From positions 2,939,001 to 3,003,000 of the forward strand of contig JARUPZ010000009.1 of NCBI GenBank assembly GCA_031213475.1: 64,000 nucleotides of DNA, read 5' to 3'. The DNA is from Nereocystis luetkeana. Lineage: Eukaryota > Sar > Phaeophyceae > Laminariales > Laminariaceae. Below, one piece after another: positions 1 through 64,000 of the stretch (the first letter of the stretch is position 1; every line of letters starts with the position of its first letter). The position numbers and the translations under genes were made by a program. The notes under the pieces are model-generated. The model did not search any database, was not told the DNA's origin, and worked only from the letters and a program-made list of their open reading frames with translations.

Positions 1-39
1 CGTCCTCAGGAAAAAAACGGCGGCAGACGTGCTTCCATT

Positions 40-230
40 GGCTTTGTTGTCGGGACTTTTTTTTTTTGTGTTTTGTGGGCATGTAACACAGGTAGGTGTG
101 TGTGTTCTTCACATTAAACCGTTCTTTCTACCGTGGCTTTGTCGTCGAGACTTTTTTTTGTGTTTTGTGGGCATGTAACACAGGTAGGTGTGTGTGTTCT
201 TCACGTTAAACCGTCCTTTCTACCCGTCGA
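40..230. repeat. 95-bp tandem duplication
   Basis: Two nearly identical copies of about 95 bp (40-134 and 135-229) share a T-run, GTGTTTTGTGGGCATGTAAC and GTGTGTGTTCTTCAC. The second copy leads directly into the longer X repeat. Confidence 0.8.
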
Positions 231-281
231 CATCCAGCACAACCAGTGTCAGTGCCGATTCTTCAATCCTACCAGTGTGTG

Positions 282-445
282 TGTGTTCTTCACATTAAAC
301 CGTTCTTTCTACACGTCGACATCCAGCACAACCAGTGTCCGTGCCGATTCTCCAATCCTAGAAAAGATACAAGTTCTGTGGTCACAAAGCCACGCCACAG
401 AGATACTACGTTGCCACGTGTGCAGCCATGTCATCATACTACCTG
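282..445 (-). repeat. Dispersed repeat X, copy 1
   Basis: Contains GTCGACATCCAGCACAACCA and TTCTGTGGTCACAAAGCCAC, ending CTACGTTGCCACGTGTGCAG. Inverted relative to the copies at 786-985 and 7235-7445. A partial extra copy of its first half lies at 185-281. Confidence 0.8.
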
Positions 446-785
446 GCTATACTACTCGTACCACAAGCTGCTGCCGCCACCTAGAAGGTGCTTTGGGCTT
501 TGGTCTGCCTGTTATTTCCCCTTTGTTATTTTTCCTTGTTACTTTCTCCTTGGGTCTTTGTCTTACTCTGTTCACAAGCAGTGGTGTTTTTTGTTATTTC
601 TTCTTTTTTCCAGCTCGTTCTTTTTCAAGTGTAGGTCACCTCGCCTGCGGGGGGGGGGGCACGACAGATTGTTTCTCTTAGATTTTGCTTTCATTTTTCT
701 TCTTCTTTTTCGACTTGTCTACCTTGTTTTTGTTTTCTCTTTGATTGTTTCTTTTCGTTTCACTATTTCATAGATTGCGTATGTC
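446..785 (-). repeat. Repeat Y, copy 1 (inverted)
   Basis: About 340 bp matching the reverse complement of 1005-1362, including a poly-G run next to CACGACAGATTG. Y is the 3' end of the LINE described at 1005-2640. Confidence 0.8.
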
Positions 786-985
786 GTGCCTGTCGTATCT
801 AGTATGATGACATGGCTTTGCATTGCCCACTGCAGTTCACACTGCACACGTGGCAACGTAGTATCTCTGTGGCGTAGCTTTGTGACCACAGAACTTGTAT
901 CTCTTCTAGGATGGAAGAATCGGCACGGACACTGGTTGTGCTGGATGTCGACGGGTAGAAAGAACGGTTTAATGTGAAGAACACA
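786..985 (+). repeat. Dispersed repeat X, copy 2
   Basis: Reverse complement of 282-445 with a few differences. It begins GTCGTGCCTGTCGTATC and ends in a (CA)n run. It lies between the inverted Y copies at 446-785 and 1005-1362. Confidence 0.8.
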
Positions 986-1004
986 CACACACACACTAGA
1001 TACG

Positions 1005-2640
1005 ACAGGCATGACATACGCAATCTATGAAATAGTGAAACGAAAAGAAACAATCAAAGAGAAAACAATAACAAGGTAGACAAATCGAAAAATAAAAAGA
1101 AGAAAAATAAAAGCAAAATCTAAGAGAAACAATCTGTCGTGCCCCCCCCCCCGCAGGCGAGGTGGCCAACACTTGAAAAAGAACGAGCTGGAAAAAAGAA
1201 GAAATAACAAAAAACACCACTGCTTGTGAACAGAGTAAGACAAAGAACCGAGGAGAGAGTAACAAGGAAAAATAACAAAGGGGAAATAACAGGCAGACCA
1301 AAGCCCAAAGCACCTTCCAGGTGGCGGCAGCAGCTTGTGGTACGAGTAGTATAGCCAGGTTCTCCCTGCTAGTCCGCCTGGTACCTTGCTACCCAGACTG
1401 CCGTCTCCGCCCTGCGTTCGTCAACTATGCCCAGCCCCTTGGCGTCAGACAATACGAGCCGAGCAGAGCAGGTTCGTCTTCCAACCACGCCACACGGCTC
1501 CTTCACTACGGCTTATCAATCAGAAAAGGAAGAGGAAGAGAAAAAATGAAATGAAAATCACGGAGAGTCAGCGCAAGAAAGAAAAAAAAAAAAAACTAAA
1601 AGAGAAGACAAGGGAAGACCACGTTCGAGCCAGCTGCACCAGTTGGTAGCACTAGTAGTATGGTCATATTCTACTTCCTAGTCGACTTGATGCCTTGCTA
1701 CCCTGTCTGCCATATCCTTCCTACTTTCGTCTACCGCCGTTTCCCTTCTACCCCTCCTGTTCCCCCCCCTCCCCGCATTCCCTCGGTCGGGCTTTATGCC
1801 ACTTCTCCTGTTGCCCCCTCCCCCCCCGTTCCTTTGGGCACCATCCACGGCGGATGCGCGGCGCTGCCTACTCATCTCAGCCTCAGCCTCGTGCCACCTC
1901 ACCATGGACCGTTCGGCTGCTTCAAGGATCCCCCGGTACCACTTCCCGACCTTTTTGGCTGCAGTGGACCACAACGCGGTCTCAACTCCAAACACCAAGG
2001 GGGCAACTTCCGTTGACCCTTCGGTGGCTCGGAACTCCCTAAGGTCTTCGACTATGCATCTATGCCAAGTCTTACACTGTCCGCCTGGTCTCGGGTTCTC
2101 CCCACCAGCTATCGTCCCGAGCATTACCCGATTGGGTAATCGCTCCTTGCTTTGCCGTGCCACGCCCCCCGCAAAGAAGGGCCGCCGTTTACGAATGGTC
2201 GTTTCGATGCTCTCGCAACGTGTCATCTTGAGGGCCTTCGCGTACGAGAGGGTGGCATGGTCAGTATGAAGTCGGCGCTGGAAGCCAATGACTCGCAACA
2301 GGACTTGGTGGTGAGCCGTTCGAAGCTTGGCAAAGTGTTCCGCTCTGAGGGTCCACGTCACACACCCGTACAGCAGGCTCTCAATCACCTCGGCCTTCAG
2401 CATTCGGACTTTAAGGCTAAGGGGGGCGGTCGTCCTATCATACAACTCCGGGCCGAACCGTTTGAGGCATGCTCGCATGAGGCGGATCCGTCGGTCGATT
2501 TCGAGCGAGAGGTCAGCGATTTCGTGGATAACGCCGCCTAGGTATAAGAACTGGGTCGTCTCCTTATACCTCTGACCTGCCGCTTCGATGACGAGCGGTG
2601 GTGGGAGGGTTGTCCGGTCTGGTGTTTGTAGGACCACCAG
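1005..2640 (-). mobile_element. 5'-truncated LINE (non-LTR retrotransposon)
   Basis: Read on the minus strand it gives the C-terminal part of a reverse-transcriptase ORF, then a roughly 670-bp 3' region. The 3' region (1005-1770) recurs as a direct copy at 3098-3845 and, in part, inverted at 446-785. The upstream end stops abruptly at about 2640, where repeat X begins, as expected for 5' truncation. No clear poly-A end was identified at the 1005 side. Confidence 0.8.
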
Positions 2641-2667
2641 TAGAAGAGATGGAAGTTCTGTGGTCAC
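1678..2667 (-). pseudogene. LINE reverse transcriptase, C-terminal fragment
   Basis: An open frame of 329 codons. The segment FLYLGGVIHEIADLSLEIDR, then RRIRLMRACLKRF, and later SLLYGCVTWTL match the thumb and post-RT region of LINE endonuclease/reverse-transcriptases ('yLGs.i...g....ei..RI......f..l...l', 'LlYG.etW.l'). The RT palm with its catalytic aspartates and the N-terminal endonuclease are absent. The first nine or so codons (above 2640) belong to repeat X, not to the LINE. The tail is Gly/Arg-rich and its last 26 residues recur in the copy at 3759-3845. Dead on arrival by truncation. Confidence 0.85.
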
Positions 2668-3097
2668 AAAGCTACGCCACAGAGATACTTTTTTTTTTGT
2701 TTCTCATCCCATTCATCATCTTCGCACATCTTCTTCTCTTTCTCCTTCCAACTCGTAACTCAGATCCGGGGTCACATAGCAGGCTCTTCTCCCCCCTTCC
2801 CGCTACGGTACGTGCCTTCCTTTTTATCGCGAGAAGATCTCAGCCTTTTCGTCCCTCGTCGACTCGCATCGAATTGTGCCTACCCACGCTGCAAGGCGCT
2901 CTCAACAATTGAATCCTTTTTTATTTTTGCAAATAAAGTCAAAGTCCGACCCACCTGGGGCTCGAACCCAGCACTCAAACAAGTAGAATTCGACGTTAAC
3001 CACTTGAACCACCGGGGCGACCAGATACTACGTTGCCACGTATGTATGCAGTATGCACTGCAGTGGGAAATGCAATGCCATGTCATTATACTAGATA
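2641..3097 (-). repeat. Repeat X, copy 3, split by a SINE
   Basis: TTCTGTGGTCACAAAGCTAC at 2655 continues to CACAGAGATAC at 2688. It resumes at 3023 with AGATACTACGTTGCC, exactly as in the uninterrupted copy near 400. The interruption is the SINE at 2689-3022. Confidence 0.85.
2689..3022 (-). mobile_element. tRNA-derived SINE with target-site duplication
   Basis: On the minus strand it starts with a tRNA-like head. There is an A-box-like TGGTTCAAGTGG, a B-box GGTTCGAGCCC (2958-2968) and a perfect T-arm (CTGGG stem, TTCGAGC loop, CCCAG). A roughly 240-bp body follows, ending in a poly-A tail (T-run at 2689-2698 on +). AGATAC flanks it on both sides (2683-2688, 3023-3028). The same X repeat without insert at about 400 shows the empty site. 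Confidence 0.92.
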
Positions 3098-3845
3098 CGA
3101 CAGGCACGACATACACATTCTATGAAATAGAGAAACGAAAGGAAACAATCAAAGAGAAAACAAAAACAAAGTAGGCGAATAGAACGAGAAAAAGAAAAAA
3201 AAGTAAACAAAAAAAAACTAGAATAAACAATCTGTCGTGCCCCCCCCCCCCACAGGCGAGGTGGCCAACACTTGGAAAAAAAGGAGCTGGAGAAAAAAGA
3301 ATAAATAACAAAAACAACGTTATTGCTTGTAAACAGAGTAAGACGAAGAACCAAGGTAAAAAGGGAAAATAACAGGCAGACCAAAGCCCAAAGCACCCTC
3401 CCGGTGGCGGCAGCAGTTTGTGGTACGAGTAGTATAGCCAGGTTCTCCATGCTAATGCGCCTGGTACCTTGCTACCCAGACTGCCGTCTCCGCCCTGCGT
3501 TCGTCAACTATGCCCAGCCCCTTGGCGTCAGCCAATACGAAACGAGCAGAGCAGGTTCGTCATCCAACCAAGCCACACGGCTCCTTCAGTACGGCTTATC
3601 AACCAGAAAAGGAAGAGAAAAAAGTTAAATGAAAATCACGGAGAATCAGCGCAAGATAGAAAAAATAGAAACAAAACAAAAAGAGAAGACAAGGGAAGAC
3701 CACGTTCGAACCAGCTGCACCAGTTATTGGCACTCGTTGTATGGTCATGTTCTACTTCCTAGTCGGCCTGGTGCCTTGCTACCCTGTCTGCCATCTCCTT
3801 CCTAGTTTCGCCTACCGCAGTTTCCCTTCTACTCCTCCTGTCCCC
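3098..3845 (-). mobile_element. Second LINE 3' end
   Basis: A direct repeat of about 750 bp matching 1005-1770, including the poly-C run, the GTGGCGGCAGCAG segment and the last 26 codons of the RT ORF (ending ADRVARHQAD). The match stops at about 3845, so this copy is more severely 5'-truncated than the first. Confidence 0.82.
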
Positions 3846-5962
3846 TGTGTTTATCTTGCAGTCAGGGTTTGAGCGAGGTACACTTTGCTCTAGTAGAACT
3901 CCTACTTTATAAATCAAGAGAGGAGCCCTAGAAAACTCAAGGTACAGCAACCCATATGATACCGCCATATGACACGTCTGATACCGATATTGGCATCGGT
4001 ACCGCTGCACCTCGTACTATTTGACGAATCGTGCCGATGCTGTTGGACGTTATGAATTATTCTCGGACCCTATGGGTGGCGCTGGTTTTTTGCTGTCCTG
4101 CTGATGTCTCTTGCTTTTCGTTGGCGTCCTTGCCTTGCTGCTCTTTGTCGTTGCGTTGTCGCTTTTATTGCATTTTTAATTGCAATTCGTTCGTCGACTT
4201 TTCCTTGTATTTTGCTTTCCCCTGTGGTCTCGCTTAACTAACTAGGTTGGGGCGGGAGCGGAGGAAGCAGAATCTTCTACGGCGAAAGAAGGCGGTATGT
4301 CGAAGGTGAATATTTTGAAGGTAAGACGGACCAGCTGTTGGCGTGAGTAAGAAGGCATGTCTTGGCTTGGCTTGAGTATGGCATACCTTAGCTGGACGCA
4401 ACGGTTGGTCATAGTAATGTAGTTGGGTATGGCGGTCAACCGACTTAGGTTCGTAATACGGGGGACGATGTTAATAGTAATGCAGGACCAAATTGCTTAG
4501 TAAAGAGTCAAAAGGCTGCAATATGTACTACAGTTCCAGCAGTAGGTTTGTTCGAATGATGGGTCCTGATTACTATGTGGTTCGTGGTCATACCAGTATG
4601 AATTTTCAATAACACTCGCACGTTCGAGTCACAAACGCGCCAAACTCAAATACGAACGACGTAGAGCTTCCCCTCCCCCCCCAAGCCACCAACTGTAAGG
4701 CCTACGTAACCGATTGATAGCTAATCGTTGACGACTTTCGGCCACTCATCCAACTCACTCAAGGCCGTACTATTCAAAAAGGACTAGCGCTTTCCTCCTT
4801 TCAGGTGTTCTGTCTCGCAGTCTTCAACCTCATAAGTTCGTATCTCTCTAGGATAAATAGTTAGGGCGGGCACCGGTTGTACTTTTGATGTATATAGCTG
4901 GGTAGAAATGACGGTTTAGTGTGGAAGACGACCCGCGCACACGTTGATCGGAGGCGGTGCGTCGACGGGCGGGGAAGAGGGGGCCTGGCGAAGGTAAGAC
5001 AACGGACCGGGAGTAGGCCTGTGAACAAGGTACGCGCCTTGTAGGCGGCTGTTTTTTTGTTGGCTTGGACAAAAGTAAGCCAACTACCTATCTGACCTGT
5101 TTTCCCCTTGAGGGCCCCGACAGAATATTGCAGTGTCATTTATTTGTTTGCTATGAACTGAGGTGCGCGAGGAGCTCCCGACAACACGGGTCCTACTGTT
5201 GTACATAGGATCATGTTGTGCACACACGTGCGGATGTTGGGGTCACGAACCGTGAGGGGTTTCCGTAGTACATAATGTGGCGTCTGTCTTGAGACGTGTA
5301 CGTTTTTACCATTATTCAAATTTCAGAAAGTTAGGTCGGCATGAGCGGACGAAAGGAAAGCTCTTCGTGACGAACGACCCAACTTTTGATAGATACGTAG
5401 GCTCTTCCAAACCGCCCAGCTCTTCAACAACTGATGCCCTACTGACGTCCAAAGCACGGCAAAGAGCTGCATAGTAATCAGGACCCATCGTGCCCAAATG
5501 CCTATGTTTTTTCTAAGCATATTCTGTCTTGATTGCTATGTTCCCCCATCCTGGACGTGTATACACGTAACATCATGGGAAATGGTCATCTGGAGGTATA
5601 CCCCTCGACGTTTTTTGTCATTTGGGGTTATAGGCAAAATGCGCCAGCGGGAGGCGTCCCCTCGTGACTCAACCGACTCCGGATTCCATTCTAACGCGCT
5701 GGCAAGGTGCGCGCAGGCCATGCCTAGCCCGCCTGCCTTTTCCGGGTTTTTTTTTCGGGCACGTTGTTGGGGCCAACGCCACCGCCGCGCAGGAGGGGTC
5801 TAACGAGTTCCCCCTTTTCATGAAATATTGCGGGGTATTCCCCCGAAACTCTACAAAATTTACGTAAGTACCCCCGCGTGACCACCATCGTTACCCCCCT
5901 TTTTGAACGAGTGCACTACCCCGCGATGATCACTTGTCACAGCCCCGGAAACAGGTATGAAC
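3846..5962. other. No gene recognised
   Basis: Unassigned sequence. A weak, diverged relative of repeat X may lie at 4850-4925 (GGTAGAAATGACGGTTTAGTG). A short piece (GGTCCTGATTACTATG near 4563) recurs inverted near 5476. Short open frames here show no family resemblance. Confidence 0.5.
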
Positions 5963-6075
5963 ACTATTACGGGGGACCATAGTTAATAGGACCAAATATT
6001 GTTTGTAAAAATGGTCAAGTATATAGGTTTTTATGTATACCATAGGTCCTATTAACTATGGTCCCCAGTAATAGT
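5963..6075. mobile_element. 113-bp inverted-repeat element (MITE-like), family M1, copy 1
   Basis: Its two ends form an almost perfect 31-bp terminal inverted repeat containing GGACCATAGTTAATAGGACC. The interior is AT-rich. Related copies sit at 23080-23177 and 29629-29741. No coding capacity. Confidence 0.85.
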
Positions 6076-7234
6076 ACACGGCGCCGTAATCAGCAGCCCA
6101 AACAGCTTAAGGGCGGAACATCCAGCAATTGCGACACACGCGGCAATGAATAACATGCAAAATCTAATTCCATATTTTACATATCTGGTATAAATCACAC
6201 CCTGGACGAATAGACAATTGTCCAAGTGTCTTCCGATTGCAATTTACAGTCTATTTTGGTCCCTAGTTGCAGTCAGTAGAAGTCATCGAGCTCTATTATC
6301 CAGGCAAGATTTCATGACTGACGTTTACCTCGCCCTGCTGTCCGTACCACTCCTTTTTACAGGCAGTCGCCGTAATCACTGATCCGGACAGTTGCAATTA
6401 ATTGACCTTCTCCTATATGAACTGTCTTGGCCAATTCCATCTGACAGACCGTTTCCTGCGTCAATTGTCCCGACAATTTCGATAGTCAGACGCCCCCCCG
6501 AATTAGTTGTCCGGACAATTTCAATTTATGTAGACTTGGTGCATGGGTTTCCTAATGTTACCGAGGTTTTCTTCTTTCGGGAAAGTTATGAGTGATCCAT
6601 GTTGAAGATCATGCTGCACATTGTCGGATGGCAAGAGAAATTCCAATTAGTACTGTCACCCAGATCAATCTACCGGTATACGCGCACACACCGATGGACG
6701 CGCGATGGAAGGAGTCACCCCAGAAGCTTACAAAAATGATGAGAGTTTTTTTAGCATTGTTTTCGACCACACTCGCTTGTTTTTCTGTTTCGTTTCTCAA
6801 CACTGCTGTTGTACCAAGTGCACAGGTCTTGTATTTTTTTCCCCGCTCGTATTTCCACTGGTATATACTTAACGTCTCCGACTTTGGTTGTTTTGCGCGT
6901 CTTCGCTTTTTCCCGCGGCACCACCCCTTGCAAAAATAAATGCAGAAATGCAACGGCTACTTGCGCATGTACGGGATCATCCCTTGGCGCTCGTGGGGGA
7001 CGGCCCCGTCAAAGATCCAGCGCTCCTGGGAACGACTGGTGAGCAAGAGTCCTCACTAGTGTCAAGTATGCTCCCAGCTGCGCTGCTAATACACTACCAG
7101 TATACCGCCAGTACTCCTGGAAAAAGTAATCGAGCACACAGTGGCCGCAACAACGGTATGATGAAAGAAAAAACAGATGAGCACAACGCCCTCACAACGA
7201 TTTGTTTGTCTTTGTTTCTTTCGAGTTTTATCTT
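6076..7234. other. No gene recognised
   Basis: Contains several CAATTG-type motifs between 6200 and 6530 (for example TTGTCCGGACAATT near 6507) and short open frames without recognisable similarity. Confidence 0.5.
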
Positions 7235-7445
7235 TCATATAGTGTGGATGTCGTGCCTGTCGTATCCAGTACGATTGCATGGCATTGCATTGTCTACTTT
7301 GCTCGCTGTTCTCTACATTGTTTTGTAAAGTAGCATCTGTGTAAGTGTTGTGACCATAAGAGCTTTCGTCTCTAACTTTGGAGAATCGGCACGGACACTG
7401 GTTGTGCTGGGTGTCGACGGGTAGAAATATTGGTTTAATGTGAAG
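7235..7445 (+). repeat. Dispersed repeat X, copy 4
   Basis: Same order as 786-985: GTCGTGCCTGTCGTATC, then GAATCGGCACGGACACTGG and GGTTTAATGTGAAG. The middle is diverged. Confidence 0.8.
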
Positions 7446-7629
7446 CACACACAGCAGCCAGTGTACTACCAGCGCTCCTGGAAAAAACTGGTGAGCCCAG
7501 GCCGTCACAGCAACAGTATCGAGTGCACTGCCAGTAAACGTCCAGTATACTGCCAGTGCTCCTAACACCTCGCCATCGAGAAAGTGGATTCCCAAACGTT
7601 GGGAGGTGCCTCTATTGTATTAGGAGTAT

Positions 7630-7795
7630 GAACGGTGGTCCGTCTCGAAAGGAATGCGTGGTCGGTGTCAAGTAACATGGCAAGCATCAAATGACCACGC
7701 CCCCCCCGCCCCCCCCCTTCTCCCGTCTCCCTTCCCTCCCCTTCCACATGTTGAAACCCCTCCCTTACCTTAGGGTTGCGATCGTGTTATGGCGG
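7630..7795 (+). repeat. Repeat shared with 25755-25890
   Basis: CCGTCTCGAAAGG, then GGCAAGC, CAAATGA and a long poly-C run followed by a C/T-rich stretch and GTTATG. The same series occurs in the GT10 intron 3. Confidence 0.65.
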
Positions 7796-8019
7796 GGGAG
7801 GGGTTTCCTCTGGTCGATGTCTCTACTCCGGATGATACGTCTACTGGGGCAAGAAAGCGGGCGGTGGTCGTAGTCTGGGCCGATTTAGAGGTGATTACAG
7901 TATACGGTAACCCCTTGGGACCCCGACATAGCGACCACATCGGTGATGAGTTTGGAACTAAGAAACCAGCGTGCGTGAGGGCCCAGCCGGCCGTACCGAT
8001 ACATCTATTGAACTCGTAA
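7789..8019 (+). CDS. Small unassigned open frame
   Basis: ATG at 7789 in GTTATGGCG context opens a 76-codon frame ending TAA. It has mixed, non-repetitive composition (starts MAGEGFPLVDVSTPDDTSTG), unlike the low-complexity frames around it. No domain was recognised and no splice partner was found. It may be chance or an exon remnant. Confidence 0.15.
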   Translation: MAGEGFPLVDVSTPDDTSTGARKRAVVVVWADLEVITVYGNPLGPRHSDHIGDEFGTKKPACVRAQPAVPIHLLNS

Positions 8020-9224
8020 GGGGGTTGCGCTGCTTGCACGTGCCGGATGGTACCGCTCCGTACCGTGCATTGTAACCCGAGTACTTGAAAATTTGTATCC
8101 TCCCCAAAACCACGGGAATGGTCCGTTTGGTACGTATAACCGTCGCTCGTTTCGCCAGTTCCCCCTGTGAGACCTCAAGAGGGTTCATCGTTTCCTACGA
8201 TACGAGTACAGCAGGGGTCCCCTATTAAGGCGGTGGTGTGTCAGGGAGATATGACCGTTTTAATAGGGCAAGCCGCCTCATTTATTCCAGGTTACCAGTC
8301 CAACTCTCCAACCGCGTCAAGCGATTTTGACCTCCTCATATCATGATACCACATTACTCAGACCGCTTTATGGGAGGACCCCCTACCGTTGGGCCTGGGC
8401 GTGAGCTTCCCTATATAGACAATACCTGCTGTATCGATGTCCGGTCTTCGTCCCATGCAAAAAAAAATACTTCAGTTTTTTTTTTCAACCGCTATTAACC
8501 CGAATTGACGGCATACGTTGTTCGATTCAAAAACACACACATTCAAGTCTGAACCACTGTATAAAAATAGTTCGTGTGCGTCAGCTGTGAGCTCGACAAA
8601 TTGATTCATGTTCAGTTTCAGGAGACCAAGACTACGAAATAAAACAGGAAAAAAAAACATAGTTCGTGTGGAAGCACAATGCATGTGGGTTATGCAAGAA
8701 TGCCGAAGCACAGGCCGAACGCGTGAGAACAGGCGATAGTAGCCGTATGCATCTCCTACTCCAGCATCTGCACCTGTGCGTCGTGCGTCCGACGCACTCC
8801 CCTCTTGGCTTCCTGTACCGGTTGTGCTTCGGGCGTTTATGCTTCGGTGCACAGCCTGTCTTCATACTCCTTTAGCGCAACTTTTGCTGATATTTGGCGT
8901 ATTGATACGCAACAGCAACGTGGGTGGGGACGGAGTGGTGTTCTACTCCACCTGGAGGATTTCCAGGCGTATCCTGTTTCGCCCCCACAATTTTTCGTTA
9001 ATACATGTCGAATCGCAAACAATATCGCGCTCTTGACAAATCCAGAAAATGTGATATATTCAGTCATTTCGGTCTGTTTTGCGGCCAACACGGAAATACA
9101 ATCCCGGTGCTGTTGAACCCTAGAAAAGGCCATTTTACAGGTCTGCAGGCAATAAAATTGATCAAAGCATGACGTGTCACAAGCTGCGGTTGGTGGCATG
9201 CGTGTTTTTTGTTATATATAGACA
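8020..9224. other. No gene recognised
   Basis: Unassigned sequence. Nothing beyond short open frames and A/T runs (8459-8470, 8475-8485) was seen. Confidence 0.5.
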
Positions 9225-10165
9225 TACAAGCGCTTCGCGTCGCGGGCGGTTTCGCTCGCTACGCTCGCTCACGAGGAAGAATGGAATGTAACAGACGGTA
9301 CAAACAATCAGGTGCAAGCAGACAACATGCAGATGCCAAGAGCTTCATGCTCCATCCAGGAAAACAACACGAGCGCCGCATGCCATACGTACGTACACAC
9401 TCGAGGTAAAGTGCTTAATTTCTTGTTTTGATATGATGTACGAAAGAGAAAGTACAGCACGGCACAGCAGTAACGCAGAAACAATGGAAACGAAAACGAA
9501 AATTTTAAAGATGAAAAAACAATTAACGTCCCCTCTCATGCAATACTTTTCTGCCTGACTTGAAGACCTTGCACCGGTCAAACAAAACATAGAACGGCAT
9601 AGCTTCTCCATCAGCCTCATACGCCGCCCGCCCTCCTCGGGACCACCTCGCCACCGATTCGCTCCGGGTAAAGCTTTACTTCCTCTCTGCCACAGTGAGC
9701 CCCGTCGCCCGCCTCGCGTAAAGCCTGGTGCTCACCGCCGCCCTCGTTCTCTGTGAACTTCAGCTTGGTCGCAGAAATATACACCGCTTGAGTTGTAATT
9801 TGCAGAACAAAACGACCCTTATGAACTCGGACCATAATATAGCCCAACCCACATCAGGAGGCCAGACAGAACCCTCCATGCCTCTCTCGTGTCTCGATGG
9901 ACAAGCGACGCCTAGTCACGAAAACAACGACCGCGCTCCGTCCACCCCCCCCCCTTCTACCCACCAGGACCCGCCGACACCCGCGACAGCGCGGCGCTCG
10001 CCCGGGGTACCGTGCTCTGGGTACACGCACGCACACAAAACGAAATAATAACTAAGGGAAAAAAGGCTCTCGCCGGCAAGTAATAGAGGGGGGCGGTGTC
10101 CAAGTGGGCGCTCTGAGAGGCCAGAGTTGTACCAACCGAGCACATTCAGAGAGAGAGATATGTCT
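9225..10165. mobile_element. Dispersed 1-kb repeat, copy 1
   Basis: Colinear with 33625-34735 from GCGCTTCGCGTCGCGGG through ACGAAAGAGAAAGTACAGCA, TACGCCGCCCGCC, GACGCCTAGTCACGAA to ACCAACCGAGCACATTCAGA. No coding capacity is evident. It could be a solo LTR or a non-autonomous element; termini and target duplication were not resolved. Confidence 0.75.
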
Positions 10166-11149
10166 TTAAGTAGTTACCTGGTATATATTAAGTCGTTCTG
10201 ACGAGTGAGAGTGAGGCATTCGCCTTCGATTTCGAAACGTTTGTGTTGAATATAGGCTGGACTCCAGACGCCTTCGCCTTCCTGGTTTCGCGCTTGCTTG
10301 CTCGACCGCTTTCCTCGATGGTCACGCTCGCCGGGCTCCGACGAGTGTTCTCCCGTGCGCGCATCTGGGGGTCTCGCGCCACGGACAAGCGCTGCGACCC
10401 GAACCCGAAGGATCTGTGCTAGGGCGAGGAGACGCGGAGGTTCTATATCCCTCGGTCCTGGAGATTCGCTTCGCCAAATATTGCTCCGCAAGAGCTTATT
10501 GCGAGATACTTGATCTTAGCGTTTTTCTCGCCGGGATTCGATCCTCTCGATCGTGCTATAAATAACGCTTTCTCTTGATTCCCTCGCTTTGCGGGCTGCC
10601 ATCGGCCTGTCCGACCCCCTCGGTCTTGAGTTGTCAGTGGCTGCCTTTCCTTGCCGGTCTCTTTTCGTCGGTCGACTACGCGCGCCTTCTTGGGGCATCC
10701 CGCTGTTGTTGGTACCATGTCGTTGGATATCCCGGTAATATCGTGTTTCCGGGTATAATTCGGCGCGTCATTTGTTTTCGCCGGTCAAGTTTAATGACGG
10801 TTGTTGGAGACTATTAATTCGGCCGAGTGCTGTGAGTTCGATAAGAAAAACCAACTCAATGAATCGGAGGATATCATAGATGAGGTCGTACGTGCTCCGA
10901 CTGTCTACTGCTGCAAGGTCTGTTTTCTGGCGGCGCATTGAGATACGGTTAGTATTACAGCAACAGTAGTACAGTAGTTCAGAGGCGTTCTACTTCGAAT
11001 ATGTACGAAGAAAAACCAATCGTGTCTGACGTATCACGCAGCTTCCATAGTTGAGTTTCAACCACGAAGTCGGTCGTACTCACAGCAGACGTTTCTCACT
11101 TTGACAAGAGCATTTCCAGATGCATCTACTAAAGAAATGGGATATGGTC
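10166..11149. other. No gene recognised
   Basis: Unassigned. A tRNA-like string (GGATTCGATCC near 10535) lacks a matching fold and is not called. Confidence 0.45.
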
Positions 11150-11610
11150 CCGCTTTGAAGATACGATCCTTCGTACCAGGTATATGTATACGTATGTTCG
11201 TCAAAATTTCGTACTGTCGCCAACTTTTCTCTTCGTACGAGAGCTTTTCGGCGAAACAGCAAGTACTCGGACACATAAAGCCCGGCCGGACACATTGGTC
11301 GAGGTCTCGGCGCGATCCGTGCACTCTGGAGCGCGTGACAGGCGATCAATTGTTTCTCCCCGGCGGGACTGGATTAGACGATATCCCTGGTTTCGATACG
11401 AGAGGTCTTTTTTTGTACGTACGTACGTGTCGATAAATTGTCGTCTGTTTTCTTCACACCAGGTACACAACAGATAATCGCAGATCCCATCGTTCCAACG
11501 CTGCCGCATACTCGCCGTGCGTGTGCGACACACCCATATGCGCAGTACTGCTGTGGCTCGTTGTGTTTGTCGGAGCCTGCCGTCCGTATTTCACCATCTA
11601 CAGATTCTGC
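11150..11610 (+). repeat. Dispersed repeat, copy 1 (partner 21050-21510)
   Basis: Shared blocks in order: CGCGATCCGTGCAC, TGGAGCGCGTG, CGTACGTACGTG, ACGCTGCCGC, CGCCGTGCGTG and CGGAGCCTGC. The copy at 21050-21510 lies in GT10 intron 2. Identity is interrupted by indels. Confidence 0.75.
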
Positions 11611-11989
11611 CTTTCCAGGTACCACATTTTGTTTCATACTTTTTTACGTACAAACCCAGGCTGTCGTACCTGTATCATCATCACCTGTCTCCCTGCTGCT
11701 TCTTCTGCCGCCGCGGGTTGCTGTGTGTGATCCAACAATGCCACTGCTCCAGCTGTGCTCTGCACACTACGCCAACAGCAGAAGTAGGCAGCATAATATA
11801 CGCATGCAATTTCAGTACTACAGCAGTAACGTTTGTTGTTGTCATACTAAATATTTATGTTCGAGACAATACTGTAGGTACTTCGTACTTTCTCGCAGTA
11901 TAAGGTCTCCATGTATCTCGAGGTTCTGTACTGATGCGGGTACTGCAAGTTTCGTCCGTTAATTTTATTAGAGTGTGATCAATGCTGCA

Positions 11990-13100
11990 CATTGTCGGAT
12001 GGCAAGGGATATAATAATAATATTAATAGTGTTCGAACTGCGAGTACTCGCAGTACTGAAATACTCTCAATATGCTCAGTAATGCTTGGAGTACGAAGTA
12101 TACTTCGACAGTCTGTGCACCGTGTCGACATTTCTCAGACCCGTTGTTCGGCACAAATCACTCGCAGATGGTTCGACGAGTGGGAGTTGGAGCGAATTAC
12201 TTTCGCTGGGGACAACTCGAATACTTGAGGCACTGGCAGTATTTCGGGAATATGTACCGCGAGGAGTACGTACTGCGAGTACTCTCAGTATCTCGATGTT
12301 CTCCATATTTTACCCTGAGCGCCAAGAAACATATATTTTGCGGGAATAGAGTTTGTACGTTGTGCTGGATGTTACTCAGCCGGTCACCAAGTATCATGTC
12401 GCAACCACGACCTCGCGCAACTTTTGTACTTACGCGTAAGCCGCAAGCATTGAATTAATCGCCGCGAGTCATCCCTGTTCAGGATCAATATCCACTTACT
12501 ACCCGCATACCCTCTATATTATTGTTGTAGTATAATACCTGGTAGTAACGACCCCACACTATTTCCACAAACAGCGGTACATTGTCTGCCCTCAAAAATG
12601 TGTGTGTGTTCTTCACGTTAATAATGATGGGTGGATGCAGTTAGTGGAGTTCTAAACTGGCAGGTGTGCAGGTATTTCACACGAAGATAATTATTTCTTG
12701 AGCCACTCCACTAGGCACGTCCCGGAGGGGAACCTTGGAAGATAATATTTTCGCCTCTACCATTTTCTGGTAAAACGCGCGTCAAGTTGTTTCAGCGAGC
12801 AATACTGGAGGTATTCGAGGGTTCGAGGCTGCTTGCTTCCACTGCGAGTATTCGCAGTATGTCGGGGTTCTGTGTTGCTGTGGATAGTGCTGCGTGTGCT
12901 TCACGGTTGTCCAATCTGAGTATGTCGGGGTTCATACTGATACTACTGCCCACGTTAGCAGTATTCTGCGGTTGTTCTGTATTGCCGATCGATATCAGGT
13001 ATCAGGTGTTCGATACTGCTCATACTCGCAGCATCTCGGGTTATTTACTGCGATTACCGCCTGCACTCATGTTGAAGTATTTCATGGTGCGATAAAGCGC
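11990..13100. repeat. Cluster of palindromic GAGTACTC/GAGTATTC motifs
   Basis: GCGAGTACTCGCAGTACT near 12039 and relatives (GCGAGTACTCTCAGTATC, GCGAGTATTCGCAGTATG, CAGTACTG-like forms) recur irregularly. No gene frame is convincing here. CTG/CAG-rich triplets follow at 13165-13250. Confidence 0.6.
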
Positions 13101-13339
13101 GTACAGTGCGCGTTCTGTACTTGCAGTAATTTAGGCGGATACTGCAAGTTATTGTCCGCTGCAATGCTGCTACTGCTGCTGCTAGCAACCAACCGCAGCA
13201 GCAGCAATGCCAGCTACTACTGCTGCTGTTGCTGCTGCTGTTTTTGCTGTGGTGACTGAGTGACTGGTAAATAAGTTTGAGTGAGAGGGTTCTGCCCCTC
13301 ACCAGTGGTCAACTACGAATACAATCTGACGGAGGCGCA

Positions 13340-13800
13340 ACGAAGTATGGGCGAGACCGCAGGCCGGCGCGGGAGACCTCATTCAATGCAATACTTCCAC
13401 TATATGATCCCCGGTTGAGAGACTTAACACGACAGTACATGGTGATCCAATCGATGGCCTCCAATTTGACACTAATGGAACCATCGATGATATCGAAATG
13501 TCTCGGAATTTGTATCGTAGCGTGGTCACTGCTTCCTCTCGCTCTCGAAATTCGGTAGTAGAGTTGGTCGCGACATTTCTTGAGACCTTCCCACCCACAC
13601 CCCCCCGGCAGTAGGATTAGTATGATCATGCTTGCGTACCTAGCTCATTTGCAGGTACTAACCCCGCGCAGAGTATGTGGCACACTTCTCTACTCAGCGC
13701 GGGGGCAAATACCAAACGAGACCTCCTGCCCGGCGCAGGAGGCCTCATTCAATCAAATACTTCCATTGAATGATCCACGGTAGAGACAATACTACAGGGT
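13340..13800 (+). repeat. Diverged direct duplication
   Basis: GGCGCGGGAGACCTCATTCA near 13370 and GGCGCAGGAGGCCTCATTCA near 13732 are each followed by AATACTTCCA and a GATCC block. A shorter trace, GGGGCCTCATT, is near 13972. Confidence 0.65.
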
Positions 13801-14330
13801 TCTTCCATCAAGGCCTTTAAGGAACCACCTCATAAGGCAAACGGCTCATCGGTGGAGCGCCCTTCGTGCTCTACAGTAGTACTACAGGCTAGACCACAGG
13901 GTCGATCGTCTTGATTCTTTTTTTGACAGCTTTTGGGCGGGATACCTATGCAGCAGCGCCTCGAAGACGAGGGGCCTCATTAAAATAGTTAATACCTGGT
14001 AGTTTCGTAAAACGTATATTGTAGTAATACGACCAAACACCGTAAAACACGGAAGATAATACACCCCCTTAAAAGATTTTCAGACCCGGTTCCGTGCAAA
14101 ACATGGGACACACTCAACGAAAATTGTGGCTTCGGAAAGATTTCGTCGATATGGTTAAGCGCATAGACACGACGCTCGTCGTACTCAGTACGCCCTCCCG
14201 GTTGTCGAGAAACCCACCACTCAACATTGGTCTGAGGCGGGCGGGTGTTGTGGTGCAGGTTACACGGGTATGCTTGGTACTAATACTGGAACACACCTGG
14301 TATAGGTCTTTTGGTCCTGATCACTGTCGA

Positions 14331-14426
14331 CCCTTTTAGGACCGCAGTGCCGTTTCGAGGACAAAATATTTAAAAATCTGAGAGGTTCGCCCAAAAAGCA
14401 GAACTGCAGTCCTGAGAGGTTTTGGA
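14331..14426. mobile_element. Short inverted-repeat element, family M2, copy a
   Basis: CCCTTTTAGGACCGCAGTGC opens it and a diverged inverse closes it (AACTGCAGTCCTGAGAGG). Same family as 22561, 26525, 29099, 42967 and 46838. Confidence 0.8.
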
Positions 14427-15055
14427 CCCTTACAGTACCATGCATGTTTTTGTTTTTGTTTTTGCGCTCACGCAGTGTGGGTATTATTTTTCTTGACAAG
14501 ATACTTTGAAGAAGAAAAAACATTCCGCCGTGTGTGGTCTCGGTGTAATTTGTTGGCAGCAATTATTTCAAGCTGTGTAGTGCGTGCTACATGTAACGAT
14601 AATACGTACGTAGCGTGCGGACCTTATTTTGGGCTCTTTTTTTTGTGGTCGAAAATCGCTCGCGCTCGCTTTTTTCGTTCTTTTGTGTAGCTCATATATT
14701 ATGAAACAGGCATGAACGTCAGCCGCCGACTCTAGAGTCAACTAACTGAAGGCTCCGTTGTGTCCGTCGATCGCCCACAACGGCGACTCCACCAGATCTC
14801 TTGTGGGGATTCGAAAAATAGAACAAAACAAACACATCGGAATTTTCGACGCAAAATATATACCTGGTATATATATATATATACCGGCGTGCGGCTCATC
14901 TTGACACCCCTCAAGGTGCTCCTTTGTTTTCTTCATACGTGTATACCAGATGTACATACTCCATGAGACCATGAATAACCCGAGATGGAAGTATTATACA
15001 CAGCTTGCCAATATGAGTTCGGACGAAATCCTCAATATCACAGCTGTTTAATTTT
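14427..15055. other. No gene recognised
   Basis: Unassigned; contains a (TA)n stretch with TACCTGGTA at 14871. Confidence 0.5.
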
Positions 15056-15059
15056 GTAG

Positions 15060-15290
15060 TATACCCTTCGAATTGTCATGTTGGTGTTTTTCTCTGCGAT
15101 GTCGTGGGGGGGTCAAGGGGTCCACCGGCGTGGTGCGACAGCCGTGACACTGGCCGCTTAGTCTCGTTGCCTATCGTACTGCCAGTACCCCGGAACCCCC
15201 CCCCCCCCCCGCCGACCGGCAGGGACTCTAACAAACGCTGTTTCGGACGACGGAGACCCCCAATGGTGGTAAACCGTTGACATGCTGCGC
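15060..15290. repeat. LTR-like segment A, separate copy
   Basis: Same series as 15672-15900: GAATTGTCATGTT, GGTCCACCGGCGTGGT, poly-C, GGCAGGGACTCTAACAAACG and ACCCCCAATGGTGGTAAACC. Probably the remains of another LTR of the same family. Confidence 0.7.
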
Positions 15291-15424
15291 TCTATATGTG
15301 AGAGCCCCGAATCGCTACCAGTTAATCACAAACAACCATGCAAAGAAAATACGGTGTGACCAGCACCATGTGGCCGCTCCGTCCCACCCACCTTTGAGAG
15401 AAGAAATGGGCGGGTGGGCGGGAG

Positions 15425-15900
15425 AAACCACAGCAGTAGGCCTAGCCTCTAGGCCTATCAATCGGCAGCGACCAGTGCCGTGCTCCACTCGTGCACCTAT
15501 CACGAGAAGCTAGGAGGTGGCACGGGACGATTGTGGCCGTTCTTCCATCTCTGCCTCTGAAAAAATTACGGCATTTAGTTTCCGTCGGTAGAGCCCATGG
15601 CTGCATATACTCGATCTCGTCGGTTGTGATCGAAGCAGACATCTCACGTGAACTTCAGAGATACTGCGCTTCGCTCTATGTCCTTTGAACTGTCATGTTC
15701 ATATTATTATATGCGACGTCGAGGGGGATCCACCGGCGTGGTACGAGAGCCGTGACACCGTCCGCTGACTCTCGTTGTCTATGTACTGCCTGTACCCGGG
15801 AGTCCCCCCCCCCCCAGCCGACAGGCCGGGGCTCTAACAAACGCAGTCTCGGACGACCGAGACCCCCAATGGTAGTAAACCAATGACATACCCCTATCCC
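15425..15900 (-). mobile_element. Left LTR-like repeat (segments B and A)
   Basis: Segment B (15425-15668) is a direct repeat of 18541-18785 and contains the inverted motif AGGCCTAGCCTCTAGGCCT. Segment A (15672-15900) follows. With the matching B at the right edge, and minus-strand gag-like remnants between, this reads as the 3' LTR of a minus-strand element. LTR termini were not resolved. Confidence 0.6.
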
Positions 15901-15980
15901 GACGTTGCGTCGGCTCTACGGTGTTCGGCCCCAAACAGTACCCTGGCCTGGCTGCATTTACCCTATATTTCCCGTCTCTG

Positions 15981-18035
15981 CTAGTTTACGAGATTAAATA
16001 CCGGCGTCCTCTGGGTTAATCCCTGGAAGACACTAAGACTTCCATCGGCCTTCTCTATGGACCCTCCTTTGCGGCACTTCCTCCCCCGGCCGCCACCGTA
16101 GTTGTTGCGCTGATACGCAATGAGCGGAGACCGATTTCGCCAGAATCGTCTCCTGCTTCCGCTACCACTTCGCGGAGGGCCGCCAGGGCATCCGTCTACC
16201 CCCACACTCTGACCTCCGTACCGCACCGATACGACGACAGGGGGCGCTTCCAGGCAACGTCAGATATCCAGATATCCCGACAACAAATCGCCCGTAACAG
16301 CGACGGCACCGCCCGCTGCTCCTACCCCGGAATCCGCCCCGAAGGCGTCCTTACTTGTGCGCGCGTTAATCGACCCTCGCTGAGCCTGGTCGCCTTTATT
16401 GCCTCCAAACAGGACCTTATTGCTGATGGCATGATGCCACTGCAACGAAGTCAACCGCTGCTCCCCGGCGAAGAACGACATGTCATCCCCCGTCAAGCAA
16501 TGCGACGGGGGGTACGACTCCGGACGGGAAGGCGAATATTTCGTCAGACTTGGTATTGAAGAAAATAGCCCAATGCCAACGACAGCCAAAGAACTCGGCC
16601 ACCCGCCCCCCGCGACAAGGCCAGGCCCTGTCCTCCCAACAGCGTATCCCACGAAATAGGGCGACGGATTATTTTTGGGGTGCCGGCGACAATGTATGAC
16701 CATGCCACCCCTTTTGATGCGCGTTTAACAAGCGGCAACGGCGTGGGCAACTCCTTTTGCAAGTTGACGCGGTGGACGTGTAACACGTCTGATAGTCCCG
16801 GCTTGGTTGCCCTCCGACACACACCACGCTACAAACTCAAGCAACGCCTGAATCGTATCTGTATTGGAGGCTGACGTGTCATAATACGGAGCCACCCTTA
16901 TCAACCCCCGGACAAACGTTCAAGACCGGAAACCTGACGTATAAGTAACGTGAGACGACGGTGCAACCGACTTGCGGGTGAGCTGACCGCCAGAACACCT
17001 GAACATAGCGCGACGCCCACCGGCCCCAAGACCTGGGCTCCCAACGGACGCCGACCCCGGACGTACAAGCTGTGCATCTCGCGCTGCTGCTGTCGTACGC
17101 CCTACGATCGGCCCTACCCCCTCTGAGGGGCAAGGTCCGTCCCCCTATTCGTCAGCCTTGGCCGCCGCCGAGCGAGTGAAGCCCCCCCACCCATTTGACG
17201 CCCTGCTGCTGCTGCCGTTGTCGCTGCCGCTGCCACTGCCGCCGCCGCGCCGCCACCGGTGCTCTCATTGCTTGCACCCCCAGCGCCTGCCTTGCGCTCG
17301 CCCTTCGTTCTCTTGGCCGGGGGTTCCCCTGATGCAGCGTCGCTGGCTGCAACGCCGTTATCGGTCGACCCCCCGCCGGTAGCCGCCATGCGCCTTTTGC
17401 CGTTGCCCGTCTTGCGAGCGGGATCTTCGTGGGTGAACACGCAGGTGTCACCGAAGCAGCACCTACCGGTCTTCCCCTACTGCCGGCATTCGCCACCCCC
17501 GGCCCCGGCCGCCAGGGTAGATGTTAGGCGAGGTTGCTGGAATCCAGCGTTGACGAGGCCGCCGAGGGCGACGTGGCTGAAAAGGAGCGGTCAGTGCGGC
17601 CCCGGAACGGCCGGGGAGGACACCACCGGCGGGGGTAGCCCAAGCGTGGCCGCAGGAGTCGGAGACACCGGGCAGGTCGAGCGTGACGGTCTCGAGGCCT
17701 TTGGTGACTAGAGCCGCCAGCCTAGCCCGGTTCGCCGGGGATCGGCGAACGAAAAGTGCTCCATAACGTGGTCGTTGAGGGTCGAAGCCTCCGCGTTGAT
17801 TGCTTGGCCGTGCGCCTCCAAGCGAGCGCGCGCCACATGGGAGGTCCGCGCCATTTGTTCTGGGCGCCCGCGGGACGCAATCGTGTCGATCGCATGCCCC
17901 AAAGTGCTCGGGTGTTGTGCCAGTGGAAGGGTGATGCCTGGCCCGCCGCGCGGTATGAAGGCCAGAAAGTCCTGGTCGTCCAGCGCATCCAACATGATAT
18001 AGACGCCGGCCGAAATGCTGACCGTCTATGGTGCT
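15981..18035 (-). pseudogene. Decayed gag-like region with CCCH zinc-finger pattern
   Basis: Several minus-strand frames in succession read like fragments of one protein, broken by frameshifts and stops. The first piece (near 17995) starts MLDALDDQDFLAFIPRGGPG. A second, around 17430-17490, spells C-x8-C-x5-C-x3-H with an in-frame TAG at 17477-17479. It is followed by an Ala/Gly-rich basic tail (KTGNGKRR, PPAKRTKGERK). Further remnants lie down to 15981. CCCH fingers usually bind RNA. The LTR-like flanks suggest a retroelement capsid or nucleocapsid protein, but no protease, reverse transcriptase or integrase was seen. A decayed host gene remains possible. Confidence 0.5.
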
Positions 18036-18540
18036 GCGAATATCATCAAGGTTCCCTCGTGTGAACGTCCGATTCACGGATTCGCGGGTTTAGGAAGGAC
18101 AGCGATTAAGTTTGCCCCCAAGTTCGTACGAGTGTTTCCTTCTACCCGTTCTACCTTCATGCATGTACATGCAACTCTTAGCCATTCACTGGAGTGGGAC
18201 GGCCAACATAAAAAATCTCGTGGGAAAAAACATGGCTGGCGGCCCCAAGCGATCGAGGAAACGATGCTGGCAGATGAATGAGGCGGGCTTGTGAGGCATT
18301 GTGCATCAGAGTCGACAGCCCTATGCCCAATTGTGATCGAGCGCAAGGTCTACAAGGTCCGATCGTCCCGGACCCTCGCTTCGTTCGCACGCCTCTCGCA
18401 CACGTACCAGGAAAGCGTGCGTTGCCCCTGCTCGTCTTCCTCCGGTTGCATGCTGCAGCCCGCCAACCGCCGCTGTTGCTGCTGCTGCTGTCGTGAGGAG
18501 AAACGACAACAGACGAACCACAACAGATACATCACAACGC

Positions 18541-18785
18541 AAACCACAACCGTAGGCCTAGCCTCTAGGCCTATCAATCGGCAGCGAGAAGTGCCATGCT
18601 CTACTGGTGCACCTATCACGAGAAGCGAGGAGGGGGCACGGGTCGCTTGTGTCCGTTCTTTTCTCTCTCCCTCTGATCAAGTTAGTCCATTTAGTTTCCG
18701 TTGGTGGAGCCCATTACTATAAACCGTACTTCCGTCGGTAGTGAACAAAACAGGCATCTCCCGCGAACGTAAGAGATACTAAGCT
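18541..18785 (-). mobile_element. Right LTR-like repeat (segment B only)
   Basis: Direct repeat of 15425-15668 (GGCCTATCAATCGGCAGCG, GTGCACCTATCACGAGAAGC, TTTAGTTTCCGT). The expected segment A is missing: the copy runs straight into the (GTA)n tract. Confidence 0.65.
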
Positions 18786-18792
18786 TATAGGT

Positions 18793-18851
18793 TCAGCAGC
18801 AGCAGTAGTAGTAGTAGTAGTAGTAGTAGGAGTAGTAGTAGTAGTAGGATC

Positions 18852-18919
<68 letters not shown>

Positions 18920-18942
18920 GAGGAGGAGGAGGAGGAGGAGTG

Positions 18943-18999
<57 letters not shown>

Positions 19000-19015
19000 A
19001 TAATAGTAGTAGTAA

Positions 19016-19092
<77 letters not shown>
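18793..19092. repeat. (GTA)n microsatellite, about 300 bp
   Basis: Nearly pure GTA repeats with short interruptions (GGA block at 18920-18940, scattered AAT). The long poly-Val, poly-Leu and poly-Tyr frames over it are artefacts. Confidence 0.97.
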
Positions 19093-19093
<1 letters not shown>

Positions 19094-19806
19094 CAGCCGT
19101 AGCACACGAACGTATATGTAGACAAGGGTCGACCCAGGGTCATGAACAATAACAGCAGCGAGAGAGTACAATTTCTGAGATAATAGTTGTGTACTGCGAA
19201 AAGAACGCCGAGATGATTCTCACCTACGAAAGTGTGTAGTCGATTCGCACATAGGCTTGAAATGGCAAACGAGGCAAAAGGATGTGTACCTGGATAACTT
19301 TCCTGCTAAAGCCACTGCTCCCGACCTCAAAACACTACATCTTCGTCTATTATAAAACTTACGCTTGATCACAGTTTCTACAAGTCTCTAGCTAGTTGGC
19401 ACGCAGGTGGCTAGAGCGGTTCGCTACTGATGTTGCGAGCTTTTCTACCCAGCCTTTGCGGGCTGACGTAACACTGGCTCGTATTTCTCTGCTGAAAGTT
19501 AATTTGAGAATTTCTGTGTAAACATGCACGGTTTATGGGCCTGTTTTTTCTCGCAGTATTCCCCGTTTTGCATCGCCCCCATTTACCTTTTCTTTTAGTC
19601 CTTTGTCGTGTGTTTTTGTGTTTCGTGTCTTCGCGTGTGTTAAGGTGTTTTCGTGTTAAGAGTTTTTTTGTTTTGCGCTCTTTCTGTATATCGCTGTCGC
19701 TTCCTTTTTAGGCATTCGCCGTCTTGTTTGTTTTTCATGTTATCACTTTCAGAGACCGCCCTCTTTTTCGTTTCCGGGTTTATTTTTGCTGTTGTACGTA
19801 TGAGGG
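19093..19806. other. No gene recognised
   Basis: Unassigned and T-rich towards the right. The missing 5' exon of the GT10 gene could lie here or further left, but none could be recognised. Confidence 0.4.
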
Positions 19807-19925
19807 TGTGCAGGACCTGCATGGTACAGGTCCAACCCAGGACTCGTGTACTTCATAGATCCTGCAGATTATGCGAGTCTCATCCGGCAACGTGACCTGT
19901 AGATCATACATGCGAGGCCGGAAAA
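19807..19925 (+). repeat. Repeat family Q, partial copy
   Basis: GTGCAGGACCTGCATGGTAC, ATCCTGCAGATTATGCGAG and CCGGCAACGTGACC follow the order of the copies at 23645, 32318 and 41863. Confidence 0.6.
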
Positions 19926-20010
19926 AGGGTCTGCCTTGAAAGATCTAGCTCGTGAAATTCATGTTTTCCATTTGTTTTGTCTCGTTTTGTTTTATGGTTT
20001 CGACGAAAAG

Positions 20011-20094
20011 GGATGGGTGCCTTATATGGAACCGAACTTCGTGACGGAGGCGAGGGAGACATGTCCGACGGAATGCATCTTCACGACCGACCGG
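20011..20094 (+). CDS. GT10 gene, first recognised exon
   Basis: Encodes 28 residues including PYMEPNFVTEARETCPTEC. GT10 proteins have a comparable Cys-containing segment shortly before the 'aDavlFH' block. The acceptor AAAAG ends a T-rich tract at 19970-20010, and the donor is CGG|GTGAGC, phase 0. Open reading continues upstream through the T-rich tract, so the exact 5' edge is less certain than the 3' edge. There is no start codon here, so at least one earlier exon must exist. Confidence 0.72.
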
Positions 20095-23000
20095 GTGAGC
20101 TACAAACCAACGCGAACCGCGAAGAGGGGGGAGTATATTTTTTGTAGACTCAAGCGGGGGAAGATGTGTCGAAGGTAGGACACTAACGACTTTTACAGAA
20201 TCGGTAACAACGTACTTCTAGGTAAATCGGTTTCGAAAAAGAGAGATCCTCACGCTTTACTGCATACGTGGTTGTTCGAGTTCGTTCGAGCATCTTATAC
20301 TGTTTCGCCCTGCGGCCAGGATCCCTCTCTAGTGTTTCGCTCGCCTGCTCTCTTGCATGGACGTTTCAAAACAACGGGCGTGCTTGCCTTGTAGGGGTGA
20401 TGCATGATGTGTTTTGGAGCTCATCGCTTGAAGAGCTCCATACACCTCCATCGAAAACGGAATTTCGAGACTGATAGGTAGGCGTGCCCTCATTCCAAAC
20501 AATCAATACCGTGGCCTCTAGGTATTTTTGACGCGCACTACTGTGCCCATACAAGTGACACTTGAAAATATTCCCGGCGACATTGCCGTAGATAGTTCCT
20601 CGGGTGAGGAGCTACCTTCAGTCAGAAACGACTCTGCCACAAATAGCGCAGTGCGCATCGGAAAGACGCGCTTGATTAAGAAATCGCTTGTTCGTCCGTC
20701 CGTCCGTCCGGCTGTTCACTCCCTTGCTCGCTCCCGCAGAGCCTTATCCCGACATCGAATGGCGTCCTTTTCCACGCCCCCACCCACGACAGAATCGGGC
20801 CCTTACCCGACAAACCGGATGGCGTCAAGTTCGTTTTGCTCAACTTGGAGCCCACGACGTACAGGCCTGTGGAGAATCTCCTCGCGGACACAGAGGTTTT
20901 ATTGTGTTCACATGTTTTACGATTTACGTTCTGTGTTTATGTTGATTCAACTACAAAACATCGGCTGTGATGAAGTAGCCAGGACTATATTTGAAACTCA
21001 TAGTAGCAAGCCGTGTGTGCCGGCTCGATCGCGCGTACTACGGGCTGTATGTACCTCATGCCGGATATATATGTATTGTTGTGGTTTTGTTTTTTTCGTG
21101 CTTTTTGCAACACATCTCTTCTTACGAGCACCACAACGCTCAGTACAGTCGCCACCGACAGCCCGGCCGTACACGTTGGTCGCGGTCCGGGCGCGATCCG
21201 TGCACGCTGGAGCGCGTGGCGGGCGCTCCGACCTTTTTTTTTCGGCGGGAGTGGATAAACGATTTCCTTGGTTTCACTACTTGAGGCCTTATTTCGTACG
21301 TACGTGCCGGGAGTTTGTTGTCCGTTTGTGTACGGACGAACACACAACCTAGACATACATAAGGTTGGCAACGAACAACATGCACGAGAGCAAACCGTTA
21401 CGACGCTGCCGCCCATACGCCGTGCGTGGGTGGCTCACCCATTTGCGCTGTATACCGCTGTGGGTGCTTTGTGTGTATCGGAGCCTGCGGTCCATGATCC
21501 ACCATCTACCTGTCGTTGCTGCTGCTGTGCGTGACAGCTCCACACGCTCTAGACGAAAATGGAACTGACGTCTGGGTTAAATACCTGAACTGTCCTGATG
21601 TTCCCGACGTGTTGTGTTTTTTGCCCGAAGCACACCCCAGAGATCTAGACACCAGACAACATGCAGAGAACACAAACAATGTTACAACCCCGCCTGGCAG
21701 CACAACAAGCTGCAGCGGGCCACACCACGCGCGTGTCGCAGGTCCGTGGTGTGCTACTTTGGCTGGTAGCTTCATCGGACGCTGCGGTCCGTCATCGGTC
21801 ATCACCACCTCTCTCTCTCTTCTGCCGTGTTGCTGTGCATGCGTGTGCGGTGTGTTGTGCGAGCCGCGAAAAGTAATAATGTGGATATTTGGTATCAGGC
21901 ACAATTGTCACGATGCCCGATTTTGGACCTAAAGGCGCGAGATCATGTCTATTTCCCCCCCCCCCCCCTTTTTTCAACTTTTTATTTGTATGTACCATTT
22001 ACGTAGCCCCAGGCACGACAGACAACAAACAGGACATGAATAGTGCAGGGTGCGAGCCACAACGAGCTAGCTACAATATTAGCCACGCATGCTGCCTCCC
22101 AGCAGAAGAGCGGGAAGCAACATCACGCGTGTGCAGGTTTCGCTGTAGTGCTGTGGCTTCCTACGAATACTTGTGTACCTGGCACAGTTCATTTGTTTTT
22201 TCGGGCCCTGCGATCTGTAAAGCTCGGGGTCTCTGCTGTAATAGTGCATGCTGCCACAGGTACAGCCACACTGCTGCTGCTGCTGCTGCTGCTGTAGCGC
22301 GGTCTTCGTGGACAGCCGAGTATTGTCGAGAGTTCCAGCCCCATATCGGTACCTGACATTATTTTTATTTCTGTAAATATTCTCCCACTGCTGTACTGCT
22401 GTGTTCCCAGTGTCACGCGTGTGTGTGCGGTGTGTGCCATGTGTCTGCCACACGCGTGGAGTGCTTTCGAAGCATTCGTTTTTTGCCGGTGGTCCTCGGT
22501 TTCGTACGGGGGGAGGCCTTCTTTGCCGTGGACGCCACAACAAAGACATCATGCATTAACCCCTTTTGAACCGCAGTCAGTCCCGCTTTGGGGACGAACT
22601 ACTTTAAATTTGAATGGTTTGCCCCCAAAACGGGACTGCGGTTCTTAGTGACGAATACCGATGTTCGGCGGAATCGTTCAGAAAATTTATGTCGAAATCA
22701 TTCACGGGTGTCAGTTCCACACTGTTTCCCTGTATGTTTTGAGCCAGAAAAAAAAGGTGCAGCAGGTGCAGCTCTTAAAAGGTCTATCAGTAGTGTACAT
22801 GTCTGTGCGTACAGCGGTAGTACGCAGATATTTCATAACGTTGCAATATTGTATCATGTGCGCATTATTGTATCATGTATTGCTATCGATTCATTCTTGC
22901 GTCACTCCCCTGGGCACGTCCCGGAGGTGAACTTTGTACAACGTATATATCTCGCTTGTTGAGAGGAGCAAAGTATGTTGCTGCGGAACTCAAAGAGAAT

Positions 23001-26000
23001 GCGTGTAGATATATATATATTGTATTTAGAAAAGTTTCTTAATTATCATGAATCGGGGGTTGTTGCCTATATAGAAAGAACTATCACGCGGGACCATAGT
23101 AGACAGGACCAAAATAATGTTGGTAAAAATAGCGAACTATATAGTTTTTTGTTTGTTAATGTAGCCCCCCGTAATAGGCACTCGTAGTGGCTGGTATATC
23201 CTAGGGTTTCCAGGGATCCCAAATTTCCATTCTTCCGAGTGGCAATGGGGTTGAATCTTGCACCCCCCCCCCCCCCCCCCCCCCTGTCCGTCAGTCACAC
23301 GTGCGAGGCGTGTTTCGAGCACCCCCGCCTCATCTGGAACAACAATTTTTTCAACCACAAGCAGATCATGGCTAGAAAGCTGAGGTCGCTGGTTTCAGCA
23401 GAACGTCGAGGCGCGGTTTGAAGATGGTGCCCCTCTGTATCTGTGTAGGGCGCTGTGTCGTCGAAATGGAAATATATTTCTTCATGAAATGGAGAGACGG
23501 CTACTGTTACGGCAGCGGAGATGATTTTTTGTCTACGTCCTTCTGCTTCAGGCGCTCAGAACCACTCGGCAGTGGTGGCCACTCCACTCACGTCTTTGCA
23601 GTCTTACGGGTACGCTGGGGCCAACAAATATTTCACACCTTTTGACGGATCATGATATATCCATCTACTGCCGTAGATAATCTAGTCCCTCACCCGCCGT
23701 TGCGAGAGGTTGTGCGGGATCTGCCTTCTAGGGCAGACCCAACCAAAACCACATTTGCTAGATAGATTGTGCAGATTATACCGGTCCCACCCGGCAACAT
23801 GAGCGAACGTTCATACAAAAGACCGTCAGTAGATATACCTTGTGTGACAGATCTAGACCACGTGAGAATCGATCATCTGTTCGAGGTGTGAATTATGCTC
23901 ATGTTCCGTTCTTCAGTACAGCTTCAGGGCCACTTTCTTTCCCTATGGTAGCCCAAACACCGTAGTCAAAATATTGGTATCACACCCCCCCTCCCGCTAC
24001 CACAGCCCTAACCTCCCCGTCCCCCACTCCCCGAAAAAAAGCGGATATTAAAAGAGTCACAAATATAGGCATACCCGGTATTGGTTTTGGGCCACGACGA
24101 TAATGTTGTGCTTGATACAGACACACCTTTTATGGCCTAGAATGTAAGGGCCCATCTTATTGAGGACTTTTGTTTTTTCGAATTTTTTATGTGATTTTTT
24201 TCGAATTTAAGTTGCATCTGATTGGCCGAAAAGTGAGTCACAGAGCAGGCGTTCTCAAGGCAAATTAGAAAATTTCAGTTAGAGTGAAAAGTACATTGGG
24301 ACTTTTTTCGTGTGATTTTTTTAGTTTCAATTTGGAATTTGAGAGTTCATCGGCCTCGATGTAGCATGTGCATCGTGGGTCAACACTTTCGTTGGAGTCT
24401 TGGGTCATTCTGGGGGGTTTCGGTGACCAAGATAGAGGCGATAAAACGCGAACCTCAACGAGCGGCGACCGGAGCAATAGCCCACCCAAGACACACTGAG
24501 AGTGTTAGTTTCCTATCCTGCGCCATTAAAAAGAAAAAGAGGCTGGCGGCGGCGCGCACGCGACAACGCAAACCTTCGCTCTCTTTTACGCTCGTCGCTG
24601 TCTGTCGACTGGGCGTTGTGTGACGCGGTGCGTTCTTCCAGGTTATTCCGAAATTTTGTTTGTTTGACTATTAGTGCGCCGTTCCCCCATAGGACACAAA
24701 CACGGTTTTGTTTTATAATCAAATTTGTGTCCATTAAATCAAACAATTATTTCCAAATAGCGTCCCCCGTTAAGATAGGCTTTAAGGGCCCTGAGGGGGC
24801 TTGCATGAATTTTCAAACAGACCCATATGCCTACGGCCAGGGCGGTCAGTATGTAGACCGATTCCCCCCCCCCCCCCCCCCCCCCCGCCCATCACAGGCT
24901 CCCCCCTGATATGCCTGACAGAGCGAGCATTGAGGTCCGCACAGGGGTTGGTTTTGCGATTATATTTTTAGCCCTCGATTTTCTTTCTTGCCAGAAGGGG
25001 AAAGGTTAACGTTACCAATGTACTTCGAAGTATACCGCGCGCAACGAGTTGTGTCCCGTCAGTGGTCTGTTCGAGCGAGAGCTTTCCGAAAATATGTTGT
25101 TTCGACTCTTTTTGCTGGCACTCTTATCGCTGGGGCCCGATCGCACCGTCAGTGCTCTTTATGGTGTGCAACACCTGGTGGTGGGCCTACTGCTGGTATC
25201 ATAGTCACCGGAGGAAACGATGGGATAGGAGTGAGTGCCCTGACCTTTAGTGCGCACAGTCGCAGGAAGGAGGTCGATTCTCAAAACAAAAACCTCGCTT
25301 CTATGTGTTTTGCTGACCCCCCTACCCCTCCCCCCCCCCCCCCGCCTGTTTTTCGTACTCAGCGCATGTCCAACTTTGATCTGACCATGACGTACCAGAG
25401 GAGCAGCGATGTTCCCCTAAGCTACGTGACCGGCAAAGACGCCTCCCAGTACTTCGATTCGCCCAAGTTCACATTCGAGGTGTGTATGGTCTTCTACCGT
25501 GTACATTATGGTCCCACCTCCCCTCCCTTTCCCTTTCCCTCCCCACCCTCCCCCGTCCCCTTTCCCTCCCCCATCCCCTCCTTTCTCTCTCCGCCCCCTC
25601 CCCTCTCCCTCCCCTCCCCTTCCGCCTCTCTTCTCTGCCTCTCTTCGATCTTCACCTTTCCCCTCTCCCCTCCCTTCTCCCACTCCGGTCTACGCCCCCG
25701 TCCCTTGCGTCCTTCCTCACTCCCCCCTCCTTCCCTCTATATTGCCCCCCCCCCCCCCCCCGTCTCGAAAGGGATGTGTGGTCAATGGTCAAATGACTAA
25801 GGCAAGCAACAAATGAGTACGCCCCCCCCCCCCCCCCCCTTCCGCGCCCTTCCCGTAACCACCCTTCCCATAACCACGGCGTTATGTTGGCAGATCGGTT
25901 TCGTACGGCCGACGCTGTGGCGGGTAGCTACTTGCACGTGCTAACGTATTGTAGTTGCAGGTACGGTAGTATTGTGATATCCTGTTGAATTTTTTGTTTC

Positions 26001-29000
26001 ATCAAAATGTCGAGCGTTCGATGTTCTCGTGTCGAACGTGGTTATTGTCCTCCATACCCTGTCGCATCCCCCGTGTTTTTCATGCTGACACTGCGCGAAA
26101 GCTTCGATGTTTCAAAGATCGAAACACTATCGTGTTCGATTTTTTGTTCCTGTGTCGGTACAGTATCGAGCTCGATTCTCGTTCGATATCGAACATCCAA
26201 GACGAACATAGGTATGTCACACCCCTGATTGTTTTTGCTGCCCCTGATAATCCACATTCGGCGAATTTACTAATGGCCTAAACAAGGGTACCGTTGGTGA
26301 TATTTAACAGTCTACGGGCAACGTGAGCTCCCAGAGGAACGGGAGGGACGGGAGGGAAGGACCATGATGCCCCCCCCCCCCCCCCCGTGCCTGTGCTGTA
26401 CGACTCCCGGCATCTTCGCTCGGACACCAACCATTGTACCACCCCCCAATCACGCAGTTAACGTTGCTCCAATCGCCACTTGTTGTCTTCAGTTCAGTAC
26501 CCCTCTGATTTCCCAAAGAAGGTTATCACCCTTTTAGGACTTCAGTCTCGTTTTGGGGACAAAATACTTGGAATTCGAGTGGTTTTGTCCCCAAATCGGG
26601 GCTGTGGTTCTAGAAGGGTTGACCGATTGGTGTGATTCGGGTGCTGCATAGGTACGAGTGTGTCGGTGTTGTTTCTTTCGGCTCACGTTTTTCTTTTCAC
26701 GTGTCTATTTCTCCTTTCTCTTCTTCTTGACGTATGTCTGGTTCGTTTCGACCGTTCTGATCCAGAGTACCTGAACCAAACATTTCCTATATTCCTCTGG
26801 TACAGTATTCCTTGTTCTTCAGTTTTGATCCTGTGTGCCTGTTTGTTTGTTTTCGTGTTCAACTAGGTCGAGATCGGTTTCGGTTTCGTTTGTCGGGTGT
26901 GCGTTTTGATCTGTTGTGTTTCGTGATGTTCTTGTTTTTTTTTCAGTTGGGTTCATTTCGTTCTGTTCCTTTTTGCTTGGTTTCATTTCGTTTCGCTTGG
27001 TTTGGCTTGGTTTTCGTTGGGCGCGGTTTGGTTTGGTTTCGTTTCACCTTTCGTCTGGTTTCGTTTGGTTCCACGATTTGTTTGGTTTCGTTTGGTTTCG
27101 ATCCAGTTTGCCTTTTTTCTTTTCATTTCATGTCGTTTCGTTTCGTTTGCTTCGTCTTCGCGCATTTTGCCCTTTCACTCCGTGTTTTCCAAAGGCGAAG
27201 GACGGGTACGGGTCTCCAGACGCCATAGCGGCGTTCGTGTCCAACTGCGACATGGCAGGCGCCTCGAAGCGGTTTGAGTACATTCAGCAGCTCATGAATT
27301 ACTCCACGGTGCATTCCTTCGGCGCCTGCCTGCACAACATGTTCGTGCTAGCTATATAGATATTTATGTATGCCTAGCTGGGCTTGACCTGTGCAAACAT
27401 ACCAGGACACGGTAATTTAGACCGGTGACAGACGGCGGTCTACTATTTGTGTACTATTTTTCGTGTGGGAGCTCCTAAAGATGTGAGGCGTTCTATGGAC
27501 TCAATGTATTGCAGTAGTTCGAGAGTGAGAGTTCTCCAAGTTATGAGGCGGTCTACTCTTAGGGCGAATGCGCTATTTTTATTCTGAGAGCTCCTAAAGT
27601 TATGAGGCATCCTAATGTTATGAGGCATCCCTAAGTTATGAGGTGGTCTGCGAATAGGCTCAGTCCACAAATTTTATTGTGGGAGCCCTTAAAGTTATCA
27701 GGCGGTCTACAGTCATGTACTGCTATAGTTCTAGTGTGGGGGTTTATAAGGTTATTAGGCGTTCTATAGGCTTCATGTGTTCGTTCTAGCGTTCTTGATT
27801 TTATTATGCGGTCTTGTAATAGGCTTACAGTACTAGTATTAGGGGGGGAGTTCTTAAAGTCGCGGAGGACGACGCCCAAAACTGCCATCTCTTTGACCTT
27901 CGTGATGCAGCCTTAGCGCAACACCAAGTTTTTGTTCCGCTTGGAGGTTAGACTACGCGTTAGCTCTCTCCCATCCCAGGATTGATGTACTTGCTATAAC
28001 CCCGGTTCCTTCCGGGCGTTTTTTTTGTTCACCGCACGTCGGGTGTATGTGCTTGTATTTGTGTGTTGTACGCATTATGTGCTGCTGTACGCATTGCGTG
28101 AGCTGTTTGTGCTGTATGTGCTGTCGTGCACATACCTGGTATTTTGTATCACGGTTCGCGCCTCATTTGCTTGATGTACTGTAGTTCGGTGTGTGCTGTA
28201 TTTGGCGCAATAGCTAGATGTATTGCATTGGCCGTGTGTGCTGTATGCCCTGCACGTACTGTATGTACTACAGTACATCTGGATGTATTGTATCAGCCGT
28301 ATGTGCTGTATGTAATGTATGCACTGTACCATGCGTACTGTATGTGATGCATGCAGCATGTGCTGCACGTGTATTATGTACTATTGTGCTTGGTATATGC
28401 TGTGTTGTACTTCGTGCTTCGTGGGTGCTGTATGCGCTCTGTGTGCTTTGCGTGATGCATGTACTTTAGGCGCCACTACTGTAAGTACTGTATGCGTCGC
28501 ATTTGCTATACGTACTGTATTCAATGTGTGTGTACATTTGCCGTATGTATTGTTTGCACTGTATGTGCTCCATGCGCTGAACCCACTGTTTTTATTGGGC
28601 TCGTTTCTGTTTTGGATGCAAGGCCCCTGCATTACTGGTTGTGCTGTGAGGAATGTGCGCACGGCATGCGTGTACGTGCTGTACAGATTGCATGTGTCGA
28701 TTGTTTTGACCATTTCCCTACCGTTGTCGTCATTTTGTTCGCCAACAGGGAAGAACCGGCAGTGGCGGAGGGCCCCAACGTGACGGGACGTCGTCATAAC
28801 AAGGTCGAAATTCTCAGGCGTTACAAGTTCCTCTTGGCATTCGAGAACAACAACGAGTGAGTCGACAAAGTTTCACACGTCGGAACCACAATCGATCCCC
28901 ACGTCATGCTCTGTATATTTCAGCGCAGAGATAAGCCTGCATCTGTATGACCGACCGGTGTTTTTGTCAAGCTCTTGTTGCCGGACTCGGGCCCTAACAT

Positions 29001-32000
29001 GTTCACATTTCATCTGGTATAAGCACAGGCATCCTGGGTTGGACCTGCGAGCACTCTACAGATCCTGCAATACTAACACATCCGAACGGCCGGTTGGTCC
29101 TTTTGGGGCCGCAGTCCCGTTTTGGGGACAAACTCCTTGGAATTTGACTGGAATGTCCCCCCAACGGAACCGCGGTACTAAAAGAGTTAACCCTCTTTGA
29201 AATCAGAGGGGAAAACACGGACGACATTAGCAACGTCCTCTCTCCACGGTTGAGGGATGATACAAAACTGGTGCCCGAGGTAAAAGTTGTTGATGCGAGA
29301 TGCCGCGCGGCATGGGCGCAGCATGATCCCACGCGTACTGCGGGGCGCTCAGTCTGTTCTTAAGCAGTTGAAGACACCAAATGAATCACTGTACTCTAAT
29401 GCCCGCTATCTCGGGGTCCCAGGGGGATTGAAATTTTGATTGTATAGATCGATCGTGCTCTTTCCGCTGTGTACTGTTTTGATGGTGACCTTCACCTACG
29501 CATTCTATACATGTATACCAGGCTGGTCGTGCATATTGGGCTGCTCCGTGAAGTCGTCTGCAAGCGTAAGATATACTGCAGTGAGACCTGTAGAACAGCA
29601 TGCATGGTATTTCCGTTCAATCTATACACTTTTGCGGGGGACCATAGTAAATAGGACCAAATATTAACGGTAACAATACGGAAATATACAGGTTTTTGTG
29701 TGTACCATAGGTCCCCTATTAAATATGGTCCCCCGTAATATTAGTAGATTAAGTTGATATTTCAGGTATTAATTATTGTTAGGCACCAGTTGTGTACGCC
29801 CTTTTTTTAGCCCGTTTTTCAGGCTCAAGACAAGTTTTCTCCTTTCCATCAACGGCAACAGCAACGACAAAAAAAACACGGCCGCCAACATCATCAGCAA
29901 CACACCACCTCCACCAACGAATACCACCACCAGCAAATAATAGCAACACCACCAACATCAACAACAACTGTAAAACCACCATACCAATACCACCAACGGC
30001 AGCAACAACAGCAGCAGCAACAGCACCAACACCAACAGCAGCAACAGCAACAACAGCAGTACTACCACCACCACCACCGCACAAGCACCAATCACAACAC
30101 CAAACTATCTGCCACTTCCTTCCGATCTTTATCGTGCAGGTTGGAGGACTACGTGACGGAGAAGGTGTACAACGGCCTCGAGTCGGGAACCCTCCCAATC
30201 TACTGGGGGGCCGAGAACATCGACCAATTCGTGCCAAAGGGCTCCGTTATAAAGGCAAGACACAACACACCTGGCAGATGACGATGTCGACAAAGACATA
30301 TATTTGTATTTGCTGGTTTTATACCACTCCAATCTGATTATGTCTAGGATGTGGACGGAATATTTGAAGGCTTTATGTAGGTGTTAGTTTGGAATAGGTC
30401 ACGACGTGCGCGGGTGATGCAGAGCACGGCAATCAACGGGGTGTATGGTATAGGCTCGACTGCTGTGTCACCGTCGACTATCGTTTCGTTTCTTACGACG
30501 ACCGATGGTCGGTATCGACGATGGTCTCGACTGCCTTTCTGTGCCCTCGGGGCCTGCCCGTTTCGGGGAGGTGTGGAGATGTGTATCGTTTTGAGATATT
30601 CCATCCGTCTGATATACGCCAATCACTATTTTGCGGTCGAATATCATCGTGTAATATACCTGAGTGGTCATCAACCCCAACCGTGACCTATGGTCAGAAT
30701 GATCAGCAGCGTAAATCAAGTCAGTAGAACGGCAGAACGGCAGCAACATCTCATGTGTATGTACTGGGGTCACAACATTACAACAGCTCTATAAGAGAGT
30801 ATCGGTGCGTGTTGTACATAGCAGATACTACGGTAGGTCGGGGCGCGCCAACAATATATTGCCTTCGGAGCGTGAATTCAAGGTTGTGGCTGTTGCTGTG
30901 GTTCTTTCATTACAAACATCCGCCGTGATATCAACAGAAAGTAACAAAAAATCCATTTACGACTACTGGTCATTGTGGTACCCATGTACACTACCGCATG
31001 ACGTACAACGAACAACTACCGGCGGGTGTGTCACACGAGTACTCGTTGTGCGTTCAACCCTCTAGTGGACTTCAGAAGAAACAATTGACAGCCAACAATG
31101 ACGATTACAGTAACGGTCACTGCGTGATTGGGGGGGGGGGTTAAACCAATTGGTGACTTGGTTAGGACGGTTGATGTAACGAGTCGTACGGCATGGGACA
31201 TATTGCTATCCGTACATCTGGGTGCTCACGCTGCTCGTATTGATCACGATTTGACGATAACATCAAAGTGGCCAACTATTGTTTTTGTCGCTAACCCGGT
31301 CAGAAAAGGGTTACTGACGTATGATACGACCCCCCCAACCGACGAGCGCAACCGAGTTAAGCGTGAAGAACATTACCCATTACGTACCAGTACTGAATAT
31401 GACACGAGGAAGGACCCTCTGCCCGTGCTACCGTACCCTCAAAACCCAAACATGTGGAAACAATATTTCTCAAGTACGTATGGCGACGTCGTCCTACTCA
31501 CTACTCTAAGGCAATATCAAGACTACTCCAAACGCTTTCCCTGCTCTTTTGCAAGAGTCCGTAGTCGTCTACTTCGAGTGTGTATTGATATTTGGTCCAT
31601 ATTCATGGTACAGCACAGGAGACAGCAGGCAGAACCAAGAAATACGCTGCCCGCAACATGGACTGCGAAAGACGTTGTTTTTTTCCGCCGAGGCTCTCGA
31701 TGTCCCACTAAAATAGACCGTCATCAAGTATATCAATTACCTAATATCCCCAACCGCCGTCGCACCTGTGTCATATGATAAGCACAATCAACATCCTCCC
31801 TGCTCTGGGTTCGATCGATACTGCGCGACACCATACACTTCTCGTGTTGTGACATCAGCTAAACCGATCTAGCCAAAGAACCTATCGACCAATACCCTCC
31901 CTGAGAATGAACACCTTGACAATATAGCATCGCAAAATATAAGCGTAATCACTTCAAAACCACTCTTACTGTAGCCAAGCTCTTTTGATCGATATAACCA

Positions 32001-33532
32001 ATCTCAAAATATGATGATTTCTCGAATCTCTAGTCTCTACATTATAAACATCCAAACCACGAAGACGAAATAAAAGACGACAAACCAACAGCAAGCTTAT
32101 GCTGAAAGGTTATCAATTCCATCGAAATTCCATTTGTCTGCATTGCCAGGTTAAGAGGGCATCATATCGACTCAACGGCTCTCCTCAGTCTGAATGGCTC
32201 CTAGAGATAAATCCTCCCAGATCGAAAGTCATTAAAATATTCGTCAAGTCCGGCGAAGGCCAGAAAGCCTCGCTGCTGATTAACCTTGCCAAGTCCGCAC
32301 ACTCCGGCCGTATCATGACCTATCTATCTACAGATAGATCATCTACAGTAGTTCCTCTCCCGCCGTTGTGAGAGGTTGCGCAGGATCTGCATCGTACAGA
32401 TCCAATCCAGATACATGTGCTATTATTAATGGAGTAGCATGCAGATTCTACCGGGCCCACCCGGCAACATAGCTAAATCATACCAGGTACAAGATTTAAC
32501 GCGAATATATCTGCCATGTGTGACAGATCTAGATCAATACCTGTGGGAATCAATGACCTGTAGATGATATGTTGGAGGTGTGGACGTCTGCACGTTGCTC
32601 CCCGGTCGGTACACGGGCAAAGGCCAAGCCTCCGCGGAAAACGGCCATCTCTCAAAATTTGGTGTCACACGTCGATGTGCTTCGTGATTTGGAGCACACG
32701 GCGGGTTTTACGGCCGATGCCTCGCTCCCCTCGCTATCCTCGAAAACTCTTATGCACCTCATACCGAAGCCCAGACATGCAACCCCCCACACACACCTGT
32801 CGCGAAGCCATTGGCTCCTTGATGTTGTCCGCCAGTGCTCTATAAGTACTCCCTGCGCTTCAGTGGTGGCTTAAAGCGTGACACATTTATGTTTCTCCGA
32901 AAACCCAGCATACGCTCGCACCTGCACACATAACAGCCCCACCAGAAACCGAACCTCCTATTGTATAGGTGGCCTTGCTGCTTACCTGGTATAGCAGAGG
33001 TTTCGCTTGCAAACGGTACCAACGTGGCGACGACAGCCCAATCTATCTACCAGTATACCACATAATATCTCCTAGGTTGGCTGTGTACCGCACAGATCCT
33101 GCGTAGCACCTCCTAACAGCAAGTTAGGATGTAGACGATTTATTGTAGATGATCTACAATCTGCCGCGTGTATCCTATGGCGGTGGGGGAGGGGGGGGCG
33201 AGGGGAGCAGTTGTGTCTGGGACCAAAAATGAAAATGATAGGTCGATTTTTGTTTTTTTTCGCTCGCCCCTGGGTCAGAGACTGAGGATAACCTGTTCGT
33301 GGCTAATGGTTTTTCCCTTCCCCCTCCTCGCCTCTACTCCCGCGCCTTCGTATAGGCGTCAGATTTCTCTGGACCGAAAGCCCTCGCCGAACACCTGAAG
33401 TTTCTCGCGGGAAATGAAGACGCTTACGAGTCGTATTTCGCGTGGAGAGACGACCTCGAGGAGGAAGAACTCTTCCAAGAGGTAGACTATATCACGTCAT
33501 ACGACCAGAAGGCATGCTGCATATTCGTTTAG
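20011..33532 (+). CDS. GT10 family alpha-1,3-fucosyltransferase-like gene, seven exons, 5' end not found
   Basis: The exons are 20011-20094, 20740-20895, 25363-25479, 27195-27340, 28749-28856, 30140-30254 and 33356-33532, and they join in one open frame of 300 codons plus stop. Seen in order: a CxxxC segment, GVLFHAP, LNLEP, the NFDLTMTYQRSSDVP block, AFVSNC, HSFGACLHN, YKFLLAFEN (about residues 193-201), DYVTEK (207-212), LPIYWGA, and DFSGPKALAEHL with YESYFAWR. These are the conserved blocks of GT10 enzymes, which transfer fucose from GDP-fucose to glycans, normally as type II Golgi membrane proteins. The FEN and DYVTEK region is the alpha-1,3-FucT motif that binds donor. In a brown alga, N-glycan or fucoidan fucosylation are possible roles; the acceptor cannot be read from sequence. 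The product lacks the expected N-terminal anchor and stem, so upstream exons are missing. Introns are 645, 4467, 1715, 1408, 1283 and 3101 bp and rich in repeats. No promoter was recognised. Confidence 0.88.
20740..20895 (+). CDS. GT10 gene, second recognised exon
   Basis: Encodes 52 residues containing GVLFHAPTHDRIGPLPDKP and, further on, FVLLNLEP. This fits the GT10 pattern in which a buried 'advvFH' strand and an LP turn precede the acidic 'msmEsP' block. The acceptor is CTCCCGCAG at 20731-20739 and the donor is GAG|GTTTTA at 20896; both ends are phase 0. A 274-codon open frame from 20528 overlaps this exon in another frame and is a shadow. Confidence 0.85.
21050..21510 (+). repeat. Dispersed repeat, copy 2
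   Basis: See 11150-11610. The TACCAGGTA of copy 1 (11174) corresponds to a mutated TGCCGGATA here. Confidence 0.75.
22561..22648. mobile_element. Family M2 element, copy b
   Basis: CCCTTTTGAACCGCAGTCAG to GGGACTGCGGTTC, with the shared centre TTTAAATTTGAATGGTTTG. In GT10 intron 2. Confidence 0.85.
23080..23177. mobile_element. Family M1 element, copy 2
   Basis: GGACCATAGTAGACAGGACC at the left and a decayed inverse ending CCCCCGTAATAG at the right. In GT10 intron 2. Confidence 0.75.
23645..23895 (+). repeat. Repeat family Q, copy 2
   Basis: GCGAGAGGTTGTGCGGGATC, CCCACCCGGCAACATGAGC and GTGTGACAGATCTAGACC. It lacks a TACCWGGTA at the position where the 32318 copy has one. Confidence 0.75.
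25363..25479 (+). CDS. GT10 gene, third recognised exon
   Basis: Encodes 39 residues with NFDLTMTYQRSSDVPLSYV, the classic GT10 block ('fNltmtYrrdSDvp.pY'). The acceptor ends a strong C/T-rich tract (TTTTTCGTACTCAG, ending 25362) and the donor is GAG|GTGTGT at 25480. Phase 0 at both ends. It follows a 4.5-kb intron. Confidence 0.93.
25500..25770. repeat. Pyrimidine-rich tract
   Basis: About 270 bp of almost pure C/T on the + strand ending in a poly-C run, just downstream of GT10 exon 3 (donor 25480). Poly-Pro/Ser frames over it are artefacts. Confidence 0.9.
25755..25890 (+). repeat. Repeat shared with 7630-7795
   Basis: CCGTCTCGAAAGGGATG, GGTCAAATGACTAAGGCAAG, CAACAAATGA and a poly-C run, then GCGTTATGTTGG. 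Lies in GT10 intron 3. Confidence 0.65.
26525..26621. mobile_element. Family M2 element, copy c
   Basis: CACCCTTTTAGGACTTCAGT at the left and GCTGTGGTTCTAGAAGGGTT at the right, with TTTTGGGGACAAAA facing TTTTGTCCCCAAA. In GT10 intron 3. Confidence 0.88.
26880..27175. repeat. TTTCG/GGTTT-rich simple tract
   Basis: Repeated TTTCGTTTGGTT-like units ahead of GT10 exon 4, T/G-rich on the sense strand. Part of intron 3. Confidence 0.75.
27195..27340 (+). CDS. GT10 gene, fourth recognised exon
   Basis: Encodes 48 residues plus two bases of a split codon. AFVSNC, the R..YI..L stretch and HSFGACLHN match the GT10 'afvSNC...R..~v..L....vdsyG.C.~n' region. The acceptor is TTTTCCAAAG and the donor is AACAT|GTTCGT. 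The split codon AT+G (Met) is completed by the next exon, which fixes this donor over a nearby GTGCTA alternative at 27345. Confidence 0.93.
27470..27870. repeat. Degenerate tandem repeat in GT10 intron 4
   Basis: Units of roughly 60-75 bp built on GTGGGAGCTCCTAAAGTTAT and GAGGCGGTCTAC recur five to six times with drift. Confidence 0.75.
28030..28600. repeat. TGTACTGTATG-type degenerate repeat in GT10 intron 4
   Basis: Dozens of short units such as TGCTGTATGTGCTGTATGC and GTACTGTATGTG. Cys/Val/Tyr-rich frames over it are artefacts. Confidence 0.8.
28749..28856 (+). CDS. GT10 gene, fifth recognised exon (FEN motif)
   Basis: One base completes the split Met codon. Then come 35 residues ending YKFLLAFENNN, followed by two bases (GA) of a split Glu codon. 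YKF.LAFEN opens the alpha-1,3-fucosyltransferase motif. The acceptor is CGCCAACAG and the donor GA|GTGAGT is a near-perfect consensus. Reading through the donor would reach TGA within two codons. Confidence 0.95.
29099..29188. mobile_element. Family M2 element, copy d
   Basis: CCTTTTGGGGCCGCAGTCCC at the left and AACCGCGGTACTAAAAG at the right, with the centre TTGGAATTTGACTGG. In GT10 intron 5. Confidence 0.85.
29629..29741. mobile_element. Family M1 element, copy 3
   Basis: GGACCATAGTAAATAGGACC and its inverse, ending CCCCCGTAATA. In GT10 intron 5. Confidence 0.85.
30140..30254 (+). CDS. GT10 gene, sixth recognised exon (DYVTEK motif)
   Basis: Completes the Glu codon and adds 38 residues with DYVTEKVYNGLESGTLPIYW and GAENIDQFVPKGSVIK. 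This is the second half of the donor-binding alpha-1,3-FucT motif and the strand that follows it. The acceptor is TTTATCGTGCAG. The only donor keeping frame and family spacing with the next exon is AAG|GCAAGA, so the following intron is read as GC-AG. Confidence 0.94.
31128..31778 (+). other. 216-codon open frame inside GT10 intron 6, unrecognised
   Basis: Longest non-repetitive frame in the introns. It begins with a TTG codon over a poly-G run. No domain, signal peptide or family motif was recognised. Probably chance; listed because of its length. Confidence 0.12.
32318..32585 (+). repeat. Repeat family Q, copy 3
   Basis: GTGAGAGGTTGCGCAGGATC, GCCCACCCGGCAACATAGC and GTGTGACAGATCTAGATC. Carries TACCAGGTA at 32481-32489, absent from the copies at 23645 and 41863. 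Confidence 0.8.
33356..33532 (+). CDS. GT10 gene, last recognised exon
   Basis: Encodes 58 residues and a TAG stop at 33530-33532. DFSGPKALAEHL and YESYFAWR match the GT10 C-terminal helix region ('dF.spk.La.yl...n...Y..yf.W'). The acceptor is TTCGTATAG, phase 0. The tail is acidic and ends with a CC pair near the C-terminus; GT10 proteins often end in a Cys-rich segment. A possible donor AAGAG|GTAGAC at 33482 leaves open a spliced alternative end, but no further exon was recognised. Confidence 0.85.
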   Translation, partial: ASDFSGPKALAEHLKFLAGNEDAYESYFAWRDDLEEEELFQEVDYITSYDQKACCIFV

Positions 33533-33624
33533 TTTTCCACTTGTACCGGCGTCTCTAGTCCTTCGACGAGCGAATACCATGGTATGCGATACGCATATTG
33601 TTTCAGAGGCGTATTCGGTAGGGT

Positions 33625-34735
33625 GTACAAGGCGCTTCGCTTCGCGATCGGCCTACGCCGCCCGCTACCCTCGCTAAAAAAATACATTACATCAAGTTAT
33701 TGTGCAAAGCAGACAGAGGTCCATGATTGATTATATAGTTTTTTTTGTGATCGTAGTTGCAAACTGGCGAATTGATAATGCCAAGAGTCCCGACGCCATG
33801 CTTCAGGAGGAAACTGCTCGGAAGCCACATACGCTTCGCGTCGCGGATGTCGTACGTACGTACATAACCCAGGTAGAGTGTTTATTTTGTCCTTTTGATA
33901 CCTGGTATGCTCTATTTCTGTGCTTGCATGTACGAAAGAGAAAGTACAGCACGCCTCAGCAGCACAGCAAAGACAACGAAAATGATTCCGGGAAATTCGG
34001 GAAGAAAAAATATCACCATCCACTCTCGTGTAATTATTGTCTGCCTGATTGGAACACCTTATACCCGGTCAAGAAGAAAAAAGTGGAAAAACTCGAACAG
34101 AAGAGGTTCTCTCTCAGCCTCGTACGCCGCCCGCCCCTCTCGCGGCCATCTCGCAGCCGATTTGGTCCGGGTAAAACTTTCCTCCCTCCCTGCCACAATG
34201 AGCCCCGTTGCCCGCCTCACGAGAAGCCCGGTGCTCACTGTGGCCCCTCGTTCGCCAGCTCGACAAAGTTAGTACTCAGAATGCGTCGCTCTCGCATTGA
34301 TTTTTAGTTTCGTCACAAAAATAAGCACCGCGTTATATTTTACACATCATACCGACCCTTATATACTCGTACATAGTATAACCGGAATCACAGCAGGAGG
34401 CCAGATAGAGGCAGTTCATGCTTCCCTTGTGTCTCGAGGCACACGCGACGCCTAGTCACGAAGCCGGCGACCGCGCTCCTTGCACCCCTCCCTCTACCGG
34501 CCACCACCCGCTGACACCCGCGACGGTGCCGCGCTCGCCCGCGGTGCCGTACTCGGAGTACACGCAAGCACACGAGACGTAAGAAGAATAAAGGGGAGAA
34601 GGACTGAAAGTGCAAAGAGAAATGGATAAAACAAGGAACCGCTGGAAAAGCCCGCCAAGTGATAAAAGGAGGCGATTCCCAAGTGGGAGCTCCGAGAGGC
34701 CAGGGATGTACCAACCGAGCACGCTCAGAGAGTGA
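33625..34735. mobile_element. Dispersed 1-kb repeat, copy 2
   Basis: Partner of 9225-10165 in the same orientation, beginning about 90 bp after the GT10 stop codon. It carries a TACCTGGTA at 33899-33907 where copy 1 reads GATATG (9430-9435), with a further small indel beside it. Confidence 0.75.
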
Positions 34736-34929
34736 GATCTAAGAGGTTCTATTTCGGTCCCCGGGGTATTGGTGGGGCTATGACCGGAACAACCGAGGTG
34801 TCGGGTACCTGTGGCGAGCTCGTACCCAACCCCACCGGAGTGTTGCGGTAGGTTATTGATGAAGCCGTGCCAAACTATTACCGGAGACTTGGGTGGGGAA
34901 TTTTCCCGAGGAAATACCTCCGGTATCCT

Positions 34930-35100
34930 TCTGTACAGGCCGAAGTCTTCTTGCGATATAAACGGAAGGCCACGAATCTTGCTCTTGGAGGGGGCGGGAG
35001 AGCCTGCAGTGCGAACCCGGGTCCAAGTTGCGACCATTAATAGGGGAGGGGGAGAGAAACGAAGGGCGAAGGTGAAAAACAAATCTGACCGCAGGAACGA
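34930..35100 (+). mobile_element. SINE body fragment
   Basis: GATATAAACGGAAGGCCACG, GAGAGCCTGCAGTGCGAACC, GGGTCCAAGTTGCGACC and GGGGAGGGGGAGAGAAACG follow the body order of the SINE at 2689-3022, read in the opposite direction. The head was not recognised. Confidence 0.65.
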
Positions 35101-35504
35101 AAAACGGGAGTACAAGAAAACCCTCACCGAGCACGATCTTCGGAAATCACTCTTGTTGGTGCCCAGGAGTTGGGACCGCGCAGTGCGGCCCTTTGTCAAC
35201 CGTGCATACATGCCCGCCGGGTGGTCTAGTGATTCCACCAAATGCCGATAGCGTTGATTGTCTCGAGCACTCACTGATATGATGGGCCGAACCTGAGTCG
35301 GTTCATAGACGGGCACTCGTATAGTGCAGAAGCCCTGCATGATATATCTATATTATCCGCGTAAACACACACACAAGATAGGGAAGTCCGAATCAAGCAG
35401 GAAGGTCAAGTAGGGGACAAAGCATGTCACAATCCGTTGAATGCTCCACGCAAAAACACGCATATTTCATGTGTGGAACTCACAAATACCGGTACACGTG
35501 TATC

Positions 35505-35830
35505 CCTGCACCGAGTACGTGAGCACTCGAAACGTGGGTTCCGTGAGTCAAAATCCCATCGCGGTGATGAATTCTCAATTTTGACCAAATAGAAAGGAAG
35601 CAACTGCTGAGAGCGCGTAGCGTGGGTAGGCGCCATTCGACGCGAAACGTCGGCGGAAGGAAGGCCCTACTGTGAGTCTTTGTTGCGATAAAAACGAAGG
35701 TACGAACCGCAGTGTGGTACGGGAGAGGTACGCGTTCTATATGGCCCCGGATCTGAGGTACGACTCTCTGTCGGAGGCAGAGAGAAAGGAAGGGTGAACA
35801 TTATGAATGGGGAAAAAAGCACACGTACAA
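35505..35830 (+). mobile_element. SINE copy in the left arm
   Basis: The head contains GTGGGTTCCGTGAGTCAAAA with TCCCATCG following, a tRNA T-arm-like fold. The body reaches GGATCTGAGGTACGA and GAATGGGGAAAAA. The same insert lies at the matching place of the right arm, so it predates the duplication. Confidence 0.75.
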
Positions 35831-36199
35831 CACAACTTCTGGCAGATCAGAGCAGATCAGATCAAATCAGATCAGATCCCCACGTCAAGTATTTAGATCC
35901 TCCACGGCAGTTCTATTTATTCCTGATTCTGTACTATCTACTGCTCGCCTCGGGTAGCTCGTTTTTCGCGAGGGGTGGGAGCCGTACATATACTCTCCTC
36001 GACCTGCTGCTGCGGTATATAGCACACGTTTCGCTGAGTTGAAGGCTGTGCTGTAGATATCCCGCACCGCATCTCATACTGGCGCGCCGTATGTAGGTGA
36101 CTTGCTGCTGTGACTCGCTGCCCCTCCGAGGTGTGCAACATTCGGCCGTGTGCCAGCAGGGTCAAGCATCATGCTTGGCTTTATTTTTTGTCACCGCTG

Positions 36200-36930
36200 A
36201 TTACCTGCACGGTAGTCCACCGCCCCTTCGCCCCCGCTCTCCATATCCGGTTTATTTTTCGACTCTCCCTCCTCCCCACCAACTGGTTTTCGGCCTCGGC
36301 TTGTTGTTGTGATCCGCTATATTTTTTTTGCTCCCCCCCCAACCTGCCTTTGCCGCTTGGTTTCGTGTTCCCTATCATTGCCTATGCCCGCCCGCCCGCC
36401 TGCCTGCCTGCCTGCTGACTGCGCCTACCGTTTAGTGTTTCCCCGCTGTACTTCCCTTGACTCCCCGCCCCACCCCCCACCTCCGCCTCCGGACGATGTT
36501 TCTGCCGCTTGTTGTCTGGCTGTTGCCCCTCCCTTCTTTTTCGTGTACGGCCTCGGCTGTGTCTGCCGTGTCGTATTTGTCCCGTTGTTCCCGTCGCCTC
36601 CCCCTCCCAACCTGTCTACTGCGTCTGTTCTTCGCTGTGCCATCCCTTTCCTCCCTTCACCTTCCGCTCCTTGCTGCCCCGCCCCGCCCACTACACGCCC
36701 CCGACCGTCTCTACCGCCTTTTCTCTGTGCCCCCCTCTCTTTTCCTTGCCCCGTTCCCCCCCTCCCCGACGGATGCCTCTGCCGTTCGTTTTTGTGTGCG
36801 GCCGCCTGCGTCTCCCGTTTGTTTTCGTTGTCCCATTTCTTTCTTTTTTTCCCCGCCCCCACCCCCCCCCCCCCCATCGACCGGCTACGTGTGCCGTTTA
36901 TTTTGTGGTGTTCCTTTGTTGGGCCTTGAA
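36200..36930. repeat. C-rich minisatellite, left arm
   Basis: Irregular 60-80-bp units with CGCC/TGTCTGCCG-like cores and poly-C runs, the complement of 58950-59520. Long Pro/Ser/Cys frames over it are artefacts. Confidence 0.75.
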
Positions 36931-37739
36931 GAATTTCATTATGCGCTCTGCTTACAATGTGAACGCTCTGTGCCGTTTGTGCGATCGCGTCCTGCAAGAT
37001 TGACGGCTCTGACGGGTATCACACCACCAGGAAACACTTGTAGACCATCTAGATCGTATATTGATTAATAGATGATCCATAAAATCCTATACATATCGCC
37101 GGTATATCGTGTTGTGTAAAGGGTAGTACCGTACAAACCGTCCCACACACACTCAGCAGGCAGTTGGCGCCCATAGGTTTCCCTTGAATGATGTTGCGTA
37201 GAAGCTGTGTTTTTCGTTTGTCCGCTGTAATATGTTGCATAGGAGGTGTGCCATGCAGATCCCCAAGCGGGCAAACGGTATATGTTTGGTACACGCAATA
37301 GACGACAACTTTACTTTACGTCCCTTGAGAGAACCACACAACTGCACCCACTCATGTTTGGAGAGTCGTGTACTCACTAGTTTTTAGTTTCTTGCTTCTT
37401 GTGGGATCGGTTTTGCTGCGATAGGGAAGGTTAAAGGGCTGAACGAAGAGCTTGCCCTCGTAAGTACACTGTGTCTGGCGGAAACGGGGCGATGAGCGAA
37501 ACAAGTACTAACGAACACGTTGTGTCTGGCCGTGTGTGGAGATAAGCCCACCTTTCCACGTACGAGTTGTTGGAGTCGACGCGATTGGTAGGTTTTGTTT
37601 TGATTTTGCAGTGGTTTGTGTGTGTGTGTTTTTTTCTTTTCGTCGTGGAGATATGAATATGTTGACCTCTAGCTGGCGAAAGCGATGCTGGAGACGAGTT
37701 GACCTATCAATAGCTGTTGAGAGCGATGCAGAAACCCTT

Positions 37740-37785
37740 GATATATTGGGAGGTGAAAGCACCCCCCCCCCCCCCCCCCCCCCCT
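37740..37785. repeat. Poly-C run (24 bp)
   Basis: Uninterrupted C-run at about 37761-37784. Its partner in the right arm is the G-run near 57629-57648. Confidence 0.95.
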
Positions 37786-37855
37786 TCCCTCTAGCGTTCG
37801 GACGTGTGCGACGTGCAGAGCATCATTTTGTTTTCACGGTGTTATATTATGTATC

Positions 37856-38158
37856 ATGCATGTAGATGCTGATTTTAATACCCCTGCCTTCTACGGCTGG
37901 CTAAGGCGATGCCGGAGATATTTTCGCTTCCCTGTGGTTACTGTATTCGATGAAATGCGGCGGGCTGTCCTCGAGTTGTGCGGGCGGCAGAACACGCTCC
38001 CCAGCGAGTTGGTTGTGCAAGCCGAAGTGATACGACGCCCGAACCGTTCCGTCCTAGGGTCTGTAGGGCGTGTGACCAAAGGGCGCCCGAATACGAAGGC
38101 TGGCAACGTTCGTCACACCGTGGTAATTATCCGGTTTAGGACCGCTTGCATCATTTGA
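37856..38158 (+). other. Arm-conserved open frame
   Basis: A 100-codon frame containing MRRAVLELCGRQ and IRRPNRSV. In the right arm the reverse complement of about 57270-57440 keeps these words in the same frame (MRRAVLELCGRQ, LVVQA, IRRPNRSV) but has stops at both sides. It may be a relic exon of the duplicated element; no family recognised. Confidence 0.25.
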
Positions 38159-38799
38159 CTTGTGCCTGAAGTGGAACGTTTCTTGCCGGAAGAGATGCAT
38201 GGCCTGCATGATCTGTCCACGTTTCGTTTTGCGAGTGCGACGGTCTATTGGGTGTGCATGATCTCCATCTTCAAAACCCAATCCACGGATATGTACCTGG
38301 TACGTTCAAGGTTCAGTGCGGATCATGACCCGTTGGGGTTTTATATATTTTGTTTTCTTTGTGTTCTCCAGGTTAAAGCATGCTGTTGGAAAAACGACGC
38401 GCCTCAAGTGTGATCATTCCGCACATTGCTCTATGCGATGATCTGTGACTTATATATACGTTTCATCACCCCGCTGGTCTGTACGATCCAGGTCACGGGC
38501 GGATCATTTTCTGAACTGTCCGGTTTGGGGAATGTATTCCTTACGAAGGCCGTAGATTTTTTCGGGAGTCCACCCTCCTCCCCCGACCTTGCCCCTTGAA
38601 GCTGTCATCCATTTGCAAGTCCGCCTCACAAGCGGTTCTTCGTAGGACTCAGCTCACCCTTCATGCGAATCGCCCAACACCTCACGGCGCATTTCGCTTG
38701 TGCAAGGAATGTCTGCCTGGTCGGTTAAATCCCGACGTGCTTCGTCCTGGAAATTAAGGAATGTGAGGGCCTAGAGTCATACCACCGAGACTAGGCATT

Positions 38800-39060
38800 A
38801 TACCTCCCCATCCCCCCACCCATGGTCTATGGGATATGGTCATATGACTTCGGCCATGCATGATAATGAGTACTCCCCCCACCCCCACCCATAGTCATAG
38901 ACTGCGGCCTCACATGATATCGAGTACCCTCCCCCTCCCCCCCCCTCTCCGGCATTGTAGGGACCGCGAAGGTCTGTGGATAACGATTCCGGCCGTGCAT
39001 GATATTGATTGAGTACCCGACCCCCAACCCCCAACCCCGCCCGCCTACAGTCATGGGCGT
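38800..39060. repeat. C-rich, CCCCACCC-rich tract, left arm
   Basis: Two to three diverged units containing CATGATAATGAGTACTCCCC and CATAGTCATAGAC. The G-rich inverse lies at 56220-56420. Confidence 0.75.
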
Positions 39061-40729
39061 TGGACGCATCAGACGCCATAGATTTTGTTCGTCAATTCTG
39101 GGTTCCCGGCAGACGTAGAAATGTTGACGGGGGACCCCTACGAGTACGGTTATGTTTTAACACGGCATGTTGGGGTGTGGCAGTATAGGACACTTGCGTA
39201 CGGGCTGAAAAACGCGGATGCAAGAGAGATGTACGGCTCGGTTTCTCACGTTGTGAAACGGGCGGGTTCTGCGCTTACTTCGATTCGGTATGGCGGCTCT
39301 CGAACTTCTTTGTTTCCTCCTCCCAAATCTCAGCCTGGAATTTGTGAGCGCTTGTCTTACTTGAGAATGGATGGATGAGTTTCGCGCACTGCTGTACCAG
39401 GTAGGCGTTATGGAGATTGAGATTTCCGCGTTATGCTGACGAGGGTTTTGTTTCAAACCGCGTGGTAAGCCCGACTTCATTTTTGTTTGTGAAGTTGAGT
39501 TTTTGCACGTGGGAGTAGCTAGGATGGATTCGAATTTGGGACGGGTATAGGGCCTATTGTATGTGGCGCCATACTATTGCTAGATTATCGGAGCACTTGG
39601 GATGTACGTCGGGTCTATGCGATATGGGTCTAGCTATTTTGTTTTCTTGACCTATGCCGCGTCGAGTCTATGCATGGTGTGCCCTAGCCAGGATAGGGAA
39701 GCCTTGTGGAAAAACCTCGAGGCCATAAGTAGCACGGGGTAGGACAGCAAGGCACATCCGGTACATGCGGGTCTACTTGATGTGGCGCTACCCAAGATAT
39801 CAATACGGTAACGGCCCGTCTATCGTAGTAACGGTACGCACGAGCCAACAATACCAGCACTCTGCTATGGCGGCAATCGGCACTAATCCGCATACTGTCA
39901 CACTGGTTAATCCCATCTGTGCCAAGCGATGACACTATAGCGGGCAGCCGGCACTACTCGGCTAGCACTACTGCACCGAGGCATGTTTGGATAAATATAT
40001 ATGTATACCTGGTATATATAGCGGGTGGATGGCCGAGTTATTTTCCCACTGATACCGAGTCGACAAGCGGTGCTAGCTCGGATTCTGGGCAGAATCGGGC
40101 CGATGAGAGGTACTAGCTAGCAGAGCTACGTATAGTTTGGACAAGTATCGGGTCTACATGTGGAACTACGGTAGGAAATACCCTGCGAAAGGTACAAAAC
40201 CAAATATTTATGATCGGGTCTAAACGGGCCGTTAATAGCTAGGATCGCAAAACATACTTTAGAATATACGACAACTAAAATTCCAAATCATACTGGAAAA
40301 TATCGGGTCTATATGCGGAGCTAGCTTGGAAACGACCCAATTGTTTTGATAATGTTGCGTTGACAAGATCGGGTCAGATCCGTCTGACGCTACAGTAGCT
40401 AAGGTAGCAACGAGTTTTGAGCAATGTTGGGTGTGAGTTACGTAGCTGTGTAGGGTACGGGAGGGCCTTTTTGGTCAAATGTCGAGTTTACAATGGTGCT
40501 GCAGTAAAGCTAGGATAATTTTTTTTGTTTAAACTACTTCGGGCCCGTGGAGCTGCAATATAGCTACTAATATTATTGCAACGCGTTCTGGACAGCAGCA
40601 CCGGTGTCAAACATCATGTGGCGTGAGGCAGGACAGCAACCGATATACCTGGTATTTGGTTTAGACAAGCATCGGGTGCGTCCTGGTGGTCCTACAGTAG
40701 CTACCAAAGCAACCGTGTGGCGCGACGTG

Positions 40730-41389
40730 TCGAGTGTCAGTATGTGGAGCTAGCTGCGGAAAGATAGCACCCGATCGTTTTTTCAAGTGGCGCGCTAAAT
40801 GCGTGAGCCAGGGAGTCCTATCACGGTGGCCCCTAGTACATGGGCCCGAGGACGGGCAGAGGGAGGCTTCCCAGTGTATTCCAGACAATACAATATTCCT
40901 GAATAATACAAACGTGGCATCGATATGAAGCCTGTCATCAACCGCGGTTTTTAAACCAAACGTTTTTGATTCACGCAGCATATGTGGAGATATGACGCAC
41001 CGACGTGGATGCTTTGGGCTTGTTTTGGGTGTATTTACTCTAGGCCTCCATCGCAGTGTCGCGTTATAGGGAAACTCAGATCTACAAAATTATGGTCTAC
41101 AAAACGGGGGTTCTCGTTGTAGCCAAGATTGCAAAGCGCTCGAGGGCATATCATACGCCGGGGTCTAATACATTCGGCGCTAGCATTGCAGAATAGCGAA
41201 TTGCTGTGGATATGTCGTGTCTATTCTGGACGAGATCGGATCTAGGTGTTGTATTTTAACGACTACCAGTATCAAATGTATGAACGCATGTCGGTCAAAC
41301 ATGAGGTTTATACGTTGCGCTACAGTAGTAGCTCGGGGATATATATATCGGGGTTACATTTGTCGATTAGTATGCAAAATCGGGTGCTT
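40730..41389. other. No gene recognised
   Basis: Unassigned sequence at the inner edge of the left arm. Confidence 0.5.
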
Positions 41390-41755
41390 GCCACTGGTGT
41401 ATATCACTCAGTCCTTGGTCCCTAAATATAATGTCATTTTTTCATAATAAGGCTTGGTCCAAAACGGTAGGTATATTTCGGGACCGAGCGGTAGATACTA
41501 TATGTTTTTTAGTTCGACCCAGGGTCAAATACATTTTCAGTTGTCATTCGCGAAGCGAAGCGGAGGTATTCTACGCATGATGGCAGTTTGCTTTGTTCTT
41601 TATGGCCCCGATAGCTATTGTTTTTGACGTTCTTCGATGGCGGACTTTTGATGATATCGACTGAGTTGTGGTTGCCGCGCCTTTTCTCACTTAGAGCCAG
41701 TCCATCCCTTGCGTTTTTGTGGGGAGGTTCGCCCGATATTGAAATTGATACAGGT
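41390..41755 (+). repeat. Direct repeat, partner 53325-53665
   Basis: CCCTAAATATAATG, TTGTCATTCGCGAAGCGAAG, CGGAGGTATTC, ATATCGACTGAG and GAGCCAGTCCATCC recur in the same order and orientation at 53325-53665. Confidence 0.85.
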
Positions 41756-41862
41756 ATGATGCAGTATAGGTATCACGAAGACGTTGACGGCGCAACTGAA
41801 AGGGCACAGATTGACTTGTGATTGCCGTGCATTTCCATTCGCCGAACAGTTTTCACGCCTAG

Positions 41863-42095
41863 TGCAGATTATGGTATATCTATCTAAAGCAGATCATCTA
41901 GTTCCTGACTTCAAGTTGTGAGAGGTTGCGCAATATCCGCTTAGTGCAGCTCCAACCTAGGAACTATGCGTTGTATTACACCCATCCCACCCGGCAACAT
42001 GATTCAAATCATTCAACATCGGGAACATATCTGCCTTGCGAGTTCTAGAGTAGATCATGACGGGAATCGATGTAATCTGTCCGAGGTATGGGAGC
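41863..42095 (+). repeat. Repeat family Q, copy 4
   Basis: GTGAGAGGTTGCGCAATATC, CCCACCCGGCAACATGATTC and GATCATGACGGGAATCGATG. Reads AAATCATTCAAC at the site of the TACCAGGTA in copy 3. Confidence 0.78.
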
Positions 42096-42284
42096 GTGTG
42101 TCGTTTAGGCTATTTTTGTTTCACGCGCTCGAAGTTGGATTGTCAAGACCGACAAGGCCACCAACATCTTCATCAATACATGAAATATTTGTTGCACTGA
42201 AATATTCTGTTCAAAATTCCATAAGTGGTATATTTGTGGTCTCTCAAATGGATTCAGATAAAGTGTCTGTCCGTCCGATCAGGG

Positions 42285-42460
42285 TCACTCTATGGTTGCC
42301 TGCGGACAAACTCTTTCGAAACGGCTACGCCCATGCCGCACGCAGCAGGTCGAAGCGCTCGCGGAGGCGATCGTCATGATCCAAACCACACCTCATGGGG
42401 TGCCCTGTGTGTGGGGTTATCAGAGTTGACTTCCAGCATCCCAATCGGTGTGACGGATCG
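42285..42460 (+). repeat. Dispersed repeat with copies at 46565-46735 and 46970-47115
   Basis: GGCTACGCCCATGCCG, GGCGATCGTCATGATCCAAA and GTGTGTGGGGTTATCAGAGT. The two other copies are inverted relative to this one. Confidence 0.82.
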
Positions 42461-42594
42461 AGCAGCAGCAATCGCTTTCCCTAGGCCAGCGGAAAAACTG
42501 TTCGTCAAGTCTATGTGGAAAATTGGGGGAAATTGTTTTTTGTACTGTGCCGCAAGCGATAAGCGGCACGGCAATAGCAAGGCTGTACTCCGTC

Positions 42595-42780
42595 CCTGCC
42601 TCCTTGCCGCTTTTCTCCGTCAGTCCCTCGCTCCCTCTCTCCCTCCCTTCGTCCCTCCCTCCCTCTCTACCCCGCTCCCTTCGTCCCTGCCCCGCTCCCT
42701 CCCTCCGTCGCTCCCTCCCTCCCTCCCTCCGTAGCTCCCTCCCAATTCCCTCTCCTCTCGTCCTTCCTGCCCCCTCCTCC
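42595..42780. repeat. CCCT/CCCTC simple repeat
   Basis: CTCCCTCCCT-type units over about 180 bp. Confidence 0.9.
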
Positions 42781-42966
42781 TTGTGTCCCTGCACCTCTCT
42801 CCCTACAACAGTAGTAGTACCTGTTACCTCCTGCACTAACGCAACACGTAACAACACCGTTCTCGAGTTCGGAAGCTCTTTCGGTACGGACACCCCTTTC
42901 GGAATTTCGTAAATCCTTTCGGTTTTTATTCCGTATATTTTTCAGTAGGGCCAGTGTCCCACGTAA

Positions 42967-43051
42967 CACTTTTAGGACTGCAGTCCCGTATGTTGGACAA
43001 AGTACTTGGAATTTGAATGGTAAGCCCCCAAAATGAAACTGTGGTCCTGCC
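42967..43051. mobile_element. Family M2 element, copy e
   Basis: CTTTTAGGACTGCAGTCCCG at the left, TTGGAATTTGAATGGTAAG in the centre and GAAACTGTGGTCCTG at the right. Confidence 0.82.
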
Positions 43052-43371
43052 AGTGTGGTTCCATAGAGTGTGGGATCCCACGCAGTAAGTGCGGTCATAA
43101 TCTCTAGACAAGAATTCATCCCACTTAAGTACGGCCGCCGCACTCAAGTGGAATAAGTGCGGTGCGGGAGCGACTGCCCCACTCAGGTGGAACCGGTCCC
43201 GCTTTAGATGTGCTTCAGTTATTATTGTCATCGTGCGTACTATTTTATTGCTTGTTGTTTTCGTTTTTACCGACGTATTCCTCCACTCCAGAGTTATCGG
43301 AGCCTGTCCTGCGACCACGGACTGCATTGAATTATTATGGCGATGAGGTAATGTGAGAATTTGTGAAAAAT

Positions 43372-43570
43372 GTGAGCCTATCATGACCGACCTTGCACGC
43401 CTTCAGACGCAGTTTCGGTGAGCTCATCGCCGCCGCAGCAGCAGCAGCCATCACGTAACGCTGGAGAGCATAAAGTGTGACCTCATCATGAACTTGCACA
43501 CCTTCGGCTCTAGTTTCCATGAGCTCATTGCCGCAGCAGCAGCAGCCATCACGTAATGCTGGATAGCATA
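43372..43570. repeat. 100-bp tandem duplication
   Basis: Two copies sharing GAGCTCAT, GCCGCAGCAGCAGCAGCC and ATCACGTAACGCTGGA-type sequence. Confidence 0.85.
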
Positions 43571-44517
43571 CTCTTCACCGCGCGCTTACACTATACCCTA
43601 GCTGTTGATGTACACGAGGCCGAATTACGAGGTTTTTGTGTACGAAAACTCACTCGTAGCCCGTGCATGGAGCCGACAACAGCTACTGATGTACCTGATA
43701 CTATATAGCCAGTTATCGTGCGATAATTTACCAAAATAATTGTACGGGCACAAAGCTGGGCTCAGCTACAGCAGCCCAGCAGTAAGACTCGAACACAGCA
43801 AGTGACAAACCAAACAAAGCTAAGAGGGCATCGCCTTAGCATGCTAGTAAACTACAGAAGCAGGCGGGGATGTTCCACAATTCTCATCTGGTTAAGCAGC
43901 ATAATATTGTCTGATATATCCAACGCATATCTCTTACCATCAAATATAGAGTATATATTACACCCCACTCCCTTCCCTAACGTCTGTAAGCGTCCTGCTC
44001 AGACAAAGCTATCACCTGCATCCCATGCCCGTATTCGCCCAGCTCTGTCACTACTAGAATGGAAGAGAAAGGGGCAGGGGACGGAGCTGAGAGATACACG
44101 TTTCTACGTCAGATAGAATATTGCCATGTATCTCCGATCTCCGTGTGGATATGTATTCTCAACCTTCATGCAGGCGTACCTGGTACGAGGCACCGCGGAT
44201 CAACTCACAAAACAAACTGTATACGCGTACGTACCTGGTACCTGACACGCGTATGCGCTCACCTAAAATCACCAGAACTTATACTGCTTTAAAATACTGC
44301 TTGCGCTCGTGCATAGGCAGGCAGTCAACGCAAGGCATGATACCTGCAACAGAATACCTGCAATACGCAGAGAACAGCGATTCGCGTCACTAGCATCGGG
44401 GGCAGGCCAACAAAGTCTGTTTTAATCTGGTGCAACAAGAGGGAAGCCTTCCCCACAGCGTCCGCGTCCATGATCGTCCCACCACCACCTTGCCGCTCCA
44501 CTCCCCCTACCAACCAG

Positions 44518-44680
44518 CTTAGCGGGCCTACTTGTTGTTGCTGCTGTTGTTGTTCTTCGGGGCAATCGCCGCAAGCACTTAGCAGACCCACTTGGTCCTG
44601 CTGCAGTTGTTCTTCGGGGCGATCGTTGCAAGCGCTTAGCGGATCCACTTGGTCCTTCTGCTGTTGTTGCAGACGTGATT
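44518..44680 (-). repeat. 66-bp triplicated, Gln-coding minisatellite
   Basis: Three units with TTGTTCTTCGGGGC and CGCAAGCACTTAGC cores. On the minus strand they read SACxDxPEEQ followed by a Gln run. Unit length is a multiple of three, so the frame (within 44325-44648) is kept. No gene context. Confidence 0.7.
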
Positions 44681-45009
44681 GCTGGGTCCGTTGTTGCCGT
44701 TGTGGCTGCTGCTGCTCCCTGGTCTCATTCGTTCTCCCTTTGCACCTTCACCTCACTTATCACCTCATCACTCTGCACCTTTTATGTATGTTCTTGCCTA
44801 ATTGTTGTTATATCGTCCCAGGTATGTTGATATGGTATGATGGTACAGTTTGATATACTATTAATAAATGGAAAAACACACAGCGTGTGATACCTGGTAT
44901 GGTATATTGGTGGTATGGTATGATGGTACGGTGTGGTGGATGTATTATATGGCTGAATTTGCCTGGTGGTAAGGTATGCTTCAGTATATGAGGTCCATAA
45001 GGGTCGAAT

Positions 45010-45440
45010 ATGTCGTACGAATGTCATCTGTAACGACCTTATCTATCGGCCATTGGAACGTGTGCTCGAAGATATAAACCATACGGACAGACAGAGAGAC
45101 AGACAAGTTTGCAATTACCGAAACTGAGACTCTGTTTCACAAACTCTTGTACGGCCAAGGAACTGGACCGGCGCGCTTAGTCCCCAAGTGTGGGTACTCG
45201 TTGCCATTTATCGTGAGTATCTAAGGCCCGTAAGGATCTAAAACGTACGTCGTACGAATATCATCTGTAACGGCCTTATCTATCGGCCATTGGAACGTGT
45301 GCTCGAAGATATAAGCGGTGCTGACAGAGAGTCAGACAGACAGACAAATTTGCAACTGCCGGAATTGAGACTCGGTTTTATTGCACGGCCAAGGAACGGG
45401 AGTGGCGTGCTTATTCCACAAGCGTGTGTATTCGTAACCA
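45010..45440. repeat. 220-bp tandem duplication
   Basis: ATCTGTAACG, CCTTATCTATCGGCCATTGG and AACGTGTGCTCGAAGATATA occur twice, each followed by a GACA-rich run and GCACGGCCAAGGAAC-like sequence. Confidence 0.88.
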
Positions 45441-46564
45441 TGTGTTGTAGTTGGTCGGGTTTGTTGTACAAGGAAGTCGAACACTGTATATATATTGATC
45501 TCTGCTCAACACCCCCTCGCGCTGAAATCTGCGAAAATCTGCGTATTCTCTTGTGTGTTCCCTTTCCTGATGCTTGCTTGTTTTTCTCTTTTCCCCCTGT
45601 GTGTTTTTGATTCCGATTTCAATTTCAAAATTTTGGCGTCGAATGGCTTTCATCTTGTATTATGATGATGAATGGTTGGGAATGGTCGTCTATTAATAGA
45701 TGAAAAATGCGGCACATGCAGAGATTTGCAAATAATTATTGATATATTTCCCATTTGCAGATGTTTGCATATTATTGTCGTAATGAAATTCAAGTTAGTA
45801 CGAGGGGGGCGGTATATATCGCCTAGTTTCTGCGGGAACTACTATAATAGTGTTGCCTGTTGGTACTACTGCTGTTGTTCTGTATCAGATACGAAAATAC
45901 CTGGACGCTACCGTGGGACCGGTTCCACTTGATTGAGTGCAACACCTGATAAGAGCTACCACACGACAACCGCTATTAATGAAACCCCAACCCTCAATCA
46001 ACCTCCACCCCCTCGCTTCTACTCCACATGCAAAGGGTGGTCGCGTATATTGGGAAATAATTTCCGGCAGATACAACGCTGCAACGATCACTAGTCCTAC
46101 AAATAATAAAAAAAAAACAGGAATATCCACGAACGTACGTGGTAAAAAGTAAAAAGAGAGTGACATGAATAGGTCACCAGAACGCGTTGAAGGTCCGCAA
46201 CTAGGGATCACTCGTCCCATAAATATCAAAGACAAATATGTTAGGAGACAAGAGACAGATTATTTCCTGGTGCTTGCCTGATGATATCATTTTTTTCCGG
46301 TTATGATTTGTTCGTTTCCTCCGTCATGGCGCATATGGCCTGAGCTACGTACTGCGGTGCACAACTTCATATCGCCTCTGACACGGACGCCTACATATGT
46401 TCCGGGGATTGGAAGAACAGTCTGGTTCTTAACCAATTCTACAAAACTCGAAAGAATATAGGAATGGTCCGCAGCTAACGATCACTCGTCTGCTGCCAAA
46501 CGACAATCGCAAAAATCGAAATCGGGCAAAATTGCTGCTGCTCGTTCTGTCACCCCGATTAGGA

Positions 46565-47115
46565 TGATGCATATCAACTCTGATAACTCCACACACAGGG
46601 CACCCGATGAGGGGTGTGCTTTGGACCATGACGATCGCCGGCATGGGCGTAGCCGTTACGAAAGACATTCGTCACCCCGATTGGGATGCTGGAAGTCAAC
46701 TCTAATAACTCCACACACAGAGCACCCGATGAGTTTCGAAATGGTGTTTATACCGAAAGAATTTCCCACTTGAAAATAGACTGGACGAAGAGTTTTCAGC
46801 TTATCTCGGGCGAGTGATTGATTGCTGATGCAACCGCACTTTTAGGACAGCAGCCCCATGTTGGGGACAAGCCAGTCAAATTCCAAGTACTTTGTCCCCT
46901 AACCAATGCACAAAACTGAGGCAACGCTGCAACGATCACCAGTCCTACAACTATCAACGAATGAACAACTCCACACACAGGGCCCCCGAGGAGAGGTGTG
47001 GTTTGGACCATGACGATCGCCTCGGCGAGGGCTTCGACCTGATGCGTGCGGCATGGGCGTAGCCGTTTCGAAAGAAACTCGTCCGTAGGTGACCATTGAG
47101 TGACCCTCATCGAGC
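46565..47115 (-). repeat. Two inverted copies of the 42285 repeat
   Basis: GACCATGACGATCGCC and GGCATGGGCGTAGCCGTT occur near 46628 and again near 47010. Between them lie an M2 element and a short AACGCTGCAACGATCAC repeat also found near 46075. Confidence 0.8.
46838..46905. mobile_element. Family M2 element, copy f, partial
   Basis: CTTTTAGGACAGCAGCCCCA, TTGGGGACAAG and CAAATTCCAAGTACTTTGTC. The right end is shortened. Confidence 0.75.
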
Positions 47116-47514
47116 ACGAAGCCAGACAGACAGACACATTTTCTGAATCCTTTCAAGAGACCACCAGTGTACCACATGTAGAATTATTTAAGTGACGCGC
47201 GTCACAGAAAAGAAACCTTTTGTTCAACAATTACAACTTTTTGTTGGCTCACGTTTGTCTCTGTTTGGGATAAGGCGAGGACACTAGATGTCCTGAAACT
47301 TCACGGGCGGAAGCAGCAGTTAGTTTTCAAGGACACACAGACCCACACCGTTTACCAGGCGGTGTCTGGTGCCGAGTAGCCCTATTTTGTTTATCGCGTA
47401 GTACGAACACAATGAATCGCACATACAACAATTCGGTACTCGTACGAGTCGACGACACGAGAAAAACGCATGCCTCGAGCTGTTTGCTGTTGCTGTTGCT
47501 TTTGTTGCCTGTTT

Positions 47515-47765
47515 CATATCTACTCGGATTTACTGTAGAACAAGAAGCGACCATGCCAAACATTCCACAGAATATATAGCAAACCGGATGGGGTCAAGAC
47601 CTTGCAGCTAGAAGCGACCATGCGCGGCCGTTTGCGAGCGGCGGGCAACGACCTCATTCATTAACACCGCTAGCCAACCGCGCTGAGTGAGTCGTGCTTC
47701 TATAAGGCGATCCCACTTTTGTTACGATCGATGCGCTGCAGCCGATGTGCCAAAGATTCCGCTGC
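47515..47765 (+). repeat. Direct repeat, partner 53095-53335
   Basis: GCGACCATGC, GGGGTCAAGACC, GCGCGGCCGTTTGCGAGC, AACGACCTCATT and TTGTTACGAT recur in order at 53095-53335. The pair encloses 47.8-53.1 kb but no retroelement proteins were seen between. Confidence 0.82.
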
Positions 47766-47769
47766 TCGT

Positions 47770-48950
47770 ACCGACTGTATAGCAAGACAAACGTGGCCCT
47801 CCTGTTCCCTAGGTTTTACCATGTATCTGGCAGTATTCTCGTAGTTTTGTGTTGTCGCGTATATTCAGCCTACATGATACAGCAGCGTGGAGGGTAGACT
47901 CGTCGATCAAGGAGACGACGATTGTCACTACTTCTGTATAAATACTCGAAATCTATTACATCAAGCAGCCCAACACAGGGAAAGAAACATCACAAGCCGA
48001 TGGACAGATGCCGTAGCACGGTATAGGAAGAGTCAAAGCACATGACACCGTCACAGGCGTAGAAAAGCGATGCATCCAATCTACGCGGGCCCGTTTATTC
48101 TAACCCCTCCGGGCACCACGGTCCCGAACGCAACACAACGCAACCCAATCAAACCCAACCGAACATGCTGTGGCACGTCTACTACACCAAATACAATGCC
48201 GAGATGCAGATAGGCTGATTCTGATTGGGCAAAACGAATCCGATTAGAAGTGCGCAGCATCTAAACTACGCGGGGCCGTTTTCCGTTACCCCCCCGGACA
48301 CAAGGGCCCCTAGCGGTCGGGGTCCCTGACCCGTTCACGACAGACCCTGCGCCCTGGATCAAATCACCGTATTTCGCGCCAGGCAGTGACGTTGGCATCT
48401 TCGCGCTCGCGACCGAAACCTAAATCGCGCTCACGGCCGAAACCTAGCTTGCGCCCAAAACCGCTCTCGTGGATGAACTTCGGCTTGCGGACAACTCCAC
48501 CGTGCTCGCTGTTTGACGAACCAGCGCCCGCCCTCGCCGGAAACCCCACCTTGCTGTGTGCTCTGTTTAGCCAACCAACGTTCGTACTTGCGCTCCGCTA
48601 CGTAAATTTCGTACGCACGCGCGATATGTTATGTTGTAAGAACAGAACCGCGGAGCGGACGACGTCCGCCCTCCGCTCATAGAAGCAACATTCGAAGAAG
48701 CAGAACTCTGTCTCACTCTGACCCGACAGGCCAAAGACAGCCGAGCGTTCGCAAGTGTAGAACTTGAACGGGGTGATGGTATCCGTGATGATAGGACGCC
48801 GGCAAGCCTCCCCATCACAGCGAACGTACTCCCGTCAACCACGCCCCAAGGATGGCCACACGCCTGGACAGGAGCTGCCATGATGATGGGAGAACAGGGT
48901 ACACATTTGCAACGACTTCTGCACTACCCGCAATAGCAAAGAAGCCAGGA
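47770..48950. other. No gene recognised
   Basis: Contains a diverged duplication (CTACGCGGGCCCGTTTATTC near 48085 and CTACGCGGGGCCGTTTTCCG near 48266). There is also a short array around 48405-48475 based on CGACCGAAACCTA. No gene was recognised. Confidence 0.5.
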
Positions 48951-49480
48951 AGCGGGCAGTCAAGCAGAAACCATCAGAATCGTACGAGGGCTTATAAATA
49001 GGAATTCGTGCGAATACCACTAGTCCAGCAGAAAGCATCGGAAGATGGCGTAGCAGTGGTCGTACCACTAGTACAGCAAGAACCATCAAAACGTCGGTGG
49101 AATAACGGACGGATTGGGGTGTAGGTGATTTGGGTATAAACGTATGCCGGCCCCGCTGGCGTGACAGCTGTGGTGACACTAGTACAGCAGTGAGCATCTG
49201 AACGTCGGTGGAGAAGTAGGCGGATTAGTTCAAGATAGAAAGGGATATGGGTGGTATGAGTGGGTGGGTGGGTTGGTTCTTCGCTGCATAGCGTTACAGC
49301 AAAGGCCGGGGGTCAACAAACATATCCTCTCTAGCATGAAGTAGCATCGGAACGTCGGTGTTGTGGGTATATACGTATTATACCGGCCCCGTCTGCGTGG
49401 CAGCTGTCGGATGTCGTTTTACTTGTACAGTAGAAAGCATCGACACGTCGGTGCGTTCGTGGGCGGACCACTAATAGTGA
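48950..49480. repeat. Interspersed AGCATCGGAACGTCGGTG motif array
   Basis: TACAGCAGTGAGCATCTGAACG-like units occur about six times with variable spacing, accompanied by GGGTATATACGTAT and CCGGCCCCG blocks. A further unit lies at 51265-51340. Confidence 0.75.
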
Positions 49481-49654
49481 TATAGAAAATGGCTATTACA
49501 CCCTCGGCTCCTTATCATGGCAAAATATCATAAATGCGACATTGCAGTAGAAAGGTCGGGTGGTTTGGGTCGAGACGTAGGTTGGATTTTCGACACGTAA
49601 CGCAAACTTCGGGAAACGGATATACGGGGCGTTTGACACACCTTCTCGCAGCAG

Positions 49655-51100
49655 CAGCGCTCATCGCACACGGCACCAATGTCAGCCCCCGCGGGCTCTG
49701 TGCACAAACAGACACAAACGAAGCCTTCTCGTGCTGGTGCGGTTGTTAGTCGTAAAACATCAGATGGTTCTTGCTTTTTGAGGTTTACCTACGTAACGAA
49801 ACCCAACTCTACGAGTACTCGTAGGAAGACTGTGCCTGACCTCAGCAACGTTCGGATCGTGTCCCTAAGACATGTTGCAGGCAGCATTGTCAGGCCCACC
49901 CTCCTACTGATGAGGGGACGGAAAACAGCAGCAGCTCTGCCGGAAATGTCGTACAGCAGTAGTAGTAGTCACTTGTTATAACGGTTTTTGATTTTGAGTC
50001 CTACCTAACGAAACCCAACTCTAGGAGTACTCGTAGGCAGACTGTGCCTGTCCACAACAACGTTCGGGCCGTATCCCTAAGACGTGCTGAAACATGCTGC
50101 AGGCAGCATTGTCAAGCCCGCCCTCCAACTGATGAGGGGACGGAAAAACAGGAGAAGCTCTGCTGGAAATGTCGTACAGCAGTATTAGTAGTAGTGGTGG
50201 CACCTGCCACGAGAAGCTCTGTTGGATATGTCTACATATAGATTTTTTGTCCTGATCTTATGCCTAATTTCAAGGCGGGGAACAACGAAATACAAACCGA
50301 AAGCGAGTAAGTGTACAAAGGATTCAAGGTTTGAACCGACAAGCCGAGCGTACAGCGATGCTGACCCTGACCTCGTGCGTCCTACTGCTGCTGCTTGCAG
50401 CGAGTGTCCTTGGTTTTCCAAGGAGAAAAAGCCTCTTCGAAACGAGTCGTATGAGAGTAGGGTGCCTCGTTCATAGTTTTGCTGTAAGTGTGTGTCACTG
50501 AGTCATCGTGTGTAAGTCAACATCTTTTTCGGCCACGTTTGTACACTGCGCTCAGCGCACACGGCATCAATCCCAGTCCCGGCGGGCTCGGTGCATGGAC
50601 ACCCAAACGAAACGTTCTCGTGCTGGTGGTGTGGTTGTAAGCCGTAAAATGTCAAAAGCAAATTGTTTTTGAATTCTACCTAACGAAACCCAACTCTACG
50701 CGTACTCGTAGGCAGAATGTGCCTGTCCCCAGCAACGGTCGGCCCGTGCCCCTATAGCATGCTGCAGGTGGTATTTTCAGGCCCACCCTCCTATTGATGA
50801 GGGGACGGAGAAGCAGGGAAAGACCCGATGTAGATGTCGTACAGCAGTACTCGTAGTATTACTAGTGGTGGCCCCTGTCATAACGGTTTTTCTTCTTTGA
50901 TTTCTACCAAAACCCAACTCTACGAGTACTCGTAGGCAGAATAGGCCTGTCCACACCAACGTTCGGGCGGTCTCCCTAAGACATGCTGCACGTGGTATTG
51001 TCAGGCCCACCCTCCTGCGGGCGGGGGACGGAGAAGCAAGAGAAGCTCTGCTGGAAGTGTCGTGCAGCAGTAATACTAAGAGTGCTTGTTCCGAACAGCA
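49655..51100. repeat. Satellite-like repeat with higher-order duplication
   Basis: Four copies of a roughly 210-230-bp unit (starting near 49770, 49982, 50645 and 50881) share CGAAACCCAACTCTACGAGT, TACTCGTAGGCAGA, TGATGAGGGGACGG and GTCGTACAGCAGTA. The first and third are preceded by the same 110-130 bp (GCACACGGCATCAAT and CGTTCTCGTGCTGGT-type blocks), so the pair of units was duplicated as a block. Confidence 0.88.
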
Positions 51101-51344
51101 GTTCAGCTGGTGGAATGTGTAAAGAGACAAAACGAACAAACTACACACATGCCAGCAACCCGTATTCACACCGCATCGAAGACAAGACTACAATACAGTA
51201 CAGCTGTAGACTACAGATCACAGATAAACTCACTCTAAGTGAGCATCAGAACATGGGTGGTGTGGGTATATACGTATACCGGCCTCCAGCACTACGACAG
51301 TACAGCAGGGAGCATGGGAACGTCGGTGGATTAGTCGGCGGATC

Positions 51345-53094
51345 AGTTGAAAAGAAAATGCACAACAGTACCTACTGTACTGAAGTAGAAAAAAATAAGG
51401 ATAATACGGCACACGTTGTTAAAACGAAAATGCACAACAGTAGCTGCTGTATTGAAGGAGAAAATGTGGACATTGGGGCACACCTTGCGTCAGCAGCAAC
51501 CCCTCCCGAGCCGTTGTGTGTGCAGCGGCATCCTTATTATTCCGAATAGCAATTCTAGTGGTGGAATGCTTTGTGTTAATGGTTCATTCTTATCGGAGAG
51601 CGTTTTTTCCATAATTTCCAAAGTTTGGAAACAATTGGAGATATGCATCAATATACGGAGGCGTTCTGTCACTATTCGTGAAATTCTCCAGAACCAAAAA
51701 AATCAAGTTCGTTAACATTCCAATATTTGGGGGAAAAAAAAACAGGAAAATATGGAAGATTGAAAAATTGCGCCAAAACAAATGTCGAAAATCTGGACAA
51801 AAAGCTCTCCGATAAAAGAATGACCCTAAGGTTATCAGCAACCCTCTCCCGAACAGCAGATCTGGTGGTGGAACAGACAAGAGACAAAAGGAACAGAGGG
51901 AACTTTACGCAAGCAAAACAACTCATGGTCTGGTCGTGATAACTATGGAGGGAGATTTGCCTCGAGAGTTATCGGACGAGCGCAAGAGCGCAATACAAAA
52001 GGTTCGTCCTGCTGTAAACCCCTCACAACTACAGTTGTTAAATATGTAACGGTTATATACGGGTAATGGTTATACGGTGCGTTTGGCACACCTTCTCGCA
52101 GCAAAAAGGCCCTTCCTTTGAACGCGTGTGTCCTTCTGGCGCTGCTCAGAAGCGTGACAGGCTTCCAGTCTTTCCGATCGAGCAGCATTGCTGTCGTGTT
52201 GCGCGGGGTATGGCGACTTCCCAACGCAGTAGCATCTAGCCGAGCTAGCGCAGAAGCAACGCTACTGGTGTCATCCGGTGGCGATACGCCGAAGAACCCA
52301 GTAGTTGAACGCGAGACGCCGGTCAACCCCGTACTTGTACGAGATGGCGGTGTCGGTGGTCGGAGCTTGGCGCCATATTGATGTCGTGGACTGCCATAGG
52401 CACGACACGGAAAATTGGTAGGACGAGACCGACGACGCCTGACCTCATCTGTGGCTCGTGTGAATGCTTGTGTGATCTTGCTTGCCGCTGCTGCGGGGAT
52501 ACACTGCGGAGGAATATTGTTTTGGGACCTTGCACGACCTCAAGAACTGTTGCTGCTTTGCTGTTTTCAAGAACTGCTGCTGCTGCAGCTGCGGCTTTGC
52601 TGCTATGTTGCAGATCGGATACAAACAGTTCATGAGGTCTGGGGTCAGGAGTGAGGCAAGCAGCTTAGGCATGAGCCTGTTTGAAGGATCGTCGTTTACA
52701 GTCCGCATCAGATGGAGTAGGATTACAACAACACTCGCCTTCAATATGCAAATAATAGAGAACCCAAGACCAACCTCAAGTCTGGCCACGATCCAACCGA
52801 GTCGAGACGTGCGCCCGCACGTGTTCCAGAGAGGTAAAGCGTGCTTCTGACGCTAGGGAGAAGGTCTCCCAAATTTGTAGATGGTAAACTGATTGCTTTG
52901 TGCCCTGGTCGATAGCGATGACCAAGGCAACATGTAGGACCACCGAGAGGAGGACCAGAAGGTACGAGGAGTAGAAGAAAAGTGGCAACCCACAAATTGG
53001 GGGAAGGGTCGTAAATGACGCGGCCCCTGCTGATACACGACGCAAGTCATAGTAACTCCTGAAACAGTCCAAAACCGTAACAGCAGTATGTTCG
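51345..53094. other. No gene recognised
   Basis: Short repeats only, for example GGTGGTGGAACAGACAAGAG near 51862, related to 51105. Open frames show no similarity that I recognise. Confidence 0.5.
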
Positions 53095-53335
53095 ATAAAT
53101 ACTTTGATTTACTGTAAAGATCAGGAAGCGACCCTGCCATAAAACGTCACAGAATGTAGCATAAACCCTATGAGGTCAAGCCGTTGCAGTCAACAGCGAC
53201 CTTGCACGGCCGTTTGCAAGCCGCGAGCAACGACCTCATTGCCGCCGTTAGCCAATTCCGCTGAGCGACCCATTTTTCTACAAAGTGATCTCACTCTTGT
53301 TACGATTGATGCACTCAATCCAAAGCCCCTAAATA
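53095..53335 (+). repeat. Direct repeat, partner 47515-47765
   Basis: See 47515-47765. Confidence 0.82.
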
Positions 53336-53665
53336 TAATCGCATTTCTCATATTGATAAATGATCCAGAACGGTAGGTAATTTTCGGGACAAAATGGTAA
53401 ATTATTTTTCCTTCAGTTTGACCAGGGTAAAATAAATTGCTGTTGTCATTCTCGAAGCGAAGCGGAGGTACTCGATGCATGGCGGCATTTTGCTTCGGTT
53501 TTTAGATAGATGCGCCCGACCGCTATTTGTTTTACGTTCGTTAACGGCGCACTTTGGATGACATCGACTGGGCTGTGATTGCCGCGCCTCTTCTTGGGAA
53601 GAGCCAGTCCATCCTCGATTTTTTGTTGGGAGTGGCGCCCGATACTGAGTTTGATACAGGTATTC
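53325..53665 (+). repeat. Direct repeat, partner 41390-41755
   Basis: See 41390-41755. It follows directly on the repeat at 53095-53335. Confidence 0.85.
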
Positions 53666-53689
53666 TCAATTTCTAAGCTTAGTCTGGAA

Positions 53690-54020
53690 ATTGCAGGTCT
53701 GCCTGTCTGCCTGCCTGTGTGTCTTGTCTGTCTATCTGTCTGTCTGTCTGTCTGCATCTCACATATTATCATTTTGTGAAACTGAGTCTATTATGGAAAT
53801 TGCAGACCTGTCTGTCCGCATCCCGTATATTTTCGAAACTATATTGGTTCGTTCCAATGCGCAGATCTGTCTGTCTTGTCTGTCAGTCTGTCTGTCTGTC
53901 TGTGGGCTTGTCTGTCTGTCTTGTCTGCCTTGTCTGTCTGCCTGTCTGTCCGCATCTCTTATGTTTTTGAATTCTCAGGTTGTAAAGCTGAGTCTCTATT
54001 TGGTGATTGCAAATATGCCC

Positions 54021-54080
<60 letters not shown>

Positions 54081-54085
54081 GCCGG
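53690..54085. repeat. (GTCT)n array with longer period
   Basis: Blocks of CTGTCTGTCTGTCTG are separated by related spacers (GGAAATTGCAG, CCGCATCTC, AAACTGAGTCT), so simple repeats are embedded in a unit of about 100-200 bp. Inverse (GACA)n runs with similar spacers occur at 45090-45350. Confidence 0.9.
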
Positions 54086-54177
54086 CAGTCACAAGAAACC
54101 TCCAGTTCTCCCAATATATGGTCCTAAACCGCTCCCGACGTTGACATGTACACCGCGCGAATCAATAGCGGACTCAC

Positions 54178-54470
54178 ATACAAGCAGTCAGGGCCAACTT
54201 TTGGATTCAACGGAGCCCTGCGCTTTGAGCTACGCGAACTAGCCTCGCTGGGGGAACAATCGCTTGCGCCACAGAGTTCCCCACGTTTACCTAGGGGTTC
54301 TGTGGCGAAAATTCCAAACTTATCTGTCAGTCTGTCTCCCCTAGAAGGAAACTCCAATCCTCCATACAAGCAGTCTGGGCCAACGTTCGGATTCAACGGA
54401 GCCCTGTGTCTTGAGCTACGCGTTCCAGCCCCACCCGCGGGACAATCGCTTGTAGACAATCGTTTGTGCC
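54178..54470. repeat. 185-bp direct duplication
   Basis: AAGCAGTCAGGGCCAACTTT, GGATTCAACGGAGCCCTG and GACAATCGCTTG-type sequence occur twice. Both strands stay open across it, but no protein family is recognisable. Confidence 0.85.
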
Positions 54471-57400
54471 GGAGTCGGTACGAGCAGCGAAATATTTCGT
54501 GAATTGGCTACAGTATACACCGGCAGGAAGTACTCGATTTTGCCGCGTACTCGACAAATATGATCCCGATGTTTGAAAAACAATTACCAGTTATGTCGGT
54601 TGCTGCCCTGCCTGACGCCACATGTTTGACGCGGTGATGCTGTCTAGAGCACGTTGCAATACTAGCTATGTTAAAGCTCCATTTACGGACCCGAGATTGT
54701 CTAAATGCTTCGCTAGCTTAGATATACGGCAACTGCATTGTAGACCCGACACGACATTGACCAAAACATATCTCGTATCCTACAGAGCTACGTAACACAC
54801 AGGCAAAATTGCTCAAACTTCGTTGCTACCCTAGATTCTGTACAAGCGTCACATACATCTGGCACGATATTGTCGACGCAAAATTATCCAAACAATTAGG
54901 CCATTTCCAAGCTACCTCCACCTATAGGCCCAATCTTGTCCAGTATGATTTGGAAGCTTAGCTCTAAAATTACCAAACGTATGTTTGGCGATCCTAGCTA
55001 GCTCCTGTAGATCCGACCTCGTCGAGAATTACGTGGTTTCCTAACTACTGTAGCTCCAATTGCAAGCTTCGCGGTCCTTTCTACGGTAAACTCCATACAT
55101 AAACTTGATATGTGTCCAAACTGTGTGTGGCTCGCCAAGCTAGCGTCCCTTATTGGCCCGATCCTGCCCAGTATCCGAGCTAGCACCACCTGTTCACTCG
55201 ATATCAGTGCAACACTCTGTCATCCACCCGATATAGGTTCAAACATGTTTCGATGCAGTAGTGTTCCCCACATACTGCCGGCTGCCCGCTACAGCGTCTG
55301 TACAATCGCTTGGCACAGATGGGATAAACCAAGTGTGGCGGTGTGCGGAGTAGTGCCGAATGCCGCTACAGCAGAGTGCCGGTATTTTTGGCTGGTGCAT
55401 GCCGGCAACACGATAGACGGATCATATCCGCATTGGTATCTTAGGTTTCACCACGTGAAGTAGACCCGCAAGTACTGTCTACGCCTTACTGTCCTACCCC
55501 GTGCTACTTATAGACTCAAAAAATGTCCAGACGGCGTCGCTATCCTGGCTAAGCGCACGTCATAAACCCGATGCGGCATTGACCAAAAATGCTGTATAGC
55601 TAGCCCCATATAGAATAGACCCGATGTGCGCCCAAAATGCTCTCCTGTTGTAGTAATAGTTTGGCGCTACATACAGTGGGCTCCATACCTGTCCATGACT
55701 TGAATTCATCCTAGCTATCACAAGCGCGAAAAAACATCTCTACAGACAAAAATGACGCCGGGCTTACCACGCGTTTTTTTTAGCTAAACTCCTCCTCAAC
55801 ATAACGCGGAAATCCTACAAACCTCCGGAACGCCTACCTGGTACAGCAGTACAGGAAACCCATATATCCACCCCAAGAAAGACGAGCGCTCACAAAAGCC
55901 GGGCTGAGATTTCGAAAAAGAAAAACAAGAAATTCGGGGGGCGCCATACTGAATTGAAGTAAGCGCAGACTTCGCCCGTTTCGTAAAGTAGAAAACCTAG
56001 CCTTTACCCTCCTTGGGTCCCTGTTTCTTAGCCCGTACGTAGGTGTCCTATACTGCCACTTCTCGACATGCCCGGCCAAAAACATAACCATACTCGTAGG
56101 GTCCCCCGTCAACATTTCTGCGCCTGCCGGTAACCAAAACAGACCAACAAACCCTATGGCATCTGATGCATCCAACGCCCTCGTGTGTAGACAAGTTTTC
56201 CTCACGAGACGGGCGGGGTTGCGGGGGGGGGGGGGGGGGTACTCATTATCACGCATAGCCATAGTCGTATGATCATAGACCTTCGCAGTCCCTACAATGC
56301 CGGGGGGGGGGGGGGGTGTAGAGAGTGAGGGGGGGGGGGGGGGGGGGTGTACTCATTATCGGGCATGACCGTAGTTGTATGACCCTACACCATAGACCAT
56401 GGGTGGGGGGGCAGGGGGGAGTATCATGCAAGGCCTCAGTCATACGACCATAGGCCCTGGCATCCCTACGATGCCGGGACGGGGCATATCGGGGGTTAAC
56501 CGACCAGGCAGACATCCCTTGCATCAAGCACGAAGCGCCGTGAGGTGTTGGGCGAGTCACATGAAGGGTCAGCTGCATCCTACTAAAAACCACTCGTAAA
56601 GCGGACTTTTTTACATATGGATGACAGCTTCAATGAGTCAAAGTGGGGAAAGGGGGGACTCCGCAAATTGCTACGGTCATAATCAAGCATACATTCCCCA
56701 CATCGGACTGTTCAGAACATGATCTGCCTGTGACGTTCATAATACAGATCAGCGGGGTGATCAAACGTATGTATAAGTCATGCACAACCTAAAGATCCTT
56801 TCGCAGAGCACTGTGTACAAGTGTACAACGATCACACATATCCCGCGTCTTTTTTCCTAACAGCATGTTTCCACCTTAATCGCGCAAACAAAATATATAC
56901 CAGGTATAAATCCCCACGTCATGATCTGCACTGACAACCTTGAACGTACCAGGTGCAGATCAGTGGACTGGGACGTGATTATGCAGATCAAGCACACCCG
57001 ACAGATCATCGCACACGGAAACGAAACGTGGACAGATCATGCATGTCGCGCATCTCTTACGGCAGCAAATGTCCCACTTCGAGCACAAATCATATGATGC
57101 AGGCGTCGCGACGCATCGTTTCCACCTCGTATCCAGAGGGAGAATGCTTTCTCGAACAGCATAAATCAAGCGTTCCAAGCAGGGTATGAACTCTCGATGT
57201 ACCCGGGTACTTGCTCGGGTACTTACCAGGATAGTTACCATGGTATGACGAAGTTACCAGGTTATCCGGGTACCCTTAGGTCACACACCCTACAGACCCT
57301 TGGACGGAACGGTTCGGGCGTCGTATCGCTCCGGCTTGCACCACCAACTCGCAGGGGAGCTTGTGCTGCCGCCCACACAACTCAAGCACAGCCCGCCGCA

Positions 57401-58319
57401 TGGCATCGAAGACAACAACCACAGGTAAGCGAAACTATCTCCAACATCGCTTTCACCAGCCGTAGAGGGTAAGGATATCTGACTCAGCAACTCGTCAGCT
57501 GGAGCTCAGCATAGATATATATAGATGAGTTATACAATATATTTAACATTCAAGTATCTATATATACCGTCAAAATAAATCAAAACCTGCAAGCGTCGCA
57601 CACCTTCCGAAACCTACTGTAGAGGAGCGGGGGGGGGGGGGGGGGGGGCGCTTTCACCTACCAATAAACTAAGCGTTCCACGTATCGCTCTCAACAGCTC
57701 ATAATATAGAGGTTAACACGTCTCTAGCATCGCTTTCGCGAGCGAGAGGTCAACATATTAATATCTCCACAACGATAAAAAAATGGAACACAAACACAAA
57801 CCACAAAACAAATTCAAAACAGAGCGTCACAAATCGCGTCGACTCCAACAACTCGTACGTGGAAAGGTGGGCATATCTCCACAACGAGACACGAAGTGTT
57901 CATTAGTTTTTTCAACTCATCGCCCCGTCTCCACCAGACACAAAGCTCCAAGACGAGGGCATGCTCTTTGTTCAACCCTTAACCTTTCCTATCGCCGCGA
58001 AAACGATCTCACACGAAACTTAAGAGTAGTGCGTACGCGGCTCTCCAAACAAGAGTGGGTGCCGTTGTGCGTTCTCAAAAGGGGGCGTCAAGTAAAGTTG
58101 TCGTATGTTACGTGTACCAAAAACCAAGATAGACATGTTCATCGTCCTACCCGGGAGAGCTTTCCACATATAGAATAAATCATATAGATCAGACAGATCC
58201 TAAGCTCATTATCTATATCCTGCGGGGTAGATAGATTCCCCCGGTATGTGCTATCTGATGAACGGCCAGATACAATTTTAGGATACTGTTTGTAACGCGG
58301 CTCTCTTACGCACACGCTT

Positions 58320-58720
58320 CTTCACCGCGTGGGGATCTGTAGAATACAGATCCCATGCAAACATCCTACAACGGAAAATATCGGAAAACCATTCGCTTGC
58401 CGGGTGGATATCTGAGATCCTATGCAATATCGTACATCGTACAACGAAAAATAATGGCATCACATTGTTTGCCGTGTGGGGACCTGCATGGCACAGCTCC
58501 TACGCAACATCTTCTCAGCAATTGCGCAACGTTTCCCGCCTGGGGATCTGTATGGCACACCAAACATGCAACATCTTACAGCGAAGAAACAAAATGCCGG
58601 ATGGGGATCTATATGGTAAAGCTTCTACGCCACATCTTCCAACGCAAACAGATTGGCGCACGCTGCTTGCCGGGCGGGTGCGTGGGACAGATTTACTATA
58701 CGACCCTTTACACAACATGA
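58320..58720. repeat. Tandem repeat of 55-75 bp
   Basis: About six units with GCCGGGTGGGGATCTGTATG and CTACGCAACATCTT cores. The left arm has about two units (37180-37290), so the array expanded or shrank after duplication. Confidence 0.78.
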
Positions 58721-58949
58721 CACAACGGCAGAAAATATTATCCATTATCTAGATGAATGAGACGTACATCCTAACATGTGATACCCGTCAGAGCCGTCAA
58801 CGCTCTTGCAGGACGCGGTCGCACAAGCGGCACATAGCGTTCACACCATAAGCCGAGCGCGAAATCACTTCCTTCGAGACCCGATAAAGGAGCACAAAAT
58901 AAACAGCAGGCGTAGCCGGCCAGTGGGGGGCGGGGGGCGGGGGACAATG

Positions 58950-59520
58950 ACGTATTGGCAGCGCGAATACGAACGGTAGGCGCATCCGATCGTACACAAA
59001 AAAACACGGCAGAGGAAGCCGGGGGGAGGGGGCAAGGAAAAGAGAGGGGGAACACAGAGAAAGGCGGCACAGACAGTCGGGGGCGGGCGGTGGGTGGAGC
59101 GGCAAGGAACGGAAGGCAAAGAAAGGGAAGGGGATTGCAAAATAGCAAACGACAGACGCAGTCGGCGGGTTGGGAGGGGCGGCGGGGGGGGGGGGAGGGG
59201 AGAAGCGGAACAAAAACCACGCGGCAGACACAGCCGAGGCCGTAAACAAAAGGGAAGGGAACGGCAGCAGCCAAACACCAGCGGCAGAAAACATCGTACG
59301 GAGGCAGAGGAAGGGGGTGGGGCGGGGAGTCAAGGAAAGAAAAACGGGCGAACACACAATGCGGTAGGCGCAGTCGGCAGGCAGGCGGGCGGGCATAGAA
59401 AAGAACAGGGGAACACGAGAACAAGCGGCAGAGGCAGACGGGGGGGGGGGGCGCAAGAAAAAGAAAGCGGAACACTACAACAAGCGGCGGGCGCAACCCA
59501 GCTGGGCGGGGGAAGGGGGA
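58950..59520. repeat. G-rich minisatellite, right arm
   Basis: At least seven irregular units of about 57-81 bp, each with a CGGCAGACGCAGTCGG-like core followed by a G-run and an A-rich spacer. Closely spaced G-runs could form quadruplexes. Confidence 0.8.
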
Positions 59521-59944
59521 AGGGGGAAGGGGGGGCGAGAGGAAATATATACCGATATAGGGGGAGCGAGAGCGCAAGCGGGTGAAATACCGGGCAGGAA
59601 ATCAGCGGTAAAAAAAAAACGAAGCAGGACGCTACTGCTGCTGGCGCACGGTCGAATGATGCCCACCTCGGAGAGGAAGCGAGTTACAGCAGCAGATCAA
59701 CTAGATGTTGCGCTCGCCGGTCTGAGATGATGCGGTGCAGGGTATCACAAGCACAGCATCCAACTAAGTAAAACGCACTACAGCACTAAAGTAGAACGAG
59801 CAGGGTATATGACCGGCTCCCACCCCCCGGCAAAAGAGGGGCTATGCGAGGCCTGTCGTAGATCGTGCAGATCAGGAATAGAACTGCCGCGGAAGATCTA
59901 GATCATGACGTGGGGATCCGATATGATCTGGTCTGCCACACCAT

Positions 59945-60290
59945 ATTGTTCGTTTGTGTGTTTTCTCCCCATTCATTAGATTCGCCCTTCTTTTCTCTTT
60001 GTCTCCCACTGATAGTCGTAACTCAGATCCGGGGTCACATGGCAGGCTTACCTCTCCCCTCCCGACTACGGTTCGCGCCTTCATTTTTATCACAACTAAG
60101 ACTTAGAGTAGGGTTTTTCTTTTCTCGACGATTCGCGTCGAATTGCGTCTACCCACGCTACACGCTCTCAGCAGATGCTCCCTGTCTAATTGATGAAAAT
60201 TGAGAATTTCTTGCCACGATGGGATTTTGACCCACGGAACCCACGTTCCGAGAGCTCACGTACTCGGTGCAGGGATACATGTGTAACTGT
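59945..60290 (-). mobile_element. SINE copy in the right arm
   Basis: The body matches 2689-3022 closely (GTAACTCAGATCCGGGGTCA, GTCGAATTG, CTACCCACGCT). The tRNA-like head differs: on the minus strand a 5-bp CGGAA/TTCCG stem and a T-arm GTGGG, TCAAAAT, CCCAT. The tail lies near 59945. Confidence 0.82.
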
Positions 60291-60536
60291 ATTTAGGAGT
60301 TCCAAGCAGGAAATATGAATGTTTCTGTGCGGAGCATTCAGCGGATTGTGACATGTTTAGCCCGCTACGTGACGTTCTTGCTTGACTTGACCTTTCTTTT
60401 CTTGCGGGTTTTACGTGAATACTATATATATATATATCCTGCTGGGCTTCCACACCATGAGTGCACGTCTATGAATCGACTCAGGCTCGGTCCATCATAT
60501 CTTTGGGAGCTCCGGACACGCTAGCGTCTGTTCGAA

Positions 60537-61735
60537 TTGGATGTACTCGCTGGTTGGGGCTACGCCGGGAGAGTCACTCCCCGCTCGAGGACGAGCAAGA
60601 GATTTTGTTTTTCGGATCAAGGGTACAAAGGGATCTCAGCCGAGCAGTGGCACCGCCGACGACGAGGTCGACAAGACCAGGGCAGCTGCAGGATAACAGC
60701 GACCGTAGAGACGGTAAGCATCATCGCGGCAGAAGCCGCGGAAATTACTAGAAGCGCAGGAGTGCAAACCTCTGCTCCGCCAGAGGGCAGAGCAAGAGAG
60801 AGCAGAAGAAACGAGGCTTTGCCGGAGGGCGGAGCCGCAGACCGCGATGGGTGAGATCGTCCGCCTGAAACAGCAGGTATTGGGAGACGAATATCGGGAG
60901 GGAGTTACAGAGCGACGAGATAGACGTCGCCCGGCCGAGAACCCAGCTGCGAGCGCTACAAGACCAAGTGCAACAGCTGCAGCAGGAGCAACAGCAGCAA
61001 CAACTAAAGCAGCAGCAGTAGCAGTAGCGGTAGCATCCGCAGTAGCCGTCGACCATGATCGACGAGGAGCATATACGCCTGATGAGAGAATAATGGCTCT
61101 TTCTCAATCAACATGTGGGCGAAAGCAGACCGGACAAAAGCTGCGATTCAGGAAACGCTTGCCGGCGTATTGGAGATGGATACGACCTGGCCAACCATGA
61201 AGCCATTGTCGCCGCAGCAGCTGAGGATTCGGCTTTGCCGCTGGCGCTGCTCCTCGAGGGCAACAGACAGACGAGCACGGGATCCCAAATCGACCCCCCC
61301 CCCCCCCCCCCCCCCCCCCCGCGAGCCAAGCGCGAGACTGAATGTTCAGATGGTACGCGTGAGCAGGAACACGTACCTGACCGACAGGAGCCGCCGCCTA
61401 CGACAACAGGCGAGACAACACGAGGGGTTGTAGGCGATGCACATCGGAACAAGAACATCGCTGTCGTGCCTGCACCCGAAGAGGGGTCGTCTGGCCAATC
61501 CGGTGCAGAAAACACCCAGGAGGAAAAGAGGACCCAGGCGGTGATGGAGGCGTGTCCGGAGCCGAGGACGGCCACGGAGACACGGAGAGCAAGGCGGGAA
61601 GGGGCCATTGGACGGAGGGCCCGCATGGCTGGCCAAGCGTCGGGCAGCAGGCTTCGTCGGAGGACGAGACCGAAGTGGACACGAGTTAAAGAGAAGGACA
61701 AAGAAACCGAGAGTTGGAAGCTGGGAGCTTGATGG
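60537..61735 (+). pseudogene. Decayed coiled-coil/polyQ-coding region, gag-like
   Basis: Successive + strand frames look like one broken coding region. They include a basic N-terminal part (60537-60851), a Leu/Gln-rich stretch near 60900-61015 (LRALQDQVQQLQQEQ) that would form a coiled coil, and a basic, charged C-terminal part (61321-61732) after a 23-bp poly-C run. It starts just outside the inverted-repeat arm. It could be a retroelement gag or a host gene remnant; no catalytic or zinc-knuckle motif was seen. Confidence 0.3.
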
Positions 61736-61739
61736 AAAT

Positions 61740-62900
61740 AACACGCCGTTTTTTTTGTTTTCTTGTCTGTTTTGGTTGGATTATTTGGTTTTGATGTACC
61801 GTGCGCATATTGGTTTTGGGCCGAAATCTTGAGATATGATGGTGCTTGTCTTTTGTCAGCGGTAGGTTGTTGATAACTGCCATATCTTGCCCTCTCCCTC
61901 CCCCCCCCGCCCCGATTGCGTGTGGAGGTTGCCCTGTCTATGAGTAGATCTGAGGGTGGTAGGGTGTGCGCTGACCGTCAGGGGTAGGTTGCCAACTCAT
62001 GCTAACTTCACTGCCTGTTGTCTGTACCGGTACATGGCTGCTGCCGTGTGCTGACGAGTGTAGCTATGCTACTGTGCTGTGCCTCGCGCTGATATTTGAG
62101 CAGAGCAGGACGAGTAGATTCATTTTCGTCGCAGGCTCGAGGCTTGAGCCCTGCTTGATGGCGCCCGAAATTGGGATCTTGAGCCCTGAACCAAGCCATA
62201 TTTTGTCATCGTGCTATGAATAGTATACGTTCTGGGTGATACTCTATTTTGAGTGATTTGCCTGCAGATTGATGGTTGTTGGCATGATGGCTGATAGCTG
62301 AATGCATCATTTCTGGAATTCTGCTTTTTTGCTTGATGTAATACATGCATACACGACCGAACGAAAATTCACAAATGTTTTCGTTGTAGGCAATACATTA
62401 GTGGGTACTGCTGTAGTACGGGGTGTTCTATGCCTATGTTGTAGGTGATAATCCGGCCTGCCCCGTCGCGGCATTGTAGCGATGCGAGGGCCCATAGTCA
62501 TGATGGAGGACCGGCCACGCATGATATCGATTACACCCCCTGCCCCCCTTCTGTTTGCAATGCCAAGTATGGGTACGGGGGGCCATGTATGTGTTATACT
62601 ATACTCGCCCTGGGCTTCTTCCATCGTGATTCGTGAGTGATTTTTTCCAACCCGTTTCGCTTGGCGGTGGAAGACTACTGTCGCAGGAAAGCTTAAAAAT
62701 GGATTTCGTGGCATATTTGAAACTATACTGAAGACGTACGTACGCACGTAATGCGGGATTGGAATCTGTTGTATGCAAGGCCGACCGCACTAGACTGGGC
62801 CTGGAACGGCATTGAGGTTTCCCGATGCCGTTTGAGTGGATTGACGTAGTGCATTCCCTATAGCGAAGATACATGGGATTGGTGGTTGGGGGAGAAGGAG
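61740..62900. other. No gene recognised
   Basis: Unassigned; a CATGATATCGATTACACCCC block near 62520 resembles the 38900/56300 tract units. Confidence 0.5.
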
Positions 62901-62904
62901 AATT

Positions 62905-63465
62905 TGATCTTCTGAAAGGAGTTGATTTTTATATTTTTTTGAGATTTGAGGATTTGAATTTTCATTCTCTTAGGTTTGAGGAGTCGATTTGTGATTTTCT
63001 GACGTTTGAAAAAAATGGTTTTTTCCTTCCTGAGATTTTGAGGGGTTGATTTTCTTTCTGAGATTGATTATTTATTGGGAGAGAGTTGAGGTGTTGAGTT
63101 TTTTCTTTGAGGCTTGAGCAGCTCATTTTCGATTTCCTTAGGTTTGATGAGTTGATTTTTCCTTCCCTGAGAGTTGAGGAGTTGATTTTTATTTCCCGAG
63201 ATTTGAGGAGTAGGCTAGCGATTTTCAGACATTGACGGTCTTGATTTCTGCATTGCTGGGATTTGAGAAGTTGAAGTTTATATATTGCTGAGATTGGAAA
63301 CTCTGGTATGTTTTTTTTCTGAGTTTTGAGTCGTTCTTATTCGACCTACTGAGAGATTGAAGCTCTGACGTCTGAGTTTTCACATATGAGATTTAATTTC
63401 GCATCCTTCTGAGATTTGAGACATTGTTACTTACACTTTCGAGATTTGGCTAGATGGTTTTTATA
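62905..63465. repeat. TTTGAGGAGTTGATTTTT degenerate minisatellite
   Basis: Units of roughly 35-45 bp alternating TGAGATTTGAGGAG and TTGATTTTTCTTTCC, drifting towards the right. Confidence 0.85.
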
Positions 63466-63799
63466 TCTTTCCATGATTTGTGATTTTTTTGTTGTGAACT
63501 CGAGATTTCACTACAATTATACCCCGAGATTGAGCTTGAGATATTTTACTTGGGATTGCTCTTCTCCGTGGCAAGTTTTCCTGTTTGGAGCACATGAAGC
63601 TGAGGTCCGGAACACTGATTTTTGATATTTTCATGCCAAGATTTGAGGCATGAGATTTTGGTTTGAGGCGTTGGTGATCTTGACTTATCATGTTTGGGAA
63701 AATAACTTGCAACTGGGTTTTGGTATTTTGGCCTATCACCATGGTATTTCATCATGAGCGATGTTTGGTTATCCTGTTCACCAAGTAGAGAACAGAGGG

Positions 63800-63960
63800 G
63801 ATGCTGGAAGTGCTCACGTACTCGGTGTGGGAACACATGTGTAACGTTATTTGGGAGCTCCGAACAGGAAATAAGCGTGTTACTGTGGGGAGCATTCGGC
63901 GGGTTGTGGCATGTTCCGTCCGCCACTTGACTTTCTCGCTCGATTTTAGGCCATCTCTTA
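63800..63960 (-). repeat. Further copy of the 60250-60400 sequence
   Basis: GTGCTCACGTACTCGGTGTG, GGAGCATTCGGCGGGTTGTG and CCACTTGACTTTCTCGCT match 60250-60400 in the same orientation. The body of the SINE is not present on the left. Confidence 0.75.
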
Positions 63961-64000
63961 TGGGAGTGTTTAGAAAACCGAAAAAATACCCGAAACTGTG

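Follow-up and report, generated by a model that had tools for sequence, protein, structure and literature searches.

The excision footprint of Sleeping Beauty is TAC(A/T)GTA, and that of Minos contains four end bases. Published footprints of Tc1/mariner elements comprise 2–4 bp (PMC7913693). For Sleeping Beauty, 3-nt overhangs and footprints identical to these overhangs are described (PMC7827188), and one review prints the footprint as TAG(T/A)CTA (PMC2874221), while that of Minos is given as 6 bp in all (PMC10992017). The footprints of the grass elements Stowaway and Osmar5, known from empty sites, consist of 1–4 bp of end sequence beside the TA duplication (PMC1925063). Hsmar2 is reported to leave non-canonical footprints (PMC3770610), and among rice excisions, taken over all superfamilies, 8 of 94 were perfect (PMC4423477). 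As for the choice of target, ZB has been described as preferring ATATATAT, and its preference is called very similar to those of Sleeping Beauty and Bari (PMC7913693). Within the IS630-Tc1-mariner group, Sailor (DD82E) has been reported from 23 stramenopile species; its ends begin in most cases with GT or CC and its predominant duplication is TATA (PMC8533490). Mariner-Tc1 elements are described as abundant in Ectocarpus (PMC12477816).

The word TACCWGGTA (W being A or T) is found 18 times without mismatch, between 10175 and 56906, in a 64-kb stretch of Nereocystis luetkeana DNA, hereafter the window, from which all of our evidence comes. It resembles the Sleeping Beauty footprint in its flanking TAs, its palindromic arms and its W centre, which in Sleeping Beauty corresponds to the mismatched pair of the overhangs, as well as in having a TA target within an AT-rich palindromic context. 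Unlike that footprint, which has three inner bases, TACCWGGTA has five, CCWGG; set against the published 2–4 bp, this would make it a possible new variant rather than a member of any named family. With Minos it shares the character of a long Tc1-type footprint composed of end bases plus TA, but there would be five such bases instead of four, and the sequence is different. As with Stowaway and Osmar5, the bases next to the TA duplication, here CCWGG, would derive from the ends of an element, and empty sites are found; unlike these elements, for which several different footprints are described at one locus, one uniform word recurs at many loci. Finally, the proposed element would begin with CC and fall into the IS630-Tc1-mariner group, as Sailor does, but instead of TATA, no more than TA recurs on either side at every one of the 18 sites: the site at 10175..10183 (TACCTGGTA) has GTTA before and TATA after its inner bases.

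Results

The count of 18, or about one copy per 3.6 kb, exactly reproduces that of the preliminary description of this DNA, whose expectation of about 0.5 is correct under equal base frequencies. The expectation was 0.36 in 100 dinucleotide-preserving shuffles of the window, the largest number reached being 3, and 0.4 under an order-3 Markov model. TACC-N-GGTA (19 copies against 0.77 expected) had by far the top excess among the 256 nine-base odd palindromes, followed by CTAC-N-GTAG (9 against 1.27) and TGAA-N-TTCA (4 against 0.5). The same description had held that an equal excess of other 9-bp palindromes would speak against its reading; with 244 palindromes observed against 231 expected when all 256 are pooled, and with the runners-up far lower, no such excess exists within the window, although CTAC-N-GTAG is raised too. 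Neighbouring sites are at most 13.3 kb apart, a distance in keeping with chance (P = 0.28), and a regional cluster of the word was rejected on this ground.

The limits of the word are sharp. The centre of TACC-N-GGTA was W in 18 copies and S in one (0.3 expected), and on the + strand the 18 centres comprise 14 T and 4 A (two-sided binomial P = 0.03). Copies with a W centre and one mismatch numbered 16 against 10.7 expected, and copies with two mismatches 120 against 117. Outside the complete word, CCWGG was found 102 times (121 expected) and ACCWGGT five times (6.6 expected); the excess is thus limited to the full TACCWGGTA, both TAs being needed. The flanks (30 + 30 bases) are unrelated from site to site, except in the duplicated pair 39395/55835 and, in part, in two sites that lie within TA-rich DNA.

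Ten sites have no spanning paralogue in the window. Besides 10175..10183, these are 11174..11182 (TACCAGGTA) and the TACCTGGTA copies at 12536..12544, 13993..14001, 14861..14869 (inside a (TA)n tract), 28133..28141, 32983..32991, 44177..44185, 44232..44240 (55 bp from the preceding one) and 44891..44899. The copies at 28133 and 32983 stand between stretches that match fucosyltransferase profiles and are possibly intronic.

For the other eight sites a spanning paralogue could be compared, and at four of them it fits better once seven bases are removed, as against 6 of 75 control words of the form TA-N5-TA (P = 0.006). The difference holds (4/7 against 5/74, P = 0.002) if the pair 39395/55835 is counted once and one control, representing the same indel as at 33899, is dropped. 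One of the four is the TACCAGGTA copy at 32481..32489, whose relative at ~23.8 kb (23695..23860, + strand) aligns with 86.0 bits when 7 bp are removed and 73.4 bits with them, an alternative alignment having a 5-bp gap; its second relative, at ~42.0 kb (41986..42038, + strand), reads ATCATTCAAC and shows a 7-bp gap. The TACCAGGTA copy at 56898..56906 has a duplicate lacking the word at 38222..38418 (− strand), with a local score of 109 for the full site, 116 minus 7 bp and 119 minus 9 bp; the difference is either one of 9 bp in a short TA run or one of 7 bp plus one TA. The remaining two absences are untidy. Opposite the TACCTGGTA copy at 33899..33907, the relative at ~9.4 kb (9377..9493, + strand) reads an uninterrupted TTTTGATATG, and an 18-bp indel adjoins; opposite the TACCTGGTA copy at 40006..40014, in TA-rich DNA, the duplicate at ~55.2 kb (55127..55349, − strand) lacks the word (139 bits without, 126 with) and is ambiguous owing to a larger local difference. 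A single TA occupies the place of the word in the relatives of 33899 and 56898 and in the 23.8-kb relative of 32481. An excision footprint predicts empty relatives that keep a lone TA and lack the inner bases; four of the eight spanned sites, the two untidy ones included, agree with this in that their relatives fit better without the unit.

At the other four spanned sites both copies are occupied. The TACCTGGTA copy at 38294..38302 corresponds to a copy with one mismatch at 56947..56955 (168 bits with the word, 143 without), and that at 40646..40654 (TACCTGGTA) to one at 54585..54593, also with one mismatch. The copies at 39395..39403 (TACCAGGTA; 184 bits with, 154 without) and 55835..55843 (TACCTGGTA; 178 with, 148 without) share an ancestral site within an inverted duplicate. 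Three sites are thus older than duplications that are now ~72–77% identical, and others are private to one copy, which suggests that events forming TACCWGGTA were repeated over a long time.

When CCWGGTA is removed, the restored targets tend to carry an A next to the TA, to its left as well as to its right. A three-base half-site score was 1.76 for 17 sites (55835 being dropped as a duplicate) against 1.17 for the 199 control words (P = 0.0001), and was still 1.57 in the 14 sites left after removal of three (TA)n sites (P = 0.01); this half-site, of the form A-Y-A, was tested after the base frequencies had been seen. An ATAT core was present in 7 of the 17 targets, against 11% of all TAs, whereas AT content within 100 bp was not significantly above that around other TAs (P = 0.12). 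The targets of TACCWGGTA are TAs in an AT-rich, symmetrical, ATATATAT-like palindromic context, like those preferred by transposases of Tc1/mariner type. Among words that might be footprints of other elements, TACWGTA (30 against 10.5 expected, pooled) and TAGCTA are enriched but show no target preference, and were rejected as such; TACGTA is enriched with a weak preference (P = 0.02), and TAGWCTA is no commoner than expected (3 against 3.7).

No intact donor was found in the window among 3,218 pairs of TACCW...WGGTA, 30–12,000 bp apart, that were compared over 24 end bases. The best three (23, 23 and 21 of 24 matches) belong to a long inverted repeat at ~0.4–3.4 kb, the ends of which are not CCWGG, and all others have at most 15 of 24 matches. 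A scan for terminal inverted repeats among TA-bounded pairs of up to 3 kb returned the inverted-repeat region and a few pairs with 13–14 of 16 matches, none starting with CCWGG; a candidate end, TACCWGGATARYT (19287 and 57224), forms no pair and was rejected. A transposase profile gave no match in the scanned parts of the window. That a putative footprint should occur every 3.6 kb or so with no visible element is odd.

Discussion

The preliminary description had weighed two roles for the word, that of a binding site and, as the likelier one, that of a product of recurrent insertion. This second option is now supported, not proven: in the alignments TACCWGGTA behaves as an inserted unit, paralogues without this unit being found more often than for control words, and the AT-rich symmetrical TA target, together with the lack of degenerate copies and of an enriched core, points the same way. 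Absence of the word from a paralogue could in principle also reflect loss.

We consider it somewhat more probable than its negation (roughly 0.55) that TACCWGGTA is the footprint left on excision by a cut-and-paste transposon of IS630-Tc1-mariner type that targets TA, with ends reading CC(A/T)GG inward from the TA, a mechanism that was absent from the preliminary description and was added in the follow-up. We infer that the element, once present, would have inserted into AT-rich DNA at a TA, which it duplicated. On exit, its transposase would cut with a 5-nt stagger and leave a CCWGG overhang on each side of the donor; these overhangs could then anneal through four C:G pairs flanking a central A:A or T:T mismatch, the repair of which to A:T or T:A would yield TA-CCWGG-TA. 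The prevalence of T at the centres on one strand (14/18, P = 0.03) speaks against this model, as random repair of the mismatch predicts evenness. Also counting against it are the failure to find a donor in the window or a transposase match in the parts scanned, the density of the word in the face of this, the modest number of one-sided ends, and the published footprints, which are shorter and often variable.

A protein-binding palindrome, be it for a transcription factor, an insulator protein or a replication protein, which is kept by selection and lost in some paralogues, appears unlikely. The word is indeed palindromic, none of its copies overlaps a recognised coding stretch, and four of the six copies at the three shared duplicated sites are still exact and two carry one change. 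Transcription-factor sites would be expected to come with enriched degenerate matches and an enriched core, but few degenerate copies exceed background and ACCWGGT is not in excess; moreover, the sites have no common flanks, the paralogues fit better without exactly the TA-bounded unit, and the symmetrical AT-rich outer context is that of a TA target. Still less can be said for a signature of DNA modification or restriction, which we regard as very improbable: the core CCWGG coincides with the Dcm/EcoRII site, but CCWGG outside the word is not enriched.

Two further explanations retain insertion at TA. In one, CCWGG and a TA duplication were added directly at the target, where no larger element ever resided; such a micro-insertion may, for example, consist of joined end fragments of a transposon or of an element of which nothing but the ends is left. 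It would account for insertion at TA being supported, yet with no intact element in the window, for the unusual uniformity of the product and for the small number of single ends TACCWGG (just 18 against 12 expected). However, we know of no mechanism for it, and an ordinary excision footprint gives the same sequence by known chemistry; we therefore hold it to be about as improbable as the binding site. In the other, the transposon has Mos1-like CCA/TGG ends, whose 3-nt overhangs are joined by a one-base overlap, so that the 5-nt stagger is dispensed with. The fully filled product TACCATGGTA is present at 2 sites against ~0.1 expected (pooled, 4 against 0.2), but the simple products that 3-nt overhangs would give, TACCATA/TATGGTA, do not rise above background (9 against 8.0), and joining through a one-base A:A overlap would presumably not be the main outcome, which leaves this explanation with a small chance, below that of the micro-insertion.

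If the excision footprint is accepted, an over-represented palindrome of the sort that motif finders take for a binding site is a scar, and from the density, decay and strain polymorphism of such scars the hopping of transposons in the lineage could be timed directly. The footprints reported for transposases that target TA, which span 2–4 bases, would be extended to 5, and the case would illustrate how repair after excision can become uniform when the ends are self-complementary. A wider proposal is tentative and, in our judgement, rather less probable than its opposite: that we are dealing with a dense record of a transposase with a 5-nt stagger, in which self-complementary overhangs and near-uniform repair turned a rarely seen element into many identical regulatory-looking words, or else that CCWGG plus TA is itself the inserted unit. 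The remark that no element of this form has been described agrees with our full-text search, in which 0 papers contained either form; little weight attaches to this, since a sequence can rarely be searched for as text.

The window has few long open frames and many microsatellites, and scored no Rfam match at gathering scores. Three stretches match fucosyltransferase profiles and are split over several kb, which, like the scarcity of long frames and the wealth of microsatellites, points to a eukaryotic genome. None of the 18 sites overlaps these three stretches, a weak test of exon avoidance. For the open frame at 1681–2703, a search of viral contigs found no relatives and one of genome contigs a single related locus.

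Abundance and limits of the palindrome

The nine-base palindrome TACCWGGTA (W = A or T) occurs 18 times in the window, between 10175 and 56906; recounting thus returned the number and range of the preliminary description. By comparison, 100 dinucleotide-preserving shuffles gave a mean of 0.36 copies and a maximum of 3, and an order-3 Markov model predicts 0.4. The comparison with other 9-bp palindromes proposed there, made here within the window, gave 244 copies against 231 expected for the 256 nine-base odd palindromes pooled, so palindromes show no general excess. TACC-N-GGTA heads the 256 (19 against 0.77 expected), with A or T at the centre of 18 copies and C or G in one, followed by CTAC-N-GTAG (9 against 1.27) and TGAA-N-TTCA (4 against 0.5). 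The word is also sharp: W-centred copies with one mismatch number 16 against 10.7 expected and copies with two mismatches 120 against 117. Outside the word, neither the inner CCWGG (102 against 121 expected) nor ACCWGGT (5 against 6.6) is enriched in the window; the unit thus includes the TA at either end. All evidence on the motif comes from this single 64-kb window.

Comparison with paralogues

The window holds old duplications, with 68–97% identity among the 45 pairs listed of 56. Of the 217 TA-N5-TA words found, those 120 bp or less from either window end were left out. Each of the others, with 120 bp per side, was aligned against all other parts of the window at E up to 1e-6, both complete and minus seven bases, a gain of at least 8 bits without these bases being taken as a better fit. 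Spanning paralogues exist for 8 of the 18 motif sites and for 75 control words; the fit was better without the seven bases at four of the former and six of the latter (Fisher P = 0.006). When the pair 39395/55835 is counted once and one control word representing the same indel as site 33899 is dropped, the figures become 4/7 and 5/74 (P = 0.002).

The four motif sites concerned are of uneven quality. At 32481, CATA[CCAGGTA]CAAG faces CATACAAAAG in a relative at 23.8 kb, an alignment that also allows a 5-bp gap; a second relative, at 42.0 kb, shows a 7-bp gap and TT as the target. The absence is clear at 56898, where 9 bp, equal to the 7 bp plus one TA, are missing in a short TA run. At 33899, TTTTGATA[CCTGGTA]TG faces TTTTGATATG with an 18-bp indel adjoining, and 40006 lies ambiguously within a larger local difference. 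The word is shared by the paralogue, exactly or with one change, at 38294, 39395, 40646 and 55835. These alignments suggest that TACCWGGTA is probably an inserted unit. With four sites occupied in both copies and four fitting better when empty, some insertions would predate the duplications and others postdate them, if absence means not yet inserted.

Target preference

Removal of CCWGGTA leaves a TA target. Seventeen sites, 55835 being dropped as a duplicate of 39395, were compared with 199 control TA-N5-TA words for A-Y-A, the half-site of the Sleeping Beauty target, over three bases on both sides of the TA. The score was 1.76 against 1.17 in controls (P = 0.0001), in a test made after the base frequencies had been seen; without three sites in (TA)n tracts it was 1.57 (n = 14, P = 0.01). 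WWA half-sites number 12 of 34 against 3.3 expected, and an ATAT core is present in 7 of the 17 targets as compared with 11% of all TAs. The target is most plainly described as AT-rich with an A immediately outside the TA. Against all TAs, neither TACWGTA (P = 0.78) nor TAGCTA (P = 0.69) shows such a preference, and that of TACGTA is weak (P = 0.02). For ZB, a passage of PMC7913693 gives the preference ATATATAT and terms it very similar to those of Sleeping Beauty and Bari.

Origin of the word

Most likely, we infer, TACCWGGTA is the excision footprint of a TA-specific cut-and-paste transposon with CCWGG ends. Transposons of this type insert at a TA and duplicate it; when they depart, some bases of their ends stay behind at the mended donor site. 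Ends reading CCWGG with a five-base stagger would give four C:G pairs around a central A:A or T:T, and repair of this mismatch either way would yield TACC(A/T)GGTA. The word's exactness and palindromic form, its two TAs, its W instead of S centre and its choice of target would all follow. The canonical product of Sleeping Beauty, TAC(A/T)GTA, arises in the same manner: its C pairs with its G, and repair of the mismatch between them can go in either direction. Sleeping Beauty makes its cuts three bases within the element, and its footprints are the resulting three-base overhangs (described in a passage of PMC7827188); a passage of PMC2874221 prints the footprint as TAG(T/A)CTA.

A transposon with 3-nt CCA/TGG ends might also be the source, and its filled product, TACCATGGTA, is present twice in the window, but TACCATA/TATGGTA stands at background there (9 against 8.0 expected), making this origin less likely. 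The footprint of a CCWGG-ended element, for its part, faces several difficulties. The 64-kb window yielded no transposon bearing these ends, and single ends number 18 there against 12 expected. No transposase profile was matched in the frames scanned, namely 20 of the 239 stop-to-stop frames of at least 90 residues, two plus-strand frames of 1–15 kb, all six of 15–45 kb, four of six of 45–60 kb and single stop-to-stop frames of 60–64 kb. With no source in view, a density of one footprint per 3.6 kb would require long hopping by few elements, or later loss of elements. The central base on the plus strand is T at 14 of the 18 sites (P = 0.03), a bias that also counts against the model. Moreover, published footprints measure 2–4 bp in a passage of PMC7913693, and that of Minos 6 bp in all in one of PMC10992017, whereas the word has five inner bases. 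Excision products may vary: excerpts of PMC3770610 include non-canonical footprints of Hsmar2, and in rice perfect excisions were only 8 of 94 (excerpt of PMC4423477). Sailor elements, according to a passage of PMC8533490, occur in stramenopiles and have ends usually starting with GT or CC, but their duplication is mostly TATA, and the 18 TACCWGGTA sites have only TA in common on both sides. In the literature library searched, no paper matched the whole word TACCWGGTA in either form. The word thus resembles known footprints in kind while surpassing them in length and uniformity, and may represent a new form of footprint.

Other features of the window

Fucosyltransferase family 10 profiles match the plus strand at 25366–25425 (below the cut-off), 30138–30260 and 33338–33496. 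The three stretches may be exons of a single gene extending over about 8 kb; close to the beginning of the third is an in-frame stop, at which the sequence resembles a splice acceptor. A long inverted duplication joins 35259–40676 to 54565–60518 in three blocks of about 72–75% identity. Nested direct and inverted repeats lie at 39–3845 (e.g. 441–806 and 992–1360, 96%), with an open frame on the minus strand (1681–2703) that has no Pfam match and whose only relative found in two collections (L001, 45% identity) comes from a short contig catalogued as part of a bacterial MAG. At 18804–19093, AGT is repeated in tandem about 97 times.

Other short words are also frequent in the whole window: TAGCTA reaches 21 sites where about 5.4 are expected; for TACTCGTA and TACGAGTA pooled the figures are 15 and 3.1, several of these copies being inside repeats. 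The TA-CTCG-TA form is reminiscent of the Minos footprint. At 32344–32350, 137 bp from motif site 32481, TACAGTA faces plain CTAGT in a relative at about 23.7 kb, a difference of 5 bp (CAGTA) at a TA. Related palindromic words, GTACCCGGGTAC, TACCAGGATAG, TACCATGGTA and TTACCAGGTTATCCGGGTACC, are densely nested at 57199–57275.
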